A stretch of DNA of 64,000 nucleotides from Muricea muricata (Eukaryota > Cnidaria > Anthozoa > Malacalcyonacea > Plexauridae). Position numbers and translations under genes: made by a program. The notes under the pieces were generated by a model. That model searched no databases and was not told where the DNA came from. It saw only the letters and a program-made list of their open reading frames with translations. The stretch lies in contig OY979717.1 of the NCBI GenBank assembly GCA_963855995.1, forward strand, positions 51,839,140 to 51,903,139, given 5' to 3'. Shown here in pieces: positions 1-64,000 of this stretch (its first letter is position 1; every line of letters starts with the position of its first letter).

Positions 1-264
1 AACGACGCAAGGAACGCAAAACTCCATCATATTTGGCCAGACAACTGTCAGGAGGAAAGGTAATACGGGTACGGCAAAAAGCCATTCTTTTGCCGGACTG
101 CCGAAGGAAAATTTGTTTGGAAAAAAGAAACGTCCGCGGAAATCGCCTGCGATGGGGCTGCTTATAGAGCACTGACTAGAAAGCATAACGATTTCTTCGA
201 AATTTTAGATTATTTCATTTCAAACCAGTATTCCATGCACACAATTGCTGAATTAAACTTATAA
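1..264 (+). other. Possible coding 3' end, unresolved frame
   Basis: Two overlapping plus-strand frames are open here. One runs from the edge with a single TAA at 61-63 and ends at TAA 262-264; its last part (64-264) has protein-like composition (WKKETSAEI, HNDFFEILDYF). The other frame is open from 2 to a TGA at 173-175 and is lysine/arginine-rich near its end. A possible splice donor (AG before GTAATA) lies at about position 60, which would explain the TAA as intronic. I recognise no family and cannot tell which frame, if either, is real. Confidence 0.25.
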
Positions 265-681
265 ACGACTATGGACCGGCAAGCAATTAAGGATAGTGTA
301 GTATTAATTTTTAAATAGGCTGCATTCCATGCAGTTCGTTTTCATACGTGGCTATGCAGGGCGCTTATATAAGCAGCGACCTTAAGGCCCTTAAGTGCCA
401 GACCTAAATGTTTATTGTAAGGTTGTAACTAACTTTGAAGTACTATTCCTTTTGTAACATCAGACTATTTAAATATGAACTTCTCATCACTAATTGCGTG
501 CACAAATTATATAACAACGTTTAGAAAGTTTTTAGAGGATATTTAACCTCTGTATATATGCTGTATAATTTAAAAGTATTTGGTCATGTAAATATGCAGA
601 ATTTAAAAGGCGAATACGCCACATATAGACACGCAGTAAAACAGTGTGTTTGTATGACATAACAGTCACATATATTTGTCT
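265..681. other. AT-rich intergenic stretch
   Basis: No open frame of note, no tRNA and no repeat seen. The next reading frame to the right ends just beyond it on the minus strand, so this is downstream (3') sequence for that ORF. Confidence 0.5.
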
Positions 682-1161
682 TTACTGTGTGCGAATTCGT
701 AACACAGGAATCCCGTTACAGCGCTCCTCAACAACATCAACGGTATAGGTCGAAGTGATTTCATAACGCGGAACAGCTTCGAAACGGGGGATCGCTTGGG
801 CAAGTTCTAATGCCAATTTCATTTTATTCCATCTGGAAACGAGTCGGATGTTGTATGCGGCACATAGATGCTGCAACTCCTTTTTGCGATAAAGACGCGT
901 AATACCTTCACTTCCTAATTTGCTGACAAGGTCCCGCTCAATTTCTGGAATTTGAACTTTCAGTCGTTGTTCCTCCGCTTTCTTCTTTTTCTGTAAAACT
1001 GCCTCTCGATGTGCCATAGATTTCTTTATGTGGAAATCTCTCCGAAAATCACGTAAAAACTGTCCTGCACCCATCTTGAAATATCTTTCGATGATCTCTT
1101 TGTAAATTTCAATAATGACGTTCTGTTTATAAAGAAAAATAGCAAACGCGTTATACTCTAT
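682..1161 (-). CDS. Hypothetical small basic protein with SAP-like segment
   Basis: A minus-strand frame open from about 1161 to the stop at 682. The first ATG (at 1074) gives 130 residues, but the frame stays open about 29 codons upstream to a TAG at 1162-1164, so the gene may begin in an upstream exon. From that ATG the protein has a basic coiled-looking stretch near residues 28-42 (KKKKAEEQRLK). A helix-turn-helix-like stretch at about residues 60-92 (KKELQHLCAAYNIR, then KMKLALELAQAI) has the spacing of a SAP DNA-binding motif. It lies downstream of the decayed helicase on the same strand, so it may be a second ORF of the same mobile element; that link is inference. Confidence 0.4.
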   Translation of the reverse strand: MEYNAFAIFLYKQNVIIEIYKEIIERYFKMGAGQFLRDFRRDFHIKKSMAHREAVLQKKKKAEEQRLKVQIPEIERDLVSKLGSEGITRLYRKKELQHLCAAYNIRLVSRWNKMKLALELAQAIPRFEAVPRYEITSTYTVDVVEERCNGIPVLRIRTQ

Positions 1162-1320
1162 CTAAACATATGGAGCTTAATGGGTGTGCCTTAGCACTAT
1201 TGCAAAGCTCGCTTCACTCGTGGTCGTTTGAGCACTCTTGCCTCACCCTGACATCATGGTCAGTAAGTTTCGCATTACTTCACTGGGGCTAATTAAACAA
1301 ACACTAAAGACAACCGGTCT
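1162..1320. other. Short intergenic gap
   Basis: Separates the stop of the decayed helicase frame (1321-1323) from the small minus-strand ORF. No motif recognised; a minus-strand intron or 3' UTR is possible. Confidence 0.4.
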
Positions 1321-3760
1321 TCAAAGTAAATAGGCTCTGGATTTGTTTTGTTCAGTTACCGTTGGTGTATTATTAAATACCTTGTTTGCTTCTGCGTCTG
1401 GCTCAAACAATTTCAAGAACGCGTTTTCCAGTGTCGAGTTTTTAGTCGCTTCAGCGATAGAGTTGTCCACCATGTCGTTTTGCAAATCTGACAACCTTTG
1501 AATGTTGATTTAATTTTATCGACTCGTTCTTGCTCCAATGCCAGAAAGAACCTGAATGCATTGTCGTTGATATGGATCAGGCCACGTTCTCTGTACTGTC
1601 GAGACTCGATCACGCGAAGGCTTTCAGGATTTACAGTTTAAACATGGACAGCTTCATGTGGTGATATGACGTAGTTTTCCAAAAGGTTGATCTTCTTCAT
1701 CTCTTTGTGAATTTTGAGGCGAACATTGGTTGACTGCGACAATTTGTTTTCGACTACATAACTTCGCGCTCTGTTTAGACACTTCCTGATGTCCCATCCT
1801 CCCACATACCGAATTTTCCCACGACCGTCCGGTCCCATTTCTTGAACGTTGAAATGTACTGGCTCACATTCTTCCATTTTTCGTACACGGTTCCCAACTT
1901 CAGCTCCAAACAGTTGAAATAGGTGGAAGGTCAACATAGCACCTACGCTTCTTTGCCCGTCATTGATTTCAACCCATTTCCCAACATTGTACGCGCTAAT
2001 TAAGTCGCTTCGGTATTCTTGGGATAGGAAAAAAAGTTGAAGGTTCGATGTGGCACAGGTGAAATCTTTGTTCATCATCTGTAGCTGTTCAAGATTCTCC
2101 GTCGGATAATTTTCAAACAGTTTGTAAATTCTGCACCAAAATATACTAGCTAATAATTCAAAATCATCTAAATTATCAACTCCATATTTTGCTGCAGATT
2201 TAACGGATTGGTGGTAGGAATCTTCGTTGGCGAAGTTAATCACTTTCTCCAAAAAAGCTTTCACACTGAAGGATGAAGGAGGCTTTGACAGTTCATCACT
2301 AAAGTCGGACATGCATAATAAGACATCCTCCAGATTGACGACTACACCACTGTTCGATTCGAAATACGAAGATGCAGCGGAAGTAAAATCGTTATCTTGA
2401 ACAAGGTTGTCCATCTCTTCCAATTCTGTCTCGCACTCTTTGTCGCATTCAAACAAGTTTTCGTCCAGGTGCATACCATTACAGCAGCCAAAGTGTTCGT
2501 CGAAGGTTCCCATCTTATTCGACTCAAAATCTGATAGCTCGGGGGGAGGTGGTAAGAGGAAACTCCTTCGAAAACCAAGAACTTGAAGCGATTCTTCTCT
2601 GGTGACTCTTGATAGTGCAACTTACGTTTGGCCCGAGACAAATTCTTGCGAACAATGCACAACTACACTTTCCAATGTCGTACTTTGCGCTTTATGTACT
2701 GTGATGGCGTAGCAGGGTGCCAGTGGAAATTAGGTACGACTGCCTTGTATCCTTCCATTAGTATCGAACTTGTACCAAGTTCTACGAGCAACGGCGACAT
2801 TTCCGACCTTAGGGAAGTTGACAAGAAGACGTTCTTCATCTGCTTCATCGATGCCAACGTATTCGCCCATGTATCCATTTTTTAAATGGTCGTTGATGTT
2901 GTAGAGAAGTATCACTTTGCATCCAGGTTTCACAGCGAGAACTTTGCTAATGGTTTTCTCCAAATGGCGGGCGTTACCAGTGTCCTTGCTCTTGAAGATG
3001 GTAAGTTCTCCAGGAAGTTTCGCCAAGACATCTAGGTTGTGGATCTCAACTTGTAATTTCTTAAAATATACATGGATCTTTTCTGGAAGCGTATCGGACG
3101 AATCTAAATCTCTTACCAGGCTTTGAAGATATTTCTGTACTTCCTCATTACATTGACCTTCGCGTAGAAAATCCAAAGCGTCTTTTAACTTATCTTCGCC
3201 ATCTCCTTGTCGCAGTACTTTGTGTAACTCGAAACGATGCGGAAATACTTTGTCCAAAAGTTGCGAGGAAACGATAGATTTTCCAGGGTCGAGTGGGCTT
3301 GGAACTGGTTTCAGTTGCCAGAAATCGCCTACAAGGATAACCTGTATCCCACCAAATGGAAGATCATTGTTGGAAACTATGTGATGAATTGCATTAACAA
3401 TATGAAAAATGCGCTGGCTTGACATGGATACTTCGTCCCATATTAGTACTTTCGTGTCTGAACTTGCAAGTAAATGTTTTTCCGTCCCAAAGAACGATCA
3501 ATCACCAAATTGCCAGGAAGTTCGGCTGTCTGCAGTCCGTAATGAGAATGCACGGTCTTCGCCATACCATGATATGCGTCGCACGATATCCCACTAGAAC
3601 ACACGATTTGATATTTCAATCCTTTTGCTGTCAGAGATTTAATGATACTTTCAACGACCGTGGTTTTTCCAACACCGGCCTTCCCCAAAATGCACATGTT
3701 ATGTCCAGTTGAGGCGAATTTAACAACCATATTCTGTTCCTTTGTCAACTTGATATTCAT
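1321..3760 (-). pseudogene. Decayed PIF1-like DNA helicase with long C-terminal extension
   Basis: Read on the minus strand from the ATG at 3760, this is a superfamily 1B (PIF1-type) helicase. Visible motifs in order are Walker A GKAGVGKTT at residues 26-34, Walker B IWDEVSM near 3420-3440, motif III GDFWQLKP near 3330, the AITVHKAQ motif near 2680-2700, and VALSRV just after 2622. A tail of about 430 residues follows, acidic at first, which I do not recognise. The gene is broken by a one-base frameshift near 3470-3500, by in-frame TAA stops at 2730-2732, 2622-2624 and about 1635-1637, and by a second frameshift near 1500. Between these breaks the frame stays open across the expected motifs, so it is one old gene rather than several small ones. 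No Rep/HUH domain is present, so a Helitron origin is not shown. PIF1-like helicases of this sort are common in animal mobile elements. Confidence 0.75.
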
Positions 3761-4081
3761 ATCAGCTTTACACTACATAAATTAAATGACCGCTAATGCC
3801 ACCACTAGAAACGCTAGACATTTTAACATTCTACGTTAAAATCACTTGACTTAGATATTGCCAGGATATTGTTAATTGCAAGTACGAAATGTTTTTTTCT
3901 GCATGCGGGAAATAAAGCTTATGCAATAGGACAAACGTAGTTTTACGATATTAACTTACATCTTTGCAAAATTCATAATTTGCCAGCACCCTGTTAAAAA
4001 ACATTACATTTTTTACGTCAATACTATATGCCGTCAATACGAAGCTTGTCATGCGCAACATGGAACAAACTCCAAAATAAT
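3761..4081. other. AT-rich region upstream of the helicase remnant
   Basis: Would be the 5' flank of the minus-strand helicase. No coding frame or clear promoter motif seen. Confidence 0.4.
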
Positions 4082-4116
4082 AGTACTAACACCGCGGAAA
4101 AACGTCTGCGCATGCG
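4082..4116. repeat. Left arm of 35-bp inverted repeat
   Basis: Begins AGTACTAACACCGCGG and ends TGCGCATGCG. It matches the reverse complement of 4761-4795 with one mismatch, bracketing 714 bp in total. Terminal inverted repeats of a small DNA transposon are the likely reading, but I found no convincing target-site duplication outside the arms. Confidence 0.7.
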
Positions 4117-4760
4117 CAAGTACTTGAAAATATTGTGGGGAATTTAAATCCCGTTTCCTGAAGCAAAATCATTCCTTTTAATTGCTGAAGATAAGTGAAA
4201 CAAACAAAACAACATTAGGTCGAGTAGTTTGGGTATTAATAAGTAGTTTTCTAAGGTTAAGAACACAAAATTTAATTTAAAAATTGACGTTTGAGTCCGA
4301 GAGGCGTGCGAGTACTTCTTGAAAAATTCTCGAACACCGGATTAAAACACAAGAGTTTTGCAAACTGTGAAAGAGTTTTGCATTTGCATATGCTTAAGTT
4401 GTATAGCAGGTCATTACCTTTAAATACAGTCAACGCAAAATTTTTTCATTCTACGCAAAAAAAGTTATTGGCAAAAATGTGGATAAAATTACCCTATGGA
4501 AAATTTCCTTGTTCATTCGGTCGAGTAGCTTTCGTAAACAATAAATTTTTCATTACTCACCTTTGGCCTGCATCTAAAACAATATTATTTTCTAGGCATG
4601 TAAACTACAATTATTTCTTGTTTTTAAGTTCATACGTTCGTTGGTAAGCTAATAATTTTACTCCAAAGGCACATATGTGAGGTACTTCTTTTCACCGCCA
4701 TATTGCGAAATAAACAAGCTCGAAACACCCGATTTATCAAGCCAATCTCAGTAAAATTGA
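4117..4760. other. Interior between inverted-repeat arms
   Basis: AT-rich, with a plus-strand open stretch at 4291-4647 that starts at TTG and has no recognisable domain. A phrase containing GAGTTTTGCA occurs twice near 4350-4390. Probably a non-coding transposon interior. Confidence 0.4.
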
Positions 4761-4795
4761 CGCATGCGCAGACGTTTTTCCGCGGTGTTGGTACT
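4761..4795. repeat. Right arm of 35-bp inverted repeat
   Basis: Starts CGCATGCGCAGACG and ends GGTGTTGGTACT, the mirror of the arm at 4082-4116 (34 of 35 positions pair). Confidence 0.7.
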
Positions 4796-5135
4796 GAATT
4801 GTTAAAAAATTGAATAAATTAAATTCGATAAGCGCATGCGCGTTCCTTATTCCCACATGATCATGAAACTTGTCAAACAGGTATTTTGAAACATTTTTCA
4901 AGCGTGGTGCTTGCAACGACAAACGGAACGTTCGAAACGGGAGAAAATCTTTTATTTTTTATGGTTTCTGAGTGCAAAAAAGCTTTGCAATTTGTCTAAA
5001 ACAGTGTGTGAACATTGTGCTTCTAAAGTGATGTTGAGATTTGGCTTTAAATCGACTGGGATGCATTGTTTTTGATGCATGATTTATGGCCCTGACCGAC
5101 GTTCGAAATTGGCAGAAAAGCATGTTTTTTATGGC
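4796..5135. other. AT-rich non-coding stretch
   Basis: Contains another CGCATGCG palindrome near 4832 close to the inverted-repeat arm. Otherwise nothing recognised. Confidence 0.35.
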
Positions 5136-5660
5136 CATATATTGTTTTGACTAAAGGAAGACGTAGTGTTTCACTGAAAACAACGGGTTTGGATAATTTA
5201 CAACGGCTAAGTGGAGTTTAGATTTGGTTTTTAATCCATTGTTTATCGATGTGGATGGTTTTTTTACACAGGCAGCAAATCATATGGACATGAGGCCGCG
5301 ACTTCATGTTTTACTGAAAACAATAATTTACAAAGGCTATATAAAAGATTGAAGTTGGGATTTTGTTTTTAATCCATCGTTTATCGACTTATATAGATGG
5401 CTTTTTTACACTGGCAGCAAATCATATATTCATATGGACATGAGCGACGTTGGCAATAGCCGGAAGGCTTGTACGGCATATGTTTTTAATACATTTGACT
5501 ACTGGAAGACTTTCTGTTTTACTGAAAAACAATGGGTTTGGATAATTTATAACGGCTATACAAAAGATCGAAGTTGGGATTTGGTTTTTAATTTATCGAC
5601 TTATAAATGGTTTGGTTTTTTTACACTGGTACTCTGGCAGCTCATATTGGCAAAGGCCGA
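5136..5660 (+). repeat. Degenerate tandem repeat, about three copies
   Basis: A phrase order recurs roughly three times: a TTTACTGAAAACAA-like start, a TTTACAACGGCTA-like piece, GTTTTTAATCCAT, TTTATCGA, then TTTTTTACACTGGCAG followed by CATATGGACATGAG. The copies lie about 5150-5295, 5305-5450 and 5515-5655, with spacing varying by tens of bases. They look like an old diverged repeat and are non-coding. Confidence 0.5.
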
Positions 5661-6398
5661 AAGGCTTATACTGGTGTACGTGTACTAAATTTTATGTTGT
5701 TTGGAATTGAACAATTGAAAGCTTCGTATATCACTGGCAACATTGACGTACATGGTGACATCTTTGTCCCGCATCTAGGTAAGTACATGCAAGTTTTGAA
5801 ATTTACATAAACTCGCGTATATCAGTTGTGAAATTAACTTCGCTTTTTTATCCGCTCATTGTTCTCATGCTACACTGAAAGAACTATACTATGTACAGGC
5901 GTGTATGTTCTATAGTGCTGCCTGTTCAGATTTTTTACAGATTTATTGCTAATTTTGAGCATATAGTTCTCAGTTGAATTAGACCGTACATTTGAAGAAT
6001 GCCTTGTCATTGACATTATTGTCAATTGTAGCTACGTAGCGACATAATTTGCATGGCGCGGTGTCACAGATTGTAGTTAAAAATGCTATATATATAGCTA
6101 ACTAATGGATTTTATAAACTAGGAATGCCTTTGAATCTTGTTTGTTTTCAACCAGCATTTTTGTAGTTTATAGTCATACTATTTATGTGCATATATGTGT
6201 TTGTATAAACGACTTTCAACTTCAAAAACCAAAGGGAAAATGTAACATGCAAGGTTTTTAAAAAATTTATATAGGCAAACAGACATTTATATTAATTTTA
6301 GTGGTCATACAAAAAAAAACTACGCAAAAACAGAGAATCCAAGAGCTTACCAGAAAAAAAGCTTGCTTGAGCGGAGAAAACCTGGTCCAGTAGGGTCG
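5661..6398. other. AT-rich flank to the left of the tRNA array
   Basis: No convincing coding frame or RNA gene. Homology to the tRNA repeat unit begins abruptly at about 6399, so this is the single-copy side of the array edge. Confidence 0.5.
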
Positions 6399-6510
6399 AC
6401 ATCATTTTTTACAACATCGAGTTCAACATTTTGTCCAGTCCGCCGATTGCATAACTTCAACAATGATATTAATCTAGTTCTGTTATCGACATAAAATGTT
6501 CGGCTCACTG

Positions 6511-6582
6511 TCCCATGTGGTCTAGTGGTTAGGATTTGGCGCTTTCACCGCCATGGCCCGGGTTCGATTCCCGGCATGGGAA
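6511..6582 (+). tRNA. trnE-UUC: tRNA-Glu (UUC) in the CUC slot, first array gene
   Basis: Full 72-nt cloverleaf. The loop is CTTTCAC, so the anticodon is UUC (6544-6546) although the flanks are those of the CUC slot. One change before the anticodon stem (C26 to T). Confidence 0.9.
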
Positions 6583-7017
6583 ATTTTCCACTATGTGCTG
6601 CATTTTTCTTCATAAACAATAAAAGAAAAACGATCCCTTAGTTTAAACGTCATCAATATTTGTAAAATTTAGGGCTAAGATTTTTGTGTCGTCTAGCGCT
6701 GGAAATATTTTAACAATAATTCTAATCTAGTTGCTTAGTTTTTGGGGAAAAATATGCCTGTTCGAAAGAAAAGAAAATTTTAGGAACGAAAGATTTAATT
6801 TGAAGACATCATTCTATGATCTACGCTTTGAATTTCTGTGATGTTGTTCAGTGATGTTATAATCGTCGTCCGTTGTATATGATATTGATATAATAATTTT
6901 GAAAGCTTCACTTCAATTTCCAAACGGTTTTCTAAATTTTGACAATGCTAACAATTCTAAGATTGTACCGAATTATTGAGAAGTACACGCGAGTTCGCTA
7001 GAGGCGGTCGTTGAAGT

Positions 7018-7080
7018 GCGTTGGTGGTTCAGTGGTAGAATTCTCGCCTGCCACGCTGGAGACCGGGGTTCGATTCCCCG
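7018..7080 (+). pseudogene. Truncated tRNA-Gly (GCC)
   Basis: The 3' acceptor strand is missing: after CCCCG the sequence jumps to spacer that normally lies about 150 bp downstream. G41 is also changed to T. Confidence 0.85.
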
Positions 7081-7190
7081 AAACAATCAGATCGGACTGA
7101 ACAGCTGAAACCTCTTTTTTTAGAGGATTCTAGAGAATCCTTTGATATCTGCTCCAAAAATAAAAGGAAAATAGAAAACGCCAGAGAGAC

Positions 7191-7262
7191 TCCCATGTGC
7201 TCTAGTGGTTAGGATCTGGCGTTTTCACCGCCATGGCCCGGGTTCGATTCCCGGCATGGGAA
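7191..7262 (+). tRNA. trnE-UUC: tRNA-Glu (UUC)
   Basis: Anticodon at 7224-7226. Only G10 to C departs from consensus, weakening the first D-stem pair and the A box. Confidence 0.85.
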
Positions 7263-7446
7263 ATTCACGGCTATGTCTATTTTTCTTCATCATAAAGTAA
7301 CCAAAAAACCCCTCTTTCCAATGCTATTGTACATCATCATTTTTTACAACATTCGAGTTTAACATTTTGTCCAGTCCGCCGATTGCATAACTTCAACAAT
7401 GATTGTAATCTAGTTCGGTTATCGACATCAAATGTTCGGCTGACTG

Positions 7447-7497
7447 TCCCATGTGGTCTAGTGATTAGCATCTAGCGTTCGATTCCCGGCATGGGAA
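7447..7497 (+). pseudogene. tRNA-Glu (CUC slot) lacking anticodon arm
   Basis: 51 nt only: about 21 bp from the anticodon stem into the T stem are deleted, joining GCG to TTCGATT. Cannot decode. Confidence 0.9.
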
Positions 7498-7939
7498 ATT
7501 TTCCACTATGTGCTGCATTTTTCTTCTTCATCAAACAATAAAAGAAAAACGATATCCTTAGTTTATATGTCGTCAAACTTTGTAAAATATAGAGCTAAGA
7601 TTTTTGTGTCGTCTAGCGCTGGAAATATTTTAACAATATTTCTAATCTAGTTGCTTAGTTTTTAGAGAAAAAAATATGCCTGTTCGAAAGAAATGAAAAT
7701 TTTAGGAACGAAAGATTTAATTTGACGACATCATTCTATGATCTACGCTTTGAATTTCTGTGATGTTGTTCAGTGATGTTATAATCGTCGTCCGTTGTAT
7801 ATGATATTGATATAATAATTTTGAAAGCTTCACTTCAATTTCCAAACGGTTTTCTAAATTTTGACAATGCTAACAATTCTAAGATTGTACCGACTTATTA
7901 AGAGATACACGCGAGTTAGCAAAAGGCGGTCGTTGAAGT

Positions 7940-8010
7940 GCGTTGGTGGTTCAGTGGTAGAATTCTCGCCTGCCACCCGGGAGACCAGGGTTCAATTTCC
8001 CTCCAACGCA
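7940..8010 (+). tRNA. trnG-GCC: tRNA-Gly (GCC), diverged T arm
   Basis: Anticodon at 7972-7974. The T arm is AGGGTTCAATTTCCCT, still paired but with a B box G-to-A change; G39 to C mismatches the last anticodon-stem pair. May be weak. Confidence 0.65.
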
Positions 8011-8217
8011 AGCGTAAAGAATTTGGAATATTTTTATGCCCTGAATGACTTCAAATGTTAGATATTTATGAGAATATTTCAATACATCCTTCATAACCAC
8101 ATTCTTTGAAACAATAAGATCGGACTGAACAGCTGAAACCTCTTTTTTTATAAATTCTAGAGAATCCTTTGATATCTGCTCCTAAAATAAAAGGAAAATA
8201 GAAAACGCCTGAGAGAC

Positions 8218-8289
8218 TCCCATGTGGTCTAGTGGTTAGGATCTGGCGTTTTCACCGCCATGGCCCGGGTTCGATTCCCGGCATGGGAA
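8218..8289 (+). tRNA. trnE-UUC: tRNA-Glu (UUC)
   Basis: Consensus copy; anticodon at 8251-8253. Confidence 0.95.
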
Positions 8290-8473
8290 ATTCACGGCTA
8301 TGTCCTTTTTTCTTCATCATAAAGTAACCAAAAAAACCCTCTTTCCAATGCTATGGTACTTCATCATTTTTTACAACATTCGAGTTTAACATTTTGTCCA
8401 CTCCGCCGATTGCATAACTTCAACAATGATTGTAATCTAGTTCTTTTATGGACATCAAATGTTCGGCTCACTG

Positions 8474-8545
8474 TCCCATGTGGTCTAGCGGTTAGGATCT
8501 GGCGCTCTCACCGCCATCGCCCGGGTTCGATTCCCGGCATGGGAA
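8474..8545 (+). tRNA. trnE-CUC: tRNA-Glu (CUC)
   Basis: Anticodon at 8507-8509. G45 to C in the variable loop only. Confidence 0.9.
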
Positions 8546-8986
8546 ATTTTCCACTATGTGCTGCATTTTTCTTCTTCATCAAACAATAAAAGAAAAACGA
8601 TTCCGTTAGTTTAAATGTCATCAATATTTGTAAAATTTAGGGCTAAGCTTTTTGTGTCGTCTAGCGCTGGAAATATTTTAACAATAATTCTAATCTAGTT
8701 GCTTTGTTTTTGGGGAAAAAATATGCCTATTCGAAAGAAATGAAAATTTTAGGAACGAAAGATTTAATTTGACGACATCATTCTATGATCTACCCTTTGA
8801 ATTTCTGTGATGTTGTTCAGTGATGTTTTAATCGTCGTCGGTTGTATATGATATTGATATAATAATTTTGAAAGCTTCACTTCAATTTCCAAACGGTTTT
8901 CTAAATTTTGACAATGCTAACAATTCTAAGATTGTACCGACTTATTAAGAAGTACACGCGAGTTAGCAAAAGGCGGTCGTTGAAGT

Positions 8987-9057
8987 GCGTTGGTGTTTCC
9001 GTTTTATAAATCTCGCCTGCTACGTGGGAGACCGGAGTTCGATTCCCCGCCAACGCA
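8987..9057 (+). pseudogene. tRNA-Gly-derived pseudogene, GCU anticodon
   Basis: The D arm is scrambled (GTTTCCGTTTTATAA) and the loop reads CTGCTAC, which would give GCU. The A box is lost, so the changed anticodon is decay, not a new serine tRNA. Confidence 0.75.
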
Positions 9058-9265
9058 AGCCTAAAGAATTTGGAATATTTTTATGCCCTGAATGACTTCA
9101 AATGTTAGATATTTATGAGAATATTTCAATATATCCTTCATAACCACATTCTTTGAAACAATGAGATCGGACTGAACAGGTGAATTCTCTTTTTGTGATA
9201 AATTCTAGAGAATCCTTTGATATCTGCTCCTAAAACAAAGGGAAAATGGAAAATGTCTGAGAAGC

Positions 9266-9337
9266 TCCCATGTGGTCTAGTGGTTAGGATCTGGCGTTTT
9301 CACCGCCATGGGCCGGGTTCGATTCCCGGCATGGGAA
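9266..9337 (+). tRNA. trnE-UUC: tRNA-Glu (UUC)
   Basis: Anticodon at 9299-9301. C47 to G in the variable loop. Confidence 0.9.
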
Positions 9338-9521
9338 ATTCACAGCTATGTCCATTTTTCTTCATCATAAAGTAACCAAAAAACCCTTCTTTCCAATGCT
9401 ATTGTACAGCATCAATTTTTACAACATTAGAGTTTAACATTTTGTCCAGTCTGCCGATTGCATAACTTCAACAATGATTGTAATCTAGTTCTGTTATCGA
9501 CATCAAATGTTCCGCTGACCG

Positions 9522-9593
9522 TCCCATGTGGTCTAGTGGTTAGGATCTGTCGCTCTCATCGCCATGGCTTGGGTTCGATTCCCGGCATAAGAA
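9522..9593 (+). pseudogene. tRNA-Glu (CUC) pseudogene
   Basis: Mismatches in the anticodon stem, the T stem and the acceptor (CATAAGA). Confidence 0.8.
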
Positions 9594-10037
9594 ATTTTCC
9601 ACTTTGTGCTGCATTGTTCTTCTTCATCAAACAATAAAAGAAAAACGATATCCTTAGATTATATGTCGTCAAACTTTGTAAAATATAGAGCTAAGATTTT
9701 TGTGTCGTCTAGCGCTGGAAATATTTTAACAACATTTCTAATGTAGTTGCTTAGTTTTTGGGGAAAAAAAATTATGCCTGTTCGAAAGAAATGAAAATTT
9801 TAGGAACGAAAGATTTAATTTGACGACATCATTCTATGATCTACGCTTTCAATTTCTGTGATGTTGTTCAGTGATGTTATAATCGTCGTCCGTTGTATAT
9901 GATATTGATATAATAATTTTGAAAGCTTCACTTCAATTTCCAAACGGTTTTCTAAATTTTGACAATGCTAACAATTCTAAGATTGTACCGAATTATTAAG
10001 AAGTACACGCGAGTTAGCAAAAGGCGGTCGTTGAAGT

Positions 10038-10108
10038 GCGTCAGTGTTTCCGTGGTATAAATCTCGCCTGCCACGCGGGAGACCGGGGTTCGATTCCCCG
10101 CTAACGCA
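10038..10108 (+). pseudogene. tRNA-Gly (GCC), diverged D arm
   Basis: Anticodon arm and T arm are intact, but the D arm reads GTTTCCGTGGTATAA and the acceptor starts GCGTCAG. The same D-arm variant recurs at 14717, 22329 and 36475. Confidence 0.65.
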
Positions 10109-10315
10109 AGCGTAAAGAATTTGGAATATTTTTATGCCCTGAATGACTTCAAATGTTAGATATTTATGAGAATATTTCAATACATCCTTCATAACCACAT
10201 TCTTTGAAACAATAAGATCGGACTGAACAGCTGAAACCTCTTTTTTTATAAATTCTAGAGAATCCTTTGATATCTGCTCCAAAAATAAAAGGAAAATAGA
10301 AAACGCCTGAGAGAC

Positions 10316-10387
10316 TCCCATGTGGTCTAGTGGTTAGGATCTGGCGTCTCCACTGCCATGGCCCGGGTTCGATTCCCGGCATAGGAA
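10316..10387 (+). pseudogene. tRNA-Glu (UUC slot) pseudogene
   Basis: The loop reads TCTCCAC, so position 33 is C and the apparent anticodon is UCC; the acceptor is mismatched (CATAGGA). Confidence 0.75.
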
Positions 10388-10571
10388 ATTAACGGCTATG
10401 TCCTTTTTTCTTCATCATAAAGTAACCAAAACAACCCTCTTTCTAATGCTATGGTACTTTATCATTTTTTACAACATTCGAGTTTAACATTTTGTCCAGT
10501 CCGCCGATTGCATAACTTCAACAATGATTGTAATCTAGTTCTTTTATTGACATCAAATGTTCGGCTCATTG

Positions 10572-10643
10572 TCCCATGTGGTCTAGCGGTTAGGATCTGG
10601 CGCTCTCACCGCCATCGCCCGGGTTCGATTCAAGGCATGGGAA
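10572..10643 (+). pseudogene. tRNA-Glu (CUC) with broken T stem
   Basis: TTCGATTCAAGG replaces TTCGATTCCCGG, removing two T-stem pairs. Same lesion as at 15251. Confidence 0.7.
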
Positions 10644-11085
10644 ATTTTTCACTATGTGCTGCATTTTTCTTCTTCATCAAAAAATAAAAGAAAAACGATT
10701 CCGTTAGTTTAAATGTCATCAATATTTGTAAAATTTAGGGCTAAGATTTTTGTGTCGTCTAGCGCTGGAAATATTTTAACAATAATTCTAATCTAGTTGC
10801 TTTGTTTTTGGGGAAAAAAATATGCCTATTAGAAAAGAAATGAAATTTTAAGAACGAAAGATTTAATTTGACGACATCATTCTATGATCTACGCTTTGAA
10901 TTTCTGTGATGTTGTTCAGTGATTTTATAATCGTCGTCCGTTGTATATGATATTGATATAATAATTTTAAAAGCTTGTTTTGAACTTCGAAACGGTTTTC
11001 TAAATTTTGACAATGCTAACAATTCTAAGATTTTACCGACTTATTAAGAAATACACGCGAGTTAGCAAAAGGCGGTCGTTGAAGT

Positions 11086-11156
11086 GCGTTGGTGGTTCAG
11101 TGGTAGAACTCTCGCCTGCCACCCGGGAGACCGGGGTTCGATTCCCCGCCAACGCA
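11086..11156 (+). tRNA. trnG-GCC: tRNA-Gly (GCC)
   Basis: Anticodon at 11118-11120. G39 to C leaves a C/C mismatch beside the loop. No proximal T run downstream. Confidence 0.8.
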
Positions 11157-11363
11157 AGCGTAAACAATTTGGAATATTCTTATGCCCTGAATGGCTTCAA
11201 ATGTTAGATATTTATGAGAATATTTCAATATATCCTTCATAATTACATTCTTTGAAACAATCAGATGGGACTGAACAATTGAAACCTCTTTTTTTATAAA
11301 TTCTAGAGAATCCTTTGATATCTGCTCCAAAAACAAAAGGAAATTAGAAAATGCCTGAGAGAC

Positions 11364-11435
11364 TCCCATGTGATCTAGTGGTTAGGATCTGGCGTTTTCA
11401 CCGCCATGGCCCGGGTTCGATTCCCGGCATGGGAA
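11364..11435 (+). tRNA. trnE-UUC: tRNA-Glu (UUC)
   Basis: Anticodon at 11397-11399. G10 to A in the D stem/A box. Confidence 0.85.
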
Positions 11436-11619
11436 ATTCACGGCTATGTCCATTTTTCTTCATCATAAAGTAACCAAAAAACCCTTATTTCCAATGATAT
11501 TGTACATCATCATTTTTTACAACATTAGAGTTTAATATTTTGTCCAGTCTGCCGATTGCATAACTTCAACAATGACTGTAATCTAGTTCTGTTATGGACA
11601 TCAAATGTTCGGCTCACTG

Positions 11620-11691
11620 TCCCATGTGGTCTAGCGGTTAGGATCTGGCGCTCTCACCGCCATGGCCCGGGTTCGATTCCCGGCATGGGAA
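11620..11691 (+). tRNA. trnE-CUC: tRNA-Glu (CUC)
   Basis: Consensus copy; anticodon at 11653-11655. Confidence 0.95.
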
Positions 11692-12121
11692 ATTTTCCAC
11701 TATGTGCTGCATTTTTGTTCTTCATCAAACAATAAAAGAAAAACGATTCCCTTAGTTTAAATGTCTCAATATATTTAAAATTTAGGGCTAAGATTTTTTT
11801 GTCGTATAGCGCTTGAAATATTTTAACAATAATTCTAATCTAGTTGCTTTGTTTTTGGGGAAAAAATACGCCTATTCATAAGAAATGAAAATTTTAGGAA
11901 CGAAAGATGTAATTTGACGACATCATTCGATTATCTACGCTTTCAATTTCTGTAATGTTGTTCAGTGATGTTATAATCGTCGTCCGTTGTATATGATATT
12001 GATATGATAATTTTGAAAGCTTAACTTCAATTTCCAAACGGTTTTCTAAATTTTGACAACGCTAACAATTCTAAGATTGTACCGAATTATTAAAAAGTAC
12101 ACGCGAGTTAGCAAAAGGCGG

Positions 12122-12192
12122 GCGTTGGTGGTTCAGTGGTAGAATTCTCGCCTGCCACTCGGGAGACCGGGGTTCGATTCCCCGCTAACGCA
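12122..12192 (+). tRNA. trnG-GCC: tRNA-Gly (GCC)
   Basis: Anticodon at 12154-12156. G39 to T. The immediate 5' flank has lost about 12 bp (GTCGTTGAAGT is absent). Confidence 0.8.
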
Positions 12193-12400
12193 AGCGTAAA
12201 GAATTTGGAATATTTTTATGCCCTGAATGGCTTCAAGTGTTAGATATTTATGAGCATATTTCAATATATTCTTCATAACCACATTCTTTGAAACAATGAA
12301 ATCGGACTGAACAGCTGAATTCTCTTTTTCTGATAAATTCTAGAGAATCCTTTGATATCTGCTCCTAAAATAAACGGAAAATAGAAAATGCCTGAGAAGC

Positions 12401-12471
12401 TCCCATTTGGTCTAGTGGTTAGGATCTGGCGTTTTCACCGCCATGGTCGGGTTCGATTCCCGGCATGGGAA
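12401..12471 (+). pseudogene. tRNA-Glu (UUC), damaged
   Basis: G7 to T breaks an acceptor pair, and one base is missing before the T arm (71 nt). Confidence 0.6.
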
Positions 12472-12655
12472 CTTCACGGCTATGTCCATTTTTCTTCATC
12501 ATAAAGTAACCAAAAAACCCCTCTTTCCAATGCTATTGTACATCATCATTTTTTACAACATTCGAGTTTAAAGTTTTGTCCAGTCCGCCGATTGCATAAC
12601 TTCAACAATGATTGTAATCTAGTTCGGTTATCGACATCAAATGTTCGGCTGACTG

Positions 12656-12727
12656 TCCCATGTGGTCTAGTGATTAGCATCCGGTGCTCTCACCGCCATG
12701 GCCCGGGTTCGATTCCCGGCATGGGAA
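12656..12727 (+). tRNA. trnE-CUC: tRNA-Glu (CUC), weakened stem
   Basis: Anticodon at 12689-12691. GTGATTAGCAT D-loop variant, plus T27 to C and C30 to T in the anticodon stem. Confidence 0.55.
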
Positions 12728-13169
12728 ATTTTCCACAATGTGCTGCATTTTTCTTCTTGATGAAACAATAAAAGAAAAACGATATCCTTAGTTTATATGT
12801 CGTCAAACTTTTTAAAATATAGAGCTAAGATTTTTGTGTCGTCTAGCGCTGGAAATATTTTAACAACATTTGGAATCTAGTTGCTTAGTTTTTGGGGAAA
12901 AAAAATTGCCTGTTCGAAAGAAACGAAAATTTTAAAAACGAAAGATTTAATTTGACGACATCATTCTATGATCTACACTTTGAATTTCTTTGATGTTGTT
13001 CAGTGATGTTATAATCGTCGTCCGTTGTATATGATATTGATATAATAATTTTAAAAGCTTGTTTTGAATTTCCAAACGATTTTCTGAATTTTGACAATGC
13101 TAACAATTCTAAGATTTTACCGACTTATTAAGAAATACACGCGAGTTAGCAAAAATCGGTCGTTGAAGT

Positions 13170-13240
13170 GCGTTGGTGGTTCAGTGGTAGAACTCTCGCC
13201 TGCCACCTGGGAGACCGGGGTTCGATTCCCCGCCAACGCA
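13170..13240 (+). tRNA. trnG-GCC: tRNA-Gly (GCC)
   Basis: Anticodon at 13202-13204. CACCTGGG stem variant (C/C mismatch plus a G-U pair). No proximal T run. Confidence 0.75.
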
Positions 13241-13446
13241 AGCGTAAACAATTTGGAATATTCTTATGCCCTGAATGGCTTCCAATGTTAGATATTTATG
13301 AGAATATTTCAATATATCCTTCATAACCACATTCTTTGAAACAATCAGATGGGACTGAACAGTTGAAACCTCTTTTTTTATAAATTCTAGAGAATCCTTT
13401 GATATCTGCTCCAAAAATAAAAGGAAAAAAAAAACGCTTGAGAGAC

Positions 13447-13518
13447 TCCCATGTGGTCTAGTGGTTAGGATCTGACGTTTTCACCGTCATGGCCCGGGTT
13501 CGATTCCCGGCATGGGAA
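13447..13518 (+). tRNA. trnE-UUC: tRNA-Glu (UUC) with compensated stem
   Basis: Anticodon at 13480-13482. The anticodon stem is TGACG/CGTCA in place of TGGCG/CGCCA: both sides changed, pairing kept. Confidence 0.92.
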
Positions 13519-13701
13519 ATTCACGGCTATGTCCATTTTTCTTCATCATAAAGTAACCAAAAAACCCCTCTTTCCAATGCTTTTGTACATCATCATTTTT
13601 TACAACATCGAGTATAACATTTTGTCCAGTCCGCCGATTGCATAACTTCAACAATGATTGTAATCTAGTTCGGTTATCGACATCAAATGTTCGGCTGACT
13701 G

Positions 13702-13773
13702 TCCCATGTGGTCTAGTGATTAGCATCTGGCGCTCTCACCGCCATGGCCCGGGTTCGATTCCCGGCATGGGAA
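13702..13773 (+). tRNA. trnE-CUC: tRNA-Glu (CUC), D-loop variant
   Basis: Anticodon at 13735-13737. GTGATTAGCAT replaces GTGGTTAGGAT, losing one of the paired D-loop guanines and touching the A box. Confidence 0.75.
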
Positions 13774-14082
13774 ATTTTCCACTATGTGCTGCATTTTTCT
13801 TCTTCATCAAACAATAAAAGAAAAACGATATCCTTAGTTTATATGTCGTCAAACTTTGTAAAATATAGAGCTAAGATTTTTGTGTCGTCTAGCGCTGGAA
13901 ATATTTTAACAATATTTCTAATCTAGTTGCTTAGTTTTTGGGGAAAAAAATATGCCTGTTCGATAGAAATGAAATTTTTAGGAACGAAAGATTTAATTTG
14001 ACGACATCATTCTATGATCTACGCTTTGAATTTCTGTGATGTTGTTCAGTGATGTTATAATCGTCGTCGGTTGTATATGATA

Positions 14083-14580
14083 TAGTCCGGTCGCTTAGCG
14101 GTTAAAATTGGCAACATCTGTACAAAGCGGACAAAGTCAGTATTTCCTTCCCCGCAACTCCTAAGTCAAATTGAAATGTTTTTGGGGGTGTAATGAAGAT
14201 ATTCACAAAATTTATCATCCCGGGGGGGGGGGGAAGTTCCGTTTTTTAAATAACGGTTCGGGATGTTTGTTCATGTTTTACTCAATCATTGTATTTAATA
14301 ATAAGGTGTTGGGATATTGTTCAAAGACATGGACTTGACAACAGATAAATGGGCATAAAAAATTTCCTGTTTGATGTTCTCACATTAAATATCATTGACT
14401 GGCAGAGAAACATTGCCAACCGTTAACGTACCACTTCACTGTGGTAACACCCCCCTAACTTTAAAATTTAAGGCACCCGTTCTTAAATTGATTAGGAGGC
14501 ATAGTTAATCAATTGTAGGGGGGGGGGGTGCTCAAGTTTGTACACGCCAGTACAGATCGTTTGGTTAAGCGACTTCACTA
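14083..14580. mobile_element. 498-bp MITE with TAGT...ACTA ends
   Basis: Inserted in the long spacer between a Glu(CUC) and a Gly gene. The ends are TAGTCCGGTCGCTTA and, inverted, TAGTGAAGTCGCTTA (12 of 15 match). A 3-bp ATA target duplication (14080-14082 and 14581-14583) is supported by all other units, which have the empty site. The interior has long G and C runs and no ORF. The 3-bp duplication suggests a PIF/Harbinger-like mobilised element, but a TA-type duplication cannot be excluded. Confidence 0.75.
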
Positions 14581-14716
14581 ATATTGATATAATAATTTTG
14601 AAAGCTTCACTTCAATTTCCAAACGGTTTTCTAAATTTTGACAATGCTAACAATTCTAAGATTGTACCGACTTATTAAGAAGTACACGCGAAATAGTAAA
14701 ACGTGGTCGTTGAAGT

Positions 14717-14787
14717 GCGTTGGTGTTTCCGTGGTATAAATCTCGCCTGCCACGCGGGAGACCGGGGTTCGATTCCCCGCCAACGCA
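14717..14787 (+). pseudogene. tRNA-Gly (GCC), diverged D arm
   Basis: GTTTCCGTGGTATAA D arm with an otherwise intact body. First gene downstream of the 498-bp MITE. Confidence 0.6.
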
Positions 14788-14994
14788 AGCGTAAACAATT
14801 TGGAATATTCTTATGCCCTGAATGATTTCACATATTAGATATTTATGAGAATATTTCAATATATCCTTCATAACCACATTCTTTGAAACAATCAGATCGG
14901 ACTGAACAGCTGAAACCTCTTTTTTTAGAGGTTATAGAGAATCCTTTGATATCTGCTTTAAAAATAAAAGGAAAATAGAAAACGCCTGAGAGGC

Positions 14995-15066
14995 TCCCAT
15001 GTGGTCTTGTGGTTAGGATCTGGCGTTTTCACCGCCATGGCCCGGGTTCGATTCCCAGCATGGGAA
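14995..15066 (+). tRNA. trnE-UUC: tRNA-Glu (UUC), weakened
   Basis: Anticodon at 15028-15030. Conserved A14 is T, and G63 to A breaks one T-stem pair. Confidence 0.6.
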
Positions 15067-15250
15067 ATTCACGGCTATGTCCATTTTTCTTCATCATAAA
15101 GTAACCAAAAAACCCCTCTTTCAAATGTTATTGTACATCATCATTTTTTACAACATTCGAGTTTAACATTTTGTCCACTCCGCCGATTGCATAACTTCAA
15201 CAATGATATTAATCTAGTTCTGTTATGGACATCACATGTTCGACTTACTG

Positions 15251-15322
15251 TCCCATGTGGTCTAGCGGTTAGGATCTGGCGCTCTCACCGCCATCGCCCG
15301 GGTTCGATTCAAGGCATGGGAA
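15251..15322 (+). pseudogene. tRNA-Glu (CUC) with broken T stem
   Basis: Carries CAAGG in the 3' T-stem strand, as at 10572, plus G45 to C. Confidence 0.7.
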
Positions 15323-15763
15323 ATTTTCCACTATGTGCTGCATTTTTCTTCTTCATCAAACAATAAAAGAAAAACGATTCCCTTAGTTTAAATGTCATCA
15401 ATATTTCTAAAATTTAGGGCTAAGATTTTTTTGTCGTCTAGCGCTGGAAATATTTTAACAATAATTGTAATCTAGTTGCTTTGTTTTTGGGGAAAAAATA
15501 CGCCTATTCGAAAGAAATGAAAATTTTAGGAACGAAAGATGTAATTTGACGACATCATTCCATTATCTACGCTTTGAAATTCTTTGATGTTGTTCAGTGA
15601 TTTTATAATTATCGTCCGTTGTATATGATATTGATATAATAATTTTAAAAGCTTGTTTTGAATTTCCAAACGGTTTTCTAAATTTTGACAATGCTAACAA
15701 TTCTAAGATTTTACCGACTTATTAAGAAATACAAGCGAGTTAGCAAAAGGCGGTCGTTGAAGT

Positions 15764-15834
15764 GCGTTGGTGGTTCAGTGGTAGAATTCTCGCCTGCCAC
15801 GCGGGAGACCGGGGTTCGATTCCCCGCTAACGCA
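15764..15834 (+). tRNA. trnG-GCC: tRNA-Gly (GCC)
   Basis: Consensus copy with G-U at acceptor pair 6; anticodon at 15796-15798. Confidence 0.95.
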
Positions 15835-16018
15835 AGCGTAAAGAATTCGGAATACTTTTATGCCCTGAATGGCTTCAAGTGTTAGATATTTATGAGAATA
15901 TTTCAATATATTCTTCATAACCACATTCTTTGAAACAATGAGTTCGGACTGAATAGCTGAATTCTCTTTTTCTGAAAAATTCTAGAGAATCCTTTGATAT
16001 CTGCTCCTAAAATAAAGC

Positions 16019-16090
16019 TCCCATGTGGTCTAATGGTTAGGATCTGGCGTTTTCACCGCCATAGCCCGGGTTCGATTCCCGGCATGGGAA
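16019..16090 (+). tRNA. trnE-UUC: tRNA-Glu (UUC)
   Basis: Anticodon at 16052-16054. G15 to A and G45 to A. About 23 bp of 5' flank are missing compared with its duplicate at 34656. Confidence 0.8.
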
Positions 16091-16274
16091 ATTCACGGCT
16101 ATGTCCATTTTTCTTCATCATAAAGTAACCAAAAAACCCCTCTTTCCAATGCTATTGTACATCATCATTTTTTACAACATTAGAGTTTAATATTTTGTCC
16201 CGTCTGCCGATTGCGTAACTTCAACAATGATTGTAATCTAGTTCTGTTATCGACATCAACTGTTCCGCTGACTG

Positions 16275-16346
16275 TCCCATGTGGTCTAGTGGTTAGGATC
16301 TGGCGCTCCCACCGCCATGGTCCGGGTTCGATTCCCGGCATGGGAA
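16275..16346 (+). tRNA. Glu-type tRNA with CCC anticodon
   Basis: The body is a full Glu cloverleaf but the loop is CTCCCAC, so the anticodon (16308-16310) is CCC, which reads Gly GGG. The duplicate at 61884 shares the private C47-to-T change but keeps CUC, so the switch is a single T35-to-C change here. Confidence 0.8.
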
Positions 16347-16789
16347 ACTTTCCACTATGTGCTGCATTTTTCTTCTTCATCAAACAATAAAAGAAAAACG
16401 ATATCCTTAGTTTATATGTCGTTAAACTTTGTAAAATATAGAGCTAAGATTTTTGTGTCGTCTAGCGCTGGAAATATTTTAACTATATTTCTAATCTAGT
16501 TGCTTAGTTTTTGGGGAAAAAAAATATGCCTGTTCGAAAGAAATGAAAATTTTAAGAACGAAAGATTTAATTTGACAACATCATTCTATGATCTACGCTT
16601 TGAATTTCTGTGATGTTGTTCAGTGATTTTATAATCGTCGTCCGTTGTATATGATATTGATATAATAATTTTAAAAGCTTGTTTCGAATTTCCCAACGGT
16701 TTTCTAAATTTTGACAATGCTAACAATTCTAAGATTTTACCGACTTATTAAGAAATACACGCGAGTTAGCAAAAGGCGGTCGTTGAAGT

Positions 16790-16860
16790 GCGTTGGTGGT
16801 TCAGTGGTAGAACTCTCGCCTGCCACCTGGGAGACCGGGGTTCGATTCCCCGCCAACGCA
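16790..16860 (+). tRNA. trnG-GCC: tRNA-Gly (GCC)
   Basis: Anticodon at 16822-16824. CACCTGGG stem variant. The 3' flank lost about 21 bp, including the usual T run. Confidence 0.75.
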
Positions 16861-17048
16861 AGCGTAAACAATTTGGAATATTCTTATGTTAGATATTTAT
16901 GAGAATATTTCAATATATCCTTCATAACCACATTCTTTGAAACAATCAGATGGGACTGAACAGTTGAAACCTCTTTTTTTATAAATTCTAGAGAATCCTT
17001 TGATATCTGCTCCAAAAATAAAAGGAAAATAGAAAACGACTGAGAGGC

Positions 17049-17120
17049 TCCCATGTGGTCTAGTGGTTAGGATCTGGCGTTTTCACCGCCATGGCCCGGG
17101 CTCGATTCCCGGCATGGGAA
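17049..17120 (+). tRNA. trnE-UUC: tRNA-Glu (UUC), B-box variant
   Basis: Anticodon at 17082-17084. GGCTCGATT replaces GGTTCGATT, altering the nearly invariant T of the T loop and B box. Confidence 0.6.
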
Positions 17121-17304
17121 ATTCACGGCTATGTCCATTTTTATTCATCATAATGTAACCAAAAAACCCCTTTTTCCAATGCTATTGTACATCATCATTT
17201 TTTACAACATTCGAGTCTAAAATTTTGTCCAGTCCGCCGATTGCATAACTTCAACAATGATTGTAATCTAGTTCGGTTATCGACATCAAATGTTCGGCTG
17301 ACTG

Positions 17305-17376
17305 TCCCATGTGGTCTAGTGATTAGCATCTGGCGCTCTCACCGCCATGGCCCGGGTTCGATTCCCGGCATGGGAA
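17305..17376 (+). tRNA. trnE-CUC: tRNA-Glu (CUC), D-loop variant
   Basis: Anticodon at 17338-17340; GTGATTAGCAT D loop. Confidence 0.75.
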
Positions 17377-17816
17377 ATTTTCCACTATGTGCTGCATTTT
17401 TCTTCTTCATCAAACAATAAAAGAAAAACGATATCCTTAGTTTATATGTCGTCAAACTTTGTAAAATATAGAGCTAAGATTTTTGTGTCGTCTAGCGCTG
17501 GAAATATTTTAACAATAACTCTAATCTAGTTGCTTAGTTTTTGGGGAAAAAAATACCTGTTCGAAAGAAATGAAAATTTTAGGAACGAAAGATTTAATTT
17601 AACGAATTCATTCTATGATCTACACTTTGAATTTCTGTGATGTTGTTCAGTGATGTTATAATCGTCGTCCGTTGAATATGATATTGATATAATAATTTTG
17701 AAAGCTTGTTTTCAATTTCCAAACGGTTTTCTAAATTTTGACAATGCTAACAATTCTAAGATTGTACCGAGTTATAAAGAAATACACGCCAGTTAGAAAA
17801 AGGCGGTCGTTGAAGT

Positions 17817-17887
17817 GCGTTGTTTGTTCAGTGCTAGAATTCTGGCCTTCCACCCGGGAGACCGGGATTCGATTCCCCGCTAACGCC
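17817..17887 (+). pseudogene. tRNA-Gly-derived, UCC anticodon, degenerate
   Basis: Loop CTTCCAC gives UCC, but the D arm (TTTGTTCAGTGCTAG), anticodon stem and discriminator (C) are damaged. Confidence 0.6.
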
Positions 17888-18094
17888 AGCGTAAAGAATT
17901 TGGAATATTTTTATGCCTTGAATGACTTCAAATGTTAGATATTTATGAGAATATTTCAATATATCCTTCATAACCACATTCTTTGAAACAATCAGATTGG
18001 ACTGAACAGTTGAAACCTCTTTTTTTATAAATTCTAGAGAATCCTTTGATATCTTCTCCCAAAATAAAAGGAAAATAGAAAATGCCTGAGAGAC

Positions 18095-18166
18095 TCCCAC
18101 GTGGTCTAGTGGTTAGGATCTGGCGTTTTCACCGCCATAGCCCGGGTTCGATTCCCGGCATGGGAA
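18095..18166 (+). tRNA. trnE-UUC: tRNA-Glu (UUC)
   Basis: Anticodon at 18128-18130. T6 to C makes one acceptor mismatch; G45 to A. Confidence 0.7.
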
Positions 18167-18349
18167 TTCACGGCTATGTCCATTTTTCTTCATCATAAAG
18201 TAACCAAAAAACCCTTCTTTCCAATGCTATTGTACATCATCATTTTTTACAACATTAGAGTTTAATATTTTGTCCAGTCCGCCGATTGCGTAACTTCAAG
18301 AATGATTGTAATCTAGTTCTGTTATCCACATCAAACGGTCCGCTGACTG

Positions 18350-18421
18350 TCCCATGTGGTCTAGTGGTTAGGATCTGGCGCTATCACCCCCATGGCCCGG
18401 GTTCGATTCTCGGCATAAAAA
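18350..18421 (+). pseudogene. tRNA-Glu (CUC slot) pseudogene, AUC loop
   Basis: Loop CTATCAC, C/C in the anticodon stem and an unpaired 3' acceptor (CATAAAA). Confidence 0.8.
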
Positions 18422-18862
18422 ATTTTCCACTATGTGCTGCATTTTTCTTCTTCATCAAACAATAAAAGAAAAACGATTGCCTTAGTTTAAATGTCATCAA
18501 TATTTGGAAAATTTACGGCTAAGATTTTTTTGTCGTCTAGCGCTGGAAATATTTTAACAATAATTCTAATCTAGTTGCTTAGTTTTTGGGGAAAAAATAC
18601 GCCTATTCGAAAGAAATGAAAATTTTAGGAACCAAAGATGTAATTTGACGACATCATTCCATTATCTACGCTTTCAATTTCTGTAATGTTGTTCAGTGAT
18701 GTTATAATCGTCGTCCGTTGTATATGATATTGATATAATAATTTTGAAAGCTTCACTTCAATTTCCAAACGGTTTTCTAAATTTTGACAATGCTAACAAT
18801 TCTAAGATTGTACCGAATTATTAAGAAATATAGGCGAGTTAGCAAAAGGTGGTCGTTGAAGT

Positions 18863-18933
18863 CCGTTGGTGGTTCAGTGGTAGAATTCTCGCCTGCCACG
18901 CGGGAGACCGGGGTTCGATTCCCCGCTAACGCA
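18863..18933 (+). tRNA. trnG-GCC: tRNA-Gly (GCC), first pair broken
   Basis: Anticodon at 18895-18897. G1 is C, so the terminal acceptor pair is lost. Confidence 0.65.
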
Positions 18934-19141
18934 AGCGTAAAGAATTTGGAATACTTTTATGCCCTGAATGGCTTCAAGTGTTAGATATTTATGAGCATAT
19001 TTCAATATATTCTTCATAACCACATTCTTTGAAACAATGAAATCGGACTGAACAGCTGAATTCTCTTTTTCTGATAAATTCTAGAGAATCCTTTGATATC
19101 TGCTCCTAAAATAAACGGAAAATAGAAAATGCCTGAGAAGC

Positions 19142-19213
19142 TCCCATGTGGTCTAGTGGTTAGGATCTGGCGTTTTCACCGCCATGGCTCGGGTTCGATT
19201 CCCGAAATTGGAA
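19142..19213 (+). pseudogene. tRNA-Glu (UUC) with degraded 3' end
   Basis: 5' two thirds are normal; the end reads CCCGAAATTGGAA, breaking the T stem and acceptor. Confidence 0.7.
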
Positions 19214-19230
19214 ATTCACGGCTATGTCCA

Positions 19231-19235
19231 TTTTT
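19231..19235 (+). terminator. Pol III T-run after tRNA-Glu(UUC), representative
   Basis: Five T residues 17 nt past the gene end; the same run follows nearly every copy in the Glu(UUC) slot. Confidence 0.75.
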
Positions 19236-19396
19236 CTTCATCATAAAGTCACCAAAAACCCTTCTTTCCAATGCTATTTTACATCATCATTTTTTACAAC
19301 ATTAGAGTTTAATATTTTGTCCAGTCCGCCGATTGCATAACTTCAACAATGACTGTAATCTAGTTCTGTTATCGATAATAAATGTTCGGCTCACTG

Positions 19397-19468
19397 TCCC
19401 ATGTGGTCTAGCGGTTAGGATCTGGCGCTCTCACCGCCATGGCCCGGGTTCGATTCCCGGCATGGGAA
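19397..19468 (+). tRNA. trnE-CUC: tRNA-Glu (CUC)
   Basis: Consensus copy; anticodon at 19430-19432. Confidence 0.95.
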
Positions 19469-19469
19469 A

Positions 19470-19474
19470 TTTTT
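19470..19474 (+). terminator. Pol III T-run after tRNA-Glu(CUC), representative
   Basis: Four or five T residues start 1-2 nt after the gene, and a second T5 run follows about 20 nt later. Present in nearly all full-length copies of this slot. Confidence 0.75.
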
Positions 19475-19909
19475 CTGTATGTGCTGCATTTTTCTTCTTC
19501 ATCAAACAATAAAAGGAAAACGATATCCTTAGTTTATATGTCGTCAAACTTTGTAAAATTTAGAGCTAAGATTTTTCTTTCGTCTAGCGCTGGAAATATT
19601 TTAACAATATTTCTAATCTAGTTGCTTAGTTTTTGGAAAAAAAATATGCCTATTCGAAAGAAATGAAAAGTTTAGGAACGAAAGATGTAATTTGACGACG
19701 TCATTCTATTACCTACGCTTTGAGTTTCTGTGTTGTTGTTCAGTGATCTTATAATCGTGGTCCGTTGTATATGATATTGATATAATAACTTTGAAAGCTT
19801 CACTTCAATTTCCAAACAGTTTTCTAAATTTTGACAATGCTAACAATTCTAAGATTGTACCGAATTATTAAGAAGTACACGCGAGTTAGCAAAAGACAGT
19901 CGTTGAAGT

Positions 19910-19980
19910 GCGTTGGTGGTTCAGTGGTAGAATTCTCGCCTGCCACGCGGGAGACCGGGGTTCGATTCCCCGCCAACGCA
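19910..19980 (+). tRNA. trnG-GCC: tRNA-Gly (GCC)
   Basis: Consensus with fully paired acceptor (CCAACGC); anticodon at 19942-19944. Confidence 0.95.
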
Positions 19981-20000
19981 AGCGTGAAGAATTTGAAATA

Positions 20001-20005
20001 TTTTT
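20001..20005 (+). terminator. Pol III T-run after tRNA-Gly, representative
   Basis: TTTTT about 20 nt past the gene. Many other Gly copies have TTCTTA here instead and lose this terminator. Confidence 0.7.
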
Positions 20006-20188
20006 ATGCCCTGAATGGCTTCAAGTGTTAGATATTTATGAGAATATTTCAATATATTCTTCATAACCACATTCTTTGAAACAATGAGATGGGACTGAAC
20101 AGCTGAATTCTATTTTTTTGATAAATTCTAGAGAATCCTTTGATATCTCATCCTAAAATAAAGGGAAAATGGAAAATGCCTGAGAAGC

Positions 20189-20260
20189 TCCCATGTGGTC
20201 TAGTGGTTAGGATCTGGCGTTTTCACCGCCATAGCCCGGGTTCGATTCCCGGCATAGGAA
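20189..20260 (+). tRNA. trnE-UUC: tRNA-Glu (UUC), acceptor mismatch
   Basis: Anticodon at 20222-20224. CATAGGA leaves one unpaired acceptor position; G45 to A. Confidence 0.65.
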
Positions 20261-20444
20261 ATTCACGGCTATGTCCATTTTTCTTCATCATAAAGTAACC
20301 AAAAAACCCCTCTTTCCAATGCTATTGTACATCATCATTTTTTACAACATTAGAGTTTAATATTTTGTCCAGTCCGCCGATTCCATAACTTCAACAATGA
20401 CTGTAATCTAGTTCTGTTATCGACATCAAATGTTCGGCTCAATG

Positions 20445-20516
20445 TCCGATGTGGTCTAGCGGTTAGGATCTGGCGCTCTCACCGCCATGGCCCGGGTTCG
20501 ATTCCCGGCATGGGAA
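20445..20516 (+). tRNA. trnE-CUC: tRNA-Glu (CUC), C4 to G
   Basis: Anticodon at 20478-20480. TCCGATG makes one G/G acceptor mismatch; the same variant is at 28625 and 39105. Confidence 0.7.
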
Positions 20517-20956
20517 ATTTTCCACTATGTGCTGCATTTTTCTTCTTCATCAAACAATAAAAGAAAAACGGTTCCCTTAGTTTAAATGTCATCAATATTT
20601 CTAAAATTTAGGGCTAAGATTTTTTTGTCGTCTTGCGCTGGAAATATTTTAACAATAATCCTAATCTAGTTGCTTTGTTTTTGGGGAAAAAATACGCCTA
20701 TTCGAACGAAATGAAAATTTTAGGAACGAAAGATTTAATTTGACGACATCATTCCATTATCTACGCCTTTAGTTTCTGTGATGTTGTTCAGTGATGTTAT
20801 AATCGTCGTCCGTTGTATATGATATTGATATAATAATTTTGAAAGCTTCACTTCAATTTCCAAACGGTTTTCTAAATTTTGACAATGCTAACAATTCTAA
20901 GATTGTACCGAATTATTAAGAAGTTTAGCGATTTAGCAAAAGGCGGTCGTTGAAGT

Positions 20957-21027
20957 ACGTTGGTGGTTTAGTGGTAGAATTCTCGCCTGCCACTCGGGAG
21001 ACCGGGGTTCGATTCCCCGCTGACGCA
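20957..21027 (+). tRNA. trnG-GCC: tRNA-Gly (GCC), several changes
   Basis: Anticodon at 20989-20991. G1 to A, C13 to T, G39 to T, CTGACGC acceptor strand. Confidence 0.5.
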
Positions 21028-21235
21028 AGCGTAAAGAATTTGGAATATTTTTATGCCCTGAATGGCTTCAAGTGTTAGATATTTATGAGCATATTTCAAT
21101 ATATTCTTCATAACCACATTCTTTGAAACAATGAAATCGGACTGAACAGCTGAATTCTCTTTTTCTGATAAATTCTAGAGAATCCTTTGATATCTGCTCC
21201 TAAAATAAACGGAAAATAGAAAATGCCTGAGAAGC

Positions 21236-21307
21236 TCCCATGTGGTCTAGTGGTTAGGATCTGGCGTTTTCACCGCCATGGCCCGGGTTCGATTCCCGGC
21301 ATGGGAA
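21236..21307 (+). tRNA. trnE-UUC: tRNA-Glu (UUC)
   Basis: Consensus copy; anticodon at 21269-21271. Confidence 0.95.
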
Positions 21308-21491
21308 ATTCACGGCTATGTCCATTTTTCTTCATCATAAAGTAACCAAAAAACCCTTCTTTCCAATGCTATTGTACATGATCATTTTTTACAACATTCG
21401 AGTTTAACATTTTGTCCAGTCCGCCAATTGCATAACTTCAACAATGATTGTAATCTAGTTCTGTTATTGACATCAAGTGTTCCGCTGACTT

Positions 21492-21563
21492 TCCCATGTG
21501 GTCTAGTGGTTAGGATATGGCGCTCTCACCGCCATGGCCCGGGTTCGATTCCCGGCATACGAA
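21492..21563 (+). pseudogene. tRNA-Glu (CUC), double acceptor mismatch
   Basis: CATACGA loses two acceptor pairs; C26 to A. Same lesions at 35961. Confidence 0.6.
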
Positions 21564-21814
21564 ATTTTCCACTATGTCCTGCATTTTTCTTCTTCATCAA
21601 ACAATAAAAGAAAAAAGATATCCTTAGTTTATATGTCGTCAAACTTTGTAAAATATAGAGCTAAGATTTTTGTGTCGTCTAGCGCTGGAAATATTTTAAC
21701 AATATTTCTAATCTAGTTGCTTAGTTTTTGGGGAAAAAAAAATATGCCTATTGCATAACTTCAACAATTATTGTAATCTAGTTCTGTTATGGACATCAAA
21801 TGTTCGACTCACTG

Positions 21815-21886
21815 TCCCATGTGGTCTAGCGGTTAGGATCTGGCGCTCTCACCGCCATGGCCCGGGTTCGATTCCCGGCATGGGAA
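21815..21886 (+). tRNA. trnE-CUC: tRNA-Glu (CUC), second in a row
   Basis: Consensus; anticodon at 21848-21850. Follows another CUC gene by 251 bp with the Gly and UUC slots missing between them. Confidence 0.93.
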
Positions 21887-22328
21887 ATTTTTCACTATTT
21901 GCTGCATTTTTCTTCTTCATCAAACAATAAAAGGAAAACGATATCCTTAGTTTATATGTAGTCAATTGTTGTAAAATTTAGAGCTAAGATTTTTTTGTCG
22001 TCTAGCGCTGGAAATATTTTAACAATATTTCTAATCTAGTTGCTTTGTTTTTGGGGAAAAAAATATGCCTGTTCGAAAGAAATGAAAATTTTAGGAACGA
22101 AAGATTTAATTTGACGACATCATTCTATGATCTACGCTTTGAATTTCTGTGATGTTGTTCAGTGATGTTATAATCGTCGTCGGGTTTATATGATATTGAT
22201 ATAATAATTTTGAAAGCTTCACTTCAATTTCCAAACGGTTTTCTAAATTTTGACAATGCTAATAATTCTAAGATTGTACCGACTTATTAAGAATTACACA
22301 CGAAATAGCAAAAAGCGGTCGTTGAAGT

Positions 22329-22399
22329 GCGTCAGTGTTTCCGTGGTATAAATCTCGCCTGCCACGCGGGAGACCGAGGTTCGATTCCCCGCTAACGCA
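22329..22399 (+). pseudogene. tRNA-Gly (GCC), diverged D arm
   Basis: GTTTCCGTGGTATAA D arm and GACCGAGG T stem. Nearly identical to 36475. Confidence 0.6.
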
Positions 22400-22888
22400 A
22401 GCGTAAAGAATTTGGAATATTTTTATGCCCTGAATGACTTCAAATGTTAGATATTTATGAGAATATTTCAATATATTCTTCATAACCACATTCTTGGAAA
22501 CAATGAGATCGGACTGAACAGCTGAATATGTAAAATATAGAGCTAAGATTTTTGTGTCGTCTAGCGCTGGAAATATTTTAACAATATTTCTAATCTAGTT
22601 GCTTAGTTTTTGGGGGAAAAAAATATGCCTATTCGAAAGAAATGAAAATTTTAAGAACGAAAGATTTAATTTGACGACATCATTCTATGATCTACGCTTT
22701 GAATTTCTGTGATGTTGTTCAGTGATTTTATAATCGTCGTCCCTTGTATATGACATTGATATAATAAGTTTAAAAGCTTGTTTTGCATTTCAAAACGGTT
22801 TCCTAAATTTCGACAATGCTAACAATTCTAAGATTTTACCGACTTATTAAGAAATACACGCGAGTTAGCAAAAGGCGGTCGTTGAAGT

Positions 22889-22959
22889 GTGTTGGTGGTT
22901 CAGTGGTAGAATTCTCGCTTGCCACGCGGGAGACCGGGATTCGATTCCCCGCTAACGCA
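22889..22959 (+). tRNA. trnG-GCC: tRNA-Gly (GCC)
   Basis: Anticodon at 22921-22923, loop TTGCCAC. C2 to T and one T-stem change. Follows a Gly pseudogene directly, both Glu slots having been lost. Confidence 0.7.
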
Positions 22960-23166
22960 AGCGTTAAGAATTTGGAATATTTTTATGCCCTGAATGACTT
23001 CAAATGTTAGATATTTATGAGAATATTTCAATATATGCTTCATAACCACATTCTTTGAAACAATCAGATCGGACTGAACAGCTGAAACCTCTTTTTTTAT
23101 AAATTCTAGAGAATCCTTTGATATCTGCTGCAAAAATAAAAGGAAAATAGAAAATGCCTGAGAGAC

Positions 23167-23238
23167 TCCCATGTGGTCTAGTGGTTAGGATCACGCGTTT
23201 TCACCGCCATGGCCCGGGTTCGATTCCCGGCATGGGAA
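23167..23238 (+). tRNA. trnE-UUC: tRNA-Glu (UUC), weakened anticodon stem
   Basis: Anticodon at 23200-23202. TCACGCG replaces TCTGGCG, losing two stem pairs. Confidence 0.5.
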
Positions 23239-23421
23239 ATTCACGGCTATGTCCATTTTTCTTCATCATAAAGTAACCAAAAAACCCTTCTTTCCAATGC
23301 TATTGTACATGATCATTTTTTACAATATTAGAATTCAACATTTTGTCCAGTCTGCCGATTGCATAACTACAACAATGATTGTAATCTAGTTCATCAACAA
23401 CATCAACTGTTCCGCTGACTG

Positions 23422-23493
23422 TCCCATGTGGTCTAGTGGTTAGGATCTGGCGCTCTCACCGCCATGGCCCGGGTTCGATTCCCGGCATGGGAA
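23422..23493 (+). tRNA. trnE-CUC: tRNA-Glu (CUC)
   Basis: Consensus; anticodon at 23455-23457. Confidence 0.95.
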
Positions 23494-23934
23494 ATTTTTC
23501 ACTATGTGCTGCATTTTTCTTCTTCATCAAACAATAAAAGGAAAACGATATCCTTAGTTTATATGTCGTCAAACTTTGTAAAATTTAGAGCTAAGATTTT
23601 TCTTTCGTCTAGCGCTGGAAATATTTTAACAATATTTCTAATCTAGTAGCTTAGTTTTTGGAAAAAAAATATGCCTATTCGAAAGAAATGAAAATTTTAG
23701 GAACGAAAGATGTAATTTGACGACATCATTCTATTACCTACGCTTTGAGTTTCTGTGATGTTGTTCAGTGATCTTATAATCGTCGTCCGTTGTATATGAT
23801 ATTGATATAATAACTTTGAAAGCTTCACTTCATATTCCAAACGGTTTTCTAAATTTTGACAATGCTAACAATTCTAAGATTGTACCGAATTATTAAGAAG
23901 TACACGCGAGTTAGCAAAAGGCAGTCGTTGAAGT

Positions 23935-24005
23935 GCGTTGGTGGTTCAGTGGTAGAGTTTTCGCCTGCCACGCGGGAGGCCGGGGTTCGATTCCCCGCCA
24001 ACGCA
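23935..24005 (+). tRNA. trnG-GCC: tRNA-Gly (GCC)
   Basis: Anticodon at 23967-23969. Changes AGAGTTTTCG and GGAGGCC keep a foldable body. Confidence 0.8.
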
Positions 24006-24213
24006 AGCGTGAAGAATTTGAAATATTTTTATGCCCTGAATGGCTTCAAGTGTTAGATATTTATGAGAATATTTCAATATATTCTTCATAACCACATTCT
24101 TTGAAACAATGAGATGGGACTGAACAGCTGAATTCTATTTTTTTGATAAATTCTAGAGAATCCTTTGATATCTGCTCCTAAAATAAAGGGAAAATGGAAA
24201 ATGCCTGAGAAGC

Positions 24214-24285
24214 TCCCATGTGGTCTAGTGGTTAGGATCTGGCGTTTTCACCGCCATGGCCCGGGTTCGATTCCCGGCATGGGAA
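24214..24285 (+). tRNA. trnE-UUC: tRNA-Glu (UUC)
   Basis: Consensus; anticodon at 24247-24249. Confidence 0.95.
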
Positions 24286-24468
24286 AGTCACGGCTATGTC
24301 CATTTTTCTTCATCATAAAGTAACCAAAAAACCCTTCTTTCCAATGCTATTGTACATGATCATTTTTTACAACATTAGAATTCAACATTTTGTCCAGTCT
24401 GCCGATTGCATAACTTCAACAATGATTGTAATCTAGTTCATCAACAACATCAACTGTTCCGCTGACTG

Positions 24469-24540
24469 TCCCATGTGGTCTAGTGGTTAGGATCTGGCGC
24501 TCTCACCGCCATGGCCCGGGTTCGATTCCCGGCATACGAA
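24469..24540 (+). pseudogene. tRNA-Glu (CUC), double acceptor mismatch
   Basis: Body intact except CATACGA at the 3' acceptor strand. Confidence 0.55.
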
Positions 24541-24982
24541 ATTTTCCACTATGTCCAGCATTTTTCATCTTCATGAAACAATAAAAGAAAAACGATATCC
24601 TTAGTTTATATGTCGTCAAACTTTGTAAAATATAGAGCTTAGATTTTTGTGTCGTCTAGCGCTGGAAATATTTTAACAATATTTCTAATCTAGTTGCTTA
24701 GTTTTTGGGGAAAAAAATATGCCTGTTCGAAAGAAATGAAAATTTTAAAAACGAAAGATTTAATTTGACGACATCATTCTATGATCGACGCTTTGAATTT
24801 CTGTGATGTTGTTCAGTGATTTTATAATCGTCGTCCGTTGTATATGATATTGATATAATAATTTTAAAAGCTTGTTTTGAATTTCCAAACGGTTTTCTAA
24901 ATTTTGACAATGCTAACAATTCTAAGATTTTACCGACTTATTAAGAAATACACGCGAGTTAGCAAAAGGCGGTCGTTGAAGT

Positions 24983-25053
24983 GCGTTGGTGGTTCAGTGG
25001 TAGAACTCTCGCCTGCCACCTGGGAGACTGGGGTTCGATTCCCCGCCAACGCA
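24983..25053 (+). tRNA. trnG-GCC: tRNA-Gly (GCC)
   Basis: Anticodon at 25015-25017. CACCTGGG stem variant; C47 to T. No proximal T run. Confidence 0.75.
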
Positions 25054-25261
25054 AGCGTAAACAATTTGGAATATTCTTATGCCCTGAATGGCTTCAAATG
25101 TTAGATATTTATGAGAATATTTCAATTTATCCTTCATAACCACATTATTTGAAACAATCAAATCGGACTGAACAGCTGAAACCTCTTTTTTTCGAGCATT
25201 CTAGAGAATCCTTTGATATCTGCTCCAAAAATAAAAGGAAAATAGAAAACGCCTGGGAGAC

Positions 25262-25333
25262 TCCCATGTGGTCTAGTGGTTAGGATCTGGCGTTTTCACC
25301 GCCATGGCCCGGGTTCTGTTCCCGAAATGGGAA
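25262..25333 (+). pseudogene. tRNA-Glu (UUC) with damaged T arm
   Basis: T loop TTCTGTT and stem end CCCGAAATGGG. Confidence 0.65.
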
Positions 25334-25517
25334 ATTCACGGCTATGTCCATTTTTCTTCATCATAAAGTAACCAAAAAACCCTTCTTTCCAATGCTATTG
25401 TACATCATCATTTTTTACAACATTAGAGTTTAATATTTTGTCCTGTCCGCCAATTGCATAACTTCAACAATGACTGTAATCTAGTTCTGTTATGGACATC
25501 AAATATTCGGCTCACTG

Positions 25518-25589
25518 TCCCATGTGGTCTAGCGGTTAGGATCTGGCGCTCTTACCGCCATGGCCCGGGTTCGATTCCCGGCATGGGAA
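25518..25589 (+). tRNA. Glu-type tRNA with CUU (Lys) anticodon
   Basis: Every position matches the Glu(CUC) consensus except C36 to T, so the loop is CTCTTAC and the anticodon (25551-25553) is CUU, cognate to the Lys codon AAG. Kept in the duplicate at 42247. Confidence 0.85.
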
Positions 25590-26020
25590 ATTTTTCACTA
25601 TTTGCTGCATTTTTCTTCTTCATCAAACAATAAAAGAAAAACGATTCCCTTAGTTTAAATGTCATCAATATTTCTAAAATTTAGGGCTAAGATTTTTTTG
25701 TCGTCTAGCGCTGGAAATATTTTAACAATAATTCTAATCTAGTTGCTTTGTTTTTGGGGAAAAGATACGCCTATTCGAAAGAAATGAAAATTTTAGGAAC
25801 GAAAGATGTAATTTGACGACATCATTCCATTATCTACGCTTTCAATTTCTGTGATGTTGTTCAGTGATGTTATAATCGTCGTCCGTTGTATATGATATTG
25901 ATATAATAATTTTGAAAGCTTCACTTCAATTTCCAAACGGTTTTCTAAATTTTGACAATGCTAACAATTCTAAGATTGTACCGAATTATTAAGAAGTACA
26001 CGCGAGTTAACAAAAGGCGA

Positions 26021-26091
26021 GCGTTAGTGGTTCAGTGCTAGAATTCTCGCCTGCCACGCGGGAAACCGGGGTTCGATTCCCCGCTAACGCA
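26021..26091 (+). tRNA. trnG-GCC: tRNA-Gly (GCC) with restored acceptor pair
   Basis: Anticodon at 26053-26055. GCGTTAG pairs fully with CTAACGC (G6 to A matches the common C-to-T). D-loop G18 to C. Confidence 0.8.
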
Positions 26092-26298
26092 AGCGTAAAG
26101 AATTTGGAATACTTTTATGCCCTGAATGGCTTCAAGTGTTAGATATTTATGAGCATATTTCAATATATTCTTTATACCACATTCTTTGAAACAATGAAAT
26201 CGGACTGAACAGCTGAATTCTCTTTTTCTGATAAATTCTAGAGAATCCTTTGATATCTGCTCCTAAAATAAACGGAAAATAGAAAATGCCTGAGAAGC

Positions 26299-26824
26299 TC
26301 CCATGTGGTCTAGTGGTTAGGATCTGGCGTTTTCACCCATAGAGATTATAAATAACACTAGAGGAGGCATCGTAATCTTTCTCACTGAAAAAAAAGGGAA
26401 CGCGCTTTTGGGGGGCAAATTCAAGTCCCGGATGCAGGGCCAGGCGCTGATTGGCTGAGCTAATGCTTCCTTAGCAACCACCTTAGCAACAGCAGAAATC
26501 TGTATGAAATGTTTTCCTCATCGTTGTTGAGGTCGTTTTGCCGGTTTTGTGGGCAAAATAGTACTTTTTAAATTGTTTTCACTATTTTAGACAATCTGAA
26601 ATGATATTTTCAATATTTTTACGAGGAAAAACATTTAAAAAGCAGAAAAACTCGTCTAAAATGACTTTTTTGCCTGGGACATCGTGAATGAGTGAACATC
26701 CGGGACTTGAATTTGCCCCCCAATAGCCGCGCTCCCAAATTTTACCCTCGATGTCCTCTCTAGTGTTATTTATAATCTCTATGTTTTCACCGCCATGGCC
26801 CGGGTTCGATTCCCGGCATGGGAA
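26299..26824 (+). pseudogene. tRNA-Glu (UUC) split by the hAT-like MITE
   Basis: 5' part 26299-26337 and 3' part 26784-26824 are otherwise consensus. The 446-bp element and its 8-bp duplication lie in the anticodon loop. Confidence 0.93.
26338..26783. mobile_element. 446-bp hAT-like MITE inside a tRNA-Glu gene
   Basis: Perfect-looking inverted ends (CATAGAGATTATAAATAACA) bracket 446 bp with no transposase. An 8-bp duplication TTTTCACC (26330-26337 and 26784-26791) is the hallmark of the hAT superfamily. The site is the anticodon loop of the Glu(UUC) gene. The paralogous block near 43025-43096 carries the uninterrupted gene; offsets between the blocks change by 454 bp, exactly element plus duplication. 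Confidence 0.9.
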
Positions 26825-27006
26825 AGTCACGGCTATGTCCATTTTTCTTCATCATAAAGTAACCAAAAAACCCTTCTTTCCAATGCTATTGTACATGATC
26901 ATTTTTTACAACATTAGAATTCAACATTTTTCCAGTCTGCCGATTGCATAACTTCAACAATGATTGTAATCTAGTTCATCAACAACATCAACTGTTCCGC
27001 TGACTG

Positions 27007-27051
27007 TCCCATGTGGTCTAGTGGTTAGGATCTGGCGCTCTCACCGCCATG
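27007..27051 (+). pseudogene. 5' half of tRNA-Glu (CUC) fused to Gly leader
   Basis: The first 45 nt of the gene including A box and CUC anticodon, then a jump to CATATTAAG of the Gly leader. T arm and 3' acceptor are absent. First of ten copies of this junction. Confidence 0.85.
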
Positions 27052-27097
27052 CATATTAAGCGATACACGCAAGTTAGCAAATGGCGGTCGTTGGAGT

Positions 27098-27168
27098 GCG
27101 TTGGTGGTGTAGTGCTAGAATTCTCGCCTGCCACACGGTGGGCCGGGGTTCGATTCCCCGCCAACGAG
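27098..27168 (+). pseudogene. tRNA-Gly (GCC), degenerate
   Basis: GTGTAGTGCTAG D arm, CACACGGTGGGCC stem and CAACGAG acceptor end. Confidence 0.65.
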
Positions 27169-27375
27169 AGCGTAAAGAATTTGGAATATTCTTATGCCCT
27201 GAATGACTTCACTTGTTAGATATTTATGAGAATATTTCAATATATCCTTCATAACCACATTCTTTGAAACAATCAGATCGGACTGAACAGCTGAAACCTC
27301 TTTTTTTAGAGGTTCTAGAGAATCCTTTAAAATCTGCTCCAAAAATAAAGGGAAAATAGAAAACGCCTGAAAGAC

Positions 27376-27447
27376 TCCCATGTGGTCTAGTGGTTAGGAT
27401 CTGGCGTTTTCACCGCCATGGCCCGGGTTCGATTCCCGGCATGGGAA
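27376..27447 (+). tRNA. trnE-UUC: tRNA-Glu (UUC)
   Basis: Consensus; anticodon at 27409-27411. Confidence 0.95.
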
Positions 27448-27631
27448 ATTCACGGCTATGTCCATTTTTCTTCATCATAAAGTAACCAAAAAACCCCTCT
27501 TTCCAATGCTATTGTACATCATAATTTTTTACAACATTCGAGTTTAACATTTTGTCCACTCCGCCGATTGCATAACTTCAACAATGATTGTAATTTAGTT
27601 CTGTTATGGACATCAAATGTTCGACTGACTG

Positions 27632-27703
27632 TCCCATGTGGTCTAGCGGTTAGGATCTGGCGCTCTCACCCCCATGGCCCGGGTTCGATTCCCGGCATGG
27701 GAA
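27632..27703 (+). tRNA. trnE-CUC: tRNA-Glu (CUC), one stem mismatch
   Basis: Anticodon at 27665-27667. G40 to C (CACCCCC); shared with 43903. Confidence 0.7.
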
Positions 27704-28089
27704 ATTTTTCACTATGTGCTGCATTTTTCTTCTTCATCAAAGAATAAAAGAAAAACGATATCCTTAGTTTATATGTCGTCAAACTTTGTAAAATTTAGAG
27801 CTAAGATTTTTTTGTCGTCTAGCGCTGGAAATATTTTAACAATATTTCTAATCTAGTTGCTTTGTTTTTGGGGAAAAAATATGCCTATTCGAAAGAAATG
27901 AAAATTTTAGGAACGAAAGATGTAATTTGACGACATCATTCTATTACCTACGCTTTGAGTTTCTGTGACGTTGTTCAGTGATGTTATAATCGTCGTCCGT
28001 TGTATATGATATTGATATAATAACTTTGAAAGCTTCACTTCAATTTCCAAACGGATTTCTAAATTTTGACAAAAAGCGGTCGTTGAAAA

Positions 28090-28160
28090 GCGTTGGTGGT
28101 TCAGTGGTAGAATTCTCGCCTGCCACGCGGGAGACCGGTGTTCGATTCCCCGCCAACGCA
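28090..28160 (+). tRNA. trnG-GCC: tRNA-Gly (GCC), short leader type
   Basis: Anticodon at 28122-28124. GACCGGTG makes one T-stem mismatch. The leader carries a deletion of about 57 bp (GACAAAAAGCGG). Confidence 0.8.
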
Positions 28161-28368
28161 AGCGTGAAGAATTTGAAATATTTTTATGCCCTGAATGGCT
28201 TCAAGTGTTAGATATTTATGAGAATATTTCAATATATTCTTCATAACCACATTCTTTGAAACAATGAGATCGGACTGAACAGCTGAATTCTATTTTTTTG
28301 ATAAATTCTAAAAAATCCTTTGATATCTGCTCCTAAAATAAAGGGAAAATGGAAAATGCCTGAGAAGC

Positions 28369-28440
28369 TCCCATGTGGTCTAGTGGTTAGGATCTGGCGT
28401 TTTCACCGCCATGGCCCGGGTTCGATTCCCGGCATGGGAA
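28369..28440 (+). tRNA. trnE-UUC: tRNA-Glu (UUC)
   Basis: Consensus; anticodon at 28402-28404. Confidence 0.95.
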
Positions 28441-28624
28441 ATTTACGGCTATGTCCATTTTTCTTCATCATAAAGTAACCAAAAAACCCTTCTTTCCAAT
28501 GCTATTGTACATCATCATTTTTTACAACATTAGAGTTTAATATTTTGTCCAGTCCGCCGATTGCATAACTTCAACAATGACTGTAATCTAGTTCTGTTAT
28601 CGACATCAAATGTTCGGCTCACTG

Positions 28625-28696
28625 TCCGATGTGGTCTAGCGGTTAGGATCTGGCGCTCTCACCGCCATGGCCCGGGTTCGATTCCCGGCATGGGAA
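28625..28696 (+). tRNA. trnE-CUC: tRNA-Glu (CUC), C4 to G
   Basis: Anticodon at 28658-28660; one acceptor mismatch. Confidence 0.7.
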
Positions 28697-29137
28697 ATTT
28701 TTCACTATGTGCTGCATTTTTTTTCTTCATCAAACAATAAAAGGAAAACGATATCCTTAGTTTAAATGTCATCAATATTTCTAAAATTTAGGGCTAAGAT
28801 TTTTTTGTCGTCTCGCGCTGGAAATATTTTAACAATAATTGTAATCTAGTTGCTTTGTTTTTGGGGAAAAAATACGCCTATTCGAAAGAAATGAAAATTT
28901 TAGGAACGAAAGATGTAATTTGACGACATCATTCCATTATCTACGCTTTCAATTTCTGTGATGTTGTTCAGTGATGTTATAATCGTCGTCCGTTGTATAT
29001 GATATTGGTATAATAATTTTGAAAGCTTCACTTCAATTTCCAAACGGTTTTCTAAATTTTGACAATGCTAACAATTCTAAGATTGTACCGAATTATTAAG
29101 AAGTACACGCGAGTTAGCAAAAGGCGGTCGTTGAAGT

Positions 29138-29208
29138 GCGTTGGTGGTTTAGTGGTAGAATTCTCGCCTTCCACGCGGGAGACCGGGGTTCGATTCCCCG
29201 CCAACGCA
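29138..29208 (+). tRNA. trnG-UCC: tRNA-Gly (UCC)
   Basis: Loop CTTCCAC: G34 has become T, giving UCC at 29170-29172. The anticodon stem CTCGC/GCGGG and acceptor are fully paired; only C13 to T (a G-U) elsewhere. Best UCC candidate of the window. Confidence 0.85.
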
Positions 29209-29417
29209 AGCGTAAACAATTTGGAATATTCTTATGCCCTGAATGGCTTCAAATGTTAGATATTTAAGAGAATATTTCAATATATCCTTCATAACAACAT
29301 TCTTTGAAACAATCAGGTCGGACTGAACAGCTGAAACCTCTTTTTTTCGAGGATTCTAGAAGAATCCTTTGATATCTGCTCCAAAAATAAAGGGAAAATG
29401 GAAAATGCCAGAGAATC

Positions 29418-29489
29418 TCCCATGTGGTCTAGTGGTTATGATCTGGCGTTTTCACCGCCATAGCCCGGGTTCGATTCCCGGCATAGGAA
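29418..29489 (+). tRNA. trnE-UUC: tRNA-Glu (UUC), weakened
   Basis: Anticodon at 29451-29453. G22 to T, G45 to A, acceptor CATAGGA. Confidence 0.55.
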
Positions 29490-29673
29490 ATTCACGGCTA
29501 TGTCCACTTTTCTTCATCATAAAGTAACCAAAAAACCCCTCTTTCCAATGCTATTGTACATCATCATTTTTTACAACATTCGAGTTTAACATTTTGTCCA
29601 CTCCGCCGATTGCATAACTTCAACAATGATATTAATCTAGTTCTGTTATGGACATCAAATGTTGGACTCACTG

Positions 29674-29745
29674 TCCCATGTGGTCTAGCGGTTAGGATCT
29701 GGCGCTCTCACCGCCATGGCCCGGGTTCGATTCCCGGAATGGGCA
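29674..29745 (+). pseudogene. tRNA-Glu (CUC), acceptor damaged
   Basis: AATGGGCA at the 3' end breaks the first and last acceptor pairs. Confidence 0.6.
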
Positions 29746-30186
29746 GTTTTCCACTATGTGCTGCATTTTTCTTCTTCATCAAACAATAAAAGAAAAACGA
29801 TTCCCTTAGTTTAAATGTCATCAATATTTGTAAAATTTAGGGCTAAGATTTTTTTGTCGTCTAGCGCTGGAAATATTTTAACAATAATTCTAATCTAGTT
29901 GCTTTGTTTTTGGGGAAAAAATACGCCTATTCGAAAGAAATGAAAATTTTAGGAACGAAAGATGTAATTTGACGACATCATTCCATTATCTACGCTTTCA
30001 ATTTCTGTGATGTTGTTCAGTGATGTTATAATCGTCGTCCGTTGTATATGATATTGATATAATAATTTTGAAAGCTTCACTTCAATTTGCACACGGTTTT
30101 CTAAATTTTGACAATGCTAACAATTCTAAGATTGTACCGAATTATTAAGAAGTACACGCGAGTTAGCAAAAGGCGGTCGTTGAAGT

Positions 30187-30257
30187 GCGTTGGTGGTTCA
30201 GTGGTAGAATTCTCGCCTGCCACGCGGGAGACCGGGGTTCGATTCCCCGCTAACGCA
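30187..30257 (+). tRNA. trnG-GCC: tRNA-Gly (GCC)
   Basis: Consensus; anticodon at 30219-30221. Duplicate at 33330. Confidence 0.95.
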
Positions 30258-30465
30258 AGCGTAAAGAATCTGGAATACTTTTATGCCCTGAATGGCTTCA
30301 AGTGTTAGATATTTATGAGCATATTTTTATATATTCTTCATAACCACATTCTTTGAAACATTGAAATCGCACTGAACAGCTGAATTCTCTTTTTCTGATA
30401 AATTCTAGAGAATCCTTTGTTATCTGCTCCTAAAATAAACGGAAAATAGAAAATGCCTGAGAAGC

Positions 30466-30537
30466 TCCCATGTGGTCTAGTGGTTAGGATCTGGCGTTTT
30501 CACTGGCATGGCCCGGGTTTGATTCCCGGCATGGGAA
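30466..30537 (+). pseudogene. tRNA-Glu (UUC), broken anticodon stem and B box
   Basis: CACTGGC replaces CACCGCC and GGTTTGATT replaces GGTTCGATT. Identical lesions at 33609. Confidence 0.7.
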
Positions 30538-30721
30538 AGTCACGGCTATGTCCATTTTTCTTCATCATAAAGTAACCAAAAAACCCTTCTTTCCAATGCT
30601 ATTGTACATCATCATTTTTTATAACATTAGAATTCAACATTTTGTCCAGTCTGCCGATTTCATAACTTCAACAATGATTGTAATCTAGTTCTGTTATGGA
30701 CATCAAATGTTCGGCTCACTG

Positions 30722-30793
30722 TCCGATGTGGTCTAACGGTTAGGATCTGGCGCTCTCACCGCCATGGCCCGGGTTGGATTCCCGGCATGGGAA
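30722..30793 (+). pseudogene. tRNA-Glu (CUC), A/B box changes
   Basis: C4 to G, G15 to A and GGTTGGATT in the B box. Duplicate at 33865. Confidence 0.65.
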
Positions 30794-31234
30794 ATTTTCC
30801 ACTATGTGCTGCATTTTTCTTCTTCATCAAACAATAAAAGAAAAACGATTCCCTTAGTTTAAATGTCATCAATATTTCTAAAATTTAGGGCTAAGAGTTT
30901 TTTGTCGTCTAGCGCTGGAAATATTTTAACAATAATTCTAATCTAGTTGCTTTGTTTTTGGGGAAAAAATACGCCTATTCGAAAGAAATGAAAATTTTAG
31001 GAACGAAAGATTTAATTTGACGACATCATTCCATTTTCTACGCTTTCAATTTCTGTGATGTTGTTCAGTAATGTTATAATCGTCGTCCGTTGTATATGAT
31101 ATTGATATAATAATTTTGAAAGCTTCACTTCAATTTCCAAACGGTTTTCTAAATTTTGACAATGCTAACAATTCTAAGATTGTACCGAATTATTAAGAAG
31201 TACACGCGAGTTCGCTAAAGGCGGTCGTTGAAGT

Positions 31235-31305
31235 GCGTTGGTGGTTCAGTGGTAGAATTCTCGCCTGCCACGCGGGAGACCGGGGTTCGATTCCCCGCTA
31301 ACACA
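31235..31305 (+). tRNA. trnG-GCC: tRNA-Gly (GCC), one acceptor mismatch
   Basis: Anticodon at 31267-31269. CTAACAC leaves C2 unpaired; shared with 44416. Confidence 0.7.
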
Positions 31306-31513
31306 AGCGTAAAGAATTTGGAATATTTTTATGCCCTGAATGACTTCAAATGTTAGATATTTATGAAAATATTTCAATATATTCTTCATAACCACATTCT
31401 TTGAAACAATGAGATCGGACTGAACAGCTTAAACCTCTTTTTCTGATAAATTCTAGAGAATCCTTTGATATCTGCTCCAAAAATAAAGGGAAAATGGAAA
31501 ACGCCTGAGAAAC

Positions 31514-31585
31514 TCCCATGTGGTCTAGTGGTTAGGATCTGGCGTTTTCACCGCCATAGCCCGGGTTCGATTCCTGGCATGGTAA
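31514..31585 (+). tRNA. trnE-UUC: tRNA-Glu (UUC), weakened 3' end
   Basis: Anticodon at 31547-31549. CCTGG in the T stem and GGTAA at the end. Confidence 0.5.
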
Positions 31586-31769
31586 ACTCACGGCTATGTC
31601 CACTTTTCTTCATCATAAAGTAACCAAAAAACCCCTCTTTCCAATGCTATTGTACATCATAATTTTTTACAACATTAGAGTTTAACATTTTGTCCAGTCC
31701 GCGAATTGCATAACTTCAACATTGATTGTAATCTAGTTCTGTTATGGACATCAAGTGTTCGGCTAACTG

Positions 31770-31841
31770 TCCCATGTGGTCTAGCGGTTAGGATCTGGCG
31801 CTCTCACCGCCATGGCCCGGGTTCGATTCCCGGCATGGGAA
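31770..31841 (+). tRNA. trnE-CUC: tRNA-Glu (CUC)
   Basis: Consensus; anticodon at 31803-31805. Confidence 0.95.
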
Positions 31842-32283
31842 ATTTTCCACTATGTGCTGCATTTTTCTTCTTCATCAAACAATAAAAGAAAAACAATATC
31901 CTTAGTTTATATGTCGTCAAACTTTGTAAAATATAGAGCTAAGATTTTTGTGTCGTCTAGCGCTGGAAGTATTTTAACAATATTTCTAATCTAATTTCTT
32001 AGTTTTTGGCGAAAAAAATATGCCTGTTCGAAAGAAATGAAAATTTTAAAAACGAAAGATTTAATTTGACGACATCATTCTATGATCTACGCTTTGAAAT
32101 TCTGTGACGTTGTTCAGTGACTTTATAATCGTCGTCCGTTGTATATGATATTGATATAATAATTTTAAAAGCTTGTTTTGAATTTCCAAACGGTTTTCTA
32201 AATTTTGACAATGCTAACAATTCTAAGATTTTACCGACTTATTAAGAAATACAAGCGAGTTAGCAAAAGGCGGTTGTCGAAGT

Positions 32284-32354
32284 GCGTTGGTGGTTCAGTG
32301 GTAGAACTCTCGCCTGCCACGCTGGAGACCGGGGTTCGATTCCCCGCCAACGCA
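32284..32354 (+). tRNA. trnG-GCC: tRNA-Gly (GCC)
   Basis: Anticodon at 32316-32318. G41 to T mismatch; the trailer has AATCTTA in place of the T run. Confidence 0.7.
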
Positions 32355-32560
32355 AGCGTAAACAATTTGGAATAATCTTATGCCCTGAATGGCTTCAAAT
32401 GTTAGATATTTATGAGAATATTTCAATATATCCTTCATAATTACATTCTTTGAAACAATCAGATATGACTGAACAGTTGAAACCTCTTTTTTTATAAATT
32501 CTAGAGAACCCTTTGATATCTGCTCAAAAATAAAAGGAAAATAGAAAATGCCTGAGAGAC

Positions 32561-32632
32561 TCCCATGTGGTCTAGTGGTGAGGATCTGGCGTTTTCACCG
32601 CCATTGCCCGGGTTCGATTCCCGGCATGGGAA
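32561..32632 (+). tRNA. trnE-UUC: tRNA-Glu (UUC)
   Basis: Anticodon at 32594-32596. T20 to G and G45 to T, both in loops. Confidence 0.85.
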
Positions 32633-32816
32633 AATTACGGCTATGTCCACTTTTCTTCATCATAAAGTAACCAAAAAACCCCTCTTTCCAATGCTATTGT
32701 ACATCATCATTTTTTACAACATTCGAGTTTAACATTTTGTCCACTCCGCCGATTGCATAACTTCAACAATGATATTAATCTAGTTCTGTTATGGACATCA
32801 AATGTTGGACTCACTG

Positions 32817-32888
32817 TCCCATGTGGTCTAGCGGTTAGTATCTGGCGCTCTCAGCGCCATGGCCCGGGTTCGATTCCCGGCATGGGCA
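32817..32888 (+). pseudogene. tRNA-Glu (CUC), several lesions
   Basis: G23 to T, C38 to G and A71 to C. Copy of the 29674 locus in a 3,143-bp duplication. Confidence 0.6.
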
Positions 32889-33329
32889 GTTTTCCACTAT
32901 GTGCGGCATTTTTCTTCTTCATCAAACAATAAAAGAAAAACGATTCCCTTAGTTTAAATGTCATCAATATTTGTAAAATTTAGGGCTAAGATTTTTTTGT
33001 CGTCTAGCGCTGGAAATATTTTAACAATAATTCTAATCTAGTTGCTTTGTTTTTGGGGAAAAAATACGCCTATTCGAAAGAAATGAAAATTTTAGGAACG
33101 AAAGATGTAATTTGACGACATCATTCCATTATCTACGCTTTCAATTTCTGTGATGTTGTTCAGTGATGTTATAATCGTCGTCCGTTGTATATGATATTGA
33201 TATAATAATTTTGAAAGCTTCACTTCAATTTGCACACGGTTTTCTAAATTTTGACAATGCTAACAATTCTAAGATTGTACCGAATTATTAAGAAGTACAC
33301 GCGAGTTAGCAAAAGGCGGTCGTTGAAGT

Positions 33330-33400
33330 GCGTTGGTGGTTCAGTGGTAGAATTCTCGCCTGCCACGCGGGAGACCGGGGTTCGATTCCCCGCTAACGCA
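33330..33400 (+). tRNA. trnG-GCC: tRNA-Gly (GCC)
   Basis: Consensus; anticodon at 33362-33364. Confidence 0.95.
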
Positions 33401-33608
33401 AGCGTAAAGAATCTGGAATACTTTTATGCCCTGAATGGCTTCAAGTGTTAGATATTTATGAGCATATTTTTATATATTCTTCATAACCACATTCTTTGAA
33501 ACATTGAAATCGCACTGAACAGCTGAATTCTCTTTTTCTGATAAATTCTAGAGAATCCTTTGTTATCTGCTCCTAAAATAAACGGAAAATAGAAAATGCC
33601 TGAGAAGC

Positions 33609-33680
33609 TCCCATGTGGTCTAGTGGTTAGGATCTGGCGTTTTCACTGGCATGGCCCGGGTTTGATTCCCGGCATGGGAA
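33609..33680 (+). pseudogene. tRNA-Glu (UUC), broken anticodon stem and B box
   Basis: Same lesions as 30466, 3,143 bp away. Confidence 0.7.
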
Positions 33681-33864
33681 AGTCACGGCTATGTCCATTT
33701 TTCTTCATCATAAAGTAACCAAAAAACCCTTCTTTCCAATGCTATTGTACATCATCATTTTTTATAACATTAGAATTCAACATTTTGTCCAGTCTGCCGA
33801 TTTCATAACTTCAACAATGATTGTAATCTAGTTCTGTTATGGACATCAAATGTTCGGCTCACTG

Positions 33865-33936
33865 TCCGATGTGGTCTAACGGTTAGGATCTGGCGCTCTC
33901 ACCGCCATGGCCCGGGTTGGATTCCCGGCATGGGAA
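33865..33936 (+). pseudogene. tRNA-Glu (CUC), A/B box changes
   Basis: Same lesions as 30722. Confidence 0.65.
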
Positions 33937-34377
33937 ATTTTCCACTATGTGCTGCATTTTTCTTCTTCATCAAACAATAAAAGAAAAACGATTCCCCTTG
34001 TTTAAATGTCATCAATATTTCTAAAATTTAGGGCTAAGAGTTTTTTGTCGTCTAGCGCTGGAAATATTTTAACAATAATTGTGATCTAGTTGCTTTGTTT
34101 TTGGGGAAAAAATACGCCTATTCGAAAGAAATGAAAATTTTAGGAACGAAAGATGTAATTTGACGACATCATTCCATTATCTACGGTTTGAAATTCTTTG
34201 ATGTTGTTCAGTGATTTTATAATTATCGTCCGTTGTATATGATATTGATATAATAATTTTAAAAGCTTGTTTTGAATTTCCAAACGGTTTTCTAAATTTT
34301 GACAATGCTAACAATTCTAAGATTTTACCGACTTATTAAGAAATACAAGCGAGTTAGCAAAAGGCGGTCGTTGAAGT

Positions 34378-34448
34378 GCGTTGGTGGTTCAGTGGTAGAA
34401 TTCTCGCCTGCCACGCGGGAGACCGGGGTTCGATTCCCCGCTAACGCA
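34378..34448 (+). tRNA. trnG-GCC: tRNA-Gly (GCC)
   Basis: Consensus; anticodon at 34410-34412. Confidence 0.95.
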
Positions 34449-34655
34449 AGCGTAAAGAATTCGGAATATTTTTATGCCCTGAATGGCTTCAAGTGTTAGA
34501 TATTTATGAGAATATTTCAATATATTCTTCATAACCACATTCTTTGAAACAATGAGTTCGGACTGAATAGCTGAATTCTCTTTTTCTGAAAAATTCTAGA
34601 GAATCTTTGATATCTGCTCCTAAAATAAAGGAAAAATGGAAAATTCCTGAGAAGC

Positions 34656-34727
34656 TCCCATGTGGTCTAGTGGTTAGGATCTGGCGTTTTCACCGCCATA
34701 GCCCGGGTTCGATTCCCGGCATGGGAA
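34656..34727 (+). tRNA. trnE-UUC: tRNA-Glu (UUC)
   Basis: Anticodon at 34689-34691. G45 to A only. Confidence 0.92.
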
Positions 34728-34930
34728 ATTCACGGCTATGTCCATTTTTCTTCATCATAAAGTAACCAAAAAACCCCTCTTTCCAATGCTATTGTACATC
34801 ATCAATTTTTACAACATTAGAGTTTATTATTTTGTCCCGTCTGCCGATTGCGTAACTTCAACAATGATTGTAATCTAGTTCTGTTATCGACATCAACTGT
34901 TCCGCTGACTGATCCACCAACCTGAGAAGC

Positions 34931-35002
34931 TCCCATGTGGTCTAGTGGTTAGGATCAGACATTCTCACCGCCATGGCCCGGGTTCGATTCCCGGCATGGG
35001 AA
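34931..35002 (+). pseudogene. tRNA-Glu (CUC slot), patched and broken
   Basis: A 19-bp insertion gives it a UUC-slot leader (CCTGAGAAGC), and TCAGACATTCTCAC destroys the 5' anticodon stem while leaving CUC. Confidence 0.7.
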
Positions 35003-35445
35003 ACTTTCCACTATGTGCTGCATTTTTCTTCTTCATCAAACAATAAAAGAAAAACGATATCCTTAGTTTATATGTCGTTAAACTTTGTAAAATATAGAGC
35101 TAAGATTTTTGTGTCGTCTAGCGCTGGAAATATTTTAACTATATTTCTAATCTAGTTGCTTAGTTTTTGGGGAAAAAAAATATGCCTGTTCGAAAGAAAT
35201 GAAAATTTTAAGAACGAAAGATTTAATTTGACAACATCATTCTATGATCTACGCTTTGAATTTCTGTGATGTTGTTCAGTGATTTTATAATCGTCGTCCG
35301 TTGTATATGATATTGATATAATAATTTTAAAAGCTTGTTTCGAATTTCCCAACGGTTTTCTAAATTTTGACAATGCTAACAATTCTAAGATTTTACCGAC
35401 TTATTAAGAAATACACGCGAGTTAGCAAAAGGCGGTCGTTGAAGT

Positions 35446-35516
35446 GCGTTGGTGGTTCAGTGGTAGAACTCTCGCCTGCCACCTGGGAGACCGGGGTTCG
35501 ATTCCCCGCCAACGCA
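35446..35516 (+). tRNA. trnG-GCC: tRNA-Gly (GCC)
   Basis: Anticodon at 35478-35480. CACCTGGG variant; shortened trailer as at 16790. Confidence 0.75.
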
Positions 35517-35704
35517 AGCGTAAACAATTTGGAATATTCTTATGTTAGATATTTATGAGAATATTTCAATATATCCTTCATAACCACATTCTTTGAAACA
35601 ATCAGATGGGACTGAACAGTTGAAACCTCTTTTTTTATAAATTCTAGAGAATCCTTTGATATCTGCTCCAAAAATAAAAGGAAAATAGAAAACGACTGAG
35701 AGAC

Positions 35705-35776
35705 TCCCATGTGGTCTAGTGGTTAGGATCTGGCGTTTTCACCGCCATGGCCCGGGTTCGATTCCCGGCATGGGAA
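35705..35776 (+). tRNA. trnE-UUC: tRNA-Glu (UUC)
   Basis: Consensus; anticodon at 35738-35740. Confidence 0.95.
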
Positions 35777-35960
35777 ATTCACGGCTATGTCCATTTTTCT
35801 TCATCATAAAGTAACCAAAAAACCCTTCTTTCCAATGCTATTGTACATGATCATTTTTTACAACATTCGAGTTTAACATTTTGTCCAGTCCGCCAATTGC
35901 ATAACTTCAACAATGATTGTAATCTAGTTCTGTTATTGACATCAAGTGTTCCGCTGACTT

Positions 35961-36032
35961 TCCCATGTGGTCTAGTGGTTAGGATATGGCGCTCTCACCG
36001 CCATGGCCCGGGTTCGATTCCCGGCATACGAA
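35961..36032 (+). pseudogene. tRNA-Glu (CUC), double acceptor mismatch
   Basis: CATACGA end and C26 to A, as at 21492. Confidence 0.6.
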
Positions 36033-36474
36033 ATTTTCCACTATGTCCTGCATTTTTCTTCTTCATCAAACAATAAAAGAAAAAAGATATCCTTAGTTTA
36101 TATGTCGTCAAACTTTGTAAAATATAGAGCTAAGATTTTTGTGTCGTCTAGCGCTGGAAATATTTTAACAATATTTCTAATCTAGTTGCTTAGTTTTTGG
36201 GGAAAAAAATATGCCTGTTCGAAAGAAATGAAAATTTTAGGAACGAAAGATTTAATTTGACGACATCATTCTATGATCTACGCTTTGAATTTCTGTGATG
36301 TTGTTCAGTGATGTTATAATCGTCGTCGTGTTTATATGATATTGATATAATAATTTTGAAAGCTTCACTTCAATTTCCAAACGGTTTTCTAAATTTTGAC
36401 AATGCTAATAATTCTAAGATTGTACCGACTTATTAAGAATTACACACGAAATAGCAAAAAGCGGTCGTTGAAGT

Positions 36475-36545
36475 GCGTCAGTGTTTCCGTGGTATAAATC
36501 TCGCCTGCCACGCGGGAGACCGAGGTTCGATTCCCCGCTAACGCA
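36475..36545 (+). pseudogene. tRNA-Gly (GCC), diverged D arm
   Basis: GTTTCCGTGGTATAA D arm; copy of 22329. Confidence 0.6.
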
Positions 36546-36753
36546 AGCGTAAAGAATTTGGAATATTTTTATGCCCTGAATGACTTCAAATGTTAGATAT
36601 TTATGAGAATATTTCAATATATTGTTCATAACCACATTCTTGGAAACAATGAGATCGGACTGAACAGCTGAATTCTCTTTTTTTGATAAATTCTAGAGAA
36701 TCCTTTGATATCTGCTCCAAAAATAAAGGGAAAATGGAAAACGCCTGAAAAAC

Positions 36754-36825
36754 TCCCATGTGGTCTAGTGGTTAGGATCTTTCGTTTTCACCGCCTTGGC
36801 CCGGGTTCGATTCCCGGCATGGGAA
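36754..36825 (+). pseudogene. tRNA-Glu (UUC), broken anticodon stem
   Basis: TTTCG opposite CGCCT leaves only two good pairs. Confidence 0.65.
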
Positions 36826-37008
36826 ATTCACGGCTATGTCCATTTTTCTTCATCATAAAGTAACCAAAAAACCCTTCTTTCCAATGCTATTGTACATCAT
36901 CATTTTTTACAACATCGAGTTTAACATTTCGTCCAGTCCGCCGATTGCATAACTTCAACAATGACTGTAATCTAGTTATGTTATGGACATCAAATGTTCG
37001 GCTCACTG

Positions 37009-37080
37009 TCCCATGTGGTCTAGCGGTTAGGATCTGGCGCTCTCACTGCCATGGCCCGGGTTCGAATCCCGGCATGGGAA
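37009..37080 (+). tRNA. trnE-CUC: tRNA-Glu (CUC)
   Basis: Anticodon at 37042-37044. C39 to T (G-U) and TTCGAATCC T loop, both tolerable. Confidence 0.85.
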
Positions 37081-37521
37081 ATTTTCCACTATGTGCTGCA
37101 TTTTTCTTCTTCATCAAACAATAAAAGAAAAACGATTGCCTTAGTTTAAATGTCATCAATATTTGGAAAATTTACGGCTAAGATTTTTTTGTCGTCTAGC
37201 GCTGGAAATATTTTAACAATAATTCTAATCTAGTTGCTTAGTTTTTGGGGAAAAAATACGCCTATTCGAAAGAAATGAAAATTTTAGGAACGAAAGATGT
37301 AATTTGACGACATCATTCCATTATCTACGCTTTCAATTTCTGTAATGTTGTTCAGTGATGTTATAATCGTCGTCCGTTGTATATGATATTGATATAATAA
37401 TTTTGAAAGCTTCACTTCAATTTCCAAACGGTTTTCTAAATTTTGACAATGCTAACAATTCTAAGATTGTACCGAATTATTAAGAAATACAGGCGAGTTA
37501 GCAAAAGGTGGTCGTTGAAGT

Positions 37522-37592
37522 CCGTTGGTGGTTCAGTGGTAGAATTCTCGCCTGCCACGCGGGAGACCGTGGTTCGATTCCCCGCTAACGCA
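37522..37592 (+). tRNA. trnG-GCC: tRNA-Gly (GCC), first pair broken
   Basis: Anticodon at 37554-37556. G1 to C, plus GACCGTGG in the T stem. Confidence 0.55.
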
Positions 37593-37800
37593 AGCGTAAA
37601 GAATTTGGAATACTTTTATGCCCTGAATGGCTTCAAGTGTTAGATATTTATGAGCATATTTCAATATATTCTTCATAACCACATTCTTCGAAACAATGAA
37701 ATCCGACTGAACAGCTGAATTCTCTTTTTCTGATAAATTCTAGAGAATCCTTTGATATCTGCTCCTAAAATAAACGGAAAATAGAAAATGCCTGAGAAGC

Positions 37801-37872
37801 TCCCATGTGGTCTAGTGGTTAGGATCTGGCGTTTTCACCGCCATGGCTCGGGTTCGATTCCCGAAATTGGAA
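37801..37872 (+). pseudogene. tRNA-Glu (UUC) with degraded 3' end
   Basis: CCCGAAATTGGAA end, copy of 19142. Confidence 0.7.
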
Positions 37873-38056
37873 ATTCACGGCTATGTCCATTTTTCTTCAT
37901 CATAAAGTAACCAAAAAACCCTTCTTTCCAATGCTATTTTACATCATCATTTTTTACAACATTAGAGTTTAATATTTTGTCCAGTCCGCCGATTGCATAA
38001 CTTCAACAATGACTGTAATCTAGTTCTGTTATCGATAATAAATGTTCGGCTCACTG

Positions 38057-38128
38057 TCCCATGTGGTCTAGCGGTTAGGATCTGGCGCTCTCACCGCCAT
38101 GGCCCGGGTTCGATTCCCGGCATGGGAA
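38057..38128 (+). tRNA. trnE-CUC: tRNA-Glu (CUC)
   Basis: Consensus; anticodon at 38090-38092. Confidence 0.95.
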
Positions 38129-38569
38129 ATTTTTCTGTATGTGCTGCATTTTTCTTCTTCATCAAACAATAAAAGGAAAACGATATCCTTAGTTTATATG
38201 TCGTCAAACTTTGTAAAATTTAGAGCTAAGATTTTTCTTTCGTCTAGCGCTGGAAATATTTTAACAATATTTCTAATCTAGTTGCTTAGTTTTTGGAAAA
38301 AAAATATGCCTATTCGAAAGAAATGAAAAGTTTAGGAACGAAAGATGTAATTTGACGACATCATTCTATTACCTACGCTTTGAGTTTCTGTGTTGTTGTT
38401 CAGTGATCTTATAATCGTGGTCCGTTGTATATGATATTGATATAATAACTTTGAAAGCTTCACTTCAATTTCCAAACAGTTTTCTAAATTTTGACAATGC
38501 TAACAATTCTAAGATTGTACCGAATTATTAAGAAGTACACGCGAGTTAGCAAAAGACAGTCGTTGAAGT

Positions 38570-38640
38570 GCGTTGGTGGTTCAGTGGTAGAATTCTCGCC
38601 TGCCACGCGGGAGACCGGGGTTCGATTCCCCGCCAACGCA
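38570..38640 (+). tRNA. trnG-GCC: tRNA-Gly (GCC)
   Basis: Consensus, CCAACGC acceptor; anticodon at 38602-38604. Confidence 0.95.
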
Positions 38641-38848
38641 AGCGTGAAGAATTTGAAATATTTTTATGCCCTGAATGGCTTCAAGTGTTAGATATTTATG
38701 AGAATATTTCAATATATTCTTCATAACCACATTCTTTGAAACAATGAGATGGGACTGAACAGCTGAATTCTATTTTTTTGATAAATTCTAGAGAATCCTT
38801 TGATATCTCATCCTAAAATAAAGGGAAAATGGAAAATGCCTGAGAAGC

Positions 38849-38920
38849 TCCCATGTGGTCTAGTGGTTAGGATCTGGCGTTTTCACCGCCATAGCCCGGG
38901 TTCGATTCCCGGCATAAGAA
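38849..38920 (+). pseudogene. tRNA-Glu (UUC), acceptor damaged
   Basis: CATAAGA removes two acceptor pairs; the duplicate at 20189 has only one of them. Confidence 0.55.
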
Positions 38921-39104
38921 ATTCACGGCTATGTCCATTTTTCTTCATCATAAAGTAACCAAAAAACCCCTCTTTCCAATGCTATTGTACATCATCATTT
39001 TTTACAACATTAGAGTTTAATATTTTGTCCAGTCCGCCGATTCCATAACTTCAACAATGACTGTAATCTAGTTCTGTTATCGACATCAAATGTTCGGCTC
39101 ACTG

Positions 39105-39176
39105 TCCGATGTGGTCTAGCGGTTAGGATCTGGCGCTCTCACCGCCATGGCCCGGGTTCGATTCCCGGCATGGGAA
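39105..39176 (+). tRNA. trnE-CUC: tRNA-Glu (CUC), C4 to G
   Basis: Anticodon at 39138-39140; one acceptor mismatch. Confidence 0.7.
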
Positions 39177-39616
39177 ATTTTCCACTATGTGCTGCATTTT
39201 TCTTCTTCATCAAACAATAAAAGAAAAACGGTTCCCTTAGTTTCAATGTCATCAATATTTCTAAAATTTAGGGCTAAGATTTTTTTGTCGTCTTGCGCTG
39301 GAAATATTTTAACAATAATTCTAATCTAGTTGCTTTGTTTTTGGGGAAAAAATACGCCTATTCGAACGAAATGAAAATTTTAGGAACGAAAGATTTAATT
39401 TGACGACATCATTCCATTATCTACGCCTTTAATTTCTGTGATGTTGTTCAGTGATGTTATAATCGTCGTCCGTTGTATATGATTTTGATATAATAATTTT
39501 GAAAGCTTCACTTCAATTTCCAAACGGTTTTCTAAATTTTGACAATGCTAACAATTCTAAGATTGTGCCGAATTATTAAGAAGTTTAGCGAGTTAGCAAA
39601 AGGCGGTCGTTGAAGT

Positions 39617-39687
39617 ACGTTGGTGGTTCAGTGGTAGAATTCTCGCCTGCCACTCGGGAGACCGGGGTTCGATTCCCCGCTAACGCA
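39617..39687 (+). tRNA. trnG-GCC: tRNA-Gly (GCC), first pair broken
   Basis: Anticodon at 39649-39651. G1 to A and G39 to T. Confidence 0.6.
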
Positions 39688-39895
39688 AGCGTAAAGAATT
39701 TGGAATATTTTTATGCCCTGAATGGCTTCAAGTGTTAGATATTTATGAGCATATTTCAATATATTCTTCATAACCACATTCTTTGAAACAATGAAATCGG
39801 ACTGAACAGCTGAATTCTCTTTTTCTGATAAATTCTAGAGAATCCTTTGATATCTGCTCCTAAAATAAACGGAAAATAGAAAATGCCTGAGAAGC

Positions 39896-39967
39896 TCCCA
39901 TGTGGTCTAGTGGTTAGGATCTGGCGTTTTCACCGCCATGGCCCGGGTTCGATTCCCGGCATGGGAA
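39896..39967 (+). tRNA. trnE-UUC: tRNA-Glu (UUC)
   Basis: Consensus; anticodon at 39929-39931. Confidence 0.95.
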
Positions 39968-40150
39968 AGTCACGGCTATGTCCATTTTTCTTCATCATAA
40001 AGTAACCAAAAAACCCTTCTTTCCAATGCTATTGTACATGATCATTTTTTACAACATTAGAATTCAACATTTTGTCCAGTCTGCCGATTGCATAACTTCA
40101 ACAATGATTGTAATCTAGTTCATCAACAACATCAACTGTTCCGCTGATTT

Positions 40151-40222
40151 TCCCATGTGGTCTAGTGGTTAGGATCTGGCGCTCTCACCGCCATGGCCCG
40201 CGTTCGATTCCCGGCATGGGAA
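40151..40222 (+). tRNA. trnE-CUC: tRNA-Glu (CUC), T-stem mismatch
   Basis: Anticodon at 40184-40186. CCCGCGTTCG loses one T-stem pair. Confidence 0.7.
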
Positions 40223-40663
40223 ATTTTTCACTATGTGCTGCATTTTTCTTCTTCATCAAACAATAAAAGGAAAACGATATCCTTAGTTTATATGTCGTCA
40301 AACTTTGTAAAATTTAGAGCTAAGATTTTTCTTTCGTCTAGCGCTGGAAATATTTTAACAATATTTCTAATCTAGTTGCTTAGTTTTTGGAAAAAAAATA
40401 TGCCTATTCGAAAGAAATGAAAATTTTAGGAACGAAAGATGTAATTTGACGACATCATTCTATTACCTACGCTTTGAGTTTCTGTGATGTTGTTCAGTAA
40501 TCTTATAATCGTCGTCCGTTGTATATGATATTGATATAATAACTTTGAAAGCTTCACTTCAATTTCCAAACGGTTTTCTAAATTTTGACAATGCTAACAA
40601 TTCTAAGATTGTACCGAATTATTAAGAAGTACACGCGAGTTAGCAAAAGGCAGTCGTTGAAGT

Positions 40664-40734
40664 GCGTTGGTGGTTCAGTGGTAGAGTTTTCGCCTGCCAC
40701 GCGGGAGGCCGGGGTTCGATTCCCCGCCAACGCA
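40664..40734 (+). tRNA. trnG-GCC: tRNA-Gly (GCC)
   Basis: Anticodon at 40696-40698. Same AGAGTTTTCG and GGAGGCC changes as 23935. Confidence 0.8.
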
Positions 40735-40942
40735 AGCGTGAAGAATTTGAAATATTTTTATGCCCTGAATGGCTTCAAGTGTTAGATATTTATGAGAATA
40801 TTTCAATATATTCTTCATAACCACATTCTTTGAAACAATGAGATGGGACTGAACAGCTGAATTCTATTTTTTTGATAAATTCTAGAGAATCCTTTGATAT
40901 CTGCTCCTAAAATAAAGGGAAAATGGAAAATGCCTGAGAAGC

Positions 40943-41014
40943 TCCCATGTGGTCTATTGGTTAGGATCTGGCGTTTTCACCGCCATGGCCCGGGTTCGAT
41001 TCCCGGCATGGGAA
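40943..41014 (+). tRNA. trnE-UUC: tRNA-Glu (UUC)
   Basis: Anticodon at 40976-40978. G15 to T in the A box. Confidence 0.8.
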
Positions 41015-41197
41015 AGTCACGGCTATGTCCATTTTTCTTCATCATAAAGTAACCAAAAAACCCTTCTTTCCAATGCTATTGTACATGATCATTTTTTACA
41101 ACATTAGAATTCAACATTTTGTCCAGTCTGCCGATTGCATAACTTCAACAATGATTGTAATCTAGTTCATGAACAACAACAACTGTTCCGCTGACTG

Positions 41198-41269
41198 TCC
41201 CATGTGGTCTAGTGGTTAGGATCTGGCGCTCTCACCGCCATGGCCCGGGTCCGATTCCCGGCATACGAA
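41198..41269 (+). pseudogene. tRNA-Glu (CUC), B box and acceptor changes
   Basis: GGTCCGATT B box and CATACGA end. Confidence 0.65.
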
Positions 41270-41711
41270 ATTTTCCACTATGTCCAGCATTTTTCATCTT
41301 CATGAAACAATAAAAGAAAAACGCTATCCTTAGTTTATATGTCGTCAAACTTTGTAAAATATAGAGCTAAGATTTTTGTGTCGTCTAGCGCTGGAAATAT
41401 TTTAACAATATTTCTAATCTAGTTGCTTAGTTTTTGGGGAAAAAAATATGCCTGTTCGAAAGAAATGAAAATTTTAAAAACGAAAGATTTAATTTGACGA
41501 CATCATTCTATGATCGACGCTTTGAATTTCTGTGATGTTGTTCAGTGATTTTATAATCGTGGTCCGTTGTATATGATATTGATATAATAATTTTAAAAGC
41601 TTGTTTTGAATTTCCAAACGGTTTTCTAAATTTCGACAATGCTAACAATTCTAAGATTTTACCGACTTATTAAGAAATACACGCGAGTTAGCAAAAGGCG
41701 GTCGTTGAAGT

Positions 41712-41782
41712 GCGTTGGTGGTTCAGTGGTAGAACTCTCGCCTGCCACCTGGGAGACCGGGGTTCGATTCCCCGCCAACGCA
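41712..41782 (+). tRNA. trnG-GCC: tRNA-Gly (GCC)
   Basis: Anticodon at 41744-41746. CACCTGGG stem variant; no proximal T run. Confidence 0.75.
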
Positions 41783-41990
41783 AGCGTAAACAATTTGGAA
41801 TATTCTTATGCCCTGAATGGCTTCAAATGTTAGATATTTATGAGAATATTTCAATTTATCCTTCATAACCACATTCTTTGAAACAATCAAATCGGACTGA
41901 ACAGCTGAAACCTCTTTTTTTCCAGCATTCTAGAGAATCCTTTGATATCTGCTCCAAAAATAAAAGGAAAATTGAAAACGCCTGGGAGAC

Positions 41991-42062
41991 TCCCATGTGG
42001 TCTAGTGGTTAGGATCTGGCGTTTTCACCGCCATGGCCCGGGTTCGGTTCCCGAAATGGGAA
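41991..42062 (+). pseudogene. tRNA-Glu (UUC), T-arm damage
   Basis: TTCGGTT loop and CCCGAAATGGG. An intermediate form of the more damaged copy at 25262. Confidence 0.55.
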
Positions 42063-42246
42063 ATTCACGGCTATGTCCATTTTTCTTCATCATAAAGTAA
42101 CCAAAAAACCCTTCTTTCCAATGCTATTGTACATCATCATTTTTTACAACATTAGAGTTTAATATTTTGTCCAGTCCGCCAATTGCATAACTTCAACAAT
42201 GACTGTAATCTAGTTCTGTTATGGACATCAAATGTTCGGCTCACTG

Positions 42247-42318
42247 TCCCATGTGGTCTAGCGGTTAGGATCTGGCGCTCTTACCGCCATGGCCCGGGTT
42301 CGATTCCCGGCATGGGAA
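42247..42318 (+). tRNA. Glu-type tRNA with CUU (Lys) anticodon
   Basis: Anticodon at 42280-42282, loop CTCTTAC, all other positions consensus. Duplicate of 25518 at a 16,729-bp offset. Confidence 0.85.
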
Positions 42319-42746
42319 ATTTTTCACTATTTGCTGCATTTTTCTTCTTCATCAAACAATAAAAGAAAAACGATTCCCTTAGTTTAAATGTCATCAATAT
42401 TTCTAAAATTTAGGGCTAAGATTTTTTTGTCGTCTAGCGCTGGAAATATTTTAACAATAATTCTAATCTAGTTGCTTTGTTTTTGGGGAAAAAATACGCC
42501 TATTCGAAAGAAATGAAAATTTAAGGAACGAAAGATGTAATTTGACGACATCATTCCATTATCTACGCTTTCAATTTCTGTGATGTTGTTCAGTGATGTT
42601 ATAATCGTCGTCCGTTGTATATATTGATATAATAATTTTGAAAGCTTCACTTCAATTTCCAAACGGTTTTCTAAATTTTGACAATGCTAACAATTCTAAG
42701 ATTGTACCGAATTATTAAGAAGTACACGCGAGTTAACAAAAGGCGG

Positions 42747-42817
42747 GCGTTAGTGGTTCAGTGCTAGAATTCTCGCCTGCCACGCGGGAGACCGGGGTTC
42801 GATTCCCCGCTAACGCA
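42747..42817 (+). tRNA. trnG-GCC: tRNA-Gly (GCC) with restored acceptor pair
   Basis: Anticodon at 42779-42781. GCGTTAG/CTAACGC as in 26021. Confidence 0.8.
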
Positions 42818-43024
42818 AGCGTGAAGAATTTGGAATACTTTTATGCCCTGAATGGCTTCAAGTGTTAGATATTTATGAGCATATTTCAATATATTCTTTA
42901 TACCACATTCTTTGAAACAATGAAATCGGACTGAACAGCTGAATTCTCTTTTTCTGATAAATTCTAGAGAATCCTTTGATATCTGCTCCTAAAATAAACG
43001 GAAAATAGAAAATGCCTGAGAAGC

Positions 43025-43096
43025 TCCCATGTGGTCTAGTGGTTAGGATCTGGCGTTTTCACCGCCATGGCCCGGGTTCGATTCCCGGCATGGGAA
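43025..43096 (+). tRNA. trnE-UUC: tRNA-Glu (UUC), empty MITE site
   Basis: Consensus; anticodon at 43058-43060. The undisturbed counterpart of the MITE-split gene at 26299. Confidence 0.95.
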
Positions 43097-43278
43097 AGTC
43101 ACGGCTATGTCCATTTTTCTTCATCATAAAGTAACCAAAAAACCCTTCTTTCCAATGCTATTGTACATGATCATTTTTTACAACATTAGAATTCAACATT
43201 TTTCCAGTCTGCCGATTGCATAACTTCAACAATGATTGTAATCTAGTTCATCAACAACATCAACTGTTCCGCTAACTG

Positions 43279-43323
43279 TCCCATGTGGTCTAGTGGTTAG
43301 GATCTGGCGCTCTCACCGCCATG
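43279..43323 (+). pseudogene. 5' half of tRNA-Glu (CUC) fused to Gly leader
   Basis: Same junction as 27007, in the duplicated block. Confidence 0.85.
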
Positions 43324-43369
43324 CATATTAAGCGATACACGGAAGTTAGCAAATGGCGGTCGTTGGAGT

Positions 43370-43440
43370 GCGTTGGTGGAGTAGTGCTAGAATTCTCGCC
43401 TGCCACACGGTGGGCCGGGTTTCGATTCCCCGCCAACGAG
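43370..43440 (+). pseudogene. tRNA-Gly (GCC), degenerate
   Basis: Shares the lesions of 27098; D arm GGAGTAGTGCTAG. Confidence 0.65.
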
Positions 43441-43646
43441 AGCGTAAAGAATTTGGAATATTCTTATGCCCTGAATGACTTCACTTGTTAGATATTTATG
43501 AGAATATTTCAATATATCCTTCATAACCACATTCTTTGAAACAATCAGATCGGACTGAACAGCTGAAACCTCTTTTTTTAGAGGTTTAGAGAATCCTTTA
43601 AAATCTGCTCCAAAAATAAAAGGAAAATAGAAAACGCCTGAAAGAC

Positions 43647-43718
43647 TCCCATGTGGTCTAGTGGTTAGGATCTGGCGTTTTCACCGCCATGGCCAGGGTT
43701 CGATTCCCGGCATGGGAA
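43647..43718 (+). tRNA. trnE-UUC: tRNA-Glu (UUC), T-stem mismatch
   Basis: Anticodon at 43680-43682. GGCCAGGG loses one T-stem pair. Confidence 0.75.
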
Positions 43719-43902
43719 ATTCACGGCTATGTCCATTTTTCTTCATCATAAAGTAACCAAAAAACCCCTCTTTCCAATGCTATTGTACATCATAATTTTT
43801 TACAACATTCGAGTTTAACATTTTGTCCACTCCGCCGATTGCATAACTTCAACAATGCTTGTAATTTAGTTCTGTTATGGACATCAAATGTTCGACTCAC
43901 TG

Positions 43903-43974
43903 TCCCATGTGGTCTAGCGGTTAGGATCTGGCGCTCTCACCCCCATGGCCCGGGTTCGATTCCCGGCATGGGAA
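43903..43974 (+). tRNA. trnE-CUC: tRNA-Glu (CUC), one stem mismatch
   Basis: Anticodon at 43936-43938. CACCCCC as at 27632. Confidence 0.7.
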
Positions 43975-44415
43975 ATTTTTCACTATGTGCTGCATTTTTC
44001 TTCTTCATCAAACAATAAAAGAAAAACGATTCCCTTAGTTTAAATGTCATCAATATTTCTAAAATTTAGGGCTAAGAGTTTTTTGTCGTCTAGCGCTGGA
44101 AATATTTTAACAATAATTCTAATCTAGTTGCTTTGTTTTTGGGGAAAAAATACGCCTATTCGAAAGAAATGAAAATTTTAGGAACGAAAGATTTAATTTG
44201 ACGACATCATTCCATTTTCTACGCTTTCAATTTCTGTGATGTTGTTCAGTAATGTTATAATCGTCGTCCGTTGTATATGATATTGATATAATAATTTTGA
44301 AAGCTTCACTTCAATTTCCAAACGGTTTTCTAAACTTTGACAATGCTAACAATTCTAAGATTGTACCGAATTATTAAGAAGTACACGCGAGTTCGCTAAA
44401 GGCGGTCGTTGAAGT

Positions 44416-44486
44416 GCGTTGGTGGTTCAGTGGTAGAATTCTCGCCTGCCACGCGGGAGACCGGGGTTCGATTCCCCGCTAACACA
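44416..44486 (+). tRNA. trnG-GCC: tRNA-Gly (GCC), one acceptor mismatch
   Basis: Anticodon at 44448-44450. CTAACAC as at 31235. Confidence 0.7.
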
Positions 44487-44693
44487 AGCGTAAAGAATTT
44501 GGAATATTTTTATGCCCTGAATGACTTCAAATGTTAGATATTTATGAGAATATTTCAAAATATCCTTCATAACCACATTCTTTGAAACAATCAGATCGGA
44601 CTGAACAGTTGAAACCTCTTTTTTTATAAATTCTAGAGAATCCTTTGATATCTTCTCCCAAAATAAAAGGAAAATAGAAAATGCGTGAGAGAC

Positions 44694-44765
44694 TCCCATG
44701 TGGTCTAGTGGTTAGGATCTGGCGTTTTCACCGCCATAACCCGGGTTCGATTCCCGGCATGGGAA
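44694..44765 (+). tRNA. trnE-UUC: tRNA-Glu (UUC)
   Basis: Anticodon at 44727-44729. CATAACCC variable loop. Confidence 0.85.
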
Positions 44766-44948
44766 TTCACGACTATGTCCATTTTTCTTCATCATAAAGA
44801 AACCAAAAAACCCTTCTTTCCAATGCTATTGTACATCATCATTTTTTACAACATTAGAGTTTAATATTTTGTCCAGTCCGCCAATTGCGTAACTTCAACA
44901 ATGATTGTAATCTAGTTCTGTTATCCACATCAAATGGTCCGCTGACTG

Positions 44949-45020
44949 TCCCATGTGGTCTAGTGGTTAGGATCTGGCGCTATCACTGCCATGGCCCGGG
45001 TTCGGTTCTCAGCATAGGAA
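44949..45020 (+). pseudogene. tRNA-Glu (CUC slot) pseudogene, AUC loop
   Basis: CTATCAC loop, TTCGGTTCTCAG T arm and CATAGGA acceptor. Confidence 0.75.
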
Positions 45021-45462
45021 ATGTTCCACTATGTGCTGCATTTTTCTTCTTCATCAAACAATAAAAGAAAAACAATATCCTTAGTTTATATGTCGTCAAA
45101 CTTTGTAAAATATAGAGCTAAGATTTTTGTGTCGTCTAGCGCTGGAAGTATTTTAACAATATTTCTAATCTAATTTCTTAGTTTTTGGCGAAAAAAATAT
45201 GCCTGTTCGAAAGAAATGAAAATTTTAAGAACGAAAGATTTAATTTGACGACATCATTCTATGATCTACGCTTTGAAATTCTGTGACGTTGTTCAGTGAC
45301 TTTATAATCGTCGTCCGTTGTATATGATATTGATATAATAATTTTAAAAGCTTGTTTTGAATTTCCAAACGGTTTTCTAAATTTTGACAATGCTAACAAT
45401 TCTAAGATTTTACCGACTTATTAAGAAATACAAGCGAGTTAGCAAAAGGCGGTTGTTGAAGT

Positions 45463-45533
45463 GCGTTGGTGGTTCAGTGGTAGAACTCTCGCCTGCCACC
45501 CTGGAGACCGGGGTTCGATTCCCCGCCAACGCA
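45463..45533 (+). tRNA. trnG-GCC: tRNA-Gly (GCC), two stem changes
   Basis: Anticodon at 45495-45497. CACCCTGGAG loses two anticodon-stem pairs. Confidence 0.55.
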
Positions 45534-45739
45534 AGCGTAAACAATTTGGAATAATCTTATGCCCTGAATGGCTTCAAATGTTAGATATTTATGAGAATAT
45601 TTCAATATATCCTTCATAATTACATTCTTTGAAACAATCAGATGGGACTGAACAGTTGAAACCTCTTTTTTTATAAATTCTAGAGAACCCTTTGATATCT
45701 GCTCAAAAATAAAAGGAAAATAGAAAATGCCTGAGAGAC

Positions 45740-45811
45740 TCCCATGTGGTGTAGTGGTGAGGATCTGGCGTTTTCACCGCCATGGCCCGGGTTCGATTCC
45801 CGGCATGGGAA
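45740..45811 (+). tRNA. trnE-UUC: tRNA-Glu (UUC)
   Basis: Anticodon at 45773-45775. C12 to G in the A box and T20 to G. Confidence 0.7.
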
Positions 45812-45995
45812 ATTCACGGCTATGTGTATTTTTCTTCCCCATAAAGTAACCAAAAAACCCCTCTTTCCAATGCTATTGTACATCATCATTTTTTACAACA
45901 TTCGAGTTTAAAATTTTGTCCAGTCCGCCGATATCATAACTTCAACAGTGATTGTAATCTAGTTCGGTTATCGACATCAAATGTTCGGCTGACTG

Positions 45996-46067
45996 TCCCA
46001 TGTGGTCTAGTGATTAGCATCTGGCACTCTCACCGCCATGGCCAGGGTTCGATTCCCGGCATGGGCA
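45996..46067 (+). pseudogene. tRNA-Glu (CUC), several lesions
   Basis: GTGATTAGCAT D loop, G31 to A, CCAGGG T stem, GGGCA end. Confidence 0.65.
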
Positions 46068-46508
46068 GTTTTCCACTATGTGCTGCATTTTTCTTCTTCA
46101 TCAAACAATAAAAGAAAAACGATTCCCTTAGTTTAAATGTCATCAATATTTCTAAAATTTAGGGCTAAGATTTTTTTGTTTTCTAGCGCTGGAAATATTT
46201 TAACAATAATTCTAATCTAGTTGCTTTGTTTTTGGGGAAAAAATACGCCTATTCGAAAGAAATGAAAATTTTAGGAACGAAAGATTTAATTTGACGACAT
46301 CATTCCATTATCTACGCTTTTAATTTCTGTGATGTTGTTCAGTGATGTTATAATCGTCGTCCGTTGTATATGATATTGATATAATAATTTTGAAAGCTTC
46401 ACTTCAATTTCCAAACGGTTTTCTAAATTTTGACAATGCTAACAATTCTAAGATTGTACCGAATTATTAAGAAGTACACGCGACATAGCAAAAGGCGGTC
46501 GTTGAAGT

Positions 46509-46579
46509 GCGTTGTTGGTTCAGTGGTAGAATTCTAGCCTGCCACGCGGGAGACCGGGGTTCGATTCCCCGCTAACGCA
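46509..46579 (+). tRNA. trnG-GCC: tRNA-Gly (GCC), weakened
   Basis: Anticodon at 46541-46543. GTTGTTGG start and CTAGC in the anticodon stem. Confidence 0.55.
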
Positions 46580-46786
46580 AGCGTAAAGAATTTGGAATAC
46601 TTTTATGCCCTGAATGGCTTCAAGTGTTAGATATTTATGAGCATATTTCAATATAGTCTTTATACCACATTCTTTGAAACAATGAAATCGGACTGAACAG
46701 CTGAATTCTCTTTTTCTGATAAATTCTAGAGAATCCTTTGATATCTGCTCCTAAAATAAACGGAAAATAGAAAATGCCTGAGAAGC

Positions 46787-46858
46787 TCCCATGTGGTCTA
46801 GTGGTTAGGATCTGGCGTTTTCACCGCCATGACCCGGGTTCGATTCCCGGCATGGGAA
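46787..46858 (+). tRNA. trnE-UUC: tRNA-Glu (UUC)
   Basis: Anticodon at 46820-46822. G46 to A. Confidence 0.9.
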
Positions 46859-47040
46859 AGTCACGGCTATGTCCATTTTTCTTCATCATAAAGTAACCAA
46901 AAAACCCTTCTTTCCAATGCTATTGTACATGATCATTTTTTACAACATTAGAATTCAACATTTTTCCAGTCTGCCGATTGCATAACTTCAACAATGATTG
47001 TAATCTAGTTCATCAACAACATCAACTGTTCCGCTGACTG

Positions 47041-47085
47041 TCCCATGTGGTCTAGTGGTTAGGATCTGGCGCTCTCACCGCCATG
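47041..47085 (+). pseudogene. 5' half of tRNA-Glu (CUC) fused to Gly leader
   Basis: 45 nt, then CATATTAAGAG; the Gly gene starts 46 nt later. First of the closely spaced higher-order copies. Confidence 0.85.
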
Positions 47086-47131
47086 CATATTAAGAGATAC
47101 ACGCGAGTTAGCAAAAGGCGGTCGTTGAAGT

Positions 47132-47202
47132 GCGTTGGTGGTGTAGTTCTAGAATTCTCGCCTGCCACCCGGGAGACCGGAGTTCGATTCCCCGCCAACG
47201 CA
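47132..47202 (+). tRNA. trnG-GCC: tRNA-Gly (GCC), altered D arm
   Basis: Anticodon at 47164-47166. GTGTAGTTCTAG D arm loses both D-loop guanines; CACCCGGG stem. Confidence 0.5.
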
Positions 47203-47328
47203 AGCGTAAAGAATTTGGAATATTCTTATGCCCTGAATGACTTCACTTGTTAGATATTTATGAGAATATTTCAATATATCCTTCATAACCACATTCTTTG
47301 AAACAATCAGATCGGCCTGAACAGCTAA

Positions 47329-47344
47329 AACCTCTTTTTTTAGA
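47329..47344 (+). terminator. Hairpin with T7 loop, candidate distal terminator
   Basis: CCTCT and AGAGG flank seven T residues. For the Gly gene at 47132-47202, which lacks the proximal T run, this is the first T4-or-longer run, about 130 nt downstream. The same hairpin recurs in most truncated-type units (for example 48946, 50618, 52229, 55514). Confidence 0.45.
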
Positions 47345-47409
47345 GGTTCTAGAGAATCCTTTAAAATCTGCTCCAAAAATAAAAGGAAAATAGAAAACGC
47401 CTGAGAGAC

Positions 47410-47481
47410 TCCCATGTGGTCTAGTGGTTAGGATCTGGCGTTTTCACCGCCATGACCCGGGTTCGATTCCCGGCATGGGAA
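47410..47481 (+). tRNA. trnE-UUC: tRNA-Glu (UUC)
   Basis: Anticodon at 47443-47445. G46 to A. Confidence 0.9.
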
Positions 47482-47665
47482 ATTCACGGCTATGTCCATT
47501 TTTCTTCATCATAAAGTAACCAAAAAACCCCTCTTTCCAATGCTATTGTACATCATAATTTTTTACAACATTCGAGTTTAACATTTTGTCCACTCCGCCG
47601 ATTGCATAACTTCAACAATGATTGTAATCTAGTTCTGTTATGGACATCAAATGTTCGACTCACTG

Positions 47666-47737
47666 TCCCATGTGGTCTAGCGGTTAGGATCTGGCGCTCT
47701 CACCGCCATGGCCCGGGTTCGATTCCCGGCATGGGAA
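47666..47737 (+). tRNA. trnE-CUC: tRNA-Glu (CUC)
   Basis: Consensus; anticodon at 47699-47701. Confidence 0.95.
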
Positions 47738-48122
47738 ATTTTTCACTATGTGCTGCATTTTTCTTCTTCATCAAAGAATAAAAGAAAAACGATATCCTTA
47801 GTTTCTATGTCGTCAAACTTTGTAAAATTTAGAGCTAAGATTTTTTGTCGTCTAGCGCTGGAAATATTTTAACAATATTTCTAATCTAGTTGCTTTGTTT
47901 TTGGGGAAAAAATATGCCTATTCGAAAGAAATGAAAATTTTAGGAACGAAAGATGTAATTTGACGACATCATTCTATTACCTACGCTTTGAGTTTCTGTG
48001 ATGTTGTTCAGTGATGTTATAATCGTCGTCCGTTGTATATGATATTGATATAATAACTTTAAAAGCTTCACTTCAATTTCCAAACGGATTTCTAAATTTT
48101 GACAAAAAGCGGTTGTTGAAGT

Positions 48123-48193
48123 GCGTTGGTGTTTCAGTGGTAGAATTCTCGCCTGCCACGCGGGAGACCGGGGTTAGATTCCCCGCTAACGCA
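48123..48193 (+). tRNA. trnG-GCC: tRNA-Gly (GCC), B-box variant
   Basis: Anticodon at 48155-48157. GGTTAGATT replaces the B box C; short leader type. Confidence 0.55.
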
Positions 48194-48400
48194 AGCGTAA
48201 AGAATTTGGAATACTTTTATGCCCTGAATGGCTTCAAGTGTTAGATATTTATGAGCATATTTCAATATAGTCTTTATACCACATTCTTTGAAAGAATGAA
48301 ATCGGACTGAACAGCTGAATTTTCTTTTTCTGATAAATTCTAGAGAATCCTTTGATATGTGCTCCTAAAATAAACGGAAAATAGAAAATGCCTGAGAAGC

Positions 48401-48472
48401 TCCCATGTGGTCTAGTGGTTAGGATCTGGCGTTTTCACCGCCATGGCCCGCGTTCGATTCCCGGCATGGGAT
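48401..48472 (+). tRNA. trnE-UUC: tRNA-Glu (UUC), weakened 3' end
   Basis: Anticodon at 48434-48436. One T-stem mismatch and discriminator T. Confidence 0.55.
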
Positions 48473-48654
48473 AGTCACGGCTATGTCCATTTTTCTTCAT
48501 CATAAAGTAACCAAAAAACCCTTCTTTCCAATGCTATTGTACATGATCATTTTTTACAACATTAGAATTCAACATTTTTCCAGTCTGCCGATTGCATAAC
48601 TTCAACAATGATTGTAATCTAGTTCATCAACAACATCAACTGTTCCGCTGACTG

Positions 48655-48699
48655 TCCCATGTGGTCTAGTGGTTAAGATCTGGCGCTCTCACCGCCATG
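48655..48699 (+). pseudogene. 5' half of tRNA-Glu (CUC) fused to Gly leader
   Basis: Junction as before, with GGTTAAGAT in the D arm (shared with 51938). Confidence 0.85.
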
Positions 48700-48745
48700 C
48701 ATATTAAGAGATACACGCGAGTTAGCAAAAGGCGGTCGTTGAAGT

Positions 48746-48816
48746 GCGTTGGTGGTGTAGTGCTAGAATTCTCGCCTTCCACCCGGGAGACCGGAGTTCG
48801 ATTCCCCGCCAACGCA
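48746..48816 (+). tRNA. trnG-UCC: tRNA-Gly (UCC), altered D arm
   Basis: Loop CTTCCAC gives UCC at 48778-48780. GTGTAGTGCTAG D arm and C/C stem mismatch make function doubtful. Confidence 0.5.
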
Positions 48817-49023
48817 AGCGTAAAGAATTTGGAATATTCTTATGCCCTGAATGACTTCACTTGTTAGATATTTATGAGAATATTTCAATATATCCTTCAT
48901 AACCACATTCTTTGAAACAATCAGATCGGACTGAACAGCTGAAACCTCTTTTTTTAGAGGTTCTAGAGAATCCTTTAAAATCTGCTCCAAAAATAAAAAA
49001 AAAAAAGAAAACGCCTGAGAGAC

Positions 49024-49095
49024 TCCCATGTGGTCTAGTGGTTAGGATCTGGCGTTTTCACCGCCATGGCCCGGGTTCGATTCCCGGCATGGGAA
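49024..49095 (+). tRNA. trnE-UUC: tRNA-Glu (UUC)
   Basis: Consensus; anticodon at 49057-49059. Confidence 0.95.
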
Positions 49096-49279
49096 ATTTC
49101 TGGCTATGTCCATTTTTCTTCATCATAAAGTAACCAAAAAACCCCTCTTTCCAATGCTATTGTACATCATAATTTTTTACAACATTCGAGTTTAACATTT
49201 TGTCCACTCCTCCGATTGCATAACTTCAACAATGATTGTAATCTAGTTCTGTTATGGACATCAAATGTTCGACTCACTG

Positions 49280-49351
49280 TCCCATGTGGTCTAGCGGTTA
49301 GGATCTGGCGCTCTCACCGCCATGGCCCGGGTTCGATTCCCGGCATGGGAA
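49280..49351 (+). tRNA. trnE-CUC: tRNA-Glu (CUC)
   Basis: Consensus; anticodon at 49313-49315. Confidence 0.95.
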
Positions 49352-49791
49352 ATTTTTCACTATGTGCTGCATTTTTCTTCTTCATCAAAGAATAAAAGAA
49401 AAACGATATCCTTAGTTTATATGTCGTCAAACTTTGTAAAATTTAGAGCTAAGATTTTTTGTCGTCTAGCGCTGGAAATATTTTAACAATATTTCTAATC
49501 TAGTTGCTTTGTTTTTGGGGAAAAAATATGCCTATTCGAAAGAAATGAAAATTTCAGGAACGAAAGATGTAATTTGACGACATCATTCTATTACCTACGC
49601 TTTGAGTTTCTGTGATGTTGTTCAGTGATGTTATAATCGTCGTCCGTTGTATATGATATTGATATAATAATTTTGAAAGCTTCACTTCAATTTCCAAACG
49701 GTTTTCTAAATTTTGACAATGCTAACAATTCTAAGATTGTACCAAATTATTGAGAAGTACACGCGAAATAGCAAAAGGCGGTCGTTGAAGT

Positions 49792-49862
49792 GCGTTGGTG
49801 GTTCAGTGGTAGAATTCTCGCCTACCACGCGTGAGACCGGGGTTCGATTCTCCGCTAACGCA
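49792..49862 (+). tRNA. Gly-type tRNA with ACC anticodon
   Basis: Loop CTACCAC gives ACC at 49824-49826. One anticodon-stem (GTGAG) and one T-stem change; weaker sister of 54691. Confidence 0.6.
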
Positions 49863-50069
49863 AGCGTAAAGAATTTGGAATACTTTTATGCTTTGAATGG
49901 CTTCAAGTGTTAGATATTTATGAGCATATTTCAATATATTCTTTATACCAGATTCTTTGAAACAATGAAATCGGACTGAACAGCTGAATTCTCTTTTTCT
50001 GATAAATTCTAAAGAATCCTTTGATATCTGCTCCTAAAATAAACGGAAAATAGAAAATGCCTGAGAAGC

Positions 50070-50141
50070 TCCCATGTGGTCTAGTGGTTAGGATCTGGCG
50101 CTATCACTGCCATGGCCCGGGTTCGATTCCCGGCATGGGAA
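50070..50141 (+). tRNA. Glu-type tRNA with AUC anticodon
   Basis: UUC-slot gene whose loop is CTATCAC, giving AUC (50103-50105), nominally Asp. The stem TGGCG/TGCCA pairs (one G-U) and the rest is consensus. The loop matches the CUC-slot pseudogene at 44949, suggesting gene conversion. Confidence 0.7.
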
Positions 50142-50323
50142 AGTCACGGCTATGTCCATTTTTCTTCATCATAAAGTAACCAAAAAACCCTTCTTTCCAA
50201 TGCTATTGTACATGATCATTTTTTACAACATTAGAATTAAACATTTTTCCAGTCTGCCGATTGCATAACTTCAACAATGATTGTAATCTAGTTCATCAAC
50301 AACATCAACTGTTCCGCTGACTC

Positions 50324-50368
50324 TCCCATGTGGTCTAGTGGTTAGGATCTGGCGCTCTCACCGCCATG
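50324..50368 (+). pseudogene. 5' half of tRNA-Glu (CUC) fused to Gly leader
   Basis: 45-nt half with intact A box; leader CTGACTC. Confidence 0.85.
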
Positions 50369-50414
50369 CATATTAAGAGATACACGCGAGTTAGCAAAAG
50401 GCGGTCGTTGAAGT

Positions 50415-50485
50415 GCGTTGGTGGTGTAGTGTTAGAATTCTCGCCTGCCACCCGGGAGACCGGAGTTCGATTCCCCGCCAACGCA
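50415..50485 (+). tRNA. trnG-GCC: tRNA-Gly (GCC), altered D arm
   Basis: Anticodon at 50447-50449. GTGTAGTGTTAG D arm, CACCCGGG stem. Confidence 0.5.
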
Positions 50486-50692
50486 AGCGTAAAGAATTTG
50501 GAATATTCTTATGCCCTGAATGACTTCACTTGTTAGATATTTATGAGAATATTTCAATATATCCTTCATAACCACATTCTTTGAAACAATCAGATCGGCC
50601 TGAACAGCTGAAACCTCTTTTTTTAGAGGTTCTAGACAATCCTTTAAAATCTGCTGCAAAAATAAAAGGAAAATAGAAAACGCCTGAGAGAC

Positions 50693-50764
50693 TCCCATGT
50701 GGTCTAGTGGTTAGGATCTGGCGTTTTCACCGCCATGGCCCGGGTTCGATTCCCGGCATGGGAA
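50693..50764 (+). tRNA. trnE-UUC: tRNA-Glu (UUC)
   Basis: Consensus; anticodon at 50726-50728. Confidence 0.95.
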
Positions 50765-50948
50765 ATTCACGGCTATGTCCATTTTTCTTCATCATAAAGT
50801 AACCAAAAAACCCCTCTTTCCAATGCTATTGTACATCATAATTTTTTACAACATTCGAGTTTAACATTTTGTCCACTCCTCCGATTGCATAACTTCAACA
50901 ATGATTGTAATCTAGTTCTGTTATGGACATCAAATGTTCGACTCACTG

Positions 50949-51020
50949 TCCCATGTGGTCTAGCGGTTAGGATCTGGCGCTCTCACGGCCATGGCCCGGG
51001 TTCGATTCCCGGCATGGGAA
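50949..51020 (+). tRNA. trnE-CUC: tRNA-Glu (CUC), one stem mismatch
   Basis: Anticodon at 50982-50984. CACGGCC gives G/G beside the loop. Confidence 0.7.
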
Positions 51021-51405
51021 ATTTTTCACTATGTGCTGCATTTTTCTTCTTCATCAAAGAATAAAAGAAAAACGATATCCTTAGTTTATATGTCGTCAAA
51101 CTTTGTAAAATTTAGAGCTAAGATTTTTTGTCGTCTAGCGCTGGAAATATTTTAACAATATTTCTAATCTAGTTGCTTTGTTTTTGGGGAAAAAATATGC
51201 CTATTCGAAAGAAATGAAAATTTCAGGAACGAAAGATGTAATTTGACGACATCATTCTATTACCTACGCTTTGAGTTTCTGTGATGTTGTTCAGTGATGT
51301 TATAATCGTCGTCCGTTGTATATGATATTGATATAATAACTTTGAAAGCTTCACTTCAATTTCCAAACGGATTTCTAAATTTTGACAAAAAGCGGTCGTT
51401 GAAGT

Positions 51406-51476
51406 GCGTTGGTGGTTCAGTGGTAGAATTCTCGCCTGCCACGCGGGAGACCGGGGTTCGATTCCCCGCTAACGCA
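51406..51476 (+). tRNA. trnG-GCC: tRNA-Gly (GCC), short leader type
   Basis: Consensus body; anticodon at 51438-51440. Confidence 0.93.
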
Positions 51477-51683
51477 AGCGTAAAGAATTTGGAATACTTT
51501 TATGCCCTGAATGGCTTCAAGTGTTAGATATTTATGAGCATATTTCAATATAGTCTTTATACCACATTCTTTGAAAGAATGAAATCGGACTGAACAGCTG
51601 AATTCTCTTTTTCTGATAAATTCTAGAGAATCCTTTGATATCTGCTCGTAAAATAAACGGAAAATAGAAAATGCCTGAGAAGC

Positions 51684-51755
51684 TCCCATGTGGTCTAGTG
51701 GTTAGGATCTGGCGTTTTCACCGCCATGGCCCGGGTTCGATTCCCGGCATGGGAA
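51684..51755 (+). tRNA. trnE-UUC: tRNA-Glu (UUC)
   Basis: Consensus; anticodon at 51717-51719. Confidence 0.95.
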
Positions 51756-51937
51756 AGTCACGGCTATGTCCATTTTTCTTCATCATAAAGTAACCAAAAA
51801 ACCCTTCTTTCCAATGCTATTGTACATGATCATTTTTTACAACATTAGAATTCAACATTTTTCCAGTCTGCCGATTGCATAACTTCAACAATGATTGTAA
51901 TCTAGTTCATCAACAACATCAACTGTTCCGCTGACTG

Positions 51938-51982
51938 TCCCATGTGGTCTAGTGGTTAAGATCTGGCGCTCTCACCGCCATG
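51938..51982 (+). pseudogene. 5' half of tRNA-Glu (CUC) fused to Gly leader
   Basis: Carries GGTTAAGAT like 48655, marking them as sister copies. Confidence 0.85.
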
Positions 51983-52028
51983 CATATTAAGAGATACACG
52001 CGAGTTAGCAAAAGGCGGTCGTTGAAGT

Positions 52029-52099
52029 GCGTTGGTGGTGTAGTGCTAGAATTCTCGCCTTCCACCCGGGAGACCGGAGTTCGATTCCCCGCCAACGCA
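52029..52099 (+). tRNA. trnG-UCC: tRNA-Gly (UCC), altered D arm
   Basis: UCC at 52061-52063; same body as 48746. Confidence 0.5.
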
Positions 52100-52306
52100 A
52101 GCGTAAAGAATTTGGAATATTCTTATGCCCTGAATGACTTCACTTGTTAGATATTTATGAGAATATTTCAATATATCCTTCATAACCACATTCTTTGAAA
52201 CAATCAGATCGGCCTGAACAGCTGAAACCTCTTTTTTTAGAGGTTCTAGAGAATCCTTTAAAATCTGCTCCAAAAATAAAAGGAAAATAGAAAACGCCTG
52301 AGAGAC

Positions 52307-52378
52307 TCCCATGTGGTCTAGTGGTTAGGATCTGGCGTTTTCACCGCCATGGCCCGGGTTCGATTCCCGGCATGGGAA
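52307..52378 (+). tRNA. trnE-UUC: tRNA-Glu (UUC)
   Basis: Consensus; anticodon at 52340-52342. Confidence 0.95.
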
Positions 52379-52562
52379 ATTCACGGCTATGTCCATTTTT
52401 CTTCATCATAAAGTAACCAAAAAACCCCTCTTTCCAATGCTATTGTACATCATAATTTTTTACAACATTCGAGTTTAACATTTTGTCCACTCCGCCGATT
52501 GCATAACTTCAACAATGATTGTAGTCTAGTTCTGTTATGGACATCAAATGTTCGACTCACTG

Positions 52563-52634
52563 TCCCATGTGGTCTAGCGGTTAGGATCTGGCGCTCTCAC
52601 CGCCATGGCTCGTTTTCGATTCCCGGCATGGGAA
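52563..52634 (+). pseudogene. tRNA-Glu (CUC) with broken T stem
   Basis: GGCTCGTTTTCG replaces GGCCCGGGTTCG, losing most T-stem pairs. Confidence 0.6.
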
Positions 52635-53019
52635 ATTTTTCACTATGTGCTGCATTTTTCTTCTTCATCAAAGAATAAAAGAAAAACGATATCCTTAGTT
52701 TATATGTCGTCAAACTTTGTAAAATTTAGAGCTAAGATTTTTTGTCGTCTAGCGCTGGAAATATTTTAACAATATTTCTAATCTAGTTGCTTTGTTTTTG
52801 GGGAAAAAATATGCCTATTCGAAAGAAATGAAAATTTTAGGAACGAAAGATGTAATTTGACGACATCATTCTATTACCTACGCTTTGAGTTTCTGTGATG
52901 TTGTTCAGTGATGTTATAATCGTCGTCCGTTGTATATGATATTGATATAATAACTTTGAAAGCTTCACTTCAATTTCCAAACGGATTTCTAAATTTTGAC
53001 AAAAAGCGGTCGTTGAAGT

Positions 53020-53090
53020 GCGTTGGTGGTTCAGTGGTAGAATTCTCGCCTGCCACGCGGGAGACCGGGGTTCGATTCCCCGCTAACGCA
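53020..53090 (+). tRNA. trnG-GCC: tRNA-Gly (GCC), short leader type
   Basis: Consensus body; anticodon at 53052-53054. Confidence 0.93.
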
Positions 53091-53297
53091 AGCGTAAAGA
53101 ATTTGGATTACTTTTATGCCCTGAATGGCTTCAAGTGTTAGATATTTATGAGCATATTTCAATATATTCTTTATACCAGATTCTTTGAAACAATGAAATC
53201 GGACTGAACAGCTGAATTCTCTTTTTCTGATAAATTCTAGAGAATCCTTTGATATCTGCTCCTAAAATAAACGGAAAATAGAAAATGCCTGAGAAGC

Positions 53298-53369
53298 TCC
53301 AATGTGGTCTAGTGGTTAGGATCTGGCGTTTTCACCGCCATGGCCCGGGTTCGATTCCCGGCATGGGAA
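53298..53369 (+). tRNA. trnE-UUC: tRNA-Glu (UUC), C4 to A
   Basis: Anticodon at 53331-53333. TCCAATG makes one acceptor mismatch. Confidence 0.7.
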
Positions 53370-53551
53370 AGTCACGGCTATGTCCATTTTTCTTCATCAT
53401 AAAGTAACCAAAAAACCCTTCTTTCCAATGCTATTGTACATGATCATTTTTTACAACATTAGAATTCAACATTTTTCCAGTCTGCCGATTGCATAACTTC
53501 AACAATGATTGTAATCTAGTTCATCAACAACATCAACTGTTCCGCTGACTC

Positions 53552-53596
53552 TCCCATGTGGTCTAGTGGTTAGGATCTGGCGCTCTCACCGCCATG
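53552..53596 (+). pseudogene. 5' half of tRNA-Glu (CUC) fused to Gly leader
   Basis: 45-nt half, leader CTGACTC, sister to 50324 and 55223. Confidence 0.85.
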
Positions 53597-53642
53597 CATA
53601 TTAAGAGATACACGCGAGTTAGCAAAAGGCGGTCGTTGAAGT

Positions 53643-53713
53643 GCGTTGGTGGTGTAGTGCTAGAATTCTCGCCTGCCACCCGGGAGACCGGAGTTCGATT
53701 CCCCGCCAACGCA
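53643..53713 (+). tRNA. trnG-GCC: tRNA-Gly (GCC), altered D arm
   Basis: Anticodon at 53675-53677. GTGTAGTGCTAG D arm, CACCCGGG stem, GGAGTTCG T arm. Confidence 0.5.
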
Positions 53714-53921
53714 AGCGTAAAGAATTTGGAATATTCTTATGCCCTGAATGACTTCACTTGTTAGATATTTATGAGAATATTTCAATATATCCTTCATAAC
53801 CACATTCTTTGAAACAATCAAATCGGACTGAACAGCTGAAACCTCTTTTTTTCGAGCATTCTAGAGAATCCTTTGATATCTGCTCCAAAAATAAAAGGAA
53901 AATAGAAAACGCCTGAGAGAC

Positions 53922-53993
53922 TCCCATGTGGTCTAGTGGTTAGGATCTGGCGTTTTCACCGCCATGGCCCGGGTTCGATTCCCGGCATGGGAA
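53922..53993 (+). tRNA. trnE-UUC: tRNA-Glu (UUC)
   Basis: Consensus; anticodon at 53955-53957. Confidence 0.95.
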
Positions 53994-54177
53994 ATTCACG
54001 GCTATGTCCATTTTTCTTCATCATAAAGTAACCAAAAAACCCCTCTTTCTAATGCTATTGTACATCATAATTTTTTACAACATTCGAGTTTAACATTTTG
54101 TCCACTCCGCCGATTGCATAACTTGAACAATGACTGTAATCTAGTTCTGTTATGGACATCAAATGTTCGGCTCACTG

Positions 54178-54249
54178 TCCGATGTGGTCTAGCGGTTAGG
54201 ATCTGGCGCTCTCACCGCCATGGCCCGGGTTGGATTCCCGGCATGGGAA
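54178..54249 (+). pseudogene. tRNA-Glu (CUC), B-box and acceptor changes
   Basis: C4 to G and GGTTGGATT. Confidence 0.6.
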
Positions 54250-54690
54250 ATTTTCCACTATGTGCTGCATTTTTCTTCTTCATCAAACAATAAAAGAAAA
54301 ACGATTCCCTTAGTTTAAATGTCATCAATATTTCTAAAATTTAGGGCTAAGATTTTTTTGTCGTCTAGCGCTGGAAATATTTTAACAATAATTCTAATCT
54401 AGTTGCTTCGTTTTTGGGGAAAAAATACGCCTATTCGAAAGAAATGAAAATTTTAGGAACGAAAGATTTAATTTGACGACATCATTCCATTATCTACGCC
54501 TTTAATTTCTGTGATGTTGTTCAGTGATGTTATAATCGTCGTCCGTTGTATATGATATTGATATAATAATTTTGAAAGCTTCACTTCAATTTCCAAACGG
54601 TTTTCTAAATTTTGACAATGCTAACAATTCTAAGATTGTACCAAATTATTGAGAAGTACACGCGAAATAGCAAAAGGCGGTCGTTGAAAT

Positions 54691-54761
54691 GCGTTGGTGG
54701 TTCAGTGGTAGAATTCTCGCCTACCACGCGGGAGACCGGGGTTCGATTCCCCGCTAACGCA
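54691..54761 (+). tRNA. Gly-type tRNA with ACC anticodon
   Basis: Consensus Gly body throughout, with G34 to A only: loop CTACCAC, anticodon ACC at 54723-54725. Stem CTCGC/GCGGG is fully paired. Confidence 0.85.
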
Positions 54762-54968
54762 AGCGTAAAGAATTTGGAATACTTTTATGCCCTGAATGGC
54801 TTCAAGTGTTAGATATTTATGAGCATATTTCAAAATATTCTTTATACCAGATTCTTTGAAACAATGAAATCGGACTGAACAGCTGAATTCTCTTTTTCTG
54901 ATAAATTCTAGAGAATCCTTTGATATCTGCTCCTAAAATAAACGGAAAATAGAAAATGCCTGAGAAGC

Positions 54969-55040
54969 TCCAATGTGGTCTAGTGGTTAGGATCTGGCGT
55001 TTTCACCGCCATGGCCCGGGTTCGATTCCCGGCATGGGAA
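54969..55040 (+). tRNA. trnE-UUC: tRNA-Glu (UUC), C4 to A
   Basis: Anticodon at 55002-55004; one acceptor mismatch as at 53298. Confidence 0.7.
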
Positions 55041-55222
55041 AGTCACGGCTATGTCCATTTTTCTTCATCATAAAGTAACCAAAAAACCCTTCTTTCCAAT
55101 GCTATTGTACATGATCATTTTTTACAACATTAGAATTCAACATTTTTCCAGTCTGCCGATTGCATAACTTCAACAATGATTGTAATCTAGTTCATCAACA
55201 ACATCAACTGTTCCGCTGACTC

Positions 55223-55267
55223 TCCCATGTGGTCTAGTGGTTAGGATCTGGCGCTCTCACCGCCATG
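55223..55267 (+). pseudogene. 5' half of tRNA-Glu (CUC) fused to Gly leader
   Basis: 45-nt half, leader CTGACTC. Confidence 0.85.
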
Positions 55268-55313
55268 CATATTAAGAGATACACGCGAGTTAGCAAAAGG
55301 CGGTCGTTGAAGT

Positions 55314-55384
55314 GCGTTGGTGGTGTAGTGCTAGAATTCTCGCCTGCCACCCGGGAGACCGGGGTTCGATTCCCCGCCAACGCA
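55314..55384 (+). tRNA. trnG-GCC: tRNA-Gly (GCC), altered D arm
   Basis: Anticodon at 55346-55348. GTGTAGTGCTAG D arm but a good T arm. Confidence 0.55.
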
Positions 55385-55591
55385 AGCGTAAACAATTTGG
55401 AATATTCTTATGCCCTGAATGACTTCACTTGTTGGATATTTATGAGAATATTTCAATATATCCTTCATAACCACATTCTTTGAAACAATCAGATCGGACT
55501 GAACAGCTGAAACCTCTTTTTTTAGAGGTTCTAGAGAATCCTTTAAAATCTGCTCCAAAAATAAAAGGAAAATAGAAAACGCCTGAGAGAC

Positions 55592-55663
55592 TCCCATGTG
55601 GTCTAGTGGTTAGGATCTGGCGTTTTCACCGCCATGGCCCGGGTTCGATTCCCGGCATGGGAA
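55592..55663 (+). tRNA. trnE-UUC: tRNA-Glu (UUC)
   Basis: Consensus; anticodon at 55625-55627. Confidence 0.95.
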
Positions 55664-55847
55664 AGTCACGGCTATGTCCATTTTTCTTCATCATAAAGTA
55701 ACCAAAAAACCCCTCTTTCCAATGCTATTGTACATCATAATTTTTTACAACATTCGAGTTTAACATTTTGTCCACTCCGCCGATTGCATAACTTCAACAA
55801 TGATTGTAATCTAGTTCTGTTATGGACATCAAATGCTCGACTCACTG

Positions 55848-55919
55848 TCCCATGTGGTCTAGCGGTTAGGATCTGGCGCTCTCACCGCCATGGCCCGGGT
55901 TCGATTCCCGGCATGGGAA
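55848..55919 (+). tRNA. trnE-CUC: tRNA-Glu (CUC)
   Basis: Consensus; anticodon at 55881-55883. Confidence 0.95.
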
Positions 55920-56305
55920 ATTTTTCACTATGTGCTGCATTTTTCTTCTTCATCAAAGAATAAAAGAAAAACGATATCCTTAGTTTATAGGTCGTCAAAC
56001 TTTGTAAAATTTAGAGCTAAGATTTTTTTGTCGTCTAGCGCTGGAAATATTTTAACAATATTTCTAATCTAGTTGCTTTGTTTTTTGGGAAAAATTATGC
56101 CTATTCGAAAGAAATGAAAATTTTAGGAACGAAAGATGTAATTTGACGACATCATTCTATTACCTACGCTTTGAGTTTCTGTGATGTTGTTCAGTGATGT
56201 TATAATCGTCGTCCGTTGTATATGATATTGATATAATAACTATGAAAGCTTCACTTCAATTTCCAAACGGATTTCTAAATTTTGACAAAAAGCGGTCGTT
56301 GAAGT

Positions 56306-56376
56306 GCGTTGGTGGTTCAGTGGTAGAATTCTCGCCTGCCACGCGGGAGACCGGGGTTCGATTCCCCGCTAACGCA
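56306..56376 (+). tRNA. trnG-GCC: tRNA-Gly (GCC), short leader type
   Basis: Consensus body; anticodon at 56338-56340. Confidence 0.93.
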
Positions 56377-56583
56377 AGCGTAAAGAATTTGGAATACTTT
56401 TATGCCCTGAATGGCTTCAAGTGTTAGATATTTATGAGCATATTTCAATATATTCTTTATACCAGATTCTTTGAAACAATGAAATCGGACTGAACAGCTG
56501 AATTCTCCTTTTCTGATAAATTCTAGAGAATCCTTTGATATGTGCTCCTAAAATAAACGGAAAATGGAAAATGCCCGAGAAGC

Positions 56584-56655
56584 TCCCATGTGGTCTAGTG
56601 GTTAGGATCTGGCGTTTTCACCGCCATGGCCCGGGTTCGATTCCCGGCATGGGAA
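56584..56655 (+). tRNA. trnE-UUC: tRNA-Glu (UUC)
   Basis: Consensus; anticodon at 56617-56619. Confidence 0.95.
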
Positions 56656-56839
56656 ATTTACGGCTATGTCCATTTTTCTTCATCATAAAGTAACCAAAAA
56701 ACCCTTCTTTCCAATGCTATTGTACATCATCATTTTTTACAACATTAGAGTTTAATATTTTGTCCAGTCCGCCGATTGCTTAACTTCAACAATGACTGTA
56801 ATCTAGTTCTGTTATCGACATCAAATGTTCGGCTCACTG

Positions 56840-56893
56840 TCCGATGTGGTCTAGCGGTTAGGATCTGGCGCTCTCACCGCCATGGCCCGGGAA
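56840..56893 (+). pseudogene. tRNA-Glu (CUC) lacking T arm
   Basis: 18 bp are missing between two GGG triplets, fusing GCCCGGG to AAATTTT; T loop, B box and 3' acceptor strand are lost. Confidence 0.9.
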
Positions 56894-57335
56894 ATTTTCC
56901 ACTATGTGCTGCATTTTTCTTCTTCATCAAACAATAAAAGAAAAACGATTCCCTTAGTTTAAATGTCATCAATATTTGTAAAATTTAGGGCTAAGATTTT
57001 TTTGTCGTCTAGCGCTGGAAATATTTTAACAATAACTCTAATCTAGTTGCTTAGTTTTTGGGGAAAAAAATATGCCTGTTCGAAAGAAATGAAAATTTTA
57101 GGAACGAAAGATTTAATTTGACGAATTCATTCTATGATCTACGCTTTGAATTTCTGTGATGTTGTTCAGTGATGTTATAATCGTCGTCCGTTGAATATGA
57201 TATTGATATAATAATTTTGAAAGCTTGTTTTCAATTTCCAAACGGTTTTCTAAATTTTGACAATGCTAACAATTCTAAGATTGTATCGAGTTATTAAGAA
57301 ATACACGCCAGTTAGAAAAAGGCGGTCGTTGAAGT

Positions 57336-57406
57336 GCGTTGTTTGTTCAGTGGTAGAATTCTCGCCTTCCACCCGGGAGACCGGGATTCGATTCCCCGCT
57401 AACGCA
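57336..57406 (+). tRNA. trnG-UCC: tRNA-Gly (UCC), weakened
   Basis: UCC at 57368-57370. GTTTGTTCAGTGG D-arm changes, C/C stem mismatch and GGGATTCG. Confidence 0.5.
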
Positions 57407-57613
57407 AGCGTAAACAATTTGGAATATTTTTATGCCTTGAATGACTTCAAATGTTAGATATTTATGAGAATATTTCAATATATCCTTCATAATTACATTT
57501 TTTGAAACAATGAGATGGGACTGAACAGTTGAAACCACTTTTTTTATAAATTCTAGAGAACCCTTTGATATCTGCTCCAAAAATAAAAGGAAAATAGAAA
57601 ATACCTGAGAGAC

Positions 57614-57685
57614 TCCGATGTGGTCTAGTGGTGAGGATCTGGCGTTTTCACCGCCATGGCCCGGGTTCGTTTCCCGGCATGGGAA
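57614..57685 (+). pseudogene. tRNA-Glu (UUC), several changes
   Basis: C4 to G, T20 to G and TTCGTTT T loop. Confidence 0.5.
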
Positions 57686-57869
57686 ATTCACGGCTATGTC
57701 AATTTTTCTTCACCATAAAGTAACCAAAAAACCCCTCTTTCCAATGCTATTGTACATCATCATTTTTTACAACATTCGAGTTTAAAATTTTGTCCAGTCC
57801 GCCGATATCATAACTTCAACAATGATTGTAATCTAGTTGGGTTATCGACATCAAATGTTCGGCTGACTG

Positions 57870-57941
57870 TCCCATGTGGTCTAGTGATTAGCATCTGGCG
57901 CTCTCACTGCCATGGCCCGGGTTCGATTCCCGGCATGGGAA
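57870..57941 (+). tRNA. trnE-CUC: tRNA-Glu (CUC), D-loop variant
   Basis: Anticodon at 57903-57905. GTGATTAGCAT D loop; one G-U in the anticodon stem. Confidence 0.7.
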
Positions 57942-58383
57942 ATTTTCCACTATGTGCTGCATTTTTCTTTTTCATCAAAGAATAAAAGAAAAACGATATC
58001 CTTAGTTTATATGTCGTCAAACTTTGTAAAATATAGAGCTAAGATTTTTGTGTCGTTTAGCGCTGGAAATATTTTAACAATATTTCTAATCTAGTTTCTT
58101 AGTGTTTAGGGAAAAAAATATGCCTGTTCGAAAGAAATGAAAATTTTAGGAACGAAAGATTTAATTTGACGACATCATTCTATGATCTACGCTTTGAATT
58201 TCTGTGATGTTGTTCAGTGATGTTATAATCGTGGTCCGTTGTATATGATATTGATATAATAACTTTGAAAGCTTCACTTCAATTTCCAAACGGTTTTCTA
58301 AATTTTGACAATGCTAACAATTCTAAGATTGTACCGACTTATTAAGAAGTACACACGAAATAGCAAAAAGCGGTCGTTGAAGT

Positions 58384-58454
58384 GCGTTGTTGGTTCAGTG
58401 GTAGAATTCTCGCCTGCCACGCGGGAGACCGGGGTTCGATTCCCCGCCAACGCA
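58384..58454 (+). tRNA. trnG-GCC: tRNA-Gly (GCC)
   Basis: Anticodon at 58416-58418. GCGTTGT start leaves the last acceptor pair open. Confidence 0.8.
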
Positions 58455-58662
58455 AGCGTGAAGAATTTGAAATATTTTTATGCCCTTAATGGCTTCAAGT
58501 GTTAGATATTTATGAGAATATTTAAATATATTCTTCATCACCACATTCTTTGAAACAATGAGATCGGACTGAACAGCTGAATTCTATTTTTTTGATAAAT
58601 TCTAGAGAATCCTTTGATATCTGCTCCTAAAATAAAGGGAAAATGGAAAATGCCTGAGAAGC

Positions 58663-58707
58663 TCCCATGTGGTCTAGTGGTTAGGATCTGGCGCTCTCAC
58701 CGCCATG
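58663..58707 (+). pseudogene. 5' half of tRNA-Glu (CUC) with a UUC-slot leader
   Basis: The leader is that of the UUC slot (GCCTGAGAAGC), but the body is the CUC half ending at the usual junction: a crossover inside the two Glu bodies. Confidence 0.85.
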
Positions 58708-58752
58708 CATATTAAGAGTACACGCGAGTTAGCAAAAGGCGGTCGTTGAAGT

Positions 58753-58823
58753 GCGTTGGTGGTGTAGTGCTAGAATTCTCGCCTTCCACGCGGGAGACCG
58801 GGGTTCGATTCCCCGCCAACGCA
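58753..58823 (+). tRNA. trnG-UCC: tRNA-Gly (UCC)
   Basis: UCC at 58785-58787 with a fully paired anticodon stem and T arm, but GTGTAGTGCTAG D arm. Confidence 0.6.
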
Positions 58824-59030
58824 AGCGTAAAGAATTTGGAATATTCTTATGCCCTGAATGACTTCACTTGTTAGATATTTATGAGAATATTTCAATATAT
58901 CCTTCATAACCACATTCTTTGAAACAATCAGATCGGACTGAACAGCTGAAACCTCTTTTTTTAGAGGTTCTAGAGAATCCTTTAAAATCTGCTCCAAAAA
59001 TAAAAGGAAAATAGAAAACGCCTGAGAGAC

Positions 59031-59094
59031 TCCCATGTGGTTAGGATCTGGCGTTTTCACCGTCATGGCCCGGGTTCGATTCCCGGCATGGGAA
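59031..59094 (+). pseudogene. tRNA-Glu (UUC) lacking most of the D arm
   Basis: 8 bp between two GTGG repeats are deleted; CGTCA also mismatches the anticodon stem. Confidence 0.9.
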
Positions 59095-59278
59095 ATTCAC
59101 GGCTATGTCCATTTTTCTTCATCATAAAGTAACCAAAAAATCCCTCTTTCCAATGCTATTGTACATCATAATTTTGTACAACATTCGAGTTTAACATTTT
59201 GTCCACTCCGCCGATTGCATAACTCCAACAATGATTGTAATCTAGTTCTGTTATGGACATCAAATATTCGACTCACTG

Positions 59279-59350
59279 TCCCATGTGGTCTAGCGGTTAG
59301 GATCTGGCGCTCTCACCGCCATGGCCCGGGTTCGATTCCCGGCATGGGAA
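59279..59350 (+). tRNA. trnE-CUC: tRNA-Glu (CUC)
   Basis: Consensus; anticodon at 59312-59314. Confidence 0.95.
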
Positions 59351-59736
59351 ATTTTTCACTATGTGCTGCATTTTTCTTCTTCATCAAAGAATAAAAGAAA
59401 AACGATATCCTTAGTTTATATGTCGTCAAACTTTGTAAAATTTAGAGCTAAGATTTTTTTGTCGTCTAGCGCTGGAAATACTTTAACAATATTTCTAATC
59501 TAGTTGCTTTGTTTTTGGGGAAAAAATATGCCTATTCGAAAGAAATGAAAATTTTAGGAACGAAAGATGTAATTTGACGACATCATTCTATTACCTACGC
59601 TTTGAGTTTCTGTGATGTTGTTCAGTGATGTTATAATCGTCGTCCGTTGTATATGATATTGATATAATAACTTTGAAAGCTTCACTTCAATTTCCAAACG
59701 GATTTCTAAATTTTGACAAAAGGCGGTCGTTGAAGT

Positions 59737-59807
59737 GCGTTGGTGGTTCAGTGGTAGAATTCTCGCCTGCCACGCGGGAGACCGGGGTTCGATTCCCCGC
59801 TAACGCA
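59737..59807 (+). tRNA. trnG-GCC: tRNA-Gly (GCC), short leader type
   Basis: Consensus body; anticodon at 59769-59771. Confidence 0.93.
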
Positions 59808-60015
59808 AGCGTAAAGAATTTGGAATACTTTTATGCCCTGAATGGCTTCAAGTGTTAGATATTTATGAGAATATTTCAATATATTCTTCATAACCACATT
59901 CTTTGAAACAGTGAGATCCGACTGAACAGCTGAATTCTATTTTTCTGATAAATTCTAGAGAATCCTTTGATATCTGCTCCTAAAATAAACGGAAAATAGA
60001 AAATGCCTGAGAAGC

Positions 60016-60087
60016 TCCCATGTGGCCAAGTGGTTAGGATCTGGCGTTTTCACCGCCATGGCCCGGGTTCGATTCCCGGCATGGGAA
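60016..60087 (+). tRNA. trnE-UUC: tRNA-Glu (UUC), A-box variant
   Basis: Anticodon at 60049-60051. TGGCCAAGTGG replaces TGGTCTAGTGG, still an acceptable A box. Confidence 0.75.
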
Positions 60088-60269
60088 TTTACGGCTATGT
60101 CCATTTTTCTTCATCATAAAGTAACCAAAAAACCCTTCTTTCCAATGCTATTGTACATCATCATTTTTTACAACATTAGAGTTTAATATTTTGTCTAGTC
60201 CGCCGATTGCATAACTTAAACAATGATTGTAATCTAGTTCATCAACAACATCAACTGTTCCGCTGACTG

Positions 60270-60314
60270 TCCCATGTGGTCTAGTGGTTAGGATCTGGCG
60301 CTCTCACCGCCATG
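60270..60314 (+). pseudogene. 5' half of tRNA-Glu (CUC) fused to Gly leader
   Basis: Last copy of the recurrent junction. Confidence 0.85.
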
Positions 60315-60360
60315 CATATTAAGAGATACACGCGAGTTAGCAAAAGGCGGTCGTTGAAGT

Positions 60361-60431
60361 GCGTTGGTGGTGTAGTGCTAGAATTCTCGCCTGCCACCCG
60401 GGAGACCGGAGTTCGATTCCCCGCCAACGCA
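60361..60431 (+). tRNA. trnG-GCC: tRNA-Gly (GCC), altered D arm
   Basis: Anticodon at 60393-60395. Same variant as 53643. Confidence 0.5.
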
Positions 60432-60637
60432 AGCGTAAAGAATTGGAATATTCTTATGCCCTGAATGACTTCACTTGTTAGATATTTATGAGAATATTTC
60501 AATATATCCTTCATAACCACATTCTTTGAAACAATCAGATCGGACTGAACAGCTGAAACCTCTTTTTTTAGAGGTTCTAGACAATCCTTTAAAATCTGCT
60601 CCAAAAATAAAAGGAAAATAGAAAACGCCTGAGAGAC

Positions 60638-60709
60638 TCCCATGTGGTCTAGTGGTTAGGATCTGGCGTTTTCACCGCCATGGCCCGGGTTCGATTCCCG
60701 GCATGGGAA
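60638..60709 (+). tRNA. trnE-UUC: tRNA-Glu (UUC)
   Basis: Consensus; anticodon at 60671-60673. Confidence 0.95.
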
Positions 60710-60893
60710 ATTCACGGCTATGTCCATTTTTATTCATCATAAAGTAACCAAAAAACCCCTCTTTCCAATGCTATTGTACATCATAATTTTTTACAACATT
60801 CGAGTTTAACATTTTGTCCACTCCGCCGATTGCATAACTTCAACAATGATTGTAATCTAGTTCTGTTATGGACATCAAATGTTCGGCTCACTG

Positions 60894-60965
60894 TCCCATG
60901 TGGTCTAGCGGTTAGGATCTGGCGCTCTCACCGCCATGGCCCGGGTTCGATTCCCGGCATGGGAA
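60894..60965 (+). tRNA. trnE-CUC: tRNA-Glu (CUC)
   Basis: Consensus; anticodon at 60927-60929. Confidence 0.95.
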
Positions 60966-61351
60966 ATTTTTCACTATGTGCTGCATTTTTCTTCTTCATC
61001 AAAGAATAAAAGAAAAACGATATCCTTAGTTTATATGTCGTCAAACTTTGTAAAATTTAGAGCTAAGATTTTTTTGTCGTCTAGCGCTGGAAATATTTTA
61101 ACAATATTTCTAATCTAGTTGCTTTGTTTTTGGGGAAAAAATATGCCTATTCGAAAGAAATGAAAATTTTAGGAACGAAAGATGTAATTTGACGACATCA
61201 TTCTATTACCTACGCTTTGAGTTTCTGTGATGTTGTTCAGTGATGTTATAATCGTCGTCCGTGGTATATGATATTGATATAATAACTTTGAAAGCTTCAC
61301 TTCAATTTCCAAACGGATTTCTAAATTTTGACAAAAAGCGGTCGTTGAAGT

Positions 61352-61422
61352 GCGTTGGTGGTTCAGTGGTAGAATTCTCGCCTGCCACGCGGGAGACTGG
61401 GGTTCGATTCCCCGCTAACGCA
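61352..61422 (+). tRNA. trnG-GCC: tRNA-Gly (GCC), short leader type
   Basis: Anticodon at 61384-61386. C47 to T only. Confidence 0.9.
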
Positions 61423-61629
61423 AGCGTAAAGAATTTGGAATACTTTTATGCCCTGAATGGCTTCAAGTGTTAGATATTTATGAGCATATTTCAATATAGT
61501 CTTTATACCACATTCTTTGAAAGAATGAAATCGGACTGAACAGCTGAATTCTCTTTTTCTGATAAATTCTAGAGAATCCTTTGATATCTGCTCCTAAAAT
61601 AAACGGAAAATAGAAAATGCCTGAGAAGC

Positions 61630-61701
61630 TCCCATGTGGTCTAGTGGTTAGGATCTGGCGTTTTCACCGCCATGGCCCGGGTTCGATTCCCGGCATGGGA
61701 A
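61630..61701 (+). tRNA. trnE-UUC: tRNA-Glu (UUC)
   Basis: Consensus; anticodon at 61663-61665. Confidence 0.95.
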
Positions 61702-61883
61702 AGTCACGGCTATGTCCATTTTTCTTCATCATAAAGTAACCAAAAAACCCTTCTTTCCAATGCTATTGTACATGATCATTTTTTACAACATTAGAATTCA
61801 ACATTTTTCCAGTCTGCCGATTGCATAACTTCAACAATGATTGTAATCTAGTTCATCAACAACATCAACTGTTCCGCTGACTG

Positions 61884-61955
61884 TCCCATGTGGTCTAGTG
61901 GTTAGGATCTGGCGCTCTCACCGCCATGGTCCGGGTTCGATTCCCGGCATGGGAA
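61884..61955 (+). tRNA. trnE-CUC: tRNA-Glu (CUC)
   Basis: Anticodon at 61917-61919. C47 to T, shared with its CCC-bearing duplicate at 16275. Confidence 0.93.
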
Positions 61956-62397
61956 ACTTTCCACTATGTGCTGCATTTTTCTTCTTCATCAAACAATAAA
62001 AGAAAAACGATATCCATAGTTTATATGTCGTTAAACTTTGTAAAATATAGAGCTAAGATTTTTGTGTCGTCTAGCGCTGGAAATATTTTAACTATATTTC
62101 TAATCTAGTTGCTTAGTTTTTGGGGAAAAAAATATGCCTGTTCGAAAGAAATGAAAATTTTAAGAACGAAAGATTTAATTTGACAACATCATTCTATGAT
62201 CTACGCTTTGAATTTCTGTGATGTTGTTCAGTGATTTTATAATCGTCGTCCGTTGTATATGATATTGATATAATAATTTTAAAAGCTTGTTTTGAATTTC
62301 CCAACGGTTTTCTAAATTTTGACAATGCTAACAATTCTAAGATTTTACCGACTTATTAAGAAATACACGCGAGTTAGCAAAAGGCGGTCGTTGAAGT

Positions 62398-62468
62398 GCG
62401 TTGGTGGTTCAGTGGTAGAACTCTCGCCTGCCACCTGGGAGACCGGGGTTCGATTCCCCGCCAACGCA
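62398..62468 (+). tRNA. trnG-GCC: tRNA-Gly (GCC)
   Basis: Anticodon at 62430-62432. CACCTGGG variant with shortened trailer, as at 16790 and 35446. Confidence 0.75.
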
Positions 62469-62656
62469 AGCGTAAACAGTTTGGAATATTCTTATGTTAG
62501 ATATTTATGAGAATATTTCAATATATCCTTCATAACCCCATTCTTTGAAACAATCAGATGGGACTGAACAGTTGAAACCTCTTTTTTTATAAATTCTAGA
62601 GAATCCTTTGATATCTGCTCCAAAAATAAAAGGAAAATAGAAAACGACTGAGAGAC

Positions 62657-62728
62657 TCCCATGTGGTCTAGTGGTTAGGATCTGGCGTTTTCACCGCCAT
62701 GGCCCGGGTTCGATTCCCGGCATGGGAA
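62657..62728 (+). tRNA. trnE-UUC: tRNA-Glu (UUC)
   Basis: Consensus; anticodon at 62690-62692. Its duplicate at 17049 has a B-box mutation. Confidence 0.95.
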
Positions 62729-62912
62729 ATTCACGGCTATGTCCATTTTTATTCATCATAATGTAACCAAAAAACCCCTTTATCCAATGCTATTGTACAT
62801 CATCATTTTTTACAACATTCGAGTCTAAAATTTTGTCCAGTCCGCCGATTGCATAACTTCAACAATGATTGTAATATAGTTCGGTTATCGACATCAAATG
62901 TTCGGCTGACTG

Positions 62913-62984
62913 TCCCATGTGGTCTAGTGATTAGCATCTGGCGCTCTCACCGCCATGGCCCGGGTTCGATTCCCGGCATGGGAA
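62913..62984 (+). tRNA. trnE-CUC: tRNA-Glu (CUC), D-loop variant
   Basis: Anticodon at 62946-62948. GTGATTAGCAT D loop. Confidence 0.75.
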
Positions 62985-63423
62985 ATTTTCCACTATGTGC
63001 TGCATTTTTCTTCTTCATCAAACAATAAAAGAAAAACGATATCCTTAGTTTATATGTCGTCAAACTTTGTAAAATATAGAGCTAAGATTTTTGTGTCGTC
63101 TAGCGCTGGAAATATTTTAACAATAACCATAATCTAGTTGCATAGTTTTTGGGGAAAAAATACCTGTTCGAAAGAAATGAAAATTTTAGGAACGAAAGAT
63201 TTAATTTGACGAATTCATTCTATGATCTACGCTTTGAATTTCTGTGATGTTGTTCAGTGATGTTATAATCGTCCTCCGTTGAGTATGATATTGATATAAT
63301 AATTTTGAAAGCTTGTTTTCAATTTCCAAACGGTTTTCTAAATTTTGACAATGCTAACAATTCTAAGATTGTACCGAGTTATAAAGAAATACACGCCAGT
63401 TAGAAAAAGGCGGTCGTTGAAGT

Positions 63424-63494
63424 GCGTTGTTTGTTCAGTGCTAGAATTCTCGCCTTCCACCCGGGAGACCGGGAATCGATTCCCCGCTAACGCC
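63424..63494 (+). pseudogene. tRNA-Gly-derived, UCC anticodon, degenerate
   Basis: UCC loop but damaged D arm, GGGAATCG in the B box and terminal C. Duplicate of 17817. Confidence 0.6.
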
Positions 63495-63701
63495 AGCGTA
63501 AAGAATTTGGAATATTTTTATGCCTTGAATGACTTCAAATGTTAGATATTTATGAGAATATTTCAATATATCCTTCATAACCACATTCTTTGAAACAATC
63601 AGATCGGACTGAACAGTTGAAACCTCTTTTTTTATAAATTCTAGAGAATCCTTTGATATCTTCTCCCAAAATAAAAGGAAAATAGAAAATGCCTGAGAGA
63701 C

Positions 63702-63773
63702 TCCCACGTGGTCTAGTGGTTAGGATCTGGCGTTTTCACCGCCATAGCCCGGGTTCGATTACCGGCATGGGAA
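63702..63773 (+). tRNA. trnE-UUC: tRNA-Glu (UUC), weakened
   Basis: Anticodon at 63735-63737. T6 to C, G45 to A and one T-stem mismatch (TTACCGG). Confidence 0.6.
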
Positions 63774-63956
63774 TTCACGGCTATGTCCATTTTTCTTCAT
63801 CATAAAGTAACCAAAAAACCCTTCTTTCCAATGCTATTGTACATCATCATTTTTTACAACATTAGAGTTTAATATTTTGTCCAGTCTGCCGATTGCGTAA
63901 CTTCAAGAATGATTGTAATCTAGTTCTGTTATCCACATCAAACGGTCCGCTGACTG

Positions 63957-64000
63957 TCCCATGTGGTCTAGTGGTTAGGATCTGGCGCTATCACCCCCAT
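63957..64000 (+). pseudogene. tRNA-Glu (CUC slot) pseudogene, cut by window end
   Basis: 44 nt visible, loop CTATCAC and CACCCCC stem, matching 18350. Confidence 0.7.

Follow-up and report, generated by a model that had tools for sequence, protein, structure and literature searches.

A tandem array of three tRNA genes, tRNA-Gly(GCC), tRNA-Glu(UUC) and tRNA-Glu(CUC), in units of about 1047 bp, occupies the forward strand from 6400 to 64000 of the stretch of 64,000 nucleotides analysed here (the window), as traced by BLAST of one unit against it. The array is confirmed as real and chance is excluded as the origin of the repetition, because 46 near-full-length units share a mean identity of 92.9%, spacers included. 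tRNA arrays are already known from Hydractinia and Nematostella; what is added to these is an array-specific class of Glu(UUC) genes and a measure of the decay of the gene copies. There is about an even chance that the array is a redundant bank of Pol III tRNA genes, array-specific in class, partly transcribed and perhaps stage-specific. With it, the range of giant tRNA arrays comes to include a probable octocoral. Its several hundred copies form a record of tRNA gene decay under redundancy, and it allows a test of whether gene banks of this kind are meant for one particular life stage, for instance the egg.

Structure and extent of the array

All unit coordinates are taken from a reference full unit at 19909..20955 on the forward strand, delimited by BLAST and unit lengths. 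On the same strand it holds tRNA-Gly(GCC) at 19910..19980 (Rfam, 66.1 bits), tRNA-Glu(UUC) at 20189..20260 (57.8 bits) and tRNA-Glu(CUC) at 20445..20516 (54.1 bits), all three also called by ARAGORN, with AT-rich spacers of about 184-439 bp. The original prediction of three genes in fixed order and orientation, head to tail, is borne out by BLAST, ARAGORN and Rfam, and its 176 tRNA-derived loci come close to our count with two gene probes, 177 copies at 6400-64000 (161 full-length and 16 partial). Every copy in the window lies on the forward strand, and the two probes found nothing of 40 bp or longer on the minus strand there. ARAGORN called 156 tRNA genes in the window, all forward, and Rfam 160 tRNA matches at gathering score. 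The predicted identities hold for most copies; 17 of the 161 full-length copies in the window carry anticodons other than UUC, CUC or GCC, and one further copy has a UUC anticodon in the CUC slot. A hidden second RNA in the unit was considered and rejected, Rfam at E<=1 on 19900-22000 returning the tRNAs and four matches below gathering score.

Some 57 repeats of about 1,047 bp had been expected; the unit size stands but a constant period does not, with 59 Gly starts in the window and 27 of 60 pieces measuring 1046-1049 bp. Six more are 991-992 bp long, and eight are 623-624 bp, with the second Glu gene cut. The BLAST search with one unit left 14084-14580, 26343-26782 and two 45-bp gaps uncovered within the array.

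The left edge of the array is at 6400, and on the right it passes beyond the window end at 64000. The next 200 kb are array too, with 266 Gly starts in 264 kb, and samples along the contig place the right end between C2:52,403,000 and 52,450,000. Provided it is unbroken, the array covers at least 557 kb, roughly half a megabase of a single chromosome; the part first outlined, with its predicted minimum of 57 kb, is only about a tenth of the whole. Near-consensus copies number, genome-wide, 437 forward and none reverse for Glu(UUC), and 221 forward and none reverse in a second count; among the matches listed all are on contig C2. Dispersed single elements in both orientations, as expected of a tRNA-derived SINE, were thus not found, near-consensus copies being forward only genome-wide. 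Exact unit patterns had no match in viral_contigs and genome_contigs.

Broken PIF1-helicase-like reading frames lie in the left flank on the reverse strand at 1638..3772 (ORFs 1638-2621, 2730-3497 and 3443-3772, the last two with Pfam PIF1). Their nearest named proteins come from octocorals, though such frames may be mobile; the bearer of the array is probably an octocoral.

Growth and decay of the copies

The closest relative of a unit has a median identity of 99.5% and lies at a median distance of 23 kb, being within 1.2 kb for only 5 of 205 units; judged by these relationships, the array grows by copying of multi-unit blocks. An amplified deletion family at 46508..61350 (forward strand), recognised by unit lengths and self-matches, consists of 623-bp units that have lost half of the Glu(CUC) gene and recur among units of 984-1048 bp; its self-matches of at least 97.5% are spaced by, for example, 1614 or 4897 bp. 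Two insertions interrupt the array. The first, at 26338..26782 inside a Glu(UUC) gene, has inverted terminal repeats (26338-26372 and 26749-26783, 91% complementary) and has on either side a direct repeat of 8-9 bp, a target duplication, GTTTTCACC at 26329-26337 and 26783-26791. The second, at 14084..14580 in a Glu(CUC)-Gly spacer, has weak inverted ends (14083-14097 and 14566-14580, 80% complementary).

The consensus array genes are complete cloverleaves and carry Pol III terminators. Single copies nonetheless look expendable, since no more than 277 of 725 full-length copies have all stem pairs intact, and depletion of stem-breaking variants was not found (observed against expected, 56 and 46.2 for Glu(CUC), 56 and 55.0 for Gly, 54 and 47.6 for Glu(UUC)). 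In the window no decay gradient from the array edge was significant for Gly or Glu(CUC), and that for Glu(UUC) was borderline (p=0.05); the p-values here and below are single-test values for units that are not independent of each other.

Possible roles of the array

That the array is the sole source of Glu(UUC) was suggested by the 437 forward matches against none reverse; it is refuted by scattered Glu(UUC) genes of another type, at least three in number and identical to one another. High demand for Glu and Gly tRNA, one of the roles first suggested, may lie behind the array, which is however one Glu(UUC) source among others and has lost the intact form of most of its copies. Scattered and array genes differ at 10 sites, eight of which make up four kept base pairs, besides two further sites, a pattern which implies that the array type diverged with its structure maintained. 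A cluster isodecoder unlike that of the scattered genes, the trait of the zebrafish clusters, is thus present for Glu(UUC). These diagnostic letters tell array-made from scattered-gene tRNA-Glu(UUC), and with their help it could be worked out why redundant tRNA genes are retained in genomes by the hundred. For Gly(GCC), 21 similar matches lie on the reverse strand; a non-G variant pattern occurs at 8 places, all forward and all on C2, with none of the 21 among them. A candidate scattered Gly gene with a CCCGGG T-arm was rejected, as it occurs at one place only and ARAGORN calls no tRNA there.

In the gene-bank reading, the founder genes would have worked as tRNAs, intact copies would be transcribed, and selection, where visible, would act on the pool rather than the single copy. 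A passive satellite, in which once functional tRNA genes became silent repeats by unequal exchange and hardly contribute to the tRNA pool, if at all, is a possibility to be taken seriously. It accommodates the undepleted stem-breaking variants, the amplification of truncated genes and the element inserted in a gene, and the scattered Glu(UUC) genes could suffice. Variant density is also similar in tRNA and spacer once composition is matched (0.85 and 0.80 in GC columns, 0.37 and 0.40 in AT columns). Before such matching, Gly (0.71 variants per column) and Glu(CUC) (0.72) exceed the spacers (0.53), but this was rejected as a sign of transcription because the excess is gone once GC columns and AT columns are treated separately. 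Against a satellite stand the terminators: a T-run of four or more within 30 bases downstream follows all Glu copies examined (55 of 55 Glu(UUC), 47 of 47 Glu(CUC)), against a background of 38% of random array positions. Moreover, 67 of 257 Glu(UUC) copies in 264 kb are identical to the consensus, composition-matched heterozygosity in both Glu genes is below that of spacers, and variants present in at least 20 copies are rarer than in spacers (98/926), at 2/90 for Glu(UUC) (single-test p=0.008) and 4/100 for Glu(CUC) (single-test p=0.034). Glu(UUC) shows an excess of singletons in the window (p=0.0015), but in the larger set it does not reach significance (p=0.23). For Gly, conservation at the level of the pool was not found among high-copy variants (9/106, p=0.61); its heterozygosity falls at the 95th percentile of spacer windows, and 38 of its 59 copies have the T-run, the terminator being absent from 21.

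It is improbable that array-bound Pol III factors serve as an insulator, boundary or chromatin organiser, with the tRNAs secondary. The human 1q23.3 repeat, likewise a tandem unit with Glu and Gly tRNA genes, binds CTCF and has been proposed as a boundary (PMC4041453); as described there its unit is 7.3 kb, GC-rich and has five tRNA genes on both strands, unlike the present unit of about 1 kb with AT-rich spacers and genes on one strand. A quiet 25-bp spacer stretch (unit 970-994, 3 variants where the spacer mean predicts about 13) would fit such a role, but it was picked from about 900 windows, and the other spacer windows among the nine listed all have at least 6 variants. Promoter damage is also frequent, the B box being exact in 127 of 161 copies in the window.

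tRNA halves of Gly(GCC) and Glu(CUC) are abundant in mammals, which is the one point in favour of an array kept to supply Glu and Gly halves; this is very improbable, as it leaves the decay of the Gly copies unexplained. That assembly multiplied a short array is hardly credible: identical units exist and the longest exact repeat reaches 5,256 bp in 257.6 kb of array, but mean unit identity is only 92.7-92.9%, exact repeats within the window are no longer than 1,091 bp, with no perfect recurrence of any 1,500-bp stretch there, single units are marked by unique insertions, and contig C2 is 71.7 Mb long.

Comparison with other tRNA arrays

Long tRNA arrays are less unusual than the original prediction had it, having been reported from Hydractinia (all 20 amino acids), Nematostella, Phytophthora infestans, Arabidopsis and human 1q23.3. 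The ncRNA arrays of the cnidarians Hydractinia and Nematostella (PMC11067881, PMC2888827) share with ours tens to hundreds of head-to-tail tRNA units, spacers of hundreds of bases and more than one isotype. The roughly even tandem copies with similar spacers of Hydractinia recur here, in 59 units in the window with a mean identity of about 93%. The authors' statement names no array for octocorals, to which our bearer probably belongs, and to these accounts we add an array-specific Glu(UUC) class set against scattered genes and a measure of copy decay.

In the repetitive tRNA clusters of zebrafish (PMC11417395) cluster isodecoders also differ from those of scattered genes, and their expression was measured there across development. 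The most speculative step of the gene-bank reading is that the array pool would supply a restricted stage (oocyte, early embryo) and the scattered genes the rest, as in zebrafish. On that analogy, it is conceivable, if rather unlikely, that in a cnidarian the isodecoders encoded by the array are a supply reserved for egg or embryo and separate from the scattered genes, as reported for zebrafish. If so, maternal tRNA banks made of tandem arrays would be either ancient among animals or the product of repeated evolution, and their signature would be a pool maintained with no selection on single copies.

The Arabidopsis Ser-Tyr-Tyr cluster (PMC12308677) also has a three-gene unit with one isotype doubled, a cluster-specific class and many decayed copies; it counts 54 clustered Tyr genes against hundreds of copies per slot in ours, and cell-type expression has been shown for it only. 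Entamoeba arrays (PMC2652664) are likewise tandem units of several tRNA genes, but have short tandem repeats between the genes, of which Tandem Repeats Finder (periods <=500) found none between the tRNA genes of the window; its single row there is a two-copy duplication of 323 bp. Those of the oomycete Phytophthora infestans (PMC9584435) are long, with one- to three-gene units, and probably grew by unequal exchange; the authors who described them note much less sequence divergence. Two tRNA arrays were seen in the present genome, the Glu/Gly array on C2 and a second one, of tRNA-Lys(UUU), on another contig, C1.

Composition and extent of the array

From window position 6400 to its end, the sequence consists of a unit of 1047 bp that carries Gly(GCC), Glu(UUC) and Glu(CUC) genes in this fixed order, as the original prediction had it. 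ARAGORN identified 156 tRNA genes (6511-63773), all on the plus strand, 160 tRNA matches reached the Rfam gathering score, and two gene probes found 161 full-length copies (102 Glu-like and 59 Gly-like) and 16 partial ones, which at 177 copies confirms the predicted number of tRNA loci; minus-strand probe matches of at least 40 bp were not found in the window. The constant period that had been predicted does not hold: 27 of the 60 pieces measure 1046-1049 bp, eight, in which the second Glu gene is truncated, measure 623-624 bp, and six measure 991-992 bp. Stretches not covered by the unit are 14084-14580, 26343-26782 and two gaps of 45 bp. In 17/161 full-length copies of the window the anticodon is none of UUC, CUC and GCC.

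The window occupies positions 51,839,140-51,903,139 of its contig (C2) in a genome of 453 Mb and 74 contigs. In the 200 kb to its right each 10-kb bin is covered for 96-100% by unit matches, and the 264 kb formed by both contain 671 tRNA genes according to ARAGORN, on the plus strand without exception, and 725 full-length and 68 partial copies according to the gene probes. Further extent was sampled with 20 pieces of 3 kb on C2, the sequence between samples being left unread. The unit is present in six samples (52.15, 52.20, 52.25, 52.30, 52.35 and 52.40 Mb) and absent from eleven between 52.45 and 54.0 Mb, as well as from three on the left side (51.8, 51.7 and 51.5 Mb). In the 52.40-Mb sample identity is down to 84-88% and the last long match stops at 52,402,326, with a 45-bp match running up to the sample end. 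Since the unit reaches the end of this sample and is lacking in the samples from 52.45 Mb onwards, the right end of the array lies somewhere within C2:52,403,000-52,450,000. Provided it is unbroken between samples, the array measures at least 557 kb and less than 605 kb, and the density found would extrapolate to roughly 1,570 full-length copies.

The left flank contains broken helicase-like frames. The closest of the named proteins are from two octocorals, Dendronephthya gigantea (81% of one query aligned at 72% identity and 51% of the other at 83%) and Paramuricea clavata (64% aligned at 79%), which makes an octocoral the probable host, with the reservation that frames of this sort may be mobile. 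Past these frames, at C2:51778308-51795733, pattern matches showed that the tRNA copies of the array recur in a small block of their own. The flank also has 35-bp inverted repeats, 97% complementary and 644 bp apart, resembling a small DNA transposon (window 4082-4795), and, directly left of the array, degenerate direct repeats of 24-57 bp at a spacing of about 140-350 bp (5029-5606).

Two classes of Glu(UUC) genes

A near-consensus Glu pattern (72 letters, at most three mismatches) has 437 forward and no reverse matches genome-wide, those listed all on C2 and 243 of them in the 264 kb; the Gly counterpart has 221 forward matches, 142 of them in the 264 kb, and no reverse ones. A looser Glu(UUC) pattern gave 359 forward and two reverse matches, and among the matches listed at least three genes lie elsewhere, two facing each other on contig C4 and one on contig C12. 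A genome search with the scattered type (33 letters, at most two mismatches) retrieved the same three genes and none further; additional scattered types may exist on the forward strand. The three are mutually identical over 72 letters, and the surroundings on C4 and C12 have nothing in common beyond the gene.

Scattered and array Glu(UUC) genes differ at ten positions. Eight of these make up the pairs 7:65, 27:43, 29:41 and 30:40, changed on both sides and each still paired. Since these eight form four kept pairs, we infer that the array type is not a wreck of the scattered type, diverged with its structure maintained and was amplified. Gly(GCC)-like copies also exist outside the array, since a looser pattern gave 21 matches on the reverse strand of the genome and the array is one-strand.

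Decay, turnover and selection

The consensus of every slot forms a complete cloverleaf. A run of at least four T within 30 bases downstream accompanies 55/55 Glu(UUC), 47/47 Glu(CUC) and 38/59 Gly genes of the window, with 38% of random array positions as baseline. Many individual copies are decayed: no broken stem pair is found in 30/55 Glu(UUC), 18/47 Glu(CUC) and 17/59 Gly genes of the window and in 135/257, 58/202 and 84/266 of the 264 kb (277/725 in total), and of the 44 units of the window in which each gene is full-length, two have all three unbroken. Distinct stem-breaking variants in the 264 kb equal or exceed chance expectation (Glu(CUC) 56 observed versus 46.2 expected, Gly 56 versus 55.0, Glu(UUC) 54 versus 47.6) and the window agrees, so that the sequences give no sign of selection for structure at the level of single copies.

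Gly-slot genes with anticodon UCC, a possible shift to another Gly codon, number 7/59 in the window (e.g. 29138-29208), one without broken pair, and 30/266 in the 264 kb. The Lys-type anticodon CUU occurs in 12/202 Glu(CUC)-slot copies of the 264 kb, among which the genes at window 25518-25589 and 42247-42318 are structurally unbroken.

Pool statistics were based on 205 of the 266 units, those 961-1079 bp long. Neighbouring units in this set are 93.2% identical and all pairs 92.7%, and the nearest relative of a unit has a median identity of 99.5% at a median distance of 23 kb (up to 1.2 kb in 5/205, 1.2-5 kb in 24/205 and more than 20 kb in 111/205). The longest self-matches of the window at 97.5-98.4% identity measure 5.5 kb, and in the 264 kb one stretch of 5,256 bp recurs exactly. 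The array grows and turns over by copying of many-unit blocks. Units that lack half of the Glu(CUC) gene were amplified, chiefly at 46.5-61 kb of the window, and one Glu(UUC) gene is interrupted by an inverted-end element with a target duplication of 8-9 bp.

There is a slight indication of selection at the level of the pool, for the Glu genes only. With units that are not independent and p values uncorrected for several tests, variants present in at least 20 copies are rarer in Glu(UUC) (2/90, p = 0.008) and Glu(CUC) (4/100, p = 0.034) than in spacers (98/926) and are not depleted in Gly (9/106, p = 0.61). Among spacer windows heterozygosity ranks at the 5th percentile for Glu(UUC), the 54th for Glu(CUC) and the 95th for Gly; matched by GC and AT columns, both Glu genes fall below spacers and Gly is similar to them. 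Glu(UUC) singletons are in excess within the window (28/40 versus 190/437, p = 0.0015), not significantly so in the 205-unit set (33/90 versus 282/926, p = 0.23). The quietest 25-bp spacer stretch, unit 970-994 upstream of the Gly gene (window 20878-20902; three variants in 46 units), is possibly a conserved element or a product of chance.

Possible function and related arrays

We propose that Pol III would transcribe at least the intact copies and that the pool would count for more than any copy. The boldest step, that the array may be restricted to a stage, is by analogy with zebrafish, for which isodecoders of egg and early embryo are described as stemming from highly repetitive regions and later-rising ones from scattered genes (PMC11417395). 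The Arabidopsis Ser-Tyr-Tyr cluster is reported to be expressed mostly in the root cap and silent in most tissues (PMC12308677). That the array is a silent satellite stays a serious rival, since transcription cannot be shown from sequence alone.

The array belongs to a known kind. Hydractinia is reported to have tRNA arrays covering all 20 amino acids and Nematostella to have arrays too, the authors stating that they saw none in other cnidarian genomes (PMC11067881); for Nematostella more than 17,000 tRNA genes and pseudogenes, 89% in clusters, have been described (PMC2888827), and further cases are reported from Phytophthora infestans (PMC9584435) and human 1q23.3 (PMC4041453). Among the titles and abstract beginnings listed from one literature collection, none reports an octocoral nuclear tRNA array. 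The special feature of this array is an array-specific gene class with compensated differences, which makes its function directly testable.

A second giant array, of tRNA-Lys(UUU) with a unit of about 346 bp, lies on the minus strand of another contig (C1:68263855-68744526, loci L001-L008). In the genome search only 63 tRNA matches were scored out of 55,957 first-look candidates; C1:68.26-68.74 Mb holds 62 of these and C12 the remaining one. Units from all eight C1 loci, which were picked by score and are thereby biased to good copies, have a mean identity of 91% (40 compared of 58 cut), and ARAGORN assigned 33 of the 35 genes in four of these loci to tRNA-Lys(UUU), two having no clear anticodon, at a spacing of about 346 bp.
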